Shown: in pieces, positions 1-64,000 of the stretch | Numbering within the stretch: position 1 is the first letter of the stretch | How the letters are laid out: every line of letters begins with the position of its first letter | NCBI GenBank assembly: GCA_026874595.1 | Contig: CM049314.1 | Location: 24,315,729-24,379,728 of the forward strand | From: Sipunculus nudus | Taxonomy: Eukaryota; Annelida; Sipuncula; Golfingiida; Sipunculidae | Direction: 5' to 3' | Length of the DNA: 64,000 nucleotides | Program-made: the position numbers and the translations under genes | Notes under the pieces: model-generated | Seen by the model: the letters and a program-made list of their open reading frames with translations, nothing else | What the model was told of the DNA's origin: nothing | Database searches by the model: none

Positions 1-120
1 ATCGTCATGAAATCAAAATGATTAGTAAACACCGCCTCGGAATCATAATGATCAATTCATACCGCCCCTGAACCAGGATAGTCAAATCACACCGCCCCGG
101 AATCAAGATGACCAAGTCAA
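1..120. repeat. 30-bp minisatellite, four units visible
   Basis: Four consecutive 30-bp units (1-30, 31-60, 61-90, 91-120) share the pattern ACCGCCYCGGAATCA followed by ATGATCAA-like sequence. The array probably continues left of the window. It lies in the intron before the first visible exon of the DUF885 gene. Confidence 0.75.
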
Positions 121-480
121 GACAAAACAACTAGGTTTTTTGGCGTGAAGGAAAGTGTTGGAATAATATACATTGGAAATAGAAGAACGTTAGAAATGAC
201 GTGTTTGGTATCACATGAATCAGTGTATTAATTAGCTAAATCACACAATTAGATGTTAGCTCATTATTTGCATACCTGAAGTGTATGGCAAACTCCTGAC
301 AGTTCTAGGATAATAAATAAAGAAATGTTTGGAAGGTAAACAGGAGATGGCGCTAATTAATATGATATTCCGTATATGCGTAACGGCAATAAACATTTTT
401 TTAAACATGTACTGCAATTTCCTCATATTTACAGTGTTCCATAATTTTTTATAGACGTATTCGTTTCTTTGCCAACATAG

Positions 481-3400
481 GACGAAATTGTATGAAGAGG
501 CAACAAGTGTCGTGTTCGACGAGATTTTCCCCGCATTAAGAAAATTTGTGAAATTTATTCAAAAGGTGAGTAATTGGATGCTAGTTTTAGCTCAGCTGAC
601 TGAAAGTCATCTGAGCTTAAGCGATCACTCATTTTCCGTCGTCCGTCCGTCCGTCTAGCTGTCTGTCCGTCCGTCTAGCTGTCTTTCCGTCCGTCCTTCT
701 GTCTGTCCGTTAACCAGGCACAAATCGTACTTAATTAAGTTCTCTGTTACACATATCTTTCAAGGTATGGGGCACAAAATTACTCCCAAAATAATTATAT
801 CCCCAGACAAAGTCGGGATACTAAGGTAAAGGTGCCCATGTATATGTGCAATCATCTACCTTTTTGTAAATATTTTTTGTGATTTCTGGCTTCCTCTGTG
901 TATATTTTAAGGATCTATGAGTAATTTTGTTAATGAAAAGTTCTTATAAGGTTTTATGAAGCATGTGCGAATTTATTTATCAACAATATGTTTGTAAACA
1001 CAGCAATGTTGACAAACGGGGGAAAAACGTGTAACCTAAGGTTGTAGGTTGCATATATGCTGATGTAGAAAGGTCACTTGTTGCAAACGCCACTTCCAGT
1101 GATCTTGCTTATCTGACTTGCTGCCAGATGCCCTTGTTGAATTTGTTTTGATTATTTTGGCACCCACATTTTATAAACACAATGATAAAAACAAAACAAG
1201 CAGTTTCTGTTCGATGATATCCATGTTTTCTGGCCTATTTTTATGAAACCTCCAAAGGATTAACTTTATTTTATAATTAAAGGGCCAGATGGGTGATTGG
1301 GCCCCTTTAAGCACGGTCGCGGCGCCGCCGCCGCAGAGATTTCGTTTGGACGCGATAACTCAAAAATTATTTTACCGATCTTTACCAAACTTGACATGTG
1401 CATAGATATGGGTGATAGGACGAAGCCTATTTAAAATGGGGTCAAGACCTTCATTAGGGGAGTAACCTTGACCATGAATATGTCCTTTTTTGGGGGGAAA
1501 TCACACACATTCTTAAATATCTCAAGAAATCTTGCATGGATCAATCAAAAAATCAACTTGACCGAAGATCTTGGGTAGTGTTGTGTTGTCATTTACCGGA
1601 AACTGGAGGCGCTACCTGTTATCCTTTTCTTGTTTTCGTGCCGTTTAATACCCCCATTATTGCCACTAAACAGTACTGTGAGCATTCTAAGTCAAAAACT
1701 ACTTTACAAAATTTCTTTCATATTATATGCAAACAATAGACATGGGTTAGGGAATAATGTATATTTATTTTGGGGTCATGACCTTACCTATGAGAGTGGC
1801 CTTGACCTTGAATATTGCCATATCTGGTGAAAATAACACAAAATCATAAGTATCTCAATAAGGGATGCATGGATTGGTAAAAAAATCAAATTAACCGAAG
1901 ATGTTGGATAGCTTTGTCTTCTGTCTTTTTCTTGTTTTCGGGCCTTTTATTTACCCATCATTGCCACATGACAGTACTGTGAGTATTATAAGTTTTAAAC
2001 TAATGGACAAATTGGGCTGAAATTGTGCATGTCCCTTGACCTTGGATACCTCCATCTTGTATTCAAGACTGGTGGCGCTATCTGTAGTCGTAATTGTGTG
2101 GCGTCCATCCATACGTTTGCTTTCGATGGAAATTGCTTATATCTCCGGAGTGGTTCAAGGTATAGGTCTGAAATTTGGCACGCCCATCCATCTTGAAAAA
2201 TATTTTCGTAAACCAGAGAGGTGGCACCACCTACCTTCCTGTTTTTGTAGAATAAATTAATGCCCTTTTCTGATGAGTGATTTGCCCTATTGGCCTGATA
2301 TTGTGCATATCCATAGATCTTGGACTTCTCAATCTTTTACTCAAGACTGGTGGCGCCATCTGCAATCGTTTTTGCGTGGTGTCCATATGTACATGTGCTT
2401 TGGATGAAAATTGCTCACAACTCCGGATTGGTTCAAGGTATTGGTCTCAAATTTGGCATGGCTATCCATCTCGGAAATTTTATCGTAAACCAGACAGGTG
2501 GCGCCAACTACCTTCCCGTTTCCGTAAAATAAATTAATGCTCAAGAGAGATTCAACATATTGGGCCCCATATTTGGTGAAATATATTGTTTCTTAAGTTG
2601 ATGGATGGACGAAACTATAGTCGCTTACCAGGCGTCAGTATATGCTGCTGAAGATTGGGGCCTATTCTCAAGGGGGGGGGGGCATAAAATATCTAGTTTA
2701 AAAGTTGATACAAAAGCTCAAGTATCCGAACAACTAATGCAGTGTTCACCATGAAATTGTGCATGCATGTTCATCATGGAGTGTTTCATCAGTTTCTGAA
2801 GACTGGTTGCGCCACCTGGATTTTTCGAATATTTACGTTTTTTTTTCTCTACTTTTTAAACCTTTAAAGAGGTGTTCATCCGTTAACAGGGACAAATCGT
2901 AACCATTGGACCTGAAATCTTCCGACTTGACATTCTGTGAGGTCCATGAACAGTCTCCTTGGAAACCTGAAATTAGGTCTCTGTTATCCATATTCTCCGA
3001 GATATGGAGCTCAGAAGTACCCCACCCACCAACCCCCCAGAAAAATATTTTTTTTTCTTTTTATTTTTGAGACCTTCAAAGATGCGATCTTCTTTTGCCA
3101 TGGCACAAATCTTAACCATTGGACCTAGAATCTTCTTACTTGACATCCAGGGAGGTCCATGAAAAAGTCTTCTTGGAAACTTGAAATAAGGTCTCTGCCC
3201 ATATCCTCCGAATTATGCTTCAGTGGAAATGGGGTTACCATCTACAAAATTTGGCATTCAGATGATAAAATTCCTTTTGTGAATGTCTTCTTAGTCAGCA
3301 GAGCGTCATGACCCATTGGTCTTTTGTTACTTTAGAATCTCATTCTCGATAGTATATACGTTCTAGGTTAGTACAGATTTTGATTTTAAGACTGATGGTT

Positions 3401-6067
3401 TACGTACCCAATAAACATATTTTAATATGCAAGTTGTGGACGTTAAGATACTGGACCCGTCAGAAAATCAATATGTCGCAATCAGAGATTTCAGCTGTAT
3501 ATAAGCAGCTGCTGTTTCCACGTTACTCGTCAGAAAAACACTATGTACATAAGAGTTTTCTGCCACATATAGTTGTTTCCATCTTTGGAATGCATAATTG
3601 CGTGCGATTTCTAATCGAAAAAAACTTAAAAAATTACAATAATACTTGATTCGGATTGCCCTATAGATATCTGTCATTTATATGAATTATCCATACAACA
3701 ATTTAATTGTCAAAAAAACGTCGAAAGGAATACAATAAGTATAATATATCTACTTTGCTGGCGGGGCTTATTCTTCCTCCTAGCTTTCAAATTGCTTATA
3801 GAATCCTCAAACTGACAATGCCAGTAAGATTTAAATAATTGAAAATACTATAATCTGTAGAGCTAATGCGCATGCGCCAATGGCAGGAAGTCTTTTTCAT
3901 ATCCAAACAGACTACAAGTTGTCTGTTTAGTCTTTGTGTTTTTCTTTATTCAAACAATACATTCTGTGCCCAATGAAAATTTGTGTCCATTGTCATTTTC
4001 AGAATAAAGGGGAACTTAATCCAGGTACATGCACATGATTTTGATAAAAAGAATAAAGGACTACACAAACGTGTTCCATCCACCTTTGAACACGGTTATC
4101 GTTATTTACTGTAATATCGATTTTGCTTATCAGCGCCACCATGCATTCAAACATTGAACGGTTTAGATTTTTATGTTGCTGTCTTTTATATAATTTATCT
4201 CAATGCACTTAAAATACTACTATTCACATTTGCAATATTTTTTCTTTTTTACATTATATAGTATATACATCCAATATGGATGTCGTACTCTCACGTTATG
4301 TGTTTCACTGAATGTACACAAGATGGCGCTGAGAGGCAGAGGCGGTAGTACCGTATAGCATTTTGTGGTCTGACTGTGTGCACGTGTATAAATAATTACA
4401 TAAAAGAGAATTAGCTATAAAATATGTCACATAACTGAACCAATGCAACACATTTTTAGGATTATATGAATCATACACGGCGAGAGCTTGGGGTGGGATC
4501 ATGGGACTCGGGGGCTGACTTCTACAAAGCCTGCCTCGACTACCACATCTCACTAAATATGACGTCAAAGGAAGTCCATGATCTCGGGCTACAGGAGGTC
4601 GCGCGCATCGAGGGAGAAATGAGAAAGGTACGTGCTTTATAAATTATAGGTTATAATAGCACGCCCGATAATTCCTGTAAGCAAAATAAGCAAAAGTGTC
4701 AAAGGGTTTGATGTCATGTTTTTTTTCTCTCATTAATTCTGTCAGCGGTCTTGAAGAAACAACAAAAAAATTAAATCTAAAACAATGTACAATCCCGTCC
4801 TAATTATCAACATTGATATCGTTTAAGATGATAATTTCTTTATTATATATATATATATATATATTTAGAGGCGAGAAACCCTAAATTTGAAGAGGTATGT
4901 CACTGAGGCTGTCGGCACACTGACAGTGATGTAAAAAAAGGGGGGAAATTTCCCTGTGCGTCCCCGCGGTTAGCCCTTGAACGGTTAGCCCTTGACTGGT
5001 CACGGGTACCATCCAGTTAGTCCCTAGATCCCAATCCGAGACAGTATTATTCAAGACTTAAAGTTTCTTTGAAGATATAGACGAATCTGCATCAATAGTC
5101 ATGGACCACATAGTAAGCACTATACAAGCACGAAAAGCTGAAAGGTCGAGGTGCTCTCCGCAGGTGTCCTCCGCATTAATTGGTCATTATCCCTCTCCAT
5201 AATCTCAATTAAACTCGGCTATTAGGCAATATGCTGTCTGTAATTAACCTACTCCTTTTTTTCAGCTGTACATTCGAACCCAAGTAGGTAACCAAAAGCC
5301 TGAATCAATCGAATGTACGAAATCGGGTGGGCATATAATATGTTGTCCGAGACAATCGTACTTTCGCCTTTGATATATAAGCACTGAACTTATTTGGGAA
5401 TACAAACATATTTATCCTTTCATCATGTTTAGGTTCAGCGACGGCTTAACTTTAACGGGACATTTCCGGAGTTCTTCCGATACCTCCGAGAGAACAGGAC
5501 TACAGACTTCTACGGACTATCAGAGGTACGTACACTAAAAACAGAAAATAAGTTTATGTTATTCATATCTGAATAATTACTATAATTTAACAATGGAACC
5601 AGTCATATGATAGGTCCCAACGACTGCAAATGTAATCGGTATAATTATTGAAAGATGTCGATGATGATGCACTTTTTGTACAAATGAGTTTTGTTTTAGA
5701 ATAAATTGAGCAAGAAGAAATTTTACCAGGATGTATAAGTATAATTTTATTGGGTTAATTAAACTGCTTGATTATTATAATTATTATATTTTATTATTAG
5801 GAAGAAATACTTCAGCGGTACAGAAATATTCTTGTGAAAAGGATCAATCCAAAAATGAGGCTCGTGACCAGCAAGGACCCAGAGGCACCGCTACTGTAAA
5901 ATCACTATTATTATTTTTATTTTTAATAAAGTTATAGTGAATAAATTATTAGAATTATCATTAACTTTTTAAATGCAAAGCATAATCAAATCGATATCTC
6001 TATACTTTTTAGTCACGTTTCTTATATTTTATCTCTAATTTAATTTAAGCAGAACACAAGTTTGATA

Positions 6068-6109
<42 letters not shown>

Positions 6110-9100
6110 ATATATATATATATATATATATGATGTCCGAAGAGAGATCATACATTATAATCCGTTTGTTTCACATCCGTTTGTTTCAAATTCACATTTT
6201 GTTTCCTTGATGAATTTAGGAAAATATTTAAAAAATCACATCGAATCAATGTAGAATAAAGTCCAAATATATTGTTTATTTAATTGTGAGCGCTTACTGG
6301 GGAAATGAACGTTTTTGGTGTTTCATACATTTTTTTTTCTTGCGTCGTTTTGACAGGGTTGTGAAGCAGGGCGCTGACGGACCACCTGCCAGCTATGGCC
6401 ACTCGGGAGTCTTCAAAGTCAACACAAACCACCCAAAAACAAGGTTTAAATAATCATTTTTACTTTAAACAGGTGAACATTTTCTCCAGGGTAAATCTTT
6501 TATGATTTATTTATGAATTTGTTGTTTTGTTCTAATAGTTCACAGTTACAATAACTATATTTAATCGGACAATATATACGGTTATGATCAAATTGCTCAT
6601 GTATCACTTATAATGTTTAGCAGTAGCAGTTTAAGTTGTTGTTGCTATTGTCGAGGTTTGAGTATCAGCTTGACTTATAGATTAAATTCTTTACAAATTA
6701 TCTTATATGGAAAAGGTACTTATTATAACTCATCGTCCCAGGGCACAATCAGTAGAAAAGGTTATGAGAATACTATGTGCTTTGAGACGATGATAGAAAA
6801 GAAATATCCGTAACAACAAACGCACGCGCAGATAAACGTTGTCATGCATTCACATTAAATGCGACTTTTCCTCGTAAGATCCCAAATATATTTTTTATAC
6901 AGTTATATTAAGTATGTTTTGTAAAGTATATTTTCCAAAATAGACAATTAATTGGCAAGAACATATGTTTAATCACATCAGAAAGTGACTACTTGTAACC
7001 TGAAACAATAATGTATGAAAGTAATCTGGAATAAATCATAAATAGACTATCAGGATTATTTTTTTTTTATTATTTGTTATGATTTAAACAAATGTTGATG
7101 TTCATTAACAGGGATACATTCACCATGATGAGCATTGCGCTGCACGAGGGAAACCCGGGTCATCACCTACAGGTAACACAATAAATAAATGATTTTATTT
7201 TTCTAAAAGTTAAACGTGTTGACATTAACTTCCCGGCTTCAGTACCTTTGAGCATTATTTGACAAACACAAAGAAAAAAGAATTTCTTGAATTTCTTTAT
7301 TTCAATCTATTTCATTACCTGATAACTACAATCACACTTCCAGTATTATGTTTCAAACAAAAAACTAGTCATCGCATTTCTGGAAAAGGCTAAAGTCACA
7401 GTTTCTGCAAAAGCAACGCCCTCGAAAACAGTTTCCATGCCACCAAATAAATACGATCCCGAAAAAAAATGAAAAAAAATGAAAGGATACTCAGAATATG
7501 CGCAATTCAAGTTTATATATAATGCCAATATAGAGACATGAATATATGTATACGTTACAGAGGCGAATACATAACCAGGTATATTATACGTACACTATTT
7601 GTCTTGTGTTTACGATCGATTCTGTGACTCGTTCCGTTTTCTTTACAGATATCATTACAGAAGACCCTCGATCTTCCCAAGTTCCGTTTACTTCAGCATT
7701 CACTCGGAATTCACAGCAAACCTTTTGATTTCCCTTCGTACACAGCGTATGTAGAGGTGAGTCAATAGTTTCCCACGGCAAATGCACAAATTGATGACTT
7801 CTAATGAGCCATTATTGTCAAATAATTTGTAATACTGACCAATGTCGGCTGTTAAAACTCACCATTAAATTCATATAAGATAAAATTTTGGCATTAATTA
7901 TTTGAAATATTTTTAAAACTTTAAAGGGGCCCAATCACCTTTCTGACCTTTATAAATGAGAGGTAATCCCTTGGAGCTTTCATATAAATAGCCCAGAAAA
8001 CGTGGATATAACCGCGCACAGGCTGCTTGTTTTGTGTATAACAACGTGTTTATAACATGTGGGGGCCCGCCAAAATCATCAAAACAAATTCAACAAGAGC
8101 ATCTGGCAGCAAGTCACATAGGCCAGAGCTTTGCAAATGGGATTTTGCGACAAGTGACCTTTCTACCTCTGTATATATGCAACCTACCACCTCAGATTAC
8201 ATTTTTCCCGTTTGTCAACATTGCTGTGTTTACAAACATGTTGTTGATAAACAAAGTCTCACGCATCCATCAACAAGGCCTTAAAAGAACTTTTCACAAC
8301 CAAAATTACCCTTATACCATTAATATATACACAGAGGAAGAGAGAAATCACATTTATGTATAAATTCTTTTTCAAAGGCTAGGTGATTGGGCACCTTTAA
8401 TGAACGTTTTATCAATAAAAGTGACCCGAACACTTAGTGACGGTGGTCACCGACAGGTAGCACTATTTGGGGTTCGCGGATCTGCATAAAACATGAAGTA
8501 CTTCACGCAAATAGGGGAAACAACAGCATTAACCACATATTATTAGCTCAGCTGACTTTCAGTCATGCTGGGCTATAGCGATGGGTCTTTGTCCGTCGTC
8601 CTTCCGTCTGTCCGTCCGGCCGGCCGTCCGGCCGGCCGCAGGGCACAAATCATAACCGTAGGGGTTAGGGCCATGAACCCTATGCAGTCTTAGAGGTTCT
8701 AAAAAGATCTCCTTGCAAACCTGAAATTAGGTCACTGCGACCTATATTCTCGAAGTTATGGGGTGTGTTTGCATCCTCCCCCCAGAAATAATTCTTTTAG
8801 CCAAAATTTTCATCCCAAACCTTTCATCTTTCACATACAGCTCACCTACCAACAGGGGAAGAACCATAATTATTTTGAGGTCACAAGGCCAAAGGTCAAG
8901 GTCAAGGTCACAAAACCAACTTCTTTGAAAAGCCTTTGGATGCATTTTAAGCCAAACCTTTCATCCCAATTCTTTGATCTTTCACATATAGCTCATCTAC
9001 TAAGTGGGAGAAGAATCCTATAGATGTTGAGGTCACAAGGTCAAAGGTCAGGGTCACAGGATCCACTTCTTTGAAAAGGTTGTGGACACATTTCAAGCTA

Positions 9101-12100
9101 AACCTGTCATTCCAAACCTTTCAGCACTGATATCGCTTCTCTGCCAACAGGGGAAAAGACCTGTTGATTTTGAGGTCAAAGGTCAAGTTCACAGCACCCT
9201 CTTCTTGCGTGGAGTCATTTTCAGGCAAACTTTTCAATCTATACTTTCCATCTGTCATATATGGCTTACATACCAATAAGGGAAGAAGCCTATTGATGTT
9301 GAGTTCAAAAGGTCAAAGGTCAAGGTCACAATATTGTTCTAAATGCTTGTGAACATATTTCTAGTCAATCTGTTCAACCCAAACCTTCAGTCTTTCACAT
9401 ATGCCACATCTATGCATCACTCAATGTGATTCAAACTTCATATTTATGGGTCTTTTTGCATGAAGAAATAACTAATTGATTTTGAGGTCAGCTGGTCAGG
9501 AGGTTAAAGGTTGCAGGTCTAAGTTATTCACTCATTGGTTGCCAAGTAATTACACCCGGCCAGATGTAATTGATTAGTAGTTACCCATCATTTAGAAAGA
9601 ATCCAGTTGATATGTGGGCAAAAGGCCAAGGTCATACTCATAGGTCAGGTCAACTTATTTTGTAGACCATCTCTATTTTTCTTGTATATATAAGCTTGCA
9701 CTCCAGCTGGTACATCTCACCGTGTGGCTGTAATTGTGAGTGACACTGGTGACATATGACTCCCTTTTGTATCAGGCTATTAAGTGATAAGGCTTAGTGA
9801 TAAGTACATCATTACTGCATAACAAAACACTGTTGTTGGAATACTTCAGCCAGGAATTAACACTATGAGAGTATAGTATTAAGGTTTAGCTACTGATTTA
9901 TGAGATGATGGGAACATTTTGCAGTTTATTTTATGGAATCATAGCAATAAACTTAGTTTCCTAGATATCTGAATATTTTTATATAAATCACCACATATAA
10001 CAGCAAGTGTTTGTTCTCATAATATGTGGATGTGTACTTGATTTAGGATGGCTTTATTTTATTACAAGACTCTTAGTCATGCTTTCTGCATTTCTTTTCT
10101 TTCAGGTTTTGCAGTTTACCAACCCTGCTGACCCCAATGAAAATCAGAGTGATAATAAAAAATATTGGACCTACACTTTTACATTTACATATCTATAAAT
10201 CTGATATGAGCGCCTGAACATGCCTTTTGAATTGTTTTGGACATTCATTACTGTAACATCATTTGGAGAATTTGCCCCAAGTTTGGTCTCTTATTGGAGG
10301 ATGTGTGATATTAAATGTCAGAATTGTCAGAAATCCATTATGTCTGCCATTTAGCCACCTTAGAAATCCTTTTTTATGTGCAGTTTCAGTAATTTTCCTT
10401 CAATTTTTGGTCCGATTTAGAGAATGGTTGTTGTCTGATTTCAGACCTGTGAGAAGTCCAAAATGGCCACCAGGCAACCATCTTTAAATTCCTTTTGATC
10501 ATATTATCTCAAGAACTGTTAAAGTAAAGGCAGTCTGACTTATATTAATGTAATCTTGCAAAGGATTGGGTCAAATATTTCTTAATAAATATTATCATCA
10601 TATATGAAAGTGCAGTACAGTTGGCTTCTATTGAATAAAAATTCATACAGAAGCACCTGTTTCTCAATAATTCTTGTATGGATTTCCTTGATTTTTTGCT
10701 ATATATTTTGATCTTATTTTGCCCTTTGTGGTGTTCCTTTTGAGACTGACAGGTATCAAGTAAGCTATGGGAATAGTTCTGGATACCTTAACAATCATAC
10801 ATTTTCCTCAGACCATCAATTCACTGTGTTTTAACCAGACATAGGTGATATATATTTCTGTTGTCGTATATATTTCTGACTGAAAGTTGTAAATCTCAAC
10901 CCATGATGTCGCAGGTCATGCTTGGCAGCTGAGCGTCATGACCCATGGGTCACTTGTTTTCAGACCTGCAATGAAACTGTCATCTGTGAACAGGGCACAA
11001 ATCGTAACCACTGGACCTGGAATCTTCTCACTTGACATCCAGGGAGGTCCATGAAAAATCTCCTTGAAAACCTGAAATTAGGTCTCTGTTACCCATATCC
11101 TTGGAGCTACGGTGCTCCAAAGTACCCCCAGAATAATGCAAAATTTGATACAAAAGCTCAAGTATCTGAATAACTACTGCATTGATCACCATGATTCTTT
11201 GCATGAATATTGATCATGGAATGTTCCATCACTTTCTTTAGACTGGTGGTGCCACCTACATTTTTCCAATTTTTACGAATTTTTTTCCCTTTTTTCAGAC
11301 CTGCAATGAAACTGTCATCTGTTAACAGGGCACAAATCGTAACCACTGGACCTGGAATCTTCAAACGTAATATCCAGGGAGGTCCATAAAAAAATCTCCT
11401 TGAAAACCTGAAATTAGGTCTCTGTTACCCATATCCTTGGAGCTATGGGGCTCTGAAGTACCCCCCAGAATAATGCAACATTTGATACAAAAGCTCAAGT
11501 ATCTCAATAACTACTGCATTGATCATCATGATTTTTTGCATGAATATTGATCATGGGATGTTCCATCACTTTCTGTAGACTGGTGGTGCCACCTATATTT
11601 TTTTCAATTTTTACGATTTTTTTATGCCCCCGCCACAAAGTGGCCGGGGCATATAGTTTTACCCATGTCCGTGATTCCGTCCATCCGTCCTTCCGTCTTC
11701 CGTCATTCCGAAATCAAACAGTTGTACGGAATTATTTTCGCAATGCTTGCAGATATTGGCCTGATTTTTGGTGTGTGGGCAGATATGGACAAGTTACAGA
11801 TCGAGTTCGCGTTTCGTTCCGGTTGACCTACTTTTGAACATTTTACGCCTCTTTAACTTAGAAAATTTCATGAAAAATATGAAATTTTATGGCAAATACA
11901 CATGTACGGACTTTTTTTCGCAATGCCTGCAAAATTGGCCTGATTTTTGGTGTGTGGGTAGATATTGACCAGATACAGATCGAGTTCGCATTTCGTCCAA
12001 GTTGATCTACTTTTGACTGTTTTACTGCTCCTGAACATAGAAACTTTCATGTAAAATATAAATTTTCATGACAAATACACTTGTACAGACTTTTCTTCGC

Positions 12101-15100
12101 AATACCTGCAGATATTGGCCTGATTTTTGGTGTGTGGGCAGATAATGACCAGTAACAGATCGAGTTCACGTTTTGTCCCAGTTGACGGTGCTCTAACATA
12201 GACAATTTCATAAAAAAGTGCACATGTATGGACTTTTTTTCACAGTGCCTGCAGATACGGGCCTGATTTTTGGTGTGTAGGCAGATAATGACCAGTTACA
12301 GATCGAGTTCTTGTTTTGTCCCAGTTGACCTACTTTTGACCATTTGATTGCTCCTGAACATAGAAAGTTTCATGAAAAATAGAAATTTTCATAACAAATG
12401 CATATGTACTGACATTTTTCCCCATTGCCTGCAGATACCACCCTGATTTTTTATGTGTGGGCAGATAATGACAGTTACAGATTGAGTTCGCATTTCGTCC
12501 CGGTTGACCTACTTTTGATTGTTTTACGGCTCCTAAACATAGAAAATTTCATGAAAGACATAAATTTTTATGGAAAATGCACATGTATGGACTTTTTTTC
12601 ACAATGCCTGCATATACTGCATGATTTTTGTGTGTTGCTTGATAATGACCTGTTACAGATCGAGTTTGCATTTTGCCCTTCTTGACCTACTTTTGACCAT
12701 ACGACACCTCCTGAGCTTAAAATTTTTTTCAAAATTTTACAAATGTTTCTAATTTGCCCCAGGCGGGGGCATTCGTGTCGTTCCGACACATCTAGTTTCT
12801 CTTTTTTTCAGACCTGCAATGAAAATGTCATCTGTTAACAGGGCACAAATCGTAACCACTGGAACTGGAATCTTCAAACGTAATATCCAGGGAGGTCCAT
12901 GAAAAATCTCCTTGAAAACCTGAAATTAGGTCTCTGTTACCCATATCCTTGGAGCTATGGGGCTCCGAAGTACCCCCCCCCCCCCAGAATAATGCAAAAT
13001 TTGATACAAAAGCTCAAGTATCTGAATAACCACAGTGACTGCATTGATCACCATGATTTTTTGCATGAATATTGATCATGGGATGTTCCATCATTTCCTG
13101 CAGACTGGTTGCCCCACCTGTATTTTTTCGAACTTTACAAATTTTTTTTCTTTATTTTTGAGACCTTCAGAGAAACTGTCATATGTTAATAGGGCACAGA
13201 TCGTAACCACTGGACCTAGATTCTTCTAACTTGACATCAAGTGAGGTCCATGAAAAGTCTGTGTGAAAACATGTAATTAGGTCTCTGTTACCCATATCCT
13301 TCGTAGTAAGTACCCCTCAGAATAATTAAGAATTTGATACAAAAGCTCCAGTATCTGAATAACCAATGCATTGATCTCCATGATTCTTTGCAGGTATATT
13401 GATCATGGAGTGTTCCATCAGTTCCTGCAAACTGGTGGCGCCACCTGTATTTTTTTTCAATTTTGTAGGCATTTTTTCTCTATTTATGAGACCTTCGAAT
13501 GAAGTGGTCATCTGTTAACATGGCACAAACTGTAACTGCTGAATCTTCTTACTTCACATCCAGGAAGACTAATGAAAAATCTCCTTGGAAACCTGAAATA
13601 AGGTTTCTGTTACCCATATTCCCTGAGCTATAGGGCTCATAAATACCCCCAAGAATAATTAAAAATTTGATACAAACAAAAGCTCCTGATTAGTATCTGA
13701 ATAACTAATGCCTTGATAGCCATGATTCTTTGGATATATATTGATCATGGAGTGTTTCATCAGTTCCTGCAGACTGGTGGCACTCCCTTTATTTTATCAA
13801 ATTTTTACGCATTTTTTTTTCTATTTATGAGACCTTCAAATGAAGTTGTCATCTGTCCAAAAGCCCACTGAAACCCATTTCTAAGGACTCTTCACAAAAT
13901 TCATGATTTGTTTGCACTCTGGCAGTCATTTTGCTCATTGTTCAACATTCCTTGAATTCAGCTGAGCGTCATGGCCCATGGGCCACTTGTATTTGTGATA
14001 TGCTTTAGTGTTAAATGTAAGAATGAAAGTGGGCTGGGGGAGATGTACAGGGAGGTTTCTGAGAAATTTTGCTCTGTATATATGAAGGTATGAGCGCATG
14101 TATTACTGCGTTGTTTGTTCTGACTTTCTTAGAATTGACGCTATTTAAATATCATTTATTTTCATTATTTTTATGAATCAGTCCATAACAATAAACATGT
14201 ATTTTGTTTACATTGAATTAAGCGTATTCGCTAACTTCAACAAACAAAATATGATGCTATATTTCAAATATCACGTTTATTTTTTCATCGTTAAATGTCA
14301 GCTTCATATTATATCTTTAATTTTGTTGATTATTTACCATAGGGGTGGGCATTGTATGCGGAATTCCTGGGAGAAGAACTTGATTTATACAACACCAGTG
14401 CACTAGAACTGTAAGCACACTGGATCTAATGTCACGTACACTCTGTATAATATAGCTGGTATCAAGTTAGAAACCCTAGTAGCACGCGTGATCTCCAGAC
14501 GTGAACGTCACGAAAAATAAATTTACAAACTGGTCCCTAAACCCTGTGCAAATGATTCCCGTGATGGAAAATACATGTCGATCTAATTTGCCTTAAGAGT
14601 AATTTTGGCCAAGAATGTCTATACAAATATATTTTCTCCGATGAGAAATGATTTTCTTTATCTGGAAACAGCCTCAAATGTATACATGTACTGTATACAT
14701 ATACTGTTTACATGTATCGTTTGGTTTATCAAGCCTTCAGACATATTAAGATAAGCGCGTCAGCTGATTTTGTTATTGTATCGGTAATATGCTTGAGTTC
14801 TTTTTTATATGCAAGTTCCTCATAACATAATGCTGTCTTAGATTTTATAGAACATATCTGATAGATGTATGTTTGTTGCGAAAAGATTATCAGTATATTG
14901 TTTATCTTATCATGTGTGGAAGTTTCGTTTCCATGGTGTCATCCTCAGGTTTGGTCGCTACACAACGGAAATGATGCGCGCATGCCGCCTGGTGGTTGAC
15001 ACTGGTATTCATGTTTACGGGTATGTATAAAAGATACAGTTATATTCACATAAATTCAGATCTCCATCATTATCTATGGTGAAACAGACATGTAATGTTG

Positions 15101-16160
15101 TAAGTATTACAAATGACCTCATGAACTACCGTTAATTACATCAACAGTTTATAAAGTAATTGTTTTGTTGAAGGGAGGGAGACATGAGCTCCATTTAGCA
15201 ATATTACTTTGGGCTTATTGTCCATTTTGTATAACAGATCCACGATCTAATGATAATGACTCCGTAAAACCTTTTTGTGTGACCTTCCTTCATGTACATA
15301 TTTTGAAAAAATGTATACACATAGGCCTAAACCGGTATCTAATACCACGTGCGGGTGACTAGTTAAAACACTGGTTGTTGCCTTTAATACATATTTTTAT
15401 AAATACGTGTCCAGTACTTCAGTTTGATAATGAAATTTCGTCACGACTGACCTACATCAATTGTTAGCGTACTTCAGATATGGAGATCAGCAGAGATCTA
15501 TATATCATCGTAATCGTTTGTTATATTGTCGACAGATGGTCCAAGGAGAAGGCTATGAAATATTTGGTGGACAGAGTGGCCATGGCGGAGCATCAGCTTG
15601 AACAGGAAGTTTACCGTTACGTGTCGTACCCGGGCCAGGCATGTTCATACAAAATAGGAGAGATCGAAATAATGAGACTCAGAAAGGAGGCCAGAGAAAA
15701 ACTTGGTGAGCCACCGGATATAAAGTTATTTACTTACTCGCGCTATCGTTTCAATTTCAGCTTTGATGATATGCAGACAATATACATATGACACCATCTT
15801 CCTAATTTTTCATGCGCTAATGTAACACTTTGACTCTATTTCCCTTTAGTACACATATCGGGTTGTTTTAAGCCCATAGACACTAATTGCTTAAATGGCC
15901 AAACGCGGCCAACAGTCAAGGGCTTTTTAGGGTAACATACTGCGAGACGTTGAAGACGGGGTTAAAATAGCAGTATATACTATTTTTAGAACAAGAAATA
16001 TTCTTCAACCATCCTGTTACAACAATACCGATAAGGCTATACACCGGAATATAATTTAAGATTAACGTTGCACCGCTATTAATGAACAGATGACGCTGCC
16101 ACCAGATGGTGCCAAACGAAATTAATCCAAGCCTGCCTACGGTGAAAACATTCCGTTCTT

Positions 16161-16202
<42 letters not shown>

Positions 16203-18153
16203 CTTGTATATAATAAGTAACAAGTCCCTCAACATCGTCATTTTCTTACAGCCATTTGTCAGTTCCTTCCGGAGTCTGACTCCTGGGTTTATATGCAGAC
16301 GAGATAAAAATTATACCGGCAACACAGCAAAGTTAAACCTATATTGACCGCCGAACAATATGTTATAACCAGGAGGAGATGATTTTGATTTATAGGGGGA
16401 CTGTTCGTCGATTATGCCTGGATGGCTTAATTTTAATGACACCCCAAGCGAAACTGGATTTGCTGTCTCCCAATGGAAGTCCATATTGGTGACGAACCGT
16501 GCTTGTATTTCATACTATTAAAAAAGCGTCCCCGCAACCCCTGAGCGAAAGATGGATTTCAAATTAGTGCCTTTAAATGAAAATAAAACTTGAGTTATTC
16601 CTTGGAATATTTTTCTTTGAAAAATACCCCAGGACATCGTAGTATTGCTGTCCTTGACTATAGACACAACGAACAACAACCATGGCCTCCCATGCAGTAT
16701 GTTAATTCACTGACACCTTTCAGGGAAAGGTCGCTATCTACTGTGACGACACGACTCGCACTCCAGAGATGGCCATATGGTCACATGCTAAATCATTTTG
16801 TAAACAAATATGCTATGAATACCTATAAAACAAATAAACCGCATTTATTTTCGATTTGATTTACATCAAAATTTAATCACTTGGTGATTTTTACAATACC
16901 AACAAATATAATAATTTTTATGATAATGATATCCGTTATTCCGATATTACAGAAACGAGTAAAAAAGGTGTTAAGTATATAGTCAATATACAGAAAGAGG
17001 AAATGAGAACAGCTAACGATCGCTACTGATTAAGACAGCTACAATTAATTTTGTAATTTTTATCATTTCGCGGTAGTATAAAAATACATACCTTGAGCAA
17101 TGTATTTTTTCTTGTATTCATTGGATTGGAAAAAGGTGTAACCTGCTCTACGAGGGTTTGAACTTGATTCTAAAATTAGAATTTTTCTCCTATTAAATTA
17201 AGATTAATATCAAACAATTAATTAACACTTCCACCTGAACCGTGTACAGATTAACAAAAAGAAGTAAAACAAATAATATATTTACGTCTCCTTTCTAGAT
17301 TTGGCAGATTTTAATTGGTTTACGGCTTCTTTCTTGGTCTTAATATCCATCCCTTTACAAACTTCAAAGCAACCCATTCATAACTCTGCATGGAGATATT
17401 TTATGCAAAGATAAATAAACATGGAGACAGAAGGACCGACAACCAAGGTTGATAACATAAAATTCACCAGTGTTGACCGAGGTACTAGTCACAAAATGAC
17501 ACAGTGCGTGTGAGTCATGACCCAATTTTGCCATCAGTTAGGGGTATATAATAGGGATGAAACGGACCTTGGGACCCAACAGATATTAACAGACTCGGAC
17601 TTGGGTACTCGTTACCATAGCTCAAATCTACGATTGAACATTTTAATTTAACAAAACAATTCTTTCTCTATAATGTGGTGCTCGCATACAGAAAGGTAAC
17701 ACATATTACATTTAACCAGGTATTGCATTTTAAGGGATGCAATCACTGTTATGACATTTCAATGTGCAAGAACATCTTATTTTCATTGATAAGAACCAAA
17801 TAAGGTTTTCAGGCATAATAAAAAATGCAAGGAATACAAGAGCTCTCAAGTCCTTATTTCAAATTCACGGCAATAATCAATTGACTCCAATATATATTTT
17901 TTCAGAACTGAACGATATATTACTCCATTTATTTGCAGGAGACAAATTTGATGTAGTAAGTTTCAACGACGTCGTGTTGATGTCAGGAAAAGCACCCCTC
18001 ACTGTAGTAGAAAGAGCCGTACATGCCTATATAAGGGACAATCTGATACCGTCACCAGTGCTATCTACAGGAACCAGATGTACGATTAGTGTCAGACTAG
18101 TCTACTTGCTGGTGGGGGTGGCAGCATTAATAATGAGTGTTGGATGGAAGTAA
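481..18153 (+). CDS. DUF885-family protein, 3' eleven coding exons (5' incomplete)
   Basis: Coding exons are 481-565, 4460-4627, 5433-5525, 5801-5895, 6357-6443, 7112-7172, 7649-7756, 14343-14410, 14949-15020, 15536-15705 and 17939-18153 (stop TAA). All junctions are GT-AG and phases match throughout, giving about 406 residues. Family-typical segments include YKACLDYH, the HEGNPGHH motif in exon 6 (7143-7166), YVEGWALYAEFLGEELDLY across exons 7-8, and ACRLVVDTGIH in exon 9. HExxPGHH and the later Glu of VEGWALYAE resemble zinc ligands of the HExxH metallopeptidase type, so a metallohydrolase is a reasonable inference; the substrate is unknown. The last about 20 residues (VRLVYLLVGVAALIMSVGWK) form a hydrophobic segment, suggesting a tail anchor or GPI-type signal. 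Complete family members are roughly 550-600 residues, so about 150-200 N-terminal residues are outside the window. Intron 7 (7757-14342) is swollen by nested repeats. Confidence 0.93.
797..2696 (+). mobile_element. GTATCCCCAGACAAAG-family Helentron-like element (nested)
   Basis: It begins with a degraded copy of the GTATCCCC...GGGATAC hairpin, has a GCC-rich tract at about 1317-1333, and ends ATCTAG before TTT at 2696. The host repeat resumes exactly at TTTAAAAGTTGATAC, matching uninterrupted host copies near 11144 and 13331. Its body has the recurring TATCTC..GAA, AAATTTGGCA and GGTGGCGCCA phrases. Its 3' part (G-run plus GCATAAAATATCTAG) looks more like the ATGCCCCC family, so it may be chimeric. 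Confidence 0.7.
830..1306 (-). mobile_element. TTAA-flanked MITE, copy 1
   Basis: The right terminus is GGTGATTGGGCCCCT followed by TTAA (1307-1310); the left terminus is AGGTGCCCAT after a decayed GTAA. It is the reverse orientation of the copy at 7925-8396, with which it shares the internal ATTTCTGGCTTCCTCTGTGT-like segment. TTAA duplications suggest a piggyBac- or Kolobok-type mobiliser. No coding capacity is seen. Confidence 0.7.
3327..4459. other. intron 1 remainder of the DUF885 gene, no feature recognised
   Basis: AT-rich intronic sequence. No exon, conserved repeat boundary or RNA gene is recognised here. Small ORFs in the region have no family resemblance. Confidence 0.5.
4846..4866. 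repeat. (AT)n microsatellite
   Basis: Uninterrupted TA dinucleotides in intron 2 of the DUF885 gene. Confidence 0.9.
6070..6131. repeat. (AT)n microsatellite
   Basis: About 62 bp of TA dinucleotides with a single interruption, in intron 4 of the DUF885 gene. Confidence 0.9.
7925..8396 (+). mobile_element. TTAA-flanked MITE, copy 2 (best preserved)
   Basis: The left end AGGGGCCCAATCACC and right end GGTGATTGGGCACCT are near-perfect inverted repeats. They are flanked directly by TTAA at 7921-7924 and 8397-8400. The element is 472 bp and non-coding, in intron 7 of the DUF885 gene. The TTAA duplication is the signature of piggyBac- and Kolobok-like transposition. Confidence 0.85.
8544..10956 (+). 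mobile_element. TAGCTCAGCTGAC-family Helentron-like element, full length
   Basis: The 5' hairpin TTAGCTCAGCTGACTTTCAG... is followed by a (TCCG)n tract with CCGGCCGG palindromes at 8600-8640. Central tandem units (about 8780-9400) carry AGGTCAAAGGTCA and AAGGTCAAGGTCA motifs. The 3' end has an inverted copy of the 5' terminus (GCAGCTGAGC), then the perfect hairpin TGACCCATGGGTCA and CTTG before TTTT. A shorter relative at 49262-50775 shares the 3' kilobase but lacks most of the central tandem units. Confidence 0.8.
10957..13989 (+). mobile_element. TAGCTCAGCTGAC-family element lacking its 5' end, with internal tandem units
   Basis: It abuts the preceding element and has no 5' hairpin. It contains four or five internal units of about 250-350 bp, each running GGGCACAAATCGTAACCACT, TGATACAAAAGCTCAAG, a TTGATCATGG phrase, then a GGTGGCGCCACCT-like site. 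It ends CAGCTGAGCGTCATGGCCCA / GGCCACTTG before T. The element at 11633-12795 is inserted in one of its T-runs. It could be a recombined tandem of two family members. Confidence 0.65.
11633..12795 (+). mobile_element. ATGCCCCCGCC-family HINE-like element with 179-bp tandem units
   Basis: The 5' end ATGCCCCCGCCAC pairs with GTGGCCGGGGCAT as a hairpin, followed by a TCCG-rich tract (about 11676-11710). Six central units start near 11748, 11927, 12105, 12247, 12426 and 12605, about 179 bp apart except one shortened to about 142. The 3' end has GGCGGGGGCAT, the inverse of the 5' terminus, then the perfect hairpin GTGTCG-TTC-CGACAC and ATCTAG before TTT. It interrupts a T-run of the surrounding repeat, whose uninterrupted form is seen at about 11270-11305. 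Confidence 0.85.
15706..17938. other. intron 10 of the DUF885 gene
   Basis: Non-coding apart from flanking exons. It holds a (CT)n microsatellite at about 16165-16197. No mobile-element termini were recognised. Confidence 0.6.
16165..16197. repeat. (CT)n microsatellite
   Basis: About 33 bp of uninterrupted CT dinucleotides. Confidence 0.9.
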
Positions 18154-21100
18154 AAGTGTTCGCCTTAAATGGACCAAGTGCCTTATAATATTCCAAACCA
18201 CGTCAGTGGAAACACCCAAAGAAGGAAAACCATGAATAATTACGTCATAAACAACAAGAACCATTAAAAACTTCACCACAATGCATGGCTTTTCCGTTCG
18301 TGGCGGGAACCTGACTTCTGACCTCTTCATGTATGGTTTGACCAATGGGAGAGCATGGACTCTGTACACTGACCAATCGTGTTTCCTGCTACTTTACACC
18401 AGGCTTCATTCATGCAGCCGACATATTTGCTCAAACTATCTTTACCGTGGGTATATTACATGTAATCGACAGGAACCCTTCAGGATATATTAATTTATTA
18501 AAATATAACGGACTTCAGTCTCTAGCAACCGGGAGAACGCAGAACGCAGATCTGTTAGTTAGGGAGAGTTCAACATGTTCGACCTACATTTTCTTTGTAG
18601 AAACACTTTGGAAAAAAATACTGTTCTATGAAACGGCCCTTTTAAACTTAAATATGCATATATATACATATATACTTTTCACTTTTGAGAGACGGGGAGG
18701 GCAGGGGTAGTGGCATTTGAAAGAAATTTCCACTGATATTATGTATTATATTGAAAGCCAAAATAATTATCGTATATCATTTATGTATTCCGTTATTACA
18801 CGAAAATGATGTTCAGGTTACAGGAGTCGCATTGAAGAAAATCTTAGGTGTTTATAAATTGACCGTCCCAGATTTTACTTATGAATAGTAATGTATTATA
18901 GCACTATATCATTCATTACTCCATTTATAGGAGTGTATATATCTCAACTCAGGTTAATTTTGTAAAAAGATTTTGCTCCTGCGATGCATAGTCAAAATTT
19001 AAATGTTGATTTCCATTAAACGTCATGGGACCCATATCATATTCTCAAAAAAAATACGTAGGACAAAGTCTTTTATCTTTAAAAAGATTGATGAATAGTT
19101 AATACTTCGTGGAAATGAAATGTCGCACAGGTATGCTTACCCTAATGAAAATTTGAGGGGCTCTTATCTCTTCGAGCTTCCGAGCTACAGATATATGATC
19201 CTTGGTCAGTCCGACCAACTGTTAATGGGGCACAAATCGTAGCCATTGTGTCTAGGAATTTATAACTGAGAATCTAGAGAGGTCCTGCATGGTAAGAAGA
19301 ATGTCACGTTGACCTGTATGTTGCGAGCTTTTTGGCAAAACACGATTTTGACTACCAAGAATGCAGATGTTTCTTTGTATTTATGATCGTTGAACAAAAT
19401 TTTTGTATTGGGTTATACAATATTAATATTGTTTCTCATATATACTATAAAATCTGACGCCATGGCGTGGAAAATGTTGACTGACTGGCCCAGCCATTCC
19501 TTCATATATTACAAAAAGTTGTTAAGAATAATTCAAGTATTGGTCCAATTGGAGTAAAATGTCATGCACAAGCTTCAGTGTCTCAATCATTAATCAATCG
19601 ATTGGCTTTAAAAATGCTATAAATGAATATATAATGTGAATGACAGTATCAATAACATAAATCTAATAATAATGGCTCCACCTACATTTTCAATTTTGAC
19701 GAATGTTTTTTACTGGGAACAAATATAGCAGTAATGTGACAGTGAAAGGATATCTTGCATTCATAACAATTAAGGTTGAAATAATCTTCCACATTTACCC
19801 TTTTAATCCTGTAAACGTACAAAGATTGAACAGGACTGACCAACTTAAATCTTCAGAAGGATCAAACATTTGTAAAATTACACAACAAAACTCCAATATC
19901 TCAATAATTTATTCATGGAATGGCTTGATTTACATTTTTATTTTTTTAATGCTCATTTTTATTTCCAGACAGCAATGTGGCCACTGCTAAAGGAGTGTGT
20001 CCAAACCGATTCTCCACAAATATGACAAAGAGCTGCGTAATCTGACAGTGATCGGTGCATTAAATCTGCATGAAAATGAGACAACTGTACATGAAGCCAT
20101 GAAACTTGACATATTCCAAAATCATGAGAGGCACAAAATTTCATATAAAATTTAGGTAATTATAGACTTGCGTTCGTCGGTTCGTTAATCTGTTAGTAAC
20201 TTAACGCAAAAAATACTGATGTTGATGAAATTTTATGGAAGGATATAGTGACATATCCAGGGATCAATTCATTATATTTTGGAGATAATCTGGACTACCA
20301 TGATATATGTTTCAACTGAGTCTTAATAATATACCATTGTCACATAGTGAGACCTTTTGTTCAAAGTTTGGGTATAAGAACAAGCATTTCATGCACCGGC
20401 CGGTCGAACCCTTCATGAAGCTTGATTTGTGCACGACGTACAAAGGCTTGCGACTACACACACATGTATATAGTTTAATTAATTTCTGCCAATTTGTCAA
20501 GAAGTCCTTCCTGCATTTTAAAGCTCTTCAGTTTGATGCTGAGAAGCCAGGATATGATTTTGTTGCCTTCTAGATAACCAATATTTATATAGGTATATAA
20601 CCTATGTGGCTAAACAACTTCGGGCCCTCAGGAAAAAAAGGATACGTGTCTATATGTATATGTGCCTGCTGTGTATGTGCTACATTTTATGTGTCGTTGA
20701 CCTTAATTTTATCCTTTGTCTGGACGTGTAATAAAAACGTACACAAAGTGGCAATTCTTATCTTTACTCATTAGACAAGTTTTCTGAACTATCAACTCCG
20801 AATCCAAAGAAATAACCCCAGGGTCATTCACCACTCGCAAAAGAACACCTTACATTATATATTTTTCTGGACATTACTCCAGATTTGCAAGATCCAGACT
20901 CTCACAAAAGGTCAGCATGCTGATGATTTTTAAAGAACACAGCCGGTAATCTTATGTCTGGCAATAAGCCCAAAGTAATTATAAAGCATGCCGTTGTTTT
21001 TCGCAAATGGCTTTACATTAAAAAATTAAAAATGACAATAGCATAGTTCGAATTAAGAAATGAAAATATCATAGCGAAATATTGATTTCTTGAACATGAA

Positions 21101-21420
21101 TATTAATTTTATTTTATTTCTTGGCCTGTTATGCACTTCAGTTTCACATTTCAAATTTGTGACCTTCACGGGATATTTAATAATTTATAGAAACCCTGTA
21201 CATGAAATCCTAGTTGTTTCCCGGTATATATGTTAGCCTATGCATATTGAAATAATATATGAAGTAGCACTTTTAATTTAGAAAAAAAATTATACATTTA
21301 GACATTTTTTGTCCAATACGGCTCTTTAGCCACCAGTTGTGACTCAAAGCTGCATTTGAATCGTGTTAATTAGAACATGCATTGTATCCACAGACTGCAA
21401 GTCAGGTATATCAGGTTTTA
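18154..21420. other. 3' flank of the DUF885 gene, degenerate repeats
   Basis: Probable 3' UTR followed by intergenic DNA. Segments such as GGGGCACAAATCGTAGCCAT near 19228 are decayed internal parts of the TAGCTCAGCTGAC family. No gene is recognised; the longer ORFs here (for example 18345-18710 and 20307-20573) have no family resemblance. Confidence 0.5.
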
Positions 21421-21700
21421 GTACAGTCGGGACGCCGCTGATAATCGGTCAAAATCCTTTTAGGCGTGATAGGCCTTACTCAAAACATATATAACGGAAC
21501 TCTTTCAAATTTACATGTGCACAGACATGTATGAGACGACAAAGCTTATGTAGAATGGTATCACGAACATTATCAGGGGAGTAGCCTTGATCAGGTCCTG
21601 ATGGGTTGAACCTCACACAAAACATCGTTGGAATGCGTATAAGCCAGGTTTTGACCTGTTTGGAATTTTCATTTTACTTATCACCATTTGCGTTCTCCAT
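21420..21700 (+). repeat. degenerate GTATCCCC-family fragment
   Basis: ACATGTGCACAGACATG, GACGACAAAGC, TATGTAGAATGG and GGGGAGTAGCCTTGA match, in order, the body of the element at 797-2696 (near 1390-1470). Neither terminus is seen. Confidence 0.5.
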
Positions 21701-22582
21701 ATGCCCAGGTTTATTTTTGGAGGGACCTTCTTCCAATAGATGGACGGCCTACCTGTTATGGCCAGGCATGACCAGGACACCGGAAAGTTTCCTAGTAAGC
21801 CGACGGCATAAACAAAATAGTGATGCCTGTCAGCCGATGATATGGAATAAATATTGATATGGGTGGGTCAGTGGAATCAATTTGGGTATTATATAATTGT
21901 TTCTGAGATTTCTAAGGGTTATTTCCAGATCCCAGTCCGCCCCTAGCCATTGTTGTTTTTCTCCATCCCTCTAACCTCGAGCTGGGACTTGATTGATTGA
22001 GGACAGCGTGTATCGACACACCAGTGGTCCTTAATCCCGCATCTCTGGGGGGGGGGGGGGTGTCAGGCTCCTTTACGGTTTAGCCTGGTGCTGCAGGGCA
22101 CCCGGTGGTTGTTGGGAGGAAGCACTGCAGGAGACTTGGTGATGGAAAGGCTTTGTACTGTCAGCAGGGCTTGCGCAACACTCGACTCTGTTTTTGCCGT
22201 AGCTGCATGGACAGCAGTAGCAGCTGAAAGCGAGGAATAAACATTCACTGCTACCAGACGTACACATACACTGGTATCTGTATCAACCCTTTTCCCACAA
22301 GTCGACAAAAAATCACTGAAACTAACTGAAAGTTTTAGGTGATATTAAATGTTTACATAATTCGAAATATATGCCTTTACCCATCATACTGCAAACGTCC
22401 AATGGCAATAAGACATGCAACAGGTCGAAGAATCAATAAGTTAACTATTTGCATTTCATTTATTATTACGTTTATTAATGCTCAGTGATAATTTGACATC
22501 TTAAGTATGGCTTTTTCTGTGGGGTGCAGATAGCTTATAGTTTCCGTCTCAAGGCGGCCCACTATCACTAAGGGGTGAAGGA

Positions 22583-23118
22583 TAGACTGGTACCCTGCTC
22601 TATTATGGCCCTCAGCCAAGCATAGAGACAGGCGTACAACGCCATCTTAAGTACTCCCAGTTGCAACTCCTGACTTACCTGTAGACTGGTTCCAACTCCT
22701 GCCCGGTTTTCCGTGAAGATTTCTTATAAAATTACTTTCTTTGGTTATTTAAAGTTTCCAAATATTGAAAATGAGATGTTGCACAAAAATTGACCGATGG
22801 ATGTATAGATGACACGATATACTGAATCTTTGATATTCCACTGTACGTGGCATGGATTTATTATCAATATCTATTAATCTAATCATAAATGTCACACGAA
22901 ATGTACAGCACACTTTTGACAACTTCTCTGAGCAAACGAAATGCTTATTTTTATCATATGTAATACATAATGGCGTTGGAACCAGTCTGCCGGGAGTACT
23001 TAAGGGCGTTGTACGCCCGTCTATATGGCCTAGAGCGACGGTGCCATTTATAGAGCGGGTTACCAGTCTATGATTGGCCTAGAGTAACGGTGCCATTAAT
23101 AGAGCGGGGTACCAGTAG
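22583..23118. mobile_element. MULE-like MITE, copy A, with duplicated right terminus
   Basis: The left terminus TAGACTGGTACCCTGCTC and right termini at 23070 (TTACCAGTCTA) and 23118 (GGGGTACCAGTAG) are long inverted repeats. The outer flanks share GGTGAAGGA (22574-22582 and 23119-23127), a 9-bp duplication typical of Mutator-like elements. The last about 48 bp repeat the terminus, so the right end is doubled. A second copy is at 38914-39451. Confidence 0.8.
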
Positions 23119-23254
23119 GGTGAAGGACTACATGGGAATCCTAAAATTGAGCACACAGATGCCACCTGTAGGGATAATTGTAAATTACTGGAACTGGACA
23201 GCTGGGCACATGAGGGGTCAACAGAGTAACAGTATAGGGGGACATGTACTTGGC

Positions 23255-23274
23255 GGGGGGGGGGGGGGGGGGGG
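23255..23274. repeat. G20 homopolymer
   Basis: Twenty consecutive G residues just right of MITE copy A. Length may be subject to sequencing error. Confidence 0.85.
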
Positions 23275-23332
23275 TATTTATGTAGTATCATAAATCTGTC
23301 TTAATTATAGGGACCTTCTCAGGTCTAAAATT

Positions 23333-23575
23333 GTCGGTGTAGTCAGTGAAGGTTAAAGGCCATTTCCGATATCTTACGTGTAGAGACATCAGTATAACTC
23401 ACTGTGGTCAATGAACGTTAAAGGGGTCATTTCCGATTTCTGACGTGTAGAGACATCAGTAACTCACTGTAGTCAGATAAGGTTAGAGGCCATTTCCAAT
23501 ATCTGAAGTGCAGAGCCATTAGTAACCCACTGTAGTCAATGAACATAAAAAGGGGCCGATATCTGACGTGTATTA
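23333..23575. repeat. about 72-bp tandem repeat, 3-4 units
   Basis: Units share CACTGTAGTCA, GTTAAAGG, CATTTCCGATATCT, ACGTGTAGAGACATCAGTAA. They are diverged from each other and non-coding. Confidence 0.7.
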
Positions 23576-23584
23576 AATAATCTC

Positions 23585-24030
23585 TTGAACCTTTTAATTA
23601 AAAGGAGCCGAAAAGCCCCAATCAAACGGTGCCCAAGCTGCTTGTGTTGTGTTTAAAACGTTGCGGCTCACCGATATGGCTACTGATCGTATTTAATAAA
23701 TGTCTAACAAGTACAAAGGGGTGAAAATCAGTTGAATTTTGCAAACGACAAAAGATGGCGTTGCTTCACATGGTACAAGCCGAGAGAAACTACGGACCTT
23801 CTAACTCCTGCACTTGCATGCCCATATCAACCTCTCCGTGACATTATTTTTTTTGTCAACATAAACACGCCTGCATTGTTTCCTAAAAGTTTGTAGATAA
23901 ACAAACATCCTTCACAGGGACGTCGTGAGATATTTTCTTGGTAGCAATTACCAATTAAGAGTTCAGTCATATACGTTCTTATAATAAGTCAGAAATCACA
24001 TTGATTCTACTAGTCATTTAGATGAATATC
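23585..24030 (+). repeat. diverged relative of the TTAA-flanked MITE
   Basis: Starts AAAAGGAGCCGAAAAGCCCC and shares phrases with the copies at 7925 and 32556 (GCTTGTGTTGTGTTTA, TTTGTAGATAAACAAA, AGTCAGAAATCACATTGATTCTAC). Ends are not clear. Confidence 0.4.
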
Positions 24031-25780
24031 CGAGTTTAAAACTACCTTCACGGTCGACTACAGAATATTAGAAAAGTCTGTATATGCAACATTGTTGTAA
24101 AGTCGGGTGTTTTATGTCTGGAAAAACAACAGACAAATAGAGATGGATCCTGACCATGATTCGCATATTTATTTTATAATTCCTCCCCAAAGTCAGCTTT
24201 ATTTACTTCACCTTTCGCATCCTTAAAGAAATTACATCAGTACTTATTAATTTTTCAAACATGTCTCGGACACACCTACACACTCCTATACACAAACATA
24301 TATCCGGTCAATCACAAAGAGCAACATGTACATAGTTGTCTTAAATCCCAAGAAATATATTTAATCCGTATACAGGGGACTAATGGGAATTCCCAACCAT
24401 CATCTCCCCATTAGACACTACAAAACGTTAAGTGGAGACAGACAGAAATGACAGAAATTGAGGTCTTCTTGTACAGAGCCTTTCTCAAGAAAAGCTGCTG
24501 CATGTATAGGCCTGAAAATCTAGGTGATCGAAGATATCGGACAGCTTTGTCTTGTGCCGGAGACTACGGGCGCTATATATCTGTAATTCGTTTCTTTCTT
24601 GTTTGTGCCATTTAATACTTCGGTCACTACCATTTGAGATAAGTTGATTTGAGAATAAATAAATTCATAAAATCGTATTAAAAAGATAACTGTCAACAGA
24701 TGAGTTTTCAGCAAGGTGTCGGTTTATAGTTCCCGGATTGTTGACGCGTAGCCTAGTCGTGAAAGTTCTTTTTGAATAACTTGGGAACTCCATATTTCAT
24801 TATTTGAAATAGAGGATGCGCTGGGTGATTAGAATCTTTAACTATAGCATTCGCTTTCTTTAGCAATCTCTTTTGGTAAATCGATTCAAGGGATGGTAAA
24901 TTTGACAACAGTGTGATCGATACAGAGATATGTTATCCATAATGTTCACTTGCATACTTTAGACATACATTAAAGGAGAAAGCCTATTTAAATCCTGGTC
25001 ATGACATTTAATATGAGAGTGACCTATGGTCTTTGACTAAACCGGACAGATGGGGAAATTCGCAAACCAGTAGGTGTCTCAAGAAGGGGTAGATGGATTG
25101 TTCTAAAAATCAGTATGTGAGATATTGGTCAGTTAACTGTTGGGGATAAAAGGAGACCAAGACTTTGATCTTCGCAGTCAAATCATCCGAAATACAGAAT
25201 TATATACAATTAGTCTATTAACCTCCCTTCGGTACAGGTATATGTACTCTAATTTTCATTAAATGAACAATTGAAACTATAACCTGGTTCAGCCATAATG
25301 TTGCACATTTAAATATTTTATTACATCAAGAAACCGGATAAAATGTGTATTTCGTTAATTGTCGGGTTATTTTGGATAACTTTGGAATTGATTCCACAGA
25401 GAAATAATTAAAAGTAAAGGGTCAAGTTTTGTGTTTGCTTCAATTTGGAGGTCGACAATTGGTTAGACAAAGTTTTTTCTTCAAATTGTTCACTATTGCT
25501 TGATCCTAACCATTTGTTAGGCATAGATGAAGTGTAATAAAGCTAAAAAAAAAACATAATTTGACAGTATTAATATGCAAGTAGAATATGGGTAGTCGAC
25601 ATCCGTCTACGTGTAGGCCTATCAGCCATATCATGGGTATGGGTAAAGTAAGGTATGGAATGTTCCTGACATGATTTCTCATATATGTGCAATTTTCAAC
25701 AATAACAGATCTACAGATGGATACACCATGCAAAAATTTCTGACCGAGACACCAACCACTACTGAGAAAAGTGCATCAAT
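24031..25780. other. intergenic, decayed repeat fragments
   Basis: Only fragments similar to the GTATCCCC-family body are recognised, for example near 24525-24620 and 24960-25030. No gene is seen. Confidence 0.4.
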
Positions 25781-25799
25781 GTATTCTATAAAAAACAGA

Positions 25800-26040
25800 A
25801 CAACAGGTGGCGCCACCTATCTGGTCTACGAGAAAATTCCCAAAAGATGGATGAACATGCCAAATTTCAGACCAATACATTGAATCACTCCCGAGATACG
25901 AGTAATGTTTACTAAAAGGAAACATACGGATAGACGCCACACGAAAACGATTGCAGCTGGTGCCACCAGTCTTGAATACGAGATGAAAGTATCCAAGACC
26001 ATTGGACAAAATTAGTCGAATACGTTGAACCAATCATTCT
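25800..26040 (-). repeat. fragment with GGTGGCGCCACCT and gated phrases of the HINE families
   Basis: Read on the minus strand, it carries the phrases TATCTCGGGAGTGATTCAA, GGTCTGAAATTTGGCATG and a GGTGGCGCCACCT palindrome at about 25806-25818. The same series is on the plus strand near 2140-2240. Confidence 0.55.
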
Positions 26041-26084
26041 AAGACGAACAGATGGCAAAAACATGGATGGACGCCACACAAAAA

Positions 26085-28919
26085 CTAGACATTTCTTGGC
26101 ACCGCAGGTGCCAGAGTATCCCCAAACATAGTAGCCCCCCCCCCCCCCTACAAGAACAGATCCCCATTTTAGCAGCATATACTGACACTTGGCATATTAA
26201 TTGTTTCTTCCATCTAACAATCCACAGTCTTGTTGAAGATGTTGGTCCTGTTACCTTGATCTTTTTAAAGATGCGTCCTGTGACCTTGACCTTTGATCTC
26301 ATAACCCCAAAATCAATTTAGGTCTTGCTTTTCCAATGGGACATATGCAAGTCAAGTTTGAAATCTATACATCAATAAAGCAGGAATTATCATCCAGAAA
26401 CTTATTTTTGGACAGATGGCTCCTGTGACCTTCACCTTTGACCTTGTGACCTCAAAATTGATAGTGTTCTTCCTCTCTTGGCAGGAGAACTATATGTGCA
26501 AGATGATAGATCTAAGATGAAATGTTTGGCTGAAAATGCATCCACATCTTTTTAAAGATGTGTCCTGTGACCTTGACCTTTGACCTCATGACCCCAAAAT
26601 CAATTTGGGTCTTACTTTTCCAATGGGACATATATAAGTCAAGTTTGAAATCCATACATCAATTAAAGCAGGAATTATCCTCCAGAAACTAATTTTTTGG
26701 CATATGGCTCCTGTGACCTTCACCTTTGACCTTGTGACCTCAAAATTGATAGGGGTCTTCCACTCTTGGCGGGTGAACTATATGTGCAAGATGAAAGATC
26801 TGAGATGAATTGTTTGGCTGAAAATGCATCCACAATCTTTTTAAAGAGGTTTCCTGTGACCTTGACCTTGACCTTTGACCTCATGACCCCATATTCAATT
26901 CCAGTCTTGCTTTTCCAATGGGTCAAATACAAGTCAAGTTTGAAATCCATACATCAATAAAAGAAGGAATTATCATCCAGAAACTAATTTTTGGACAGAT
27001 GGCTCCTGTGACCTTCACCTTTGACCTTGTGACCTCAAAATTGATAGGGTTCTTCCTCTCTTGGAAGGTGAACTATATGTGCAGGATGAAAGATCTGAGA
27101 TGAAATGTTTGGCTGAAAATGCATCCACATCTTTCTAAAGATGTGTCCTGTGACCTTGACCTTTGACCTCATGACCCCAAAATCAATTTGGGTCTTGCTT
27201 TTCCAATGGGACATATATAAGTCAAGTTTGAAATCCATACATCAATTAAAGCAGGAATTATCATCCAGAAACTAATTTTTGGACATATGGCTCCTGTGAC
27301 CTTCACCTTTGACCTTGTGACCTCAAAATTGTTAGGGGTCTTCCACTCTTGGCGGGTGAACTATATGTGCAAGATGAAAGATCTGAGATGAATTGTTTGG
27401 CTGAAAATGCATCCACAATCTTTTTAAAGAGGTTTCCTGTGACCTTGACCTTTGACCTCATGACCCCAAATTCAATTCCGGTCTTGCTTTTCCAATGGGT
27501 CAAATACAAGTCAAGTTTGAAATCCATACATCAATAAAAGAAGGAATTATCATCCAGAAACTAATTTTTGGACAGATGGCTCCTGTGACCTTCACCTTTG
27601 ACCTTGTGACCTCAAAATTGATAGGGTTCTTCCTCTCTTGGCAGGTGAACTATATGTGCAAGATGAAAGATCTGAGATGAAATGTTTGGCTGAAAATGCA
27701 TCCACATCTTTTTAAAGATGTGTCCTGTGACCTTGACCTTTGACCTCATGACCCCAAAATCAATTTGGGTCTTGCCTTTCCAATGGGACATATATAAGTA
27801 AAGTTTGAAATCCATACATCAATAAAAGCAGGAATTATCATCCAGAAACTAATTTTTGGACAGATGGGTCCTGTGACCTTCACCTTTGACCTTGTGACCT
27901 CAAAATTGATTGGGGTCTTCCTCTATTGGCAGATGACTTATATGTGCAAGATGAAAGGTCTGAGATGAAATGTTTGGCAGAAAATGCATCCACAATCTTT
28001 TTAAAGATGTCCTGTGACCTTGACCTTTGACCTCATGACCCCAAAATCGATTTGGGTCTTGCTTTTTCAATGGGACATATATAAGTCAAGTTTGAAATCA
28101 TTACATCAATAAAAGCAGGAATTATCATCCAGAAACTAATTTTTGGACAGATAGCTCCTGTGGCCTTGACCTTTGACCTTGTGACCCCAAAATTTATATG
28201 GATCATCCACTATTGGCAAGTGAGCTATATATTCAAGATGGAAGACCTGGGATGAAAGTTTGGCTTAAAATGCATCCACAGTATTGTTTTAAAATGCCAG
28301 TTCAATGACCTTGACCTTTGACCTCATGACCCTAGAACCTATAGGGTTCTTACTTTAGTGGTGGGCCATACATAAGTCATGTTTGAAATCCATATGGCTA
28401 TCAAAACTGGAGATATCATAAGAGGTGTGTGATTTTCCCATATATGGCAATATTCAAGGTCAAGGCCACTATCATAGGAAAGGTCATGGCCAATTTAAAT
28501 AAGCATCATCCTATAACCCATATCTATGTATATGCATAATATAAAAGAAATCTGTCCATTAGTTTTTGACTTATAATGCTCACAGTACTGTAAGGTGGCA
28601 ATTTTGGGGGTATTAAACGGCACGAAAACAAGTAAAGAATAATAGGTGGCGCCACCAGTTTCTGGAACATGACAACCCTATCCATGATCTTCCATCAACT
28701 TGATTTTGGGATAAATCCATGCAAGATTTCTTGAGATATTAAAGAATTTGTGTGATTTTCCCCAAAATTGGACCTATTCAAGGTCAAGGACACTCTCCTA
28801 GTAAAGGTCATGACCTCATTTTAAATAGGCGTCGTCCTCTTACCCATATCTTACATATACCAAGTTTGGTAAAGTTCCGTGAAATATTTTCTGGGTTATC
28901 GCGCCAACAAGATTTATAT

Positions 28920-28950
<31 letters not shown>

Positions 28951-28994
28951 GACCGGTATGAAAACATAGTATCCCCGACTTTGTCTGGGGATAC
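26085..28994 (-). mobile_element. GTATCCCC-family HINE-like element with a 288-bp tandem array
   Basis: On the minus strand it starts at 28994 with a GTATCCCC...GGGGATAC hairpin, then a (CGG)10 tract (28921-28950) and a GGTGGCGCCACC palindrome (near 28646). About seven central units follow, starting near 28153, 27866, 27578, 27291, 27001, 26705 and 26418. The 3' end has an inverted TTTGGGGATAC, the perfect hairpin GGCACC-TGC-GGTGCC, then AAGAAATGTCTAG at 26085 before TTTTT. Units alternate as a 577-bp higher-order repeat in 26705-27865. Each unit carries TGACCTTTGACCT-type motifs. No protein is encoded; ORFs inside are repeat artefacts. Confidence 0.85.
26260..28330. repeat. tandem array, about 288-bp monomer, about seven copies
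   Basis: The landmark CTCCTGTGACCTTCACCTTT recurs at intervals of 287, 296, 290, 287, 288 and 287 bp. Copies at 26705-27290 and 27291-27865 are nearly identical, pointing to recent unequal exchange or replication-coupled expansion. Confidence 0.9.
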
Positions 28995-29541
28995 AATTAT
29001 TTTAAGTAGCGCCACCAGTCTCATGTACGCGATGAAGAAATCTAAGATCTATGAATATGCAAAATTTCAGCAAAATTGAACCACTCCTGGGATATAGTGT
29101 TATCAAAAAGACACCCATAATCATTCTGCACAATAAGGACTGCAGGTGGCGCCACCAGTCTTTGTCAGGCAAATCTACATAGGTGAGCGAATAACTATGT
29201 CGGGTTTCAGAAAGATCAGTCCAAGGGTCTCAGACGAGTTCTCCGGAAACCAGTGCGGCGGTAGTGGAGATGGCCGAACCCGATAAAAAACATAGTATTC
29301 GCAAAACAACAATAAACACCTTCATGCCCTTTTATTTGTTGATATGGTTATCCCAATTACCAAGAGTAAAATAATTATGCTACATAATGATCCAATATAC
29401 AATTATTAATTGTAATCATTCATATCAAAATACATTTGCCAGTACCAAGCAATTTTACGGGCAACATTTCTGAGAACTGACGGAAGGATTTCAAAATTGG
29501 CATAATACACGTATTAATATATTAAAGCGAGATTGTCAAAA

Positions 29542-32265
29542 CAAGGGACTCATGGGTCACGGCGCTCAGCTGAAGTTTTGAAATTTTTGCAAATGCAAAA
29601 AATGCAAAATATTCTATTTTAATGTTTTTCATATATATAAGCATATGAGAAACTAAGGTAAAAGGGGCCCTCCTACTTGGTTAGAGTAAAGTTCTAAATA
29701 TATGATTGCAAAACTAATACCCTGAAAAACTGTCATGAAGAAAAACAGTAAAAGTTTTGAGATACTGTGATGCATATGAAAAATTTACAGATGGACAGGC
29801 AAGTGGACAGAATGGACTAACACCTTTATTTCACTTTCAAGGGAGTAATGCATTTAAGTTTATATTAAAGCCTATTTTTTTTAACATATCCACTTTTTCC
29901 ATTAATAAATTTCATCTGATTCATTTTTTTATTTACAAGTTTTATAAATTTGTAATAAAGAAAAATATGAAAATATAAGTTAAATATCAGAATTCTAAGT
30001 TGCAATTATTATATATCCAGAGTGTAGCTCATATTGGGTCATATAATGCATACACATATAATATTTTAATTTTTTTTTTAAATCACAATTGTTTAAACTG
30101 AATTTAAAAGAAAATTTCTGGCATTGGAGATGCCGTAGTATCCCCAGACATATAAAGCATTCCCCCTTCTAAAATAAGCACCCTTATTTTGAAGTATAAA
30201 TTGACACGACAGGGCCAAGGTCACACATGTTTGAACTTGTCTGACAGCTTGGTGGAGATTGTTGTGTCAAATTTGAAGGGAACAGATGCAGTACTTCAAA
30301 ATTATGGGGGTGACCAACATTCTGTTTCCAAAGATTTGAGAACAGAAGGCTCCTGTCACATTGACCATTGACCTTGTGACCCAGAAATGATAGGAATCTT
30401 CACCCATTGGCAGGTGAACTATATTTGCAAGATGAAAGGTCTGAGAAGAAAAGTTTGGCTGAAAATGCATCAACAATCTTTTTAAAGATGTGTCCTGTGA
30501 CCTTGACCTTTGACCTCATGACCCCAAAATCAATTGGGGTCTTGCTTTTTCAATGAGACATATATAAGTCAAGTTTGAAATCCATACATCAATAAAAGCT
30601 GGAATTATCATCCGGAAAATAATTTTTTGACAATTATGGGGGTATTAAACGGCATGAAAACAAGACAAGGATATCAGGTGGCGCCACCAGTTTCCGGCAC
30701 ATCACAAGGCTAAGATCTTCGGTCATCCTGACTTTTGGACCAATCCATGCAAGCTTTCTTGAAATATTTAAGAATTTGTGTTATTTTTAGCAAAAATGGA
30801 CATATTCAAGGTCAAGGTCACTCTCCTAGCAAAGGTCATGACCCCAATTTATATAGGCTTCGTCCTCTTACCTATATCTATACGCATGTAAAATTTGTCA
30901 AAGATCAGTGAAATATTTTTTTTTAATTATCCCGCCCACAAGATTTTTCTGCGGCGGCAGCGGCGGCGGGATCGTCATAAAACCATAGTATCCCGACTTT
31001 GTCTGGGGATACAATAATGCCACAACATGGCATCTTCAAGATTATTCCTTGATTAATTTTATTCACCGAAATACAATAAAAGATTCATTAAATTTGATAA
31101 AATAGAAACATCTTTTCAAATAAAGTATACACACTGTTGGTTGAATGAGGGACAAACTATACCATTGTGCTAATTTCTATCTCAGCTATAATTTATTACT
31201 GGAATTAATAGTCAATTTCACACCAGGTGAAGTTTTAACTCTTTTGAAGTAAGTAATTACTCATCGATGAACAGATAACACACTTTCATACCAATACACC
31301 ACCTTGTGGACACAATTAAATGTGCACTTTAATCATTGTAACCCTGGTGGTACATAACAAAGTCTAAAATGTAGCATAGCCAAGAATAAGAATTAATAAA
31401 ATACAGAAAATTACAACATTCATCTAGTTAATGCACCATCTGGGAGAGGAGGGGGGGGTGCAGGGCAGAGGGAAAGCCTGCTAGTAGTGGCCAAGCTGAG
31501 CCAAGGCAAGCTGCCTGGGGTGGGTTACATAACAAGTGCAGGCTGTACAACTAGCCTGAACTAGGTTGGCTAGATGTAAACAACACTTGACATGGTGTAT
31601 GAAAACTTGAATAAAAGCTACTATTTTCAATCATTTCCTTTGGAATTTCAGATTTTAAAAGATTAAATCCTTATGTATATATGCTGTGAAAATTAAATCA
31701 ATAGTGCTTAAAGGGAAAACATGCCGTTGCCAAAGTTGGACACAATTTAAGGTATTGATTTTTATTTATGCTAATAACTTGAAAAATTTGCAAAATCCAG
31801 ATCTAATTTTGGATAACAATTAAATCTTGATTAAATAAAGTTATATTCCTGAAAAAAAAGTCTCCAGCTTCAGCATTTCTCATGTTAAGTGAGTAAATAT
31901 ATTTTCTGATTTTTTTTAAATTGCATTATATTTGGGCCCATAACTTCAAAACAATTTACTGATGTAATTTTGGTATGTTCATAGAAATGTATGGAAGAAT
32001 ATGAATACTAAGTATGATCAAAAACAGATCAGTGGTTTTGAAATTAGGCAGCCTTTAAGTGTAACAATGGCTTTTTTACGGAAAACGGAGGTTTTTCCTT
32101 AATATCTCGAAGGAATGGAGTTCTAGTGACCCCATTTTCGGTATGGTAGGAGATTTTGGGGACATCTAACGGTATGCAGAATTTTGGTAGGTCAAACGGT
32201 TTTAAAATGTGCCCTGCTAACGGCCGGACGGACAAAGTACCACTGACTTATAGTCAGCTGAGCCA
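29542..32265 (-). mobile_element. TAGCTCAGCTGAC-family element, minus strand, with nested insertion
   Basis: The 5' end on the right (about 32229-32265) is a GGCTCAGCTGAC hairpin followed by GTCCGTCCGGCCG. The 3' end on the left is TCAGCTGAGCGCC, a GTGACCCATGAG part-hairpin and CCCTTG before T (29542). Its 5' proximal part (32044-32235) matches, inverted, the element at the right edge of the window. It contains the smaller element at 30107-31012. The middle is decayed, so these ends may not belong to one original insertion. Confidence 0.55.
30107..31012 (-). mobile_element. short GTATCCCC-family HINE-like element
   Basis: The 5' hairpin is at 30987-31012 with a CGG-rich tract beside it (30950-30969) and a GGTGGCGCCACC site at about 30677. 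The 3' part has GTCTGGGGATAC inverted (30139-30150) and the hairpin GGCAT-CTCCA-ATGCC (30120-30134). It has only about one and a half of the 288-bp central units, against seven in the neighbour at 26085-28994. Confidence 0.75.
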
Positions 32266-32555
32266 ATAAAAAATTCAGTGTTGCCAGTTTGGATTGTTGG
32301 AAGAGCAGATCATTCTCCAGACTAAAATACCCAATCGTCAAATGAAAGAAGGAAAATTGTAAATCAAAAGTTAAATATCTTTTTTTATTCTCCTTTGAAC
32401 AAGCTTTGACCATAGATGAATCTGCAGTCACGTGAGCAGCTAAATATTATATTGCACATCTTCTTCCCTTAATCAAAACTGTACACGAACTTGCAAAAAA
32501 AAAACTGACAGAGCACGTGTCTCAGACTAAAGTATGAAGGTAACATAGTTTTAAA

Positions 32556-33020
32556 ACAGTTCAAAGGGACCTATTCAGACATCTGACGCAAATTAGCTGA
32601 AAATAATCACTTGAACCTTTTACAAAAATCGGCCTGATAACAACAATCCCACTGCACATAGGGTGTTTGTTTTGTGAATGCCCACGTGTTAATAACATGT
32701 GGGGGCCTTCCGAAGTAAACCAAACACATCCAACAGGGACATCTAGCGGAACGTTAGAGGAACCAGAGTTTTGCATTAGGTATTTTTCAACTAGTGCCCT
32801 TTCAGCTTCCACACATCTGCTGCTAACATACTCAGGTTAGTGGTCTTTGTTTGTAAACCCTGGCACATGTACCGTGTGTATAACAGCTTGTAGATAAAAA
32901 AAAAGAGGCGTTTTATGAACTTTTCTAAAAAGAAATTACCTACAGTTCCTGAATGTGTACGTTAAGAAAGCCAGAAATCACATAAATTCTACAGAAAGGC
33001 AGGTGAATATATCTGGCTTT
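32556..33020 (+). repeat. diverged relative of the TTAA-flanked MITE
   Basis: Shares TGTTTGTTTTGTGAATGCCC, AACATGTGGGGGCC and AGAAATCACAT with the copy at 7925-8396. Terminal repeats are decayed. Confidence 0.5.
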
Positions 33021-33312
33021 AATGTGTCACTATAGTTATTTGTATGCATTTCATGGAGACCTTGTAGTCATATAAGTTCATATCCACAATGTCTCACTGG
33101 TAAACGCATATGGATCAGATAATGTGCGGGGGTTATTTTCAATTTACGAAAGCATCATTTCTTACATGATGTTTCAACTGCCGTTTCTTCTAAAAGATTA
33201 AGCAATATGCCATTTAATTTCCCCTACATCTGCATCTAAATTCTAAAAGTTTCTTATATTTTATCTTTTGGACATTGAATTCCCTTTGATAATGACCTCT
33301 ATGGTGACCACT

Positions 33313-33353
33313 CTACTAGCGCCATTCCTGCCCTCTTACATTAGAGAGTATAC
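33313..33353 (+). repeat. short direct repeat, left copy
   Basis: Sixteen bases (CTACTAGCGCCATTCC) followed by a diverged spacer and CATTAGAGAGT recur at 37450-37490 in the same orientation, one on each side of the mTERF gene. Confidence 0.6.
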
Positions 33354-33568
33354 GACATCCCAAGTCGGAACTGGAATTCTAAATATGAAAATGGGCGAGA
33401 TTTATACATATTTAAATATTCATAATATAAATTTTATTCACCCTGACATAAAGTAGTTTAGAAATGGGTCTTTTATAAAGCCCAGTGGCTAAGTTACTTG
33501 GCTATGAACTTTTTTTTTCTTTCATAAGACAATAATGTTTGTATGTTCAGTAAAGAATTAGCTGTTTA

Positions 33569-36316
33569 TTAGATTTGTTCTGCATAAAATGTAGAAATAT
33601 CTGTTGAATTTCGAGCTAAACTTTCAGTTCGTCGTGATACAGTTTCCCCTTCCCCATCTACCACTGGGTTATCCCCGTCAACCATTCTATTCTCCCCCAG
33701 GACCATTCCAATCTTGTCAATGGCGACAGGACATCCGAAATTCATGTCTTTTTCAATATAATACTGCAGCATATTTAGCAGGACCCTTTTCTCAGAAGTG
33801 TCTAAACTGAATACCTCTGCCTTTGGACGTATCTGTTCCCATTTCAATTCCAAAATACTTGAATCATGTCCTAGCACCACCGGTAAGTTTGCAATATCAG
33901 CAACATCAAAGCCTTGATTTTTTAGGAAGTTCAAATTATTTTCCATCTCGGAATGGCTTTGTAACCAGAATATTTTGAAATCATTCGTAGGCATCTTGGT
34001 TACCTGTGTTCCTGGAGGAAAGAGACTGTCCAGTGATTCCCGTTTCCCTTTACTATTTCTCACCAACCCACTCACCATGAAGCTGGCAACAAGACGTAAT
34101 GATGGTTTTTCAATTCCCATTGCTATCAGTTCCTCCATGGCTTGTTTAAGCTTACTAAACCGTCCTCTGTGAAAGATATAAGCACAATCATGGATATCCT
34201 CTTTGGTGTACTTATGGCTGCAGGTTAAATATTTCCACTTTGTCAGCATCTCTGATGTCACTTGTGATGCTTTTATGCCGATCATATCAGGATGGAAACC
34301 AAGTAAATCTGCTCTTTCTTTGAGGTCACTCTTCTCATCATGTTTCTTGAGAAATTCTCTGAACGTTTTAATCTGCTGCGAAAGTGCTCGAACTGGCAGC
34401 GTGTGTAAAAACCCATGATCCTGCGCTTCTGATATGAGTTTCTTAAGCATTGATAGTCCATGTTGCGTTAAAACCCTTGGGTTTTCTAATATCTCCTCCT
34501 TGGTGGCACCATGTTCTAGCAGGAGATCTATTTTGCTTTGCAGGTGATTCACACCACCTGAGGTCACTAGCCTCGGATACTTCAATATGACCTCGACCAT
34601 CTTCTCCTCGGTACAACTGAGTTTATGGATCAGAAAATCAGCTGTACTCAGGTGACCTAATTTTCTTTCCAAGTAGCTGTCAACAAACCTTTTCACTTTA
34701 TTCTCATTTTTCCCAACTGCATAACTAAGCATTGGAACTGATATGTTTTGATATCCAAGCTCCTTCAGAAGGACAGCCCTTTCATCGATTTTGGTGTCAT
34801 CCAATTTGAGGATGTCTGGATATTCCATCAGCTGATGTAAGTGACATCCATGTTTCCTCAGCACAAAAAGTTTTGTTAGCAACAGGTTTGTGTCTGGGTG
34901 ACCCTTGAAGACTAAAGCTGGAGCCACTGTTTCTGCAACCTATAAAATATATTACAAAATATATTTTCAAATTTTTCATTTTATTATTTATAATGCAATT
35001 CCTTAATGTTATTTAGATATCATTTATACTACTTCACGGTACATATAGTTTCCTTATATATATAAGACAACATGAACACTTCTTTCTTTGAGGACAAAAT
35101 TTACATCCTCCAGTGAGATTTAACTTTGCTGTGGCGTGTAAGCAAAGAGTAGAATTACTGATCTGAGAAATCTTGACCCCATCTTATTTCTTGCAGTGTA
35201 GGCTTTACACTGTGCCTATTTAAGTTATGAAATAACTGACCGCCCAGTAGCCAATTGGTATTACTGACATGACTGGTGAACAAGGACACAAAACATTCAC
35301 TTGCTTAATGTTACTAGGTGATAAATATAGTGCCACCTATGTCTGAACATATGAACTGAAGTTCTGCCATAGGCATGATTGAAAATCTTTAGAATAACAC
35401 CTTAATATTCAGATGACTCATTCTGATGATAGTTCCCCCCTTTGTCTTGAACTATTATATGACACACAACAGTCAGTCAGTTCTAAAACCCCTGTCTGCC
35501 TGTTTTGGGGATAATATTTAGTAAACAATAACCAATTTGCAACTTAAAACCATACAACAGTGTTACAAATTTGTTGATTTAGTTTTCCTTGATGGTCTTA
35601 CCTATAGCTGATTTAAGGTGAACCAAATTAGACCAGTTAGTACACCAGATTAAAAGAAATATACAGTGCTGAAACTCTTTGTGAGAATAACCATAAGATC
35701 TTGTGCGAAAGGTATAGAATCATCTGAAAAATGTATGAGAAAGTATTATTCATTTCCTAGGTTCTGGAACTTTGTACAACTTTTTTCTGTATGTACATGT
35801 GTTGCTTTGAGACAAGCAACAAGATTCATATTTGCAAACATTCATGATTTATAACACATGAATCCTTCTGTATTTCAAATTTCTGATCACTTTGTCTTGC
35901 CATTCTTTGCTCAATAAAATGTTACTACAGGTATTATGATATGCTGACAGAGCATATCTTTCATATAAAATATAAGTTCAGAAATATAAGGATATTAAGT
36001 ATAAAATAATCATCTTGAAAATAAAGATTTTAGGGGGAAAATATAAAAAAAAGTATCAATACTTGATAAAGTATGAAAAAAGTACAAAACCAAGTCTTTT
36101 TTTAAATATACCATTTTCCAAAAAAATATTGAGGGAGCAGCGATAATATCAATTTACCTCTCTAAGGTCTTTCTCTGACTCATCATTAACATCTCCCAAA
36201 GAAAACTGCTGTCTTTGTATCCGAGGATGGTAAGTGGGTACCAAATTGTTTCCCTGACATGACACAACACCACCAAACAGCTGTCTATAACACTTAATCC
36301 TCAAATGTTGCAACAT
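33569..36316 (-). CDS. mTERF-family mitochondrial regulator, two coding exons
   Basis: Exon 1 is 36158-36316 (ATG at 36314-36316) and exon 2 is 33569-34939; the GT-AG intron between them is phase 0. The product is 509 residues. The first residues (MLQHLRIKCYRQLFGG) are basic and hydrophobic, as in a mitochondrial targeting peptide. Exon 2 holds repeated mTERF helical motifs with the conserved Pro, such as ILKYPRLV, KIDLLLEHGATKEEILENP and, near the C-terminus, NLNFLKNQGFDVADIANLP. mTERF proteins bind mitochondrial DNA or rRNA and act in transcription termination, replication pausing or ribosome assembly; which paralogue this is cannot be told. The last about 50 residues are low-complexity and not part of the fold. 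A polypyrimidine-AG directly precedes the ATG, suggesting a 5' UTR intron. AATAAA overlaps the stop codon. Confidence 0.9.
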
Positions 36317-38885
36317 CTGTAACAAAGCAATAACATAAAACAGTGTCACAGTATTTCCTAAACATGACATGTGTAAATATTTTATAGTCAGACTTATTTT
36401 CTTACCAGTTAAATATACATAAATTTTACATAAAAATCATATCATATTTTCTCCTTAAATATTTAGGTATATGCCAGTATTTCAATCTAAGACCATTTGC
36501 CCACTCCTGTGCACAAGTGAAAATTAACTCGCCATGCATGGAATCAGTGACACAAACAAAAATCATAGCACATGCCACTTTTTAGCCATACAATGCAACC
36601 TCAAAAATCATGATTTTTCAAGCTTCCCACTGGTGTTTCTTCTGTTTCTCTTCTTTCGTGCATCTTTTCAATGTTTAGGACTTGTTGTGCATGTGAAATA
36701 TCAGACTCTGGTCATGCCGTCTTGTTTTGCAGACACATGTGGACTGTGTTAAAATGTGTTTACTCACACACAAAACCTTAAAAAAGAAACATAAAAAAGG
36801 TGAACTGGAGAAAGTAAGTTTATGTGCCAGCACGGCTTTGCTGGGAAACTTTTGTATTCATCTCCCCCCCCCCCCCAACATACACACATGTATGTGCACA
36901 TCCCCTGCCTATTTAGGGAACCCAAGTACCAAGACCCTTACATAATGTAATAAATTTGCCCCCTTCCTGCAACCCCCCCCCCCCCACTCCCTTCCATTGT
37001 GGCCAGTCATGCTCCAATGCACTAGACAGTATGGGGTATACTTAGTGCAACAAGGGTCATAGGATTGTAGTTAATTAGCACTAATCACTCTTTATTGATC
37101 ATAGGATTTAGGAATGATTAAGATTAATTATATGTGTAACACTATAATTCTTGTATCACAAGGAACATGTACATTTGAGCAAACCCAGTGGCTTGAATGA
37201 ACATTTGCAACCGTTGTCTTGGATATCTTTGAAATAGTTACATGGTATATATGATAGTGTTCGGTCATGCAGGTTAAGAATGCTACTCTGGTGGTTAGAC
37301 CCCCATTGCTCAAAGCAGATTAAATATGCTATACAGAAGTCGCACCCCCCTCTCTCAATGCACTCCAATAATAAAAATTAATTGTTATTTGTAAATGTAA
37401 GGAAACAAACATATCTGTGACAACCAGTTGTCTAGTTTAACAAAAAATACTACTAGCGCCATTCCGGCCTTCAAACATTAGAGAGTCTATGACCAGGGTA
37501 TTGGCATAAGAGTGCCTTTACATCCTTGAACAAGAACTGCACCATAAGGCTCGATGAGGATGCAAATATTTTTGTCATATTTGACACCTCATGGCCTACA
37601 AGTACAGTGTCACTTGACATAACCCAACCAATTGTTAGCTTTTTTAGTATACTTTCTACCTAAACCTATTGTGCGAGAAAAATTCTTTCTTAACTAAGCA
37701 TATTGGTAAATCCCTCTGCATGTTTGTTGAATTTCTTACTGCATGAATGCTAGCATGGCTTACATGGGTTACTGGACAGCAGCCAACTTGTACCTGATAC
37801 AGGAAATGACTTGTTACCACAGAGACAGATGTTCAGTTTGGTATGTGAGTTCACGTATTCTTTTGTGTACAATCATCATTCATAGCCTAATGTGGAGCAA
37901 GTAAGGAATGAAGTCTGGACATGCCAAGTCTCATGCATTGGGTGTGAGACTCACGAATTTACCCGTCGTCTCACGCTCTCATGCCAAGGGACATAAATTT
38001 CACGCATTCTGTTACCTGGCCCCTTCATCCCATGTTTCAAGTTGAAACAAAACGTGTTATCCCGTTCATTCTTTCAAGATTGGAAGTGGCACAAAGATGT
38101 GCCAAATGCGGTGAATGAAACTGTTTGACAAGGTGGGGTGTCCGGGTTATCCGGCAGCGTCTTGCCTGAAGGAATTGTGGCCAGCCTTCTGGTGGAGAGA
38201 ATTATTCTTCGGGGGGGGGGGGGGGGGGGTGTCATTTATTATTATTATTTTCAGTGATTTCCTGTAAATAGTCTATCCCTCTTACATTAACGCCAATTCT
38301 TGACTGCCACCATACAACCATGAGTTTAAAATCTCATGCATTGTGATTTTCCAACTTGGCATCTCTGTAAGTCTACAACTTAGGTTAGCTCAACAAGGTA
38401 AAGGGGGTGATATATTTTATTTGGTATAAAAAAAATATAAGAGTAATAGTAATAACATATGATGAATACTGGATTTCCAGTATAGTTTCACCTCTTTTAA
38501 AAACATCCACCAGCCGTATATGAGCGTCGGGGGGGGGGGGTTGTATACAGAATTCCCAACTTGTGTTATGTAAAGATTGACGGTTGTTTACCGTGCTATC
38601 ACAGCAACAGAATACATGATCATTGCAGTACGTTCCCCCGTCAGGCTTGTATCACGACTTAGGGTTACCCTTTATGCCGAGTCGTATATTCACGACTATA
38701 TTATTATTACACGCCGGTGACCCGGATGTACCTTAGATATTGCTGTCTGATTAATAGACGGTTTTGTCTTCTGAAATGCAGTTACATTCCATCTGTCGCG
38801 AGATCAATCGGGTAGCCTTTTGATCCAGCTGTCAGGCCATCTCATGAGCGATATTGAATGAATGGATATGACCTTGACCTTGCGG
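36317..38885. other. mTERF upstream / mTERF-ATG3 intergenic, left part
   Basis: Holds the likely mTERF 5' UTR and promoter, but no clear core element is recognised. C-runs lie near 36867-36880 and 36977-36986 and a G19 run at 38211-38229. The right copy of the short direct repeat is at 37450-37490. No gene is seen. Confidence 0.5.
38211..38229. repeat. G19 homopolymer
   Basis: Nineteen G residues in the mTERF-ATG3 intergenic region; length uncertain because such runs are error-prone. Confidence 0.85.
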
Positions 38886-38913
38886 GGGTGGGTATAATTC
38901 GCTGATCAGCGCG

Positions 38914-39451
38914 TAGACTGGTACCCTGCTCTATTAAGGCCCTCAAGCCAAGCATAGAGACAGGCGTACAACGCCATCTTAAGTACTCCCAGTTGCAACT
39001 CCTGACCTACCTGTAGACTGGTTCCAACTCCAGCCTACACGCTCATACCGATTGTCATGGACGTTCACGCGATCCTTGTTGGTTATCCGTGAAGATTTCT
39101 TATAAAATTACTTTCTTTATTTATTTAAAGTTTACAAATATTGAAGAATTGGTTGTTGCACAAAAATTGACTGACGGATGTATAGATGAACGATATACTG
39201 AATATCTGATATTCCACTGTACATGGCATTGGTTTATAATCAATATCTATTAATCTAATCATAAATGTCACACGAAATGTACAGCCAACTTTTGACAACT
39301 TCTCTGAGCAAACGAAATGCTAATTTTTATCATATGTAAATCATACTTGAGATGGAACCAGTCTGCCGGGAGTCCTGAAGATGGCGTTGTACGCCCGTCT
39401 CTATGATTGGCCTAGAGCAGCGGTGCCATAATAGAGCGGGGTACCAGTCTA
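38914..39451. mobile_element. MULE-like MITE, copy B, nested in the foldback left arm
   Basis: Starts TAGACTGGTACCCTGCTC and ends GGGGTACCAGTCTA, with long inverted termini. The target duplication ATCAGCGCG (38905-38913 and 39452-39460) is a perfect 9 bp inside a CGCTGATCAGCGCG palindrome. The other arm of the foldback is intact at the same site, so this insertion is younger than the foldback. Confidence 0.9.
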
Positions 39452-41527
39452 ATCAGCGCGCTGATCAGCGGTCGGCAGTATAAAACGCTGATCAGCGCGC
39501 TGATCAGCCACCTTTAAATGACAGCATTGATTTGAGGCAAATTATCTCTCATACAGCAACCTCCGCCTATTTAGTGATTAAATATGATTAAAAGACACCT
39601 TTCCTATCAGTATTACGTATTTACAAACATATGCATATATTTTAATTGTGTTCATAATTATACATGAAACGCAAGTTACCAGCCAGTGACTATTTCGCTG
39701 ATCAGCGGCGCTGATTAGGAACCTTTCAATCCAAGCATTTATTTTAGACGAATTAGCCCCATATAACAACCTCCGACTATTGTGTGATTAAATATGATTT
39801 AAAGATATATATTCTATAAGTATTTCATATTATCAAACAACGAAAACACTTTAAATGTGTTACTTATTATGCATGAAACCTTTCTACCACCTATTTCGCT
39901 GATCAGCAAACTGCGCAATGCATTCGCTGATTAAGTGCTCATCAGCAATGACTTACGCATTACATGACTAGTATGATACCTCTCATCTGTGATTCTCTAT
40001 AATGGTAACATAGAAACCTCTCAGTTGTTTTATTTAATTATTTCCTGTGAAAACCGAATGACTGCCAAAACATCGTACCTTGTACAATTTACAAAAATCC
40101 GTTCCCCACAGGAGATATTAGCTGACAGTAGGGGGCGCTGCAGTAATTTTTTTGGTAGATTTTCACCGGCCAGGTGATAGAATTATAGCTGAGATTAAAA
40201 CTAAGTTTGAATGAATTAAAAAAATTTAATTAATTAACAATATCTTGCACATATATTTATGTGAAAATGCCACTAATGAACCAACAGCAAAATATTGTGG
40301 ACTGTGGATTTTTTTCAATCGCTAATATTGTTTTTTAATTGATTTCAAAATGGGTCTATATAGGAACTAGTAAGACAGGGTGTATTTTGATCAGACAAAA
40401 GTGAGATAAATTAATTAGAAGTAGGCATATTTAGTCGTTTTCCTAAAGAAACCGTAAAAAGATTTACAATTTAATGGAAGGGTCTTTCTACGAAAAACTT
40501 CCTATTTCAGCAGGTATACAGCATCTGAAAAATAACGTCTTAATATTTATTTTATGGAGTCTATTATAGCAATAAAAATATAAACTACTAGTATATAAAA
40601 TTTCTTTCAGCAGAGCAGGTACTTTCATGTTAAATTATAATTTTGGCTTAATTAATGCTCTCAATGTATCATCAGTTTCAACACTGCTACAGACATGCGC
40701 GGTCCCGCATAATTTATTTAGAACAAAATATGGAAGGTTCACAATTACGATGTATTGTATAATAAAAATATATATTTCAACCTTGTAAACTGCGTATTTT
40801 TAATGTGTTCCGGTTATATCCTAAAGCAAAATAAAAATGCAACCCACAGAAGGTATATAATCCAATAAATTGAAGGGAAATTTATAGCAATCTTCCTCGG
40901 TCAATAAAAATGTTGGCGATAAAATCATTTTCTAATATATTTCTAAGTCATTTTATTTATTTCTTGAAATTATGCTTATTTCAACATATAACGGTGCTGA
41001 AGAAGGAGAACTATGTTGAATTTAAATAAATGAAATAATTGGCAAAACTATTACTTAAAGCATGCAGATTTCTTTTATAATAAATATTTAAAATGTTTTA
41101 TATTTTATAATACCTAACACATTGTTCCCTATAAAAACGATGAAGTTCTGAATAACAATGCCATTGTAGAATTTAGATATTACATCTATCCTGTTACCTT
41201 ATTGTTTCAACACCGTTCATCGACATTCACTACCGTTAAAAGGGGAAAAAAGGTGATGATTTTATATAGTGTTGTAATTAAGTGTAATTACTCCTTCAAC
41301 CTTTCTAGTACTCAGTATATTTATGTTGATAGTGTATGCTGTTTTCCAAAACTATGAAAAGCATTCCTATATTCCAATCATTTTTGAAAAATATATAAGT
41401 AACGATGTTAAAGCAATAGATATGCGGACATTTTTACACAGTTGTGGAAATGTCCTGTTGTAAAATGAAAAAAAAAATAAATACCGATAATGATGTTTTT
41501 GTGGAGTTATTCTTTGACGTTACTTCA

Positions 41528-41547
41528 ACACACACACACACACACAT
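41528..41547. repeat. (CA)n microsatellite
   Basis: Short CA tract followed by TATATA in the loop of the foldback element. Confidence 0.85.
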
Positions 41548-42883
41548 ATATATAATATATATAAGTGGGATTAAAACAGGAGTAATTTATCAATATCGTG
41601 TTAAAATCGATCAAATCATCTATATAATGATGTTTAAAAAAATTCTGACGACCCACTTTTTAAATGTAAAAAAAGGGAAATATAAGAGGGATGTATAAAG
41701 AAACTTGTGAAAGTTTTTAAAGAACGATTATATTAAACATATGAAGAATGAAAGAATCCTTAGGCTACACGTACAGTTCTTAATAAAAATAAGAGGATAA
41801 TCAGTCTTTTAATGTGGCTATATACATTAACATTCTTAATTTTTGATAAATTCAAATTTTATATACATATACTTATAGTGCGTATCTCAGCTATTTATCT
41901 TACCTGGCCGGTGAACACCTGACAACAAATTACTGCAGCGCCCCCTACGGTTAGCTAATATCTCCGAGTGGTCGGTTGGGCACTAATATTTTAAAGTTGT
42001 ATGAAGTAGTCTGGTATGGGCGATGTATTGGCTATCACTCGGTTTCACAGGATATAGGTAAAACAACTGAGAGCCTTCAATATTACCATTATAGAGAATC
42101 ACGCGTGACAGGTGTCTTTGTCAAGAAGTACGTAAATCATTGCCGATGAGCGATTGCGCAGTTTGCTGATCAGCAAAATAGTAGGTGGTAGAAAGGTTTC
42201 ATGCATAATTAGTAACACATTAAACGTGTTTTCTTATGTTTGTAAATATTAAATACTTATAGAATATGTATCTTTAAATCACATTTAATAACATAAAAGT
42301 CGAAGGTTGTTATATGGGGCTAATTCGTCTAAAATAAATGCTTGGATTGAAAGGTTCCTAATCAGCGCCGCTGATCAGCGAAATAGTTACTGGCTGTTAA
42401 CTTGCGTTTCATGTATAATTATGAACACGATTAAAATATATGCATATGTTTGTAAATACGTAATACTGATAGGGAAGGTGTCTTTTAATCATATTTAATC
42501 ACTAAATAGGCGGAGGTTGCTGTATGAGAGATAATTTGCCTCAAATCAATGCTGTCATTTAAAGGTGGCTGATCAGCGCGCTGATCAGCGTTTTATACTG
42601 CAGACCGCTGATCAGCGCGCTGATCAGCGAATTATACCCTCCCACCTTGCGGCTTCCATATTTGACTGACTATCTTTGCACTAGACTAGTTTAAATTAAA
42701 TATTATATAATTATAAGCCAAATCAAACAGTTCTGATATAAATGTTTATGTTACTGTATTTATATTACATCTTACACATTAAAATACAATATTTTATCAA
42801 TTGGTGTCATGATGGAGACAAAATAGTCCGACTTTCTAGTGAAATCTTCAGCGGCTGTTCAGTGGAAAACACCAGCGGTGGCA

Positions 42884-42891
42884 ACTTCCGG
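42884..42891 (-). promoter_or_regulatory. ETS-type site upstream of ATG3
   Basis: ACTTCCGG lies about 130 bp before the ATG3 start codon, in the 370-bp gap between the foldback element and ATG3. This sequence is the core ETS/GABP motif common in housekeeping promoters. It is a sequence match only. Confidence 0.4.
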
Positions 42892-43022
42892 AATTTGACA
42901 GGAGTGCGTTTGACAGATGAAAAACACTAACAAATCAGGTTGCTGGCCCGGCAAACTGATCAACAGCTGCGTCCTTCTGTGTAAACAGACTCGTCTAACA
43001 TTGACTATACACCAAACTAACC

Positions 43023-46000
43023 ATGCAGAACGTTATTAATGCAGTGAAGGGTAAAGCATTGAACGTGGCAGAGTACTTGACGCCAGTACTGAAGGTAAGC
43101 CAGGCCCAGCCTGACAGTGACACTGACAGAGGCTGGGTACCTACTGCCACTGGCACTGCAAGTGTCAGTGCTGGATCTAGTTCTGAGTTATAATATGACT
43201 TCCAAGGACACGCCTATAAATTAGTATATGCATATGAAAAAGGTGGCCCGAGTATAGAATCCGGTCTTCATTTCCAAGATGGGTCTAAACTGACTGGACC
43301 GTCTCATATTTGTAGTAATTAACATAAGCCATGACATGCCCGATGGTATTACATCGACAAGCCTCTTAATTCTCCATTACATGAATCCTAAACATCATTA
43401 CGTCCGTCCGTATACACCCATGACCTTGTCCATGCAGACCGGATTCTATACTCGCTCCAAAAAGGTAAAACAGATATAGATCAAGCATTAAATATTAATA
43501 ATTATTAAAATGTGTAAACTAGAATAGGTTCTTCATGTATATATTATATATATATGTTGTGATTCTTTTTTTTATAGGTATAAATAGTGTATAACTTGTA
43601 ATGTATACTGTATATATTTGTTTTTTATTCATATTTTTTTCTTTTATGTCAATAACAAAAGTAAAAAAGTAAAATCAAGCGTGTCATGGAACCCACATAC
43701 CATGGAGCCTAACAAAAACCAAATGTTTTAGATCTAATTATAATAAATAAGCAAGATGAGTTATGGAATATAAATTATCATCCACTGATTGGTAAAAGAC
43801 AACACTGTTTTACTCTTCAATTTGAATATTGAAAAACAGTAACAGAATGGCCATATTTCTAGAACTAAATATTTGTTAAGGGAAGCAAATTTTGATGATA
43901 TGAGGAATTATATTGGGACATATCCATGGACCAAACATCTACAGTCTATAGATGATGTTGACAAGTGTTTGGAAATTATAACAGATGTAATAAACTCTAC
44001 AATTCAAAGATATGATCCAATCAGGTGGGACAGTAAAAAGATTAAAGTAAAAAAAGAGCCTATTCCAAGCAACATTCAAGAAAAGATTAAACTAAAAAGA
44101 TGTACATTTACAATGTACAAAAAACAACCAACAATAGAGAACTACAATAAGTATGCTAGGACTAGAAACCAGGTTTAATGGGAGACAAGGAAACGTTATC
44201 TATTAAGATAAAGGAAACTATTTTAGCCAAAGAAGCAAAATGAAACCCCGAAAAATTCTATCAGTATGTTTCCAGGAAAACAAAACCAAGGGAAACCATA
44301 GCTAACTTGCTAAAAGAGGATAGTACTCTCACCCAGTCTGATGCAGAGAAGGCAGAAGTTTTAAATAAATTTTTTAAGTAGTGTTTTTACCAAAAAAAAT
44401 AAGGCGATACCAGATTTTGAGTGCGGGATAAACCACAATCCTGTGCAAACAATAAATATAAAAACTGAGCAGATGAGTTAAGCACTAAGAGCTCTAAAAG
44501 AAGACAAATCTCCAGGGCCTGATGGGATGCACCCAAAAATCCTTAAAGAGTTACATGAAGTAATAGCATTCCCACTGAAGATCTTATTTGAACTTACAAT
44601 TAAGTAGGAAAAAATACCCAAAAAATGGAAAGAAGCTGAGGTCAAACCAATATTTAAAAAAGGGGACAAATGCATAGCAGGAAATTATTGTCCGGTGAGT
44701 ATGACTTCAACAGTGTGTAAAATTTTCGAAGGGTTTGTAAGGGATGAATTATGCAATCATCTAAGGAAATATAATTTATTATCAGATGCTCAGTACAGTT
44801 TTTCTAAGGGTAGATCCTGCATATCTCAGTTATTAGTTACTATTTATAAATGATTGGTTCTCATTGATGGACGAGGGGGAGCCAGTGGATGCTGTATATT
44901 TAGATTTGAGGAAAGCGTTCGACACTGTTTCACACTATTTTCCACATTATTAAAAAAGTTAGAAAGGATATGGGATTAAAGGTAATCTTCTGTCATGGAT
45001 AAGGGATTTCCTGAATAATAGGTCTCAATTTGTAACAGTAAATAAGTAAGGTCTGAGGGAACACAAGTAACCAGTGGTGTTCCTGAAGGAAGTGTACTGG
45101 GTCCCATTTTATTTATTTATTTTATAAATGATATGCCAAAACAAATAGATTGTAAGATCAAAATCTTTGCTGATGACACTAAAGCTTACTCTGCTGTTAA
45201 TACTAATATAGAATCTAAAAACAGTTTACAAAATTGTATCAACCAGTTAGTAAAATGGACTGATCTTTGGCAACTACAATTTAATAGTAAAAAGTTCAGT
45301 ATTATGCATTTGGGGAAGAATAATCCCAGACATAAATATAGTATAAAAGAGGGGGGAGATGTAAGGCAATTAAATATTACACATGTTGAGAAGGGTTTGG
45401 GTAGATGATGAACTCTCATTTGAACAACATATTATTGAGGTGGTTAAAGAATGTAACAAAATTTCTGGACTAATAATGATTACCATCACAAATAAATGTT
45501 AAGATATTATGGTAACCCTTTACAAAACCCTAGTGAGGCCTATAATTGAATATGGAAACCCTGTTTGGAGCCCTAACATAAGGAAATATATAGATAATAT
45601 AGAAGGAGTGCAGAGAAGATTCACAAAAAAGATTATTGGCACAAAAAACATGAATTATGAAAAACGTCTGATGTATCTTAAGCTTCCTGGTTTAGAGTTT
45701 AGAATATTGAGAGGAGATCTTATTGAGGTTTACAAAATAATGCATGGAAAATATGATCCTATAACCACCTCTTCTGTTATCAGTAAAAACAGAAATGAGA
45801 AAATAAGAGGACACACATTAAAACTTACTAAAAAGCACACTAAAACATGTGGTTTCCAGCACTTTTTTACTAATAGAATAATAACAGTTTAGAATAATCT
45901 TCCCAGGGAAACGTAAATGCTGACTCATTAAATGCCTTTAAAAATAGACTGGATAAGGTTTTCCAAAATCATATATATACTACTAACTTCAGTCAAAATT

Positions 46001-49000
46001 AGAAAGAGGAAAGACACTAGAACCTGAAGGATCCCCGGAAACTAGATCTAAGTCATTCAGAAATATGTAATACATAATACCTAGAGGGTCAAAGGCTTCT
46101 AGCCCAGAGCCATATTGTACTACTACTACTACAAGCGAATGTGACCAAACAATGGAACATATTAATATATGTAAATGTACTTATAAACAATGTAATTTTA
46201 GTATATCTAATAATATATCCAGATAACATAGGATTCAAGACTCTATGGCAGTCTATATATAAGCATGCTATTCTGATTTTTTTTATATTTATTATATGAT
46301 CCAATGTGGTGCAAAATTTTCCACAAAAAGCTACTTTAAAAATGATTCAGAGTTTTTGTTTTGTTGGTGATAAAGTAGGATTCTACTCCTACAGTATATG
46401 CATGCTTACAGTATAGATCAGTGGACTAAAATAATAACTCCAAGCATTTGTAGGGAAAGTTTATTTATAAGTAAGATGCATGCCAAAGGCATTTAAGGTG
46501 AATTTTAGCTCAACCGCAACCATACTTTAATTAAAAGTTTGGACCTAGTGACATGAAAAGTCAGAATGCATTAGATGAAGCTCAGAATGAGAGAACGTGT
46601 AACTGCCTGAGCCTGCCCTTAATCACGGTGTGAGACTTGGCTTGTATGGGTAATACTGCACTGTTATTATTGCATTAGACATAAGTATTTTGGTATACTC
46701 CTCCTTCATAATAAAGTTACTGGTGCATCAGTTTTTAAGCTCATCATGCATTTCAGAATTGTGAGCGTTTCTTTAGACCTCAGCTATACTCATAAACATT
46801 ACATAATGTGTGGGTTCTTTTCTGCAAAACACACTCAGCTGCACCATCCAGAATAGACATGTATGAGCATGTTTAAGTTCTGTCGTCCACTTTCATTAAC
46901 AATTAAACTGTTGTTTCTTGCCAATCTGTCTGAATACCAACAGTTGTCTATATCTGTTTTGTGGTTGATTATTGGTAAATTCTGCTGAACAATCTCAAAT
47001 TGCTGTTAAGTGTATGACATTCTAAACTTTATCACTTCGGAATAATATATAAATATGTTTAAACTTTACTTGCCAGTGTTTTATTTTTTTCAGGAATCAA
47101 AGTTTAGAGAAACAGGTGTGATAACTCCAGAAGAGGTAAGTAAGGGGAGGTTAAAATTAAACAAATATAATTTTGGAACAGAAACATATGATGTGATTCA
47201 TTCTTCCTTCATAATTCTTGCATTAGGATACAGAGGTAGCTCAGCAGAAGCTGTTACTGAGTGAGTGTTTATAGTGTTATTGCAACATTTTGGTAGCACA
47301 GTGGGTTCAGTTTAACCAGTTTTCTTACGGATGATGCTATATTGACACATAACAAAATGTTTGTCCTGAATAGAATTAAACTTGCTAAATTTGATGCTAT
47401 ATGCCTTCATGATGAACTTTAAATGTAAGAATAGAATTATATGAAAAATTATTCTTAAAAACCAGATAAAATTAGGTAATTGTGAATCATTATCTTGGAC
47501 TTGTAATTGGTCCATTTTCGGTACATACCAACCAGCTAGACAACTCTTTGATAACTTGGGCTATCATGGCATATTGGGGTCAGTATTTAAAGATGCTCAA
47601 ACAATTTACAGGTAGATTCAAGTTTGTGTTTTGTAGTTTTCCAGTACAGTGGAACCACACCATGCAATCACCCAACAATTGCAACCATTCTCACAATTAG
47701 GACCACTTTTCTTCCAAATATATGATTGTGGTAATTTGGAATATAACAAATATGACTAACCCCAAAATTACGCCCTCTTTGGTCATTCTGCAAGGTAGTC
47801 ATAATTGTTGGGTTCCACTGTGTCTATTTAATCTGGTGTACTCTTGTTTGTTTTTCTCTTTTCTGACATGTTATATGCTTCATGTTAATGGTTAGTTGTG
47901 TGTTTATGTAGCCGGTTATCTCAGAGTGTACTCTTATTCCTCACATCTGAATGAGTTCTTGTTGACAAATAGCTGACCTCTGACCTTGCAGCTTGTTTAT
48001 TTTCAGTTTGTGGCAGCTGGTGACCATCTAGTCCATCACTGTCCCACATGGCAGTGGGCTCAGGCTGAAGAAGGAAAAACCAAACCATACCTACCAAAAG
48101 ATAAGCAGTATCTGGTCACTCGAAATGGTTAGTGTTGAAAATTAAGCCTTTGTGTAAAGATTCATACCACTGCAGGCTGGTCATATGTAAAATTTTACAT
48201 AACAGGGGCATGTGTTTGGGGCAGATCTAAAGAGGGGGGGGCAGGGGTTAGGGGGTTAAAAACTCCCCTCACCAGGAGATATTATCAATGTATAGAATAT
48301 TTGTCTGACAGCTAATTGGCGTCAATCATACTTTGATAAGTGGTCACTAATAATGGTCAGTTACTTTATAGAATTCTTTTTAAATTTTAATTTCAGCTGG
48401 ATGAAATAAAGCTATAATCAGTCTTTTAATAAAATGTCACACTGCTGGTTTGATGAAAGTTAGCATAATGTTGAATTACAGTCCTTACAGACTCCAAGAA
48501 TAAGGAACTATTACATCATAAAGAGTATACTTTTGATGTACTCTATGTGTATATTTTAGAAACATTAACCAAGGATCTGCCTTTGTCACAGAATTTTATG
48601 TACCAGTGCTAGTGTTAACTTAAGATATGTTTAGCCTCGCTCCGTGTACCTGTTCTTATAGTTCCCTGCTACAAGAGAGTAAAACAAGTAGATGTACATA
48701 CAGAAGAACAGGAACGAGTGATAGAAGAAGAGGATGGGGATGGAGGATGGGTTGACACACATCACTTTGCAGGTACATTGAAGCATTCCCTGAAAAGCTC
48801 TGTTTTTTAAAGACAGTCATATACTGTATTTCATTATGTTTGTAGTGTATTATTGTCCCCTGCTTCTGCGGAATGGGGGTCATTGATTTGGGTTTGTCAG
48901 TCTGTCTGTCTGTCCCTCTGTCCATCAGGTTTTCGTTTCCATGTGATAACTTTCCTTAATATTATCCTATTTCATTCAAATTTTGGTTAGTGATTGCTCT

Positions 49001-52000
49001 CATGCATTATACCTTGGTTGGGATTGGTTTTGGAGTGTCTGTCTGAAAATTTATTCTCACCAGCTCCAAAGCAAAACACAAATTTTCCCTTTTGTTCCCA
49101 TATCAGTTCTCTTCATATGTTTTGCCTCTGTTTCATGTGAAATATCACTTAATTGATCCTAGGTTTTGGTTTTTCTTTTATAATGGATCTCCAATATATG
49201 CTTTCAGATTTTTAGAAATAAAACAAGGATCTGATCCCATCAAGAAATCATGTACTATTATTAGCTCAGCTGACTTTCAGTCATCCTGTGCTATAGCGAT
49301 GGGTCTTTGTCCGTCGTCCTTCCGTCTGGTTGCCAAATGATTACTCCAGTTTTAAGTGGTTAGTAGTTTAAGTGGTTAGTAGTTACCCATCACTCTGGAA
49401 AGAATCCAATTGATATGTTGCCAAAAGGCCAAGGTCATAGATCAGAGATGTTCACATAAATACTTACTTTGTAGACCATCTCTATTTTTCTTGTATATAC
49501 CATTGCACCACAACTGGTACATCTCACTGTGTGGCTGTGAGTGACACTCCTGATGTATGACACCCTTTGTATCATCCCATTGAATGATAAGAACATCTTT
49601 AGTGCATAACAAAAACACTCTGTTGCCCCAGGTATTACTTAATGCTTCGGCCAGACGTTAAGACTATAAGAGTATTAAGGTTAAGCTACTGATTTATAAG
49701 ATGATGGGCACATTTTGCAGTTTATTTTATGGAATCATAGCAAAACACTTAGTTTCCTAGATATCTAAATATTTTTTATACAAATCATCAGATATACCAG
49801 CAAGTGTTTGTTCTGATAATTTGTGGGTCTGTACCTGGATTAGGATGGCTTTATTTGGTTCACCCTTCGTGATGATTTCTGCATTTCTATTCTTTCAGGT
49901 TTTGCAGTTTACCTACCCTGCTGACCCCACTAAAAAGCAAGGTGATAATTAAAAAATATTGGACTTACACTTTTATATTTGCATGTCCATAAATCTGATA
50001 TGAGAGCTCTCCAACCTGATCATGCCTTTTGAATTGTCTTAGACATTCACTGCTGTAACATTCTTTGGAGTAATTGCCACAAGTTTGGTCTCTTATTGGA
50101 GGATGTGTGATATCAAATGTCAGACTTTTCAGAAATCCATTATGTCTGCCAGGTAGCCACCTTAGAAATCCTTTTGTCAGTGCAGTTTCTGTGATTCCTT
50201 TTTAATGTTTGGTCCCTTTAAGAGGATGTTTGTTGTCAGATTTCAGACCTGTCAGAAATCCAATGTGGCCACCAGGTAGCTATCTTTACTTTCCTTTTGA
50301 ACATATTATCTCAAGAACTGTGAATGCAGTGGGACGTTTATTAATGTAATCTTGCAAAGGATTTGGTCAAAGATTTCTTTAAAAATATGACCATCATTTA
50401 TGAAAGTTCAGTACAGTTGGTTTGTATTGAATAAAAATTTATACAGAAGCACCTGTTTCTCAGTAATTCTTGCATGAATTCACTTGATTGTTTGCTATAT
50501 ATGTTGATCTTATATTTGGCCTGTGTTGTGTTCATTTTGAGACTGACAGGTAACAAGCAAGCTATGGGATTAGTTCCTGTTGGCTCAACAACCATACATT
50601 TTGCCTCAGACCATCAAGTCACTGTGTTTTAACCAAACATATGTGATATATATTTCTGTCATCGTAGAAAGTTTCAACAAAATTGGCAAATAGGTTGACT
50701 GGAAGTTGTGAATCTCAGCCCATGATGTCGCAGGTCATAATTGGCAGCAGAGTGTCATGACCCATGGTTCACTTGTTATTATTATCATCAGTACTAGAAG
50801 CAGTAGCAGTAGTAGTAGTATAAAGATGATTCAACTGACAAATATCATAAAACTGCTTGTAAATAATTTGTATGATTTAGATATTATGTTTATTTCCTGA
50901 AAATATAGCTGTAAATGTGTAATGTCTAGTGATGATGAACGTTACAGCTTTAATTTGTAAGGAGCCCTATATAGTGTTATATATTTATTTCATTCCCATC
51001 ATGTCTAGACCCATCAGTAACCCAGGCGCAGGAAGCTGTATCAGACATGTCACTAGAGAACAAAGGTGCCAGGGCAGATGAAGAAGAGGATGATGATGAT
51101 GCTCCCGCTATGGACATGGAGGATTATGAAGAGAGTGGAATGTTAGATGCTGAAGACCCTGTGAGTAACTTTTTTACCTCAAATGGGACTGGACAAACCA
51201 AGTACTTAAGGTCTTATTATTGTCGAAAATCATAAAATTGGCATTCTTATGAAAAACTGTGACCTTATAGTTGTTTGTTTTATCCATCTTTTCACACAAA
51301 ATGCTTTTCTGATGTTATAATGTATCAGTTAAAAAAACAGCATTTTAATTCCAATTGGATTCAATTGTCCCAGCTTAGCTCAGGTTAATTTATGCAATAG
51401 ACGGTTGCCATTATTGTCTAGCAGACTTATTCTAATATGTCCTGGCTGGACATATTTTACATTATTAGGATATTTATATTTTTCATATTTTAGCTCAGCT
51501 GATTGAAAGTCATCTAAGCTATAGCAATCACTCTTTGTCCCTCGTCCATCTGTCCGTCCGTCATACCACCCATCCGTTCGTTAACAGACGGTTATGAATC
51601 TTCTAACTTGACATGCAGAGAGGTCAATGAAAAATCTCCTTGGAAACCTGAAATTAGGTCTTTGATACTCATATCTTCAGAGCTATGGGGCTCAGAAGTT
51701 CCCCTCAGAATAATTGTATCCCCATACAAAGTTGGGATACTATGGTTTCACAACAGTCCCGCCGCCACCAGAAAAATCTTGTGAGCGGGATAACTAAAAA
51801 AATATTTCACTGATCTTTTTCAAATTTTACAATTGTTTAGATATAGGTAAGAGGATGAAACCTATTTAGAATGGGGTCATGACCTATGCTAGGAGAGTGA
51901 CCTTGACCTTGAATAGGTTCATTTTTTGCTGAAAATAACACAAATTCTTAAATATCTCAAGAAAGCTTGTGTGGACTGGTCCAAAAATCAAGGTGACCGA

Positions 52001-55000
52001 AGATCTTGGATAGCCTTGTGATATGCCTGAAACTAATGGCGCTACCTATTATCCTTTTCTTGTTTTTACGCCTTTCAATACTCCCATAATTGCCACTTGA
52101 CAGTAGTGAGAGCATTATAAGTCAATTAAAATTTTTTTCAAATTTGTACGCATTTTCTTTAAATTTTTATTTTTGAGGCAAACAAAGATGCAGTCGTCCG
52201 TTTACAGGGCACAAATCATAACATTTACACCTAGAATCTTCTAACTTGACATCCAGGGAGGTCCATGAAAAATCTTGACAGCCTGAAAATCAGTCAGTGT
52301 TACCCATAGCCTCTTGAGTTAAGTTTCAGTTGAATGGGGATACCACGTACAAATTTGGCTTTCAGATGATAAAATTCCTTTTGTGAATGTCTTCCTAGTC
52401 AGCTGAGCGTCATGACCCTGGGTCACTTGTTTATTATACCTTGGCTGATCAAATAATTGCAGTGATGTATTAAATTATATATATTATATTATATTATAAT
52501 ATATTATATTATTTCATATTATATTATATTATATTTATCATATGATCTTATATAATATTATATTATATTAACCTCTGAATCCATGATTTGTTAAGGCAAA
52601 TTTCAAATATAACCAACTCTTTGTTGCATCAGACCCACCTGACTACTAACTTCCATTTAAATTCAGCAATTAATATTCAGTTTACCAGTAAATATTCCAT
52701 AAAAATAAAGGCAGATTGTAAAATATGGGTCCATTCATCTCCTTCAAACTTTAGTGATAGTGATAGTGATCAGACTTTAACAGTATAATCAATGAAATAT
52801 CAAGATACCATTTCTCTTAAATATACTGAGACTGCTGAAATATATTAAACTCATATCAAATGGTCTCCATGCTAGTTTTATTCAGTAAAAACTAACAAAA
52901 ATTGTATTATATTCAAGGATAGGAATACAACTGGATTTTAAAAATCACATGGATCTTGTAACTTCAACAGATAGTGTTTTCTGCTTAAGCAAATTCAACA
53001 CAAGTTGATACTGTGTATGGTATGTTTTTGCTTACAGGGAACACTGGATACAGCCAAGGCACAGAAAGAGGAGAGTGGGAGAGACGATGGTATCCTGCAG
53101 ACTAGAACGTATGATCTCAACATTACTTACGACAAATACTATCAAACACCAAGGCTATGGCTATTTGGTTATGATGAAGTGAGTAACAACAGCACTTTTA
53201 GGTCAAGCAACTGTATTCCAAATCTCATTATATTATCATATAACACAATTGCCTCTGAAAAAATATTAGTATACATTTTACATAAACTGAACCCAATTTC
53301 TGGTAGAAAAACATATTTTCTATTTATTTTCCCACAAAAAAAAGAGGTGGTGTGATTTGTTTAAAAGCTATTGGCATATCTATGAGCACTGTCAACATGG
53401 CAGTGACGTCACACACAGGGAAACCCCCTGTGAATAAAAATGCTAGATTTCATCAAAATCTTAGTATTTCTGACACTGTCAGCCCAACATTTTTCAGGAA
53501 AGAATAAAAAAAACATGCATTTAAAAAATTTGGCTGTGACGTCACACTTTGCACAAGCCAATCTCATCAGGGCCAAGTCTTTGTTCTGGATGAAATTTTT
53601 GTTAGTTTTACCAAACATTTTAACAGGCTATTGTTTCATTTAAATCCTGTATTAACCGATCACTGCTCAGATTAATTTTAAACTTCAGTTCTGACACTTA
53701 TCATTACATAACTGATAATATCTTGTACAGTTATAGATGTAAAGGTTAGGTTTGTAATCTGATATCACTCACTGAGAGTCTCACTTTGTCTTCCTGGTCG
53801 TTGAGTCTGTTCATTCTTGTAGATTTTCTTGGCTCCCTGGGGAGCATACACCTTAAGGGGCATAATCAGGAGTAATATTTTGCCTACTCTTCCACACTAA
53901 CAGTTCAGTTTTGCTTTACACAAAAGTTTACCAGCAAAAACATCCCAGGACACAGGCTCAGTACACCTTACATACGGTGGTTTAGCACCTTATTATGGCT
54001 CTGCATTTTGATATACATAGTCCACATGTGTGTGTTTGTTTACCAAAACAATCCCAAGTGACTGGAGGTCCAATTGTGAGCCGCAACACATGGTGTTCCA
54101 GCCAGAAGGAACATGCAATTCATTTTTTGGGCCAAGAAGTCAGGGAATCTCCAGATGACATGTGTTTTTGTTAACATCAGTGATCGCGCCCAGTCCACTG
54201 TTTTTAACACTTGTTTACCGGAGTAAGCAAACAGTTTCAGGGCAATAGTTTTGCAGGTACCAATTCATTTTAAAAGGAAGTTAATTCAACATGCTTTATA
54301 GGTGATTGGGCCCCTTTAACACAGATCTTCATAGATGCAATAGGGTTATCTTTTCTACATTTTGCTTGCTGCCTGTGTTTGACCAGTACCCGTTCACTCC
54401 TGGGTGGAGAGGGCTCACACCAGTCGTAAAGACCTTGGCCAGGAGTGTTAGTGCGGCAGGCAGTCTGATAGGGATTCAAACCCACAATCTTGCAGTCACA
54501 AGCCCTGTGCCCTGACCTTTACACCACCACACACCACAGTTCTTTTTATTTCACTGCCGAATTTTCAACTGTTTCTACAGAGAAAGTTTTGCTGTAGGTA
54601 ATTATAAGTTTTTACAACTGAAAATGAATATGCAAAATATATTCTTGACCTCAGAAAGTCTAGCCCGGGAGAGAGTTCTCTGTGTCAGTCTCAATTTTTT
54701 CGAGTGTCCACTGCTTCAGCAGTAAAGAATTTTGACCAAAGCAAAGTTCTCACATGGTTTCAATACATTCCATACAGTTCCACAGGCAAAACATAATTGT
54801 ATGTGGTGGTTGATAATTTATAGTCTGCCTGTGTGACATGAAGGATTTAATCTGTTATTGTAAAAGCATACACCATACACCAGAAATCAGGAAAGTACAG
54901 TCAATATAGAGCTTTAAACCTGAGGCTAAAATGTTATGAAGCATTCCTGTAGGCCATGCACAATATAATTTCACTCAATTTGCATTAAAACCATTTTGAA

Positions 55001-58000
55001 ATCACTATCTGACCAGGATTAAAAAAAATGGCGTTGGCTTCACCCCTTAAGCCACGAGTGGTACCAGATATCCTTTAATTGTATCCCCAGACAAAGTCGG
55101 GGGATACTGTTTTCATACCGGTCCCCCTGCCGCCGCATATAAATCTTGTTGGCGGGATAACTCAAAAAATATTTCATGGATCTTTACCAAACTTGGTATA
55201 TGTATAGATATGGGTGAGAGGACGAAGCCTATTTAAAATGAGGTCATGACCTTTACTAGGAGTGTCCTTGACCTTGAATAGGTCAAATTTTTTGGTAAAA
55301 ATCACTCAAATTCTTAAATATCTTAAGAAATCTTGCATTGATTGGTCCAAATATCAAGTTGATCGAAGATGATGGATAGGGTTATCATGTTCCAGAAAGT
55401 GGTGGTGCCACCTGTTATTCTTTTACTTGTTTTTGTGCCGTTTAATACCCCTATCATTGCCACTTAACAGTACTGTGAGCATTATAAGTTAAAAACTAAT
55501 GGACAGATTTCTTTCATATTTTGCATATACATAGACATGGGTTATGGGATGATGTTTATATAAATTGGGGTCATGACCTTACCTATTAGAGTGGCCTTGA
55601 CCTTAAATATTGCCATATATGGTGAAAATCACACAAAATCATTAATATCTTAATAAGGGATGCATGGATTGGTCCAAAAATCAACTTGATCGAAGATCTT
55701 GTTGGTGTTGTCATGTACCGGAAACTTGTATCACCACTTGTTATTCTTTTACTTGTTTTCGTGCTGTTCAATACCCCATCATTGCCCTTTACAGTACTGT
55801 GAGCATTATAAGTCAAAAACTAATGGACAGATTTCTTTCATATTATGCAAATACATAGACATGGGTTATGGGATCATGTATATATAAATTGGGGTCATGA
55901 CCTTACCTATTAGAGTGGCCTTGACCTTAAATTTTGCCATGTATGGTGAAAATCACACAAAATCATTACTATCTCAATAAGGGATGCATGGATTGGTCCA
56001 AAAATCAAGTTGATCGAAGATCTTGGATAGTGTTGTCATGTACCAGAAACTTGTATAGCCACCTGTTATTCTTTTTCTTGTTTTTGTGTTTAAAACCCCA
56101 TCATTGCCACTTAACAGTACTGTGAGCATTATAAGTCAAAAACTAATGGACAGATTTCTTTGATATTATGCATATACATAGACATTGGTTATGGGATGAT
56201 GTATATCGAAATTGGGGTCATGACCTTTTCTATGAGAGTGACCTTTTCTATGAGAGTGGTCTGATATTAATTGTTGTTGAAGATGGGGGAGGATTAATTG
56301 TCTGGGGATACTATGGCACCCGAGGTGCCGAGAAATATCAAGTTTAACCACTGCTTTGTATAGCAACATTCTCCAGGTCTCACTACCAGACCTGGCACAG
56401 GGCAACAAAACATAATTAGACCAATTAGGGTGTGGTCCTTATTGTGCATCCAACTCCAAGTTTTAAAGTGTGACACTCGGGGTCACATAGGTCTGATTCT
56501 TGGCCCTGTGCCAGCCCTACAGCTGAGACCCCAAAAAACTTGCTATACAAAGCAGCGGTTAAAACAAAGGAGATATGGAGTGACTGCAGTACATAACTGT
56601 CGCATGAGGAGTGTAGGCTTTGGCTAGTTCATGTTTGAAATGTTGTAAACAGTCATTTAACAGCTTACCACTAATTCTCACTGAGCTTAAATTGGAACCA
56701 ATTTGTGTTTGTTTTGTAAGTGAGATATTAAAATGATCTGCTCTGCTTTTATACAGAACCGACAACCACTCACCATCGAGATGATGTACGAAGATATAAG
56801 TCAGGACCATGCCAAGAAAACCGTTACCATGGAGAACCATCCTCACATGTCTGGACCACCAAGAGCATCCGTTCATCCCTGCAGGTAACGAGTATGATAA
56901 GGTTTCCCCGGACAACTAAATGGACTAAAAGTTCGTCTTCCTGGGAGCAAGTTCTCAAGCTCAGCTGATCAGAGATCTTGCTTCATGGGGTCTCCTTGCC
57001 TGTTATATAAATTCTGAACAGTTGCGCATGTGATTGGGCATAAATCATAAACGCCAATCAAACCCAACGTTACAATAAGAAACAGAACACAGAAATCAAA
57101 ACTGTGTTATGAAGACAAATTGCTCAGGGAAATTAAAAATTAAGACTGATCCGGGATTCGAACCCATGTCGGTGGTGCACATGTCCGGCATTCTAGTTGC
57201 TTTGCTAGAAAAGCTAGCTTCACTAGCAAGACAGTTTAGCCACTTTTATGTGCACCCTGTAACACACCCCCTCTTAAGAGAGTTCTTCTATCAGAACAAG
57301 TTCAATATCTGAGGAGTCACACTTTTTGGTGTACTAGGTGGTGGCAGTGGACCCCATAACACAGTTTACAGGACTCATCAGCAAAACATATGCATCTGAA
57401 ACTCGCCAACTATACTTTGAAGCTTGAGACGTGGCTCCCAGGAAAATAATGTTAAAATATCACCCTTTTCTGTTTTTCCCGCCTTTTCAATATTTGTTTA
57501 TGTATGTAAGAGATATCTCATGAAGTTGTATATGTTCTTACAAGATAAAATGTTGTGAGATGCATGATGGCATATAAAAATCTAGATCATATGTATTCTT
57601 TAATTATTCTTATTTTAATCTAAATTAAATGAAATTGAAGAAATATTAATACTCATGAATTCATCTGATGCAATCCGAAGCTGTTACCTATTTTGCTAAA
57701 TAAATGGTTGTTTTATTATTATTATTGATTTTAATTGCTGTAAATTGATTTATTATTACTGATGATATTCAAATACACCTGTTCTTTTTTTTATTTCTTT
57801 TACACAGACATGCTGATGTGATGAAAAAAATAATAGAGACAGTGGCTGAGGGTGGCGGAGAACTAGGAGTCCATATGTATCCTTTAATCTCTCTCTCAAT
57901 GTGTAAAAGCCAACTTTTAAAGATTAAGGGGTGAGATGCTATTATAAGCAGACTTCAGACCAGGATTTCCCATAATTCTAATGTTCTATTTAGTTAAACC

Positions 58001-59176
58001 AAAGAGAAGAAATGCCCAAACAATGTGTCAATTACAATAAACCTAATAATAAATAGATAATTCATATCATTAATATAATATGTTTTACGTTAATATAATA
58101 ATAAACCTAATGATAGATAATACATAACTGGAATAATAATTCCAATGATAGATAATTCATTTCTAGAATAATAAACCTAATGATAGATAATACATTTCGA
58201 GAATAATAGTAATAAGCATACAGTCAATTTATAGTTATTCACTAATATTCAGGAACAATTACCTTTCATGTTACAAGGTTTTACTTTAGCTCATCCCATG
58301 TTTGTTAAGGAAAGGTAAAATCAGGTAAGATCATTAAATGTTATAAAGGTTAATAGTTTGAAGGGTAACTGACATATCACTTAAAGTAATATCCCTAGCA
58401 AAAACCCTTTCATTCAAAGCCTCCATGAAGTTATTCAAAATTGTATTATAACCATAAAAGATTCGTATCATTCTAAAAGTGGTTCAGTTATCTTTATACC
58501 GGCAATGGTTTATAGCATTTTATTATTACTTTTATACGCCCTTCATATGACAGAATTTTTAATTACCCATCGTCCATCTCTTAACTTTTAGTGTCACTGC
58601 AATAACTTACCAGGGCTTTGATGGATTTTCACAAAACTCATCATAACTACTTAACAACAGATTATCTCGACTGAGTTTGATTATGGGCAATATATGGGTG
58701 TATGTAAATTCTTCTTACAAAATGTGTCACTGCTTGCTTATAATTTTATTTCCAAAATAAATATCTGATTTTGTTTAATGGACCTCATGTTCAATACCTT
58801 AGGGTATCTGAATTATCAATCTTTAACTATAATTATAATTTTAAAATTTTACCATAAAAAAGCCCTATTGTAGATAACATAATTCATAAGTTTTATACAA
58901 ACAATCACTGAAATCACTTTGAAATGTTCATGTTTTCTCATATTAATTTGCATGATATTGCCCTTCAGAATGTTTCTTTATATAAATATTTTCACCTTTG
59001 GAGCTTTGAATTTTATTTTATATGAATGTTTATAGCCTTACCCTTTGACATGTTTCATTATATGAATATTTTTTTCCCTTGACCTTTGGCCCAGGTATCT
59101 GATGATATTCTTGAAGTTTGTGCAAGCAGTCATTCCGACCATTGAATATGACTACACCAGGCACTTCACCATGTAA
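43023..59176 (+). CDS. ATG3: ATG3, E2-like conjugating enzyme for ATG8/LC3 lipidation
   Basis: Nine coding exons: 43023-43094, 47094-47135, 48007-48127, 48662-48772, 51009-51160, 53038-53178, 56757-56884, 57808-57876 and 59095-59176 (stop TAA). All introns are GT-AG, phases match, and the product is 305 residues against 314 in human. ATG3 receives ATG8/LC3 from ATG7 and passes it to phosphatidylethanolamine on the forming autophagosome. Seen here: the N-terminal amphipathic helix [28 protein letters not shown]; the acidic flexible region ([19 protein letters not shown]) that in the family contacts ATG7; [22 protein letters not shown]; catalytic Cys255 in HPC at the end of exon 7; and the C-terminus YDYTRHFTM. 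The start has a good context (ACCATG). Introns 1, 4, 5 and 6 carry repeats. The order of motifs leaves little doubt about identity. Confidence 0.98.
43245..43458. mobile_element. 214-bp MITE with 8-bp target duplication
   Basis: The left end GGCCCGAGTATAGAATCCGG and right end CCGGATTCTATACTCGCTCC are inverted repeats over about 23 bp. AAAAAGGT flanks both sides (43237-43244 and 43459-43466). An 8-bp duplication fits hAT-like or, given the GG termini, Merlin-like mobilisation. It lies in ATG3 intron 1. Confidence 0.88.
43728..46133 (+). pseudogene. degenerate non-LTR retrotransposon (CR1/Jockey-like), 5' truncated
   Basis: A reverse transcriptase can be followed across frameshifts and stops. 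Its segments are the tail of an endonuclease domain (about 43728-43840), [15 protein letters not shown] (about 44510), [12 protein letters not shown] (about 44897), [13 protein letters not shown] and the active-site FADDTK (about 45166). In-frame stops occur, for example near 44607, so it is inactive. It ends with a TAC microsatellite (about 46118-46133), as in CR1-like elements. It lies in ATG3 intron 1 in the sense orientation. Clade assignment is tentative. Confidence 0.88.
46134..47093. other. remainder of ATG3 intron 1
   Basis: AT-rich; no further repeat boundary or RNA gene is recognised before the exon 2 acceptor. Confidence 0.5.
48851..49255 (+). repeat. fragment of another TCTG/TCCG-tract repeat family
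   Basis: TTGTCCCCTGCTTCTGCGG and GGGGGTCATTGATTTGGG precede a (GTCT)n tract and TGATAACTTTCC. This is the same layout as the 5' ends of the Helentron-like families here. No 3' end is recognised. Confidence 0.4.
49262..50775 (+). mobile_element. TAGCTCAGCTGAC-family element, short copy
   Basis: The 5' hairpin and TCCG tract match the copy at 8544, then jump to sequence matching its 3' part (GTAGACCATCTCTATTTTTC, TCTTTCAGGTTTTGCAGTTT). It ends GCAGCAGAGTGTCATGACCC / ATGGTTCACTTG before T. Most of the central tandem units are missing. It lies in ATG3 intron 4. Confidence 0.8.
51491..52429 (+). mobile_element. TAGCTCAGCTGAC-family element with nested GTATCCCC start
   Basis: 5' hairpin at 51491, TCCG tract at about 51550-51565, and 3' end GTCAGCTGAGC, TGACCCTGGGTCA, CTTG before T (52429). 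At 51716 it is interrupted after AATAATT by GTATCCCC...GGGATAC and a GCCGCC tract; the inserted element lacks a clear 3' end (about 52130). In ATG3 intron 5. Confidence 0.75.
52480..52570. repeat. TATAT/TTATA low-complexity tract
   Basis: About 90 bp of imperfect ATATT/TATAT pentamer-like repeats in ATG3 intron 5. Confidence 0.8.
53857..54315 (-). mobile_element. TTAA-flanked MITE, copy 3
   Basis: Ends are GGGGCATAATCA (left, after TTAA 53853-53856) and GGTGATTGGGCCCCT (right, before TTAA 54316-54319). Same size class as the copies at 830 and 7925. In ATG3 intron 6. Confidence 0.65.
54339..54540 (-). mobile_element. tRNA-derived SINE-like sequence
   Basis: On the minus strand a box A-like TGGTGTAAAGG (54516-54526) is followed about 34 bp later by a box B-like GGTTTGAATCC (54472-54482), the spacing of a tRNA-type promoter. 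Downstream, a CCACCCAGGAGTGAACGGG segment recalls the conserved central domain of some invertebrate SINEs; that comparison is from memory. No functional tRNA fold is implied. In ATG3 intron 6. Confidence 0.6.
55081..56342 (+). mobile_element. GTATCCCC-family HINE-like element
   Basis: The 5' hairpin GTATCCCC...GGGGGATAC (55081-55108) is preceded by TTAATT and followed by a GCCGCCGC tract. Three central units of about 300 bp repeat TATGGGATGATGT, GGGGTCATGACCTTACC and AACAGTACTGTGAGCATTAT. The 3' end has ATTGTCTGGGGATAC (inverse of the 5' end), the perfect hairpin GGCACC-CGA-GGTGCC, and GAGAAATATCAAG before TTT, a one-base decay of the CTAG end. In ATG3 intron 6. Confidence 0.82.
57145..57245 (-). 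mobile_element. tRNA-like SINE head or tRNA relic
   Basis: Box B-like GGTTCGAATCC on the minus strand (57154-57164) and a possible box A TGGCTAAACTG (57231-57242). The spacing of about 67 bp is long, as in tRNAs with a long variable arm or a decayed SINE. Not a convincing functional tRNA. In ATG3 intron 7. Confidence 0.35.
58030..58215. repeat. AT-rich tandem repeat
   Basis: Repeated AATAATAAACCTAATGATAG / ATAATACAT units with small variations, in ATG3 intron 8. Confidence 0.7.
58537..58720 (+). repeat. ATACGCCC-family repeat, decayed copy
   Basis: TTATACGCCCTTCATATGAC followed by CCCATCGTCCATC, ATAACTTACCAGGGCTTTG and ACAACAGATTA matches, in order, the copy starting at 62935. In ATG3 intron 8. 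Confidence 0.65.
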
Positions 59177-59955
59177 ACCAGTAGTGAAAAACAATTAAAA
59201 TGTACATGTGCCACATCTCCTGCAGTGAAAATCTGGATTTCAATTCCAAGTAGACAGTGGTGACACCTACAAGGAAATTTGGAAACTAAAGGAGAGTCAC
59301 ATGACCACGTTTCCTGAGTGTAAAACTCCTGTAGGCAATTACCTAAAACATAATTGTGGCTATCTGTTATGAAATGTATAATTGTTTCAGTTGCTGCAAA
59401 TCTGAATTAACATCTGTTGCAAATTAACTCTAGGGATTTCACAGTTATGGTGCCTCATTTTTCTTCAACTCCAATAACCGGTGCTTCATTTTTGTTTTAC
59501 TCTAATGGTCAGCCAATTAAAATCAGCCATGACAGTGTTTATGCTGTCAAAGTCTATGTTCATAAACTCTTCCTCACATTCATTTGTGATACACTGTTCA
59601 CAATCGAACGCTCACACACCAGGGACAGATTCAGAAGGGGCATAGAGGACATGCGCCCCTTTCTGGACCCCAAAATAATCTGGGAAAATAGAATCATATA
59701 CACGTACTACAGAAAAACAGCTCCAGCTCTTGTGTCTGGTAACATATACATCCCTGTGCTCCTAGATACAAAGGTTATATATAAAGTCAGCTAGAACTGG
59801 CACACTCATTTAACTGCAACATGAGCTTTACGCGGTTGTATGCAATGTTATAAAACTGTTACAGAGTCTTTTTCTAGTCTTTTATAGGCAATTACTTGGC
59901 CTTTGTTCAATCACAATATGGCTCCATAGAGTCATGTTCTGTAATACTATTATTT
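59177..59955. other. ATG3 3' flank
   Basis: Expected to contain the ATG3 3' UTR. No clear polyadenylation signal can be assigned. A 125-codon ORF at 59417-59794 has no recognisable family and is probably chance. Confidence 0.5.
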
Positions 59956-61400
59956 GTATCCGCCAAAACGAAGTTTTGCGGATACTATGTTTTTGACCGG
60001 GTTCGTTTCCGGAGAACTCCTCTGAGACTACTGGACAGATTTTTCCGAAACTTAAACAAATTATCGGGTCACATGTGAACTGGTGCCTAACCAAGTGACC
60101 TTGACCTCTGACCTTTCGTCTCTGCCCAGCGTCCGTTTGTGCGTCTGTTTACACATATAAACCCATATATCTCAGGAACCGTTTGACCGATCCGGAAATT
60201 TTTTTACACAAATGTAGCCCTGGGATAGCTTTATAACATACACAACAAAAGGTGGCGCCACCTGCAACCATGTTTGCACAGTGTCCATCTGTTCATCTGC
60301 CTGGGGTTAAAATCACTCATATCTCTGCAGTGGTTTGACAAATTCACCTAAAATTTGGCATGCATATACATCCTAGATAGCTTTCTCAATTTTATGACAG
60401 GTGGCGCTACTACATTCACGTTAACGCTCCACACATAAACCCATATATCTCGGGAACCGTTTGACCGATCCGGAAAAAATTTTTACACAAATGTAGCCCT
60501 GGGATAGCTTTATAACATACACAACAAAAGGTGGCGCCACCTGCAACCATGTTTGCACGGTGTCCATTTGTTCATCTGCCTGGGGTTAAAATCACTCATA
60601 TCTCTGCAGTGGTTTGACTAATTCACCTAAAAATCGGCATGCATATACATCCTAGATAGCTTTCTTGATTTTATGACAGGTGGCGCCACCTACATTCACG
60701 TTAACGCTCCACACATAAACCCATATATCTCGGGAACCGTTTGACCGATCCGGAAAAAAATTTTACACAAATGTAGCCCTGGGATAGCTTTATAACATAC
60801 ACAACAAAAGATGGCGCCACCTGCAACCATGTTTGCACAGTGTCCATTTGTTCATCTGCCTGGGGTTAAAATCACTCATATCTCTGCAATGGTTTGACTA
60901 ATTCACCTAAAATTCGGCATGCGTATACATCCTAGATAGCTTCCTTGATTTTATGACAGGTGGCGCCACCTACATTCATGTTAACGCTGCAGACATCCAA
61001 GCTCATATCTCGGGAACCGTTTGACCGATCCGGAAAAAATTTTTACACAAATGTAGCCCTTGGATAGCTTTATAACATACACAACAAAAGGTGGCGCCAC
61101 CTGCAACCATGTTTGCACAGCGTCCATCTGTTTGTCTGCTGTGGGATAAAATCACTCATATCTCTGCAGTGGTTTGACTTTTCCACTTGAAATTTTGCAT
61201 GTGTATATAACTTGGATAGTTTCTCATTCAAATAACAGGTGGCGCCACCTACAATCATGTTTATGTGGCAGAGATCCAATACTAATATTTTACATATGTA
61301 ACTCTATATCCCCTTGCCACTCAATCCATGCCTCACTTCACCCGTCCTTCTCTGATTTTGGCGGATACACGTAGTCGCTTGTCGACTACCCGTATTCTAG
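59956..61400 (+). mobile_element. GTATCCGCC-family HINE-like element with about 280-bp tandem units
   Basis: The 5' end is a near-perfect hairpin, GTATCCGCCAAAAC pairing with GTTTTGCGGATAC. Four central units recur with GGGAACCGTTTGACCGATCC ending near 60190, 60470, 60750 and 61030, 278-280 bp apart. Most units carry two GGTGGCGCCACCT palindromes. The 3' end has TTTTGGCGGATAC (inverse of the 5' terminus), the perfect hairpin GTAGTCG-CTTGT-CGACTAC, and CCGTATTCTAG before TTTTT. The left flank ends in T (ATTATTT), so insertion was between T residues. It lies downstream of ATG3. Confidence 0.88.
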
Positions 61401-62934
61401 TTTTTGTATGGTGCTGTATTCAAATTAAGAGGAGCCATACATGCAGGATAAAATACTTTCCAAAGCTTCTCTTGAGCTTTTTCTTTTATAGTTTCATGTA
61501 TTCTTACTATTAACTCTTAATGACACTTGATAAAGTTAATTGTCAACTTGTATTTGATGGTGTTGTAAAAAGTAATACATATATGTAATAGTCATCTATG
61601 TAACTTAGTTTTAATGCTACAGGGATTATCAAGAAATGTACAAACTAAAAAAAATGCAAATCGCCCAAGTTCTATATAGAAAACTAACATTTTCCAGATG
61701 ACACTTCTTTTATACCATTAGCTTCAGCTATGCATTGCCTGGTGATTTACCAGATCATCCGTTACAAGAATCATGTACGTCTCATATAAACCAACTTAAA
61801 GGTCATAATTATTATGTCATTTTGTGACAAACAGTAATTGGATGTTTAATATACCAGAAAACTTTATACATGTTTAGGAAACGGGTATTTCGTCTGCTTG
61901 ACTACTATTGTTCAAGACCATGTATCTAGGCACTGTGTCTTAACACTTGCTCATTATAATACTCAACATTTGTTACAGAGGAAACAGAAGTAAGAAATAT
62001 AAGCGTTAGAAGTGTAGAGCATGGTTACCATTTATATTATTCTCAAGAAATTTAACAATTAAATGAGACTTACCTGTAAGATGAATTTTTTTTTTTTGGG
62101 GGGGGGGGGGCAGAAATTCTTATGAAACATAGCTGAGTATGTAAAGGGTCATATCTCACGTGGACCTCTATATAAAAGGCTTTGTTAAGGCAGATTGTAG
62201 ATGTTGTCTAAAGGAAATGAGGTCTTATGTTGTGGAAATGAGTTGTAAAGTGTTCAGGGGCAGGCAGAGTAAAAAAATTTGGAGACACAATAGCTTAGTT
62301 CTCTCCCTGCCCATGTGGCCTGCAGGGTTTCGTATTAAAATGTGAGAAATGGAAACTTACAGAACAGGAATGAAAACCAGAAATATACACCAAAAGTAGT
62401 ATATATATATATATATAAATATGTTACGTTTGCTGGAATATCTGTACTGCTACAATTATGTTCGCGTGCATCCATTATGATTAATATAATAAATGTCATC
62501 ATTTATGTGTTGTGTTAGTGTGCTTTCTGGTCAGCAGAGGTCAGCACCAGCATATTGTGCTTCTTTAATATAATTCGATTGAAATATATTTCTGTGGTTT
62601 CCTCATTTGCTCTTTAATTGATGTCCTGATAATGAAATTAATTTGATTGTAAATAATAATGATTAACCCATTTATGTTCTAAAAGGGACATATTATGTAG
62701 GCATATGCATTCGAACAATTAAAGCCGTCTACTGTGTTTGGTCTTCATTTGAACAGTTAATAATTTAATTATAATTAACGTGTTTTTCTGTTAATCGGTA
62801 ATGAGAACCTACCAATATACCAACAAATTAAGTCCATTCTCTCTTAAGTTTTAAACAAGTGAAAAACAGAAATTATTGGGATTTATACCCCTTATGAACC
62901 CTATGGAAAACAAAAATTCACAGATATTTTTTAT
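61401..62934. other. intergenic, no gene recognised
   Basis: AT-rich; includes a T-run plus G13 at 62088-62110 and a short (TA)n tract near 62400. No exon of a known family seen. Confidence 0.5.
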
Positions 62935-63379
62935 ACGCCCGTCATATGACGGGAGTATTATGGTATACCCACCGTCCATCCGTCCGTTAACTTTTTGTTT
63001 CGCCGCGATAACTTACCGGGGCTTTGATTAATTTTCAAGAAACTATTTACCAACAGATTAACTCGCCCGGATTCGATTATCGACAACATCTACGCATATT
63101 GAAGTATTTCTTATGTTACTTATGCATGAATGAACCTGGGAATATGGGCCGAATAACTGCATGAATGATTTATATTCAAGTCGTTAATATTGCGACATAG
63201 GCTGCTACTTCAGTTATGGCCAAGAATAATTCTGAATTATACTTAACATGCATTATTATTTTTCTCATTACAAATTAAAGTTATAAGGCAGAACATCTAC
63301 TTCTGAATATATAAATTAATTATGATACCATCGATATCCAGTGGGATACGATTCCTTGGCAATGCCGTAAACCATATTA

Positions 63380-63411
<32 letters not shown>

Positions 63412-63420
63412 CGAACATGA
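62935..63420 (+). mobile_element. ATACGCCC-family element, 5' part
   Basis: The 5' hairpin ACGCCCGTCATATGACGGG is followed by a GTCCATCCGTCCG tract and CGCGATAACTTACCGGGGCT, the same order as other Helentron-like families. The 3' end is not identified; a T10-G21 run at 63381-63411 may mark it. Confidence 0.55.
63391..63411. repeat. G21 homopolymer
   Basis: Ten T then twenty-one G residues. Length uncertain. Confidence 0.85.
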
Positions 63421-63806
63421 TAAAATAACTATTTTAATTTCAAATTGAAGCAAAAGTTTACTTTTTTTTCAATTAAAGCGTAGGTTCTAATTCACAACTA
63501 TAGTTCAAGTGGACAACGATTAGTCTACTGGGGGCGCTTGGGATCTTGATTATATTTGGTCATACTTGCTTTCGTAAATTACACGGAGTGGACAGTGGTC
63601 AGCCCTTTGCCACTAGGTGGTGCTGGTGCCTTTAGTGGTTTAGAAAATGAGAAAAAATAGCCTAATCCTTTGGACAAACATCAAACCCTGTATTATATCT
63701 AAAAGTTCTTATAAAAAAGTTATTATCCATCTTAAATTCCCGCAATGTTGCCAATATTTTCAAGATGTTCACGTGCTTAATTATTATTATTATTATTTTT
63801 AATTTT

Positions 63807-64000
63807 TAGCTCAGCTGACTATAAGTCATCTGAGCTATAGTCGTGGTCCGTCGTCCGTCCGGATGTCCGTCCGTAAGACTGGCACGTTTCGACACCGTTG
63901 GACCTACGAATCTGAAATTCGGCATACAGTTAGATGTCCCCAAAATCTCCTACCATGCCGAAAATTGGGTCAATAGGACTTCGTTCCTTCGAGATATTAA
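63807..64000 (+). mobile_element. TAGCTCAGCTGAC-family element, 5' end at window edge
   Basis: 5' hairpin (AGCTCAG with CTGAGCT), GTCCGTCGTCCGTCC tract, then GGACCTACGAATCTGAAATT and AGATGTCCCCAAAATCTCC. This stretch is the inverse of 32080-32265. The element continues beyond the window. Confidence 0.75.

Follow-up and report, generated by a model that had tools for sequence, protein, structure and literature searches.

The window analysed here, a stretch of 64,000 nucleotides from Sipunculus nudus, carries copies of five repeat families, A (TAGCTCAGCTGAC), B (GTATCCCC), C (GTATCCGCC), D (ATGCCCCC), and E (ATACGCCC), that differ in sequence and appear to be built on one plan. This raises the question of what kind of element they are and which enzyme would move them. 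A sequence-only reading had assigned them to Helentrons by resemblance. That assignment is supported, for A by a partner element with the same two ends and for B–E by structure; the five families are, with a probability of about 90 %, Helentron-associated interspersed elements (HINEs), non-coding rolling-circle transposons.

Structure and copies of the five families

The termini of A–E were found by fuzzy scans followed by direct reading, which confirmed the claim of one architecture. In each of the five families, a hairpin at the 5′ terminus recurs as an inverted copy close to the 3′ end, a palindrome follows at the 3′ end, and the borders carry T. These subterminal inverted repeats (subTIRs) and the short 3′ palindrome are present in the window in A, B, C, and D, as had been described; those of E are seen in L032 and L037. 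The E 3′ end (ACGGGCGTAT ... GCGGTGCTCTTG, then T), absent from the window, was read there as CTTG followed by T, in two of the six copies fetched from outside the window. In all five families, the repeats are subterminal and asymmetric. In A, the 3′ layout is a GTCAGCTGAGC-like copy, a TGACCCATGGGTCA-like palindrome, and CTTG followed by T.

Two parts of the description required amendment. A hairpin followed by a (TCCG)n or (GCC)n tract holds for A, B, D, and E, whereas the C copy in the window has no clear (GCC)n; this tract is clear in C copies outside the window (L009). Likewise, the CTAG or CTTG end holds for the most part, but the three B 3′ ends are one CTAG, one CAAG, and one that is neither. 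Central units do vary in number, and also in size, from 288 bp ×7.4, 324 bp ×2.9, and 280 bp ×4.0 to 179 bp ×2.6 plus ×2.8 and 146 bp ×2.2. Family A 5′ ends lie at 589, 8545, 49263, and 63808 (+), with a diverged one at 32264 (−); its 3′ ends are at 10956, 50775, and 52429, with a diverged one near 3326. The features are as follows.

589..3326, +, A copy A1: hairpin plus (TCCG)n of the 5′ end at 589-710; 3′ palindrome, diverged, near 3309-3326
8545..10956, +, A copy A2, complete: 146-bp central units (×2.2); 3′ end ...TGACCCATGGGTCACTTG, then TTTT
10957..13856, +, A-type 337-351-bp repeat array, recipient of D: uninterrupted units are the empty sites
11624..12795, +, D copy: hairpin ATGCCCCCGCCACAAAGTGGCCGGGGCAT, (TCCG)n, 179-bp units (×2.6 plus ×2.8), subTIR CGGGGGCAT, palindrome, CTAG, then T
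26085..28994, −, B copy with both ends: 288-bp ×7.4 units; 3′ end ...GGCACCTGCGGTGCC...CTAG, then T
about 30112..31012, −, B copy: left limit approximate; 3′ terminus neither CTAG nor CTTG
32150..32264, −, diverged A 5′ end: lower limit approximate
49263..50775, +, A copy A3: 3′ CTTG, then T; between exons, sense
51492..52429, +, A fragment with 3′ end: contains a B copy; between exons, sense
51716-52343, +, B copy nested in the A fragment: 3′ end lost
55081..56342, +, B copy with both ends: 324-bp ×2.9 units; 3′ end ...ATATCAAG, then T; between exons, sense
58534..58950, +, degenerate E copy: right limit approximate; sense
59956..61400, +, C copy: 280-bp ×4.0 units; 3′ palindrome TAGTCGCTTGTCGACTA, CTAG, then T
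62933..63330, +, 5′ part of an E copy: hairpin ATACGCCCGTCATATGACGGGAGTAT; right limit approximate
63808..64000, +, A copy A4, cut by the window end

Copy A1 also holds an unrelated repeat at about 849-1144. Copy A2 lies between exons in sense orientation; whether the E copy at 58534..58950 also lies between exons depends on the weak exon at 59093 being real. A reverse ATGCCCCC at 2685 was rejected as a D terminus, the site being a G-run. A blind strict scan for T, a hairpin, and a GC-rich 3–4-mer tract matched two A starts and one B start in the window; it is specific but insensitive, missing C, D, E, and the remaining copies. No Rep was found in six-frame Pfam scans of part of the window.

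Because exact 5′-end patterns occur between 23 and 19,661 times genome-wide, against no match for the reversed pattern of each family, the A–E 5′ ends are beyond chance. The counts (A, 19,661; B, 23; C, 1,799; D, 2,736; E, 43) give no abundance ranking, since pattern lengths differ between families. An exact A 5′ end occurs about once per 73 kb.

Target sites

The borders were compared among the matches listed, which for exact C and D 5′ ends are the first 100 of each, all on C1. T stands at the left border of A in 99 of 100 listed ends, at the left of C throughout 100 listed rows (by eye; left side only), and in D at the left in 94 and at the right in 99 of 100. The T flanks that had been proposed are thus borne out in genome copies at the A and C left borders and on both sides of D; for B and E, they are seen in a few copies. 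In 44 of 46 paired D copies, nothing beyond T is common to both sides, and TTTA is common in the other two, compared with 1.8 expected from shuffles. The D empty site in the window, provided by the uninterrupted array units, likewise reveals no duplication beyond T, and this check for a target duplication covers D; a T-run target conceals duplications of a few Ts.

Two established classes were rejected for the set as a whole. The canonical Helitron (Helitron1: 5′ TC, 3′ CTRR, A/T insertion) does not fit, as TC does not open any of the families and T-rich sequence flanks the insertions on either side. CTAG would match the CTRR of this class. The terminal-inverted-repeat (TIR) class of DDE-moved MITEs does not fit either, the repeats being subterminal and asymmetric in all five families and D lacking a duplication beyond T.

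Rep-helicase elements

Given how common family A is, a lone A end close to a Rep might arise by chance; the case for a partner rests on coincident borders. The predicted Rep-helicase element with the same ends was found for A in three copies bounded by both A termini. These elements (C5, C1, and C17; 14.9-16.1 kb) start and stop exactly at A termini, with unrelated flanks and T on both sides in all three. The C5 copy (16,126 bp) and the C1 copy (15,935 bp) share 97-98.5 % identity between AGCTCAGCTGAC... and ...TGACCCATGGGTCACTTG, their homology ending at the A termini on both sides, and both borders recur in the C17 copy. A diverged fourth copy on C13, about 89 % in the Rep region, has the same A 5′ end and a 2,420-aa open frame around Rep. 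Within the elements are A central repeats, and the copies read also have a C element nested in them.

In the C5 copy, Pfam identified Helitron_like_N (E=1.2e-27) and PIF1 (E=6.2e-24), both running in sense, 5′ to 3′, between the A ends. The Rep motif of these A-ended (group II) elements, VEFQERGSPHIH, and that of lineage I, IEFQARGSPHAH, fit the Helentron Rep signature with S, (V/I)ExQxRGSPHxH, as given in the excerpted text of PMC4067079. The Rep-helicase frames of the C5 and C1 copies are interrupted. Of the AP endonuclease fused to the C-terminus, a defining feature of Helentrons, candidate motifs (ETR, GDFN, and SDH) were recognized by eye only. No endonuclease family was found in the second C5 frame (Pfam, E<=0.001), and phmmer against PDB gave nothing below 0.2, the best hits (E 0.22 and 0.8) being to other enzymes. 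Pfam found no DDE transposase in the two C5 reading frames searched. From their ends and domains, the group II elements are the predicted autonomous-type partner of A.

It could be argued that group II is not the parent of A, an A element having instead captured or flanked a foreign Rep region to give a composite that was then amplified. In group II, a further A 5′ end lies internally, at position 1081/1063, as read-through or self-insertion would leave, and composites do occur, since 41 of 100 listed C 5′ ends have nearly one and the same A-repeat-like left flank. However, Rep and helicase in the C5 copy lie in sense between the A 5′ and A 3′ ends, a single A 3′ end was found in the C5 and C1 copies, at the extreme end, and both A ends are kept in three close copies and the 5′ end in the diverged one. 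Even if captured, the unit encodes its own Rep between A ends. A captured Rep is therefore improbable, and group II is retained as the partner of A.

Among the 12 of 143 Rep matches sampled, none was found to be bounded by B, C, D, or E ends; in six of them both borders were reached. Three of these six are the A-ended copies and the others (C7, C11, and C8:80139053) have the ends of a sixth family, F (5′ CTTGCCGGAAATCTTCGATTTC..., 3′ ...TGACCTCTGGTCATCTTG). Termini of B–E seen near sampled Reps were nested or outside. By eye, no copy in the full B and E lists coincides with any Rep match, the nearest case seen being a B copy on C13, 30 kb away from a partial Rep. Lineage I Reps were rejected as partners of a window family, as their F ends were not met among the window termini read. 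The lineage III Rep (C7:71189229) was set aside, as homology between copies continues for more than 14 kb upstream, with no terminus reached.

The assignment of B, C, D, and E is consequently a structural prediction. These four might be unrelated TIR elements, moved as MITEs by a DDE enzyme and converged on hairpin ends, with A alone a HINE; the partner search in the sample would agree with this, as would ends that are partly inverted-repeat-like. Yet the inverted copy lies inward of the end, with a palindrome and, in most cases, CTAG or CTTG after it (for E, from copies outside the window), the hairpin and (TCCG)n or (GCC)n plan is common to A, B, D, and E, and neither the D pairs nor the D empty site have the duplication expected of such elements. 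Convergence is thus highly improbable, and a HINE origin is preferred for all five families.

On known Helitron biology, Rep would nick at the 5′ end, a strand would be displaced up to the 3′ palindrome, and the displaced single strand would be joined into a T-rich target. HINEs with matching ends would be copied in trans, central units could be gained or lost during replication, and B–E would be served by partner elements still to be located.

Strand orientation and comparison with known systems

Over about 50 kb, neighbouring A, C, and D copies tend to share one orientation. In the window, the six copies that lie between exons are all sense to their gene; two exons elsewhere disagree with this orientation. 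A tentative and rather unlikely explanation is that the single-stranded HINE intermediate prefers the strand exposed by transcription (non-template, R-loop), so that orientation would record the direction of germ-line transcription; a replication-fork version may be the alternative. The window orientation flips at a 20-kb scale, which fits genes better than replication direction, whereas genes account poorly for the first Mb of C1, which is uniform. T-run abundance was rejected as the cause, the T5:A5 ratios outside elements (39:26, 21:21, and 19:22 in three window domains) being not enough. Such biases are described for bacterial IS200/IS605 and Tn7 in the excerpted text of PMC5371812. No strand rule relating Helitrons or Helentrons to transcription or replication was found in titles and abstract openings of the open-access papers listed, nor in the excerpts of PMC13286980, PMC3288121, and PMC10294476. 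If true genome-wide, the rule would limit the possible times and places of rolling-circle transposon integration.

This kind of element is already known, as HINE, DINE-1, Pearl, and the oyster Cg_HINE, and the comparisons here draw on excerpts of the papers cited. The mean share of rolling-circle elements is put at about 6 % for bivalve genomes, and their share in Crassostrea at 12 % (PMC10294476). HINE and DINE-1 of mites, mosquitoes, and Drosophila are alike in their subTIRs, 3′ palindrome, TT target with variable Ts, lack of a target duplication, and autonomous partner with matching ends, here that of A (PMC4067079). They differ in sequence, and the partner here, 15-16 kb long, includes A central repeats as well as, in those copies that were read, the nested C; its endonuclease is seen at motif level only. 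Fusarium FoHeli/Helitron2 have terminal hairpins, duplicated 5′ termini, an inverted transposase orientation, and tandem insertions (PMC5148889), to be compared with the second 5′ end of group II and with lineage I. Unlike the families here, they are fungal and end in ATTTT or CTCCTGT, with no satellite-like centre described in the excerpted text. Bivalve Pearl elements, MITE-like with central repeats and later re-classed as non-autonomous Helentrons, are likened by description, without sequence comparison (PMC7492417).

Also close in description is Cg_HINE of Crassostrea gigas, with a 5′ subTIR and inverted repeat, a GTCY/GTCC microsatellite, satellite-like central repeats, a 3′ subTIR and palindrome, T-rich sites without target duplication, and many families within one genome (PMC7492417); the likeness is one of description, not sequence. 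None of ten Repbase autonomous Helentrons could be related to the oyster families, and that study, in its excerpted text, left open which enzyme moves its satellite-carrying elements (PMC7492417). Here, in contrast, A has a partner with the same two termini, and the tie of a family with 19,661 exact 5′ ends to a Rep-helicase element takes its assignment beyond resemblance.

A Rep-helicase partner for family A

A genome search for the Rep domain Helitron_like_N, in which 150 of 195 candidates were scored, gave at least 143 matches, some of them pieces of one locus. The flanks were read for 12 matches, together with the upstream side of one more copy (L024), and both element borders were reached in six of the 12. 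For family A, an autonomous Rep-helicase element was found that has the family's own ends, as would be expected from the sequence-only reading, and the borders coincide in the copies on C5, C1 and C17.

Group II elements (Rep-bearing, family A ends)
C5:42907358-42923483, both A ends, borders by comparison with C1
C1:71789259-71805193, both A ends, borders by comparison with C5
C17:35625479-35640361, both A ends, the same as in C5 and C1
C13, 5′ end at 9097362, relative with the same 5′ end, identity near Rep about 89 %

Identity between the C5 and C1 copies is 97-98.5 %. They are homologous from AGCTCAGCTGAC, just after a T-run, as far as ...GTCAGCTGAGCATNATGACCCATGGGTCACTTG, just before TT, and have unrelated flanks on either side. 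Both of these ends are carried by the family A copies in the window. As family A is common, a lone A end beside a Rep is little proof; the case for the partner comes from independent copies that begin and stop exactly at the A ends. In the C5 copy, Helitron_like_N and PIF1 are coded in sense, with a putative endonuclease recognized by motif only, and the coding frames are interrupted in the C5 and C1 copies. The C13 relative has an open frame of 2,420 aa; no 3′ end was seen within the 8 kb at 9113749-9121748 (9108750-9113748 was outside the stretch read).

Rep elements of a second lineage (lineage I), on C7, C11, C13 and C8, have the ends of a sixth family, F.

Lineage I loci (fetched as L015, L005, L003, L019, L016, L006, L020, L044, L045, L040 and L041)
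C7:31563967-31589513
C11, about 50.37-50.40 Mb
C8:80126764-80149700
C13, about 66.17-66.19 Mb

Both F ends are present on C7, C11 and C8:80139053 (on C8, 7.5 kb round Rep was outside the stretch read), and the right end only at C13:66180677. In all four elements the Rep gene runs opposite to the hairpin-to-palindrome direction; F HINEs adjoin head-to-tail. Between copies, identity is 92-97 % over several kilobases upstream of Rep and 82-84 % in the Rep regions. Charged repeats of about 21-23 residues (e.g. RQNETYRQKERTADKQQRQTA) form a long array N-terminal to the Rep domain in the Rep proteins of L005, L006, L012 and L013, where the copies align in several registers.

The B, C, D and E termini met in the Rep regions read are all either nested or outside, and none marks the border of a Rep element. 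The group II copies on C17, C5 and C1 each contain a complete C element, and past the 3′ end of the C5 copy there is a D in reverse orientation. Reverse ATGCCCCC matches inside group II (L009 at about 1351, L012 at about 381, L013 at about 578, positions counted in Rep-sense orientation) perhaps represent a nested reversed D.

Shared plan and target sites

Direct reading confirmed that the five families have different sequences and one plan, with termini where they had been placed, and that the number of central units varies between copies. The tract proposed to follow the 5′ hairpin holds except in the window's C copy, which has no clear GCC tract, and the CTAG/CTTG 3′ end except in two of three B 3′ ends, which have neither. 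For family E, six copies from outside the window were searched with exact GGGCGTAT; the 3′ end was present in two (L032 and L037), where the inverted copy reads ACGGGCGTAT and is accompanied by a palindrome and by CTTG followed by T, and was not seen by this search in the other four. L032 contains a 142-bp unit in 2.2 copies; no such array was found in another locus, L035.

Exact 5′-end patterns, counted per strand over the 1.43-Gb genome, gave 9,730+9,931 matches for A, 15+8 for B, 896+903 for C, 1,356+1,380 for D and 17+26 for E, which are lower bounds because matching was exact and are not comparable across families because the patterns are of unequal length. The reversed patterns used as control gave 0 matches in the genome. 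A strict blind structural scan was run on the window together with five sequences from Rep regions. Its hits in the window were two starts of A and one of B, and the sole hit in the group II copy on C1 was the 5′ border known from the comparison; since the other families were missed, the scan is specific, yet insensitive.

The D copy at 11624-12795 splits an A-type repeat, of which uninterrupted sister units are present in the window.

Sister units of the repeat split by D
11137-11432
12993-13295
13332-13617
2705-2991

The empty-site join matches the best sister unit at 93 %. The insertion is in a T-run and there is no duplication otherwise; a target duplication would, on the sequence-only reading, have spoken against its assignment. 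Among the matches listed, T precedes the D 5′ end in 94/100 and follows the 3′ end in 99/100. When D copies were paired by position, 44 of 46 share nothing more than Ts, and TTTA is shared by 2 of 46 against 1.8 expected by shuffling. The frequency of T left of D is 0.90-0.98 over five positions and 0.30 at the sixth; given this sharp drop, as many as five Ts may be part of the element. T is also left of A in 99/100 matches listed and left of C in 100/100 listed on C1 (judged by eye). However, 41 C 5′ ends, picked by hand among the 100 listed on C1, share a nearly identical 12-bp left flank (ACCTGTATTTTT) resembling the A-type central repeat; these 41 therefore represent a nested composite copied as a unit rather than independent insertions.

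Strand of neighbouring copies and host genes

Copies of different Helentron-derived families tend to share orientation over tens of kilobases. The counts that follow are from C1 alone, where the listed copies reach 3.2 Mb for A, 37 Mb for D and 53 Mb for C. Among the first 100 A matches listed, 51 of 52 are minus at 0.10-1.15 Mb and the next seven are plus (runs z -5.7).

Neighbours agreeing in strand on C1, among the matches listed
D with D (5′ and 3′ lists merged within 6 kb): 19/19 (3-20 kb), 15/18 (20-50 kb), 15/21 (50-100 kb), 12/27 (100-200 kb), 19/39 (200-500 kb)
C with C: 4/5 (3-20 kb), 5/6 (20-50 kb), 6/8 (50-100 kb)
C with D, unique pairs: 14/16 (<20 kb), 12/14 (20-50 kb), 17/27 (50-100 kb)
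C with D, without nested C copies: 10/12 (<20 kb), 11/13 (20-50 kb), 12/17 (50-100 kb)

For D, agreement is gone beyond 100 kb. The observed agreement between C and D was reached by 0/99 circular label shifts, and is weaker outside the first 1.2 Mb of C1 (25/38 at distances up to 100 kb, 22/34 for those of 20-100 kb). The abundance of T-runs was considered as a cause and rejected, as it does not account for the strand rule.

In three parts of the window (0-18, 26-35 and 48-64 kb), element strand switches along with that of the genes found. Exon scans covered 1-24 and 46-64 kb on the plus strand and 1-18, 24-36 and 48-60 kb on the minus strand.

Coding matches in the window
4460-18021, plus, DUF885-like exons, five pieces, two weak (E 0.0014, 0.0027)
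33572-34939, minus, mTERF-like single exon
45046-45405, plus, reverse transcriptase fragment
48004-59155, plus, Autophagy_act_C (ATG10/ATG3-type) exons, the last weak (E 0.047)

The copies that lie between exons, six in number, all have the sense of their gene (A at 8545 and 49263, D, B at 51716 and 55081, E at 58534), the E copy counting only if the weak Autophagy_act_C exon is accepted. The strand counts exclude, as an unrelated repeat, a match of 432 bp on the minus strand at 7921-8352; this short interspersed repeat stands alone there, occurs in the opposite orientation at about 849-1144 inside the A copy at 589, and has related sequence in L014, outside the window. Beyond the window, no host exon sense to an element was found, against two antisense. 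One is an HA2_C exon in L036, where it lies at a distance of about 1.3 kb from the E copy; the other is a D8C_UMOD match that belongs to the flank of a group II copy and not to an E locus. Both count against the strand rule.

Mobilization and comparison with known elements

These data demonstrate matched ends and a Rep/helicase partner for family A, and a T-site with no further duplication for D. By analogy with established Helitron biology, a single-strand nick would be made at the element 5′ end, the displaced strand would run to the 3′ palindrome and be joined into T-rich DNA, and HINEs would be mobilized in trans. Group II has a second, internal A 5′ end (position 1081/1063); this and the C composite are consistent with read-through or self-insertion, as has been reported in Fusarium (PMC5148889). 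Inverted Rep orientation, as in lineage I, is already known for elements of D. ananassae, zebrafish, Chlamydomonas and Fusarium.

Elements of this kind are already known as DINE-1/HINE (PMC4067079) and, in oyster, as Cg_HINE (PMC7492417). The authors of the oyster study report no relation between Cg_HINE and any of 10 autonomous Helentrons (PMC7492417). In this genome family A newly provides the link from a HINE to an autonomous Helentron.
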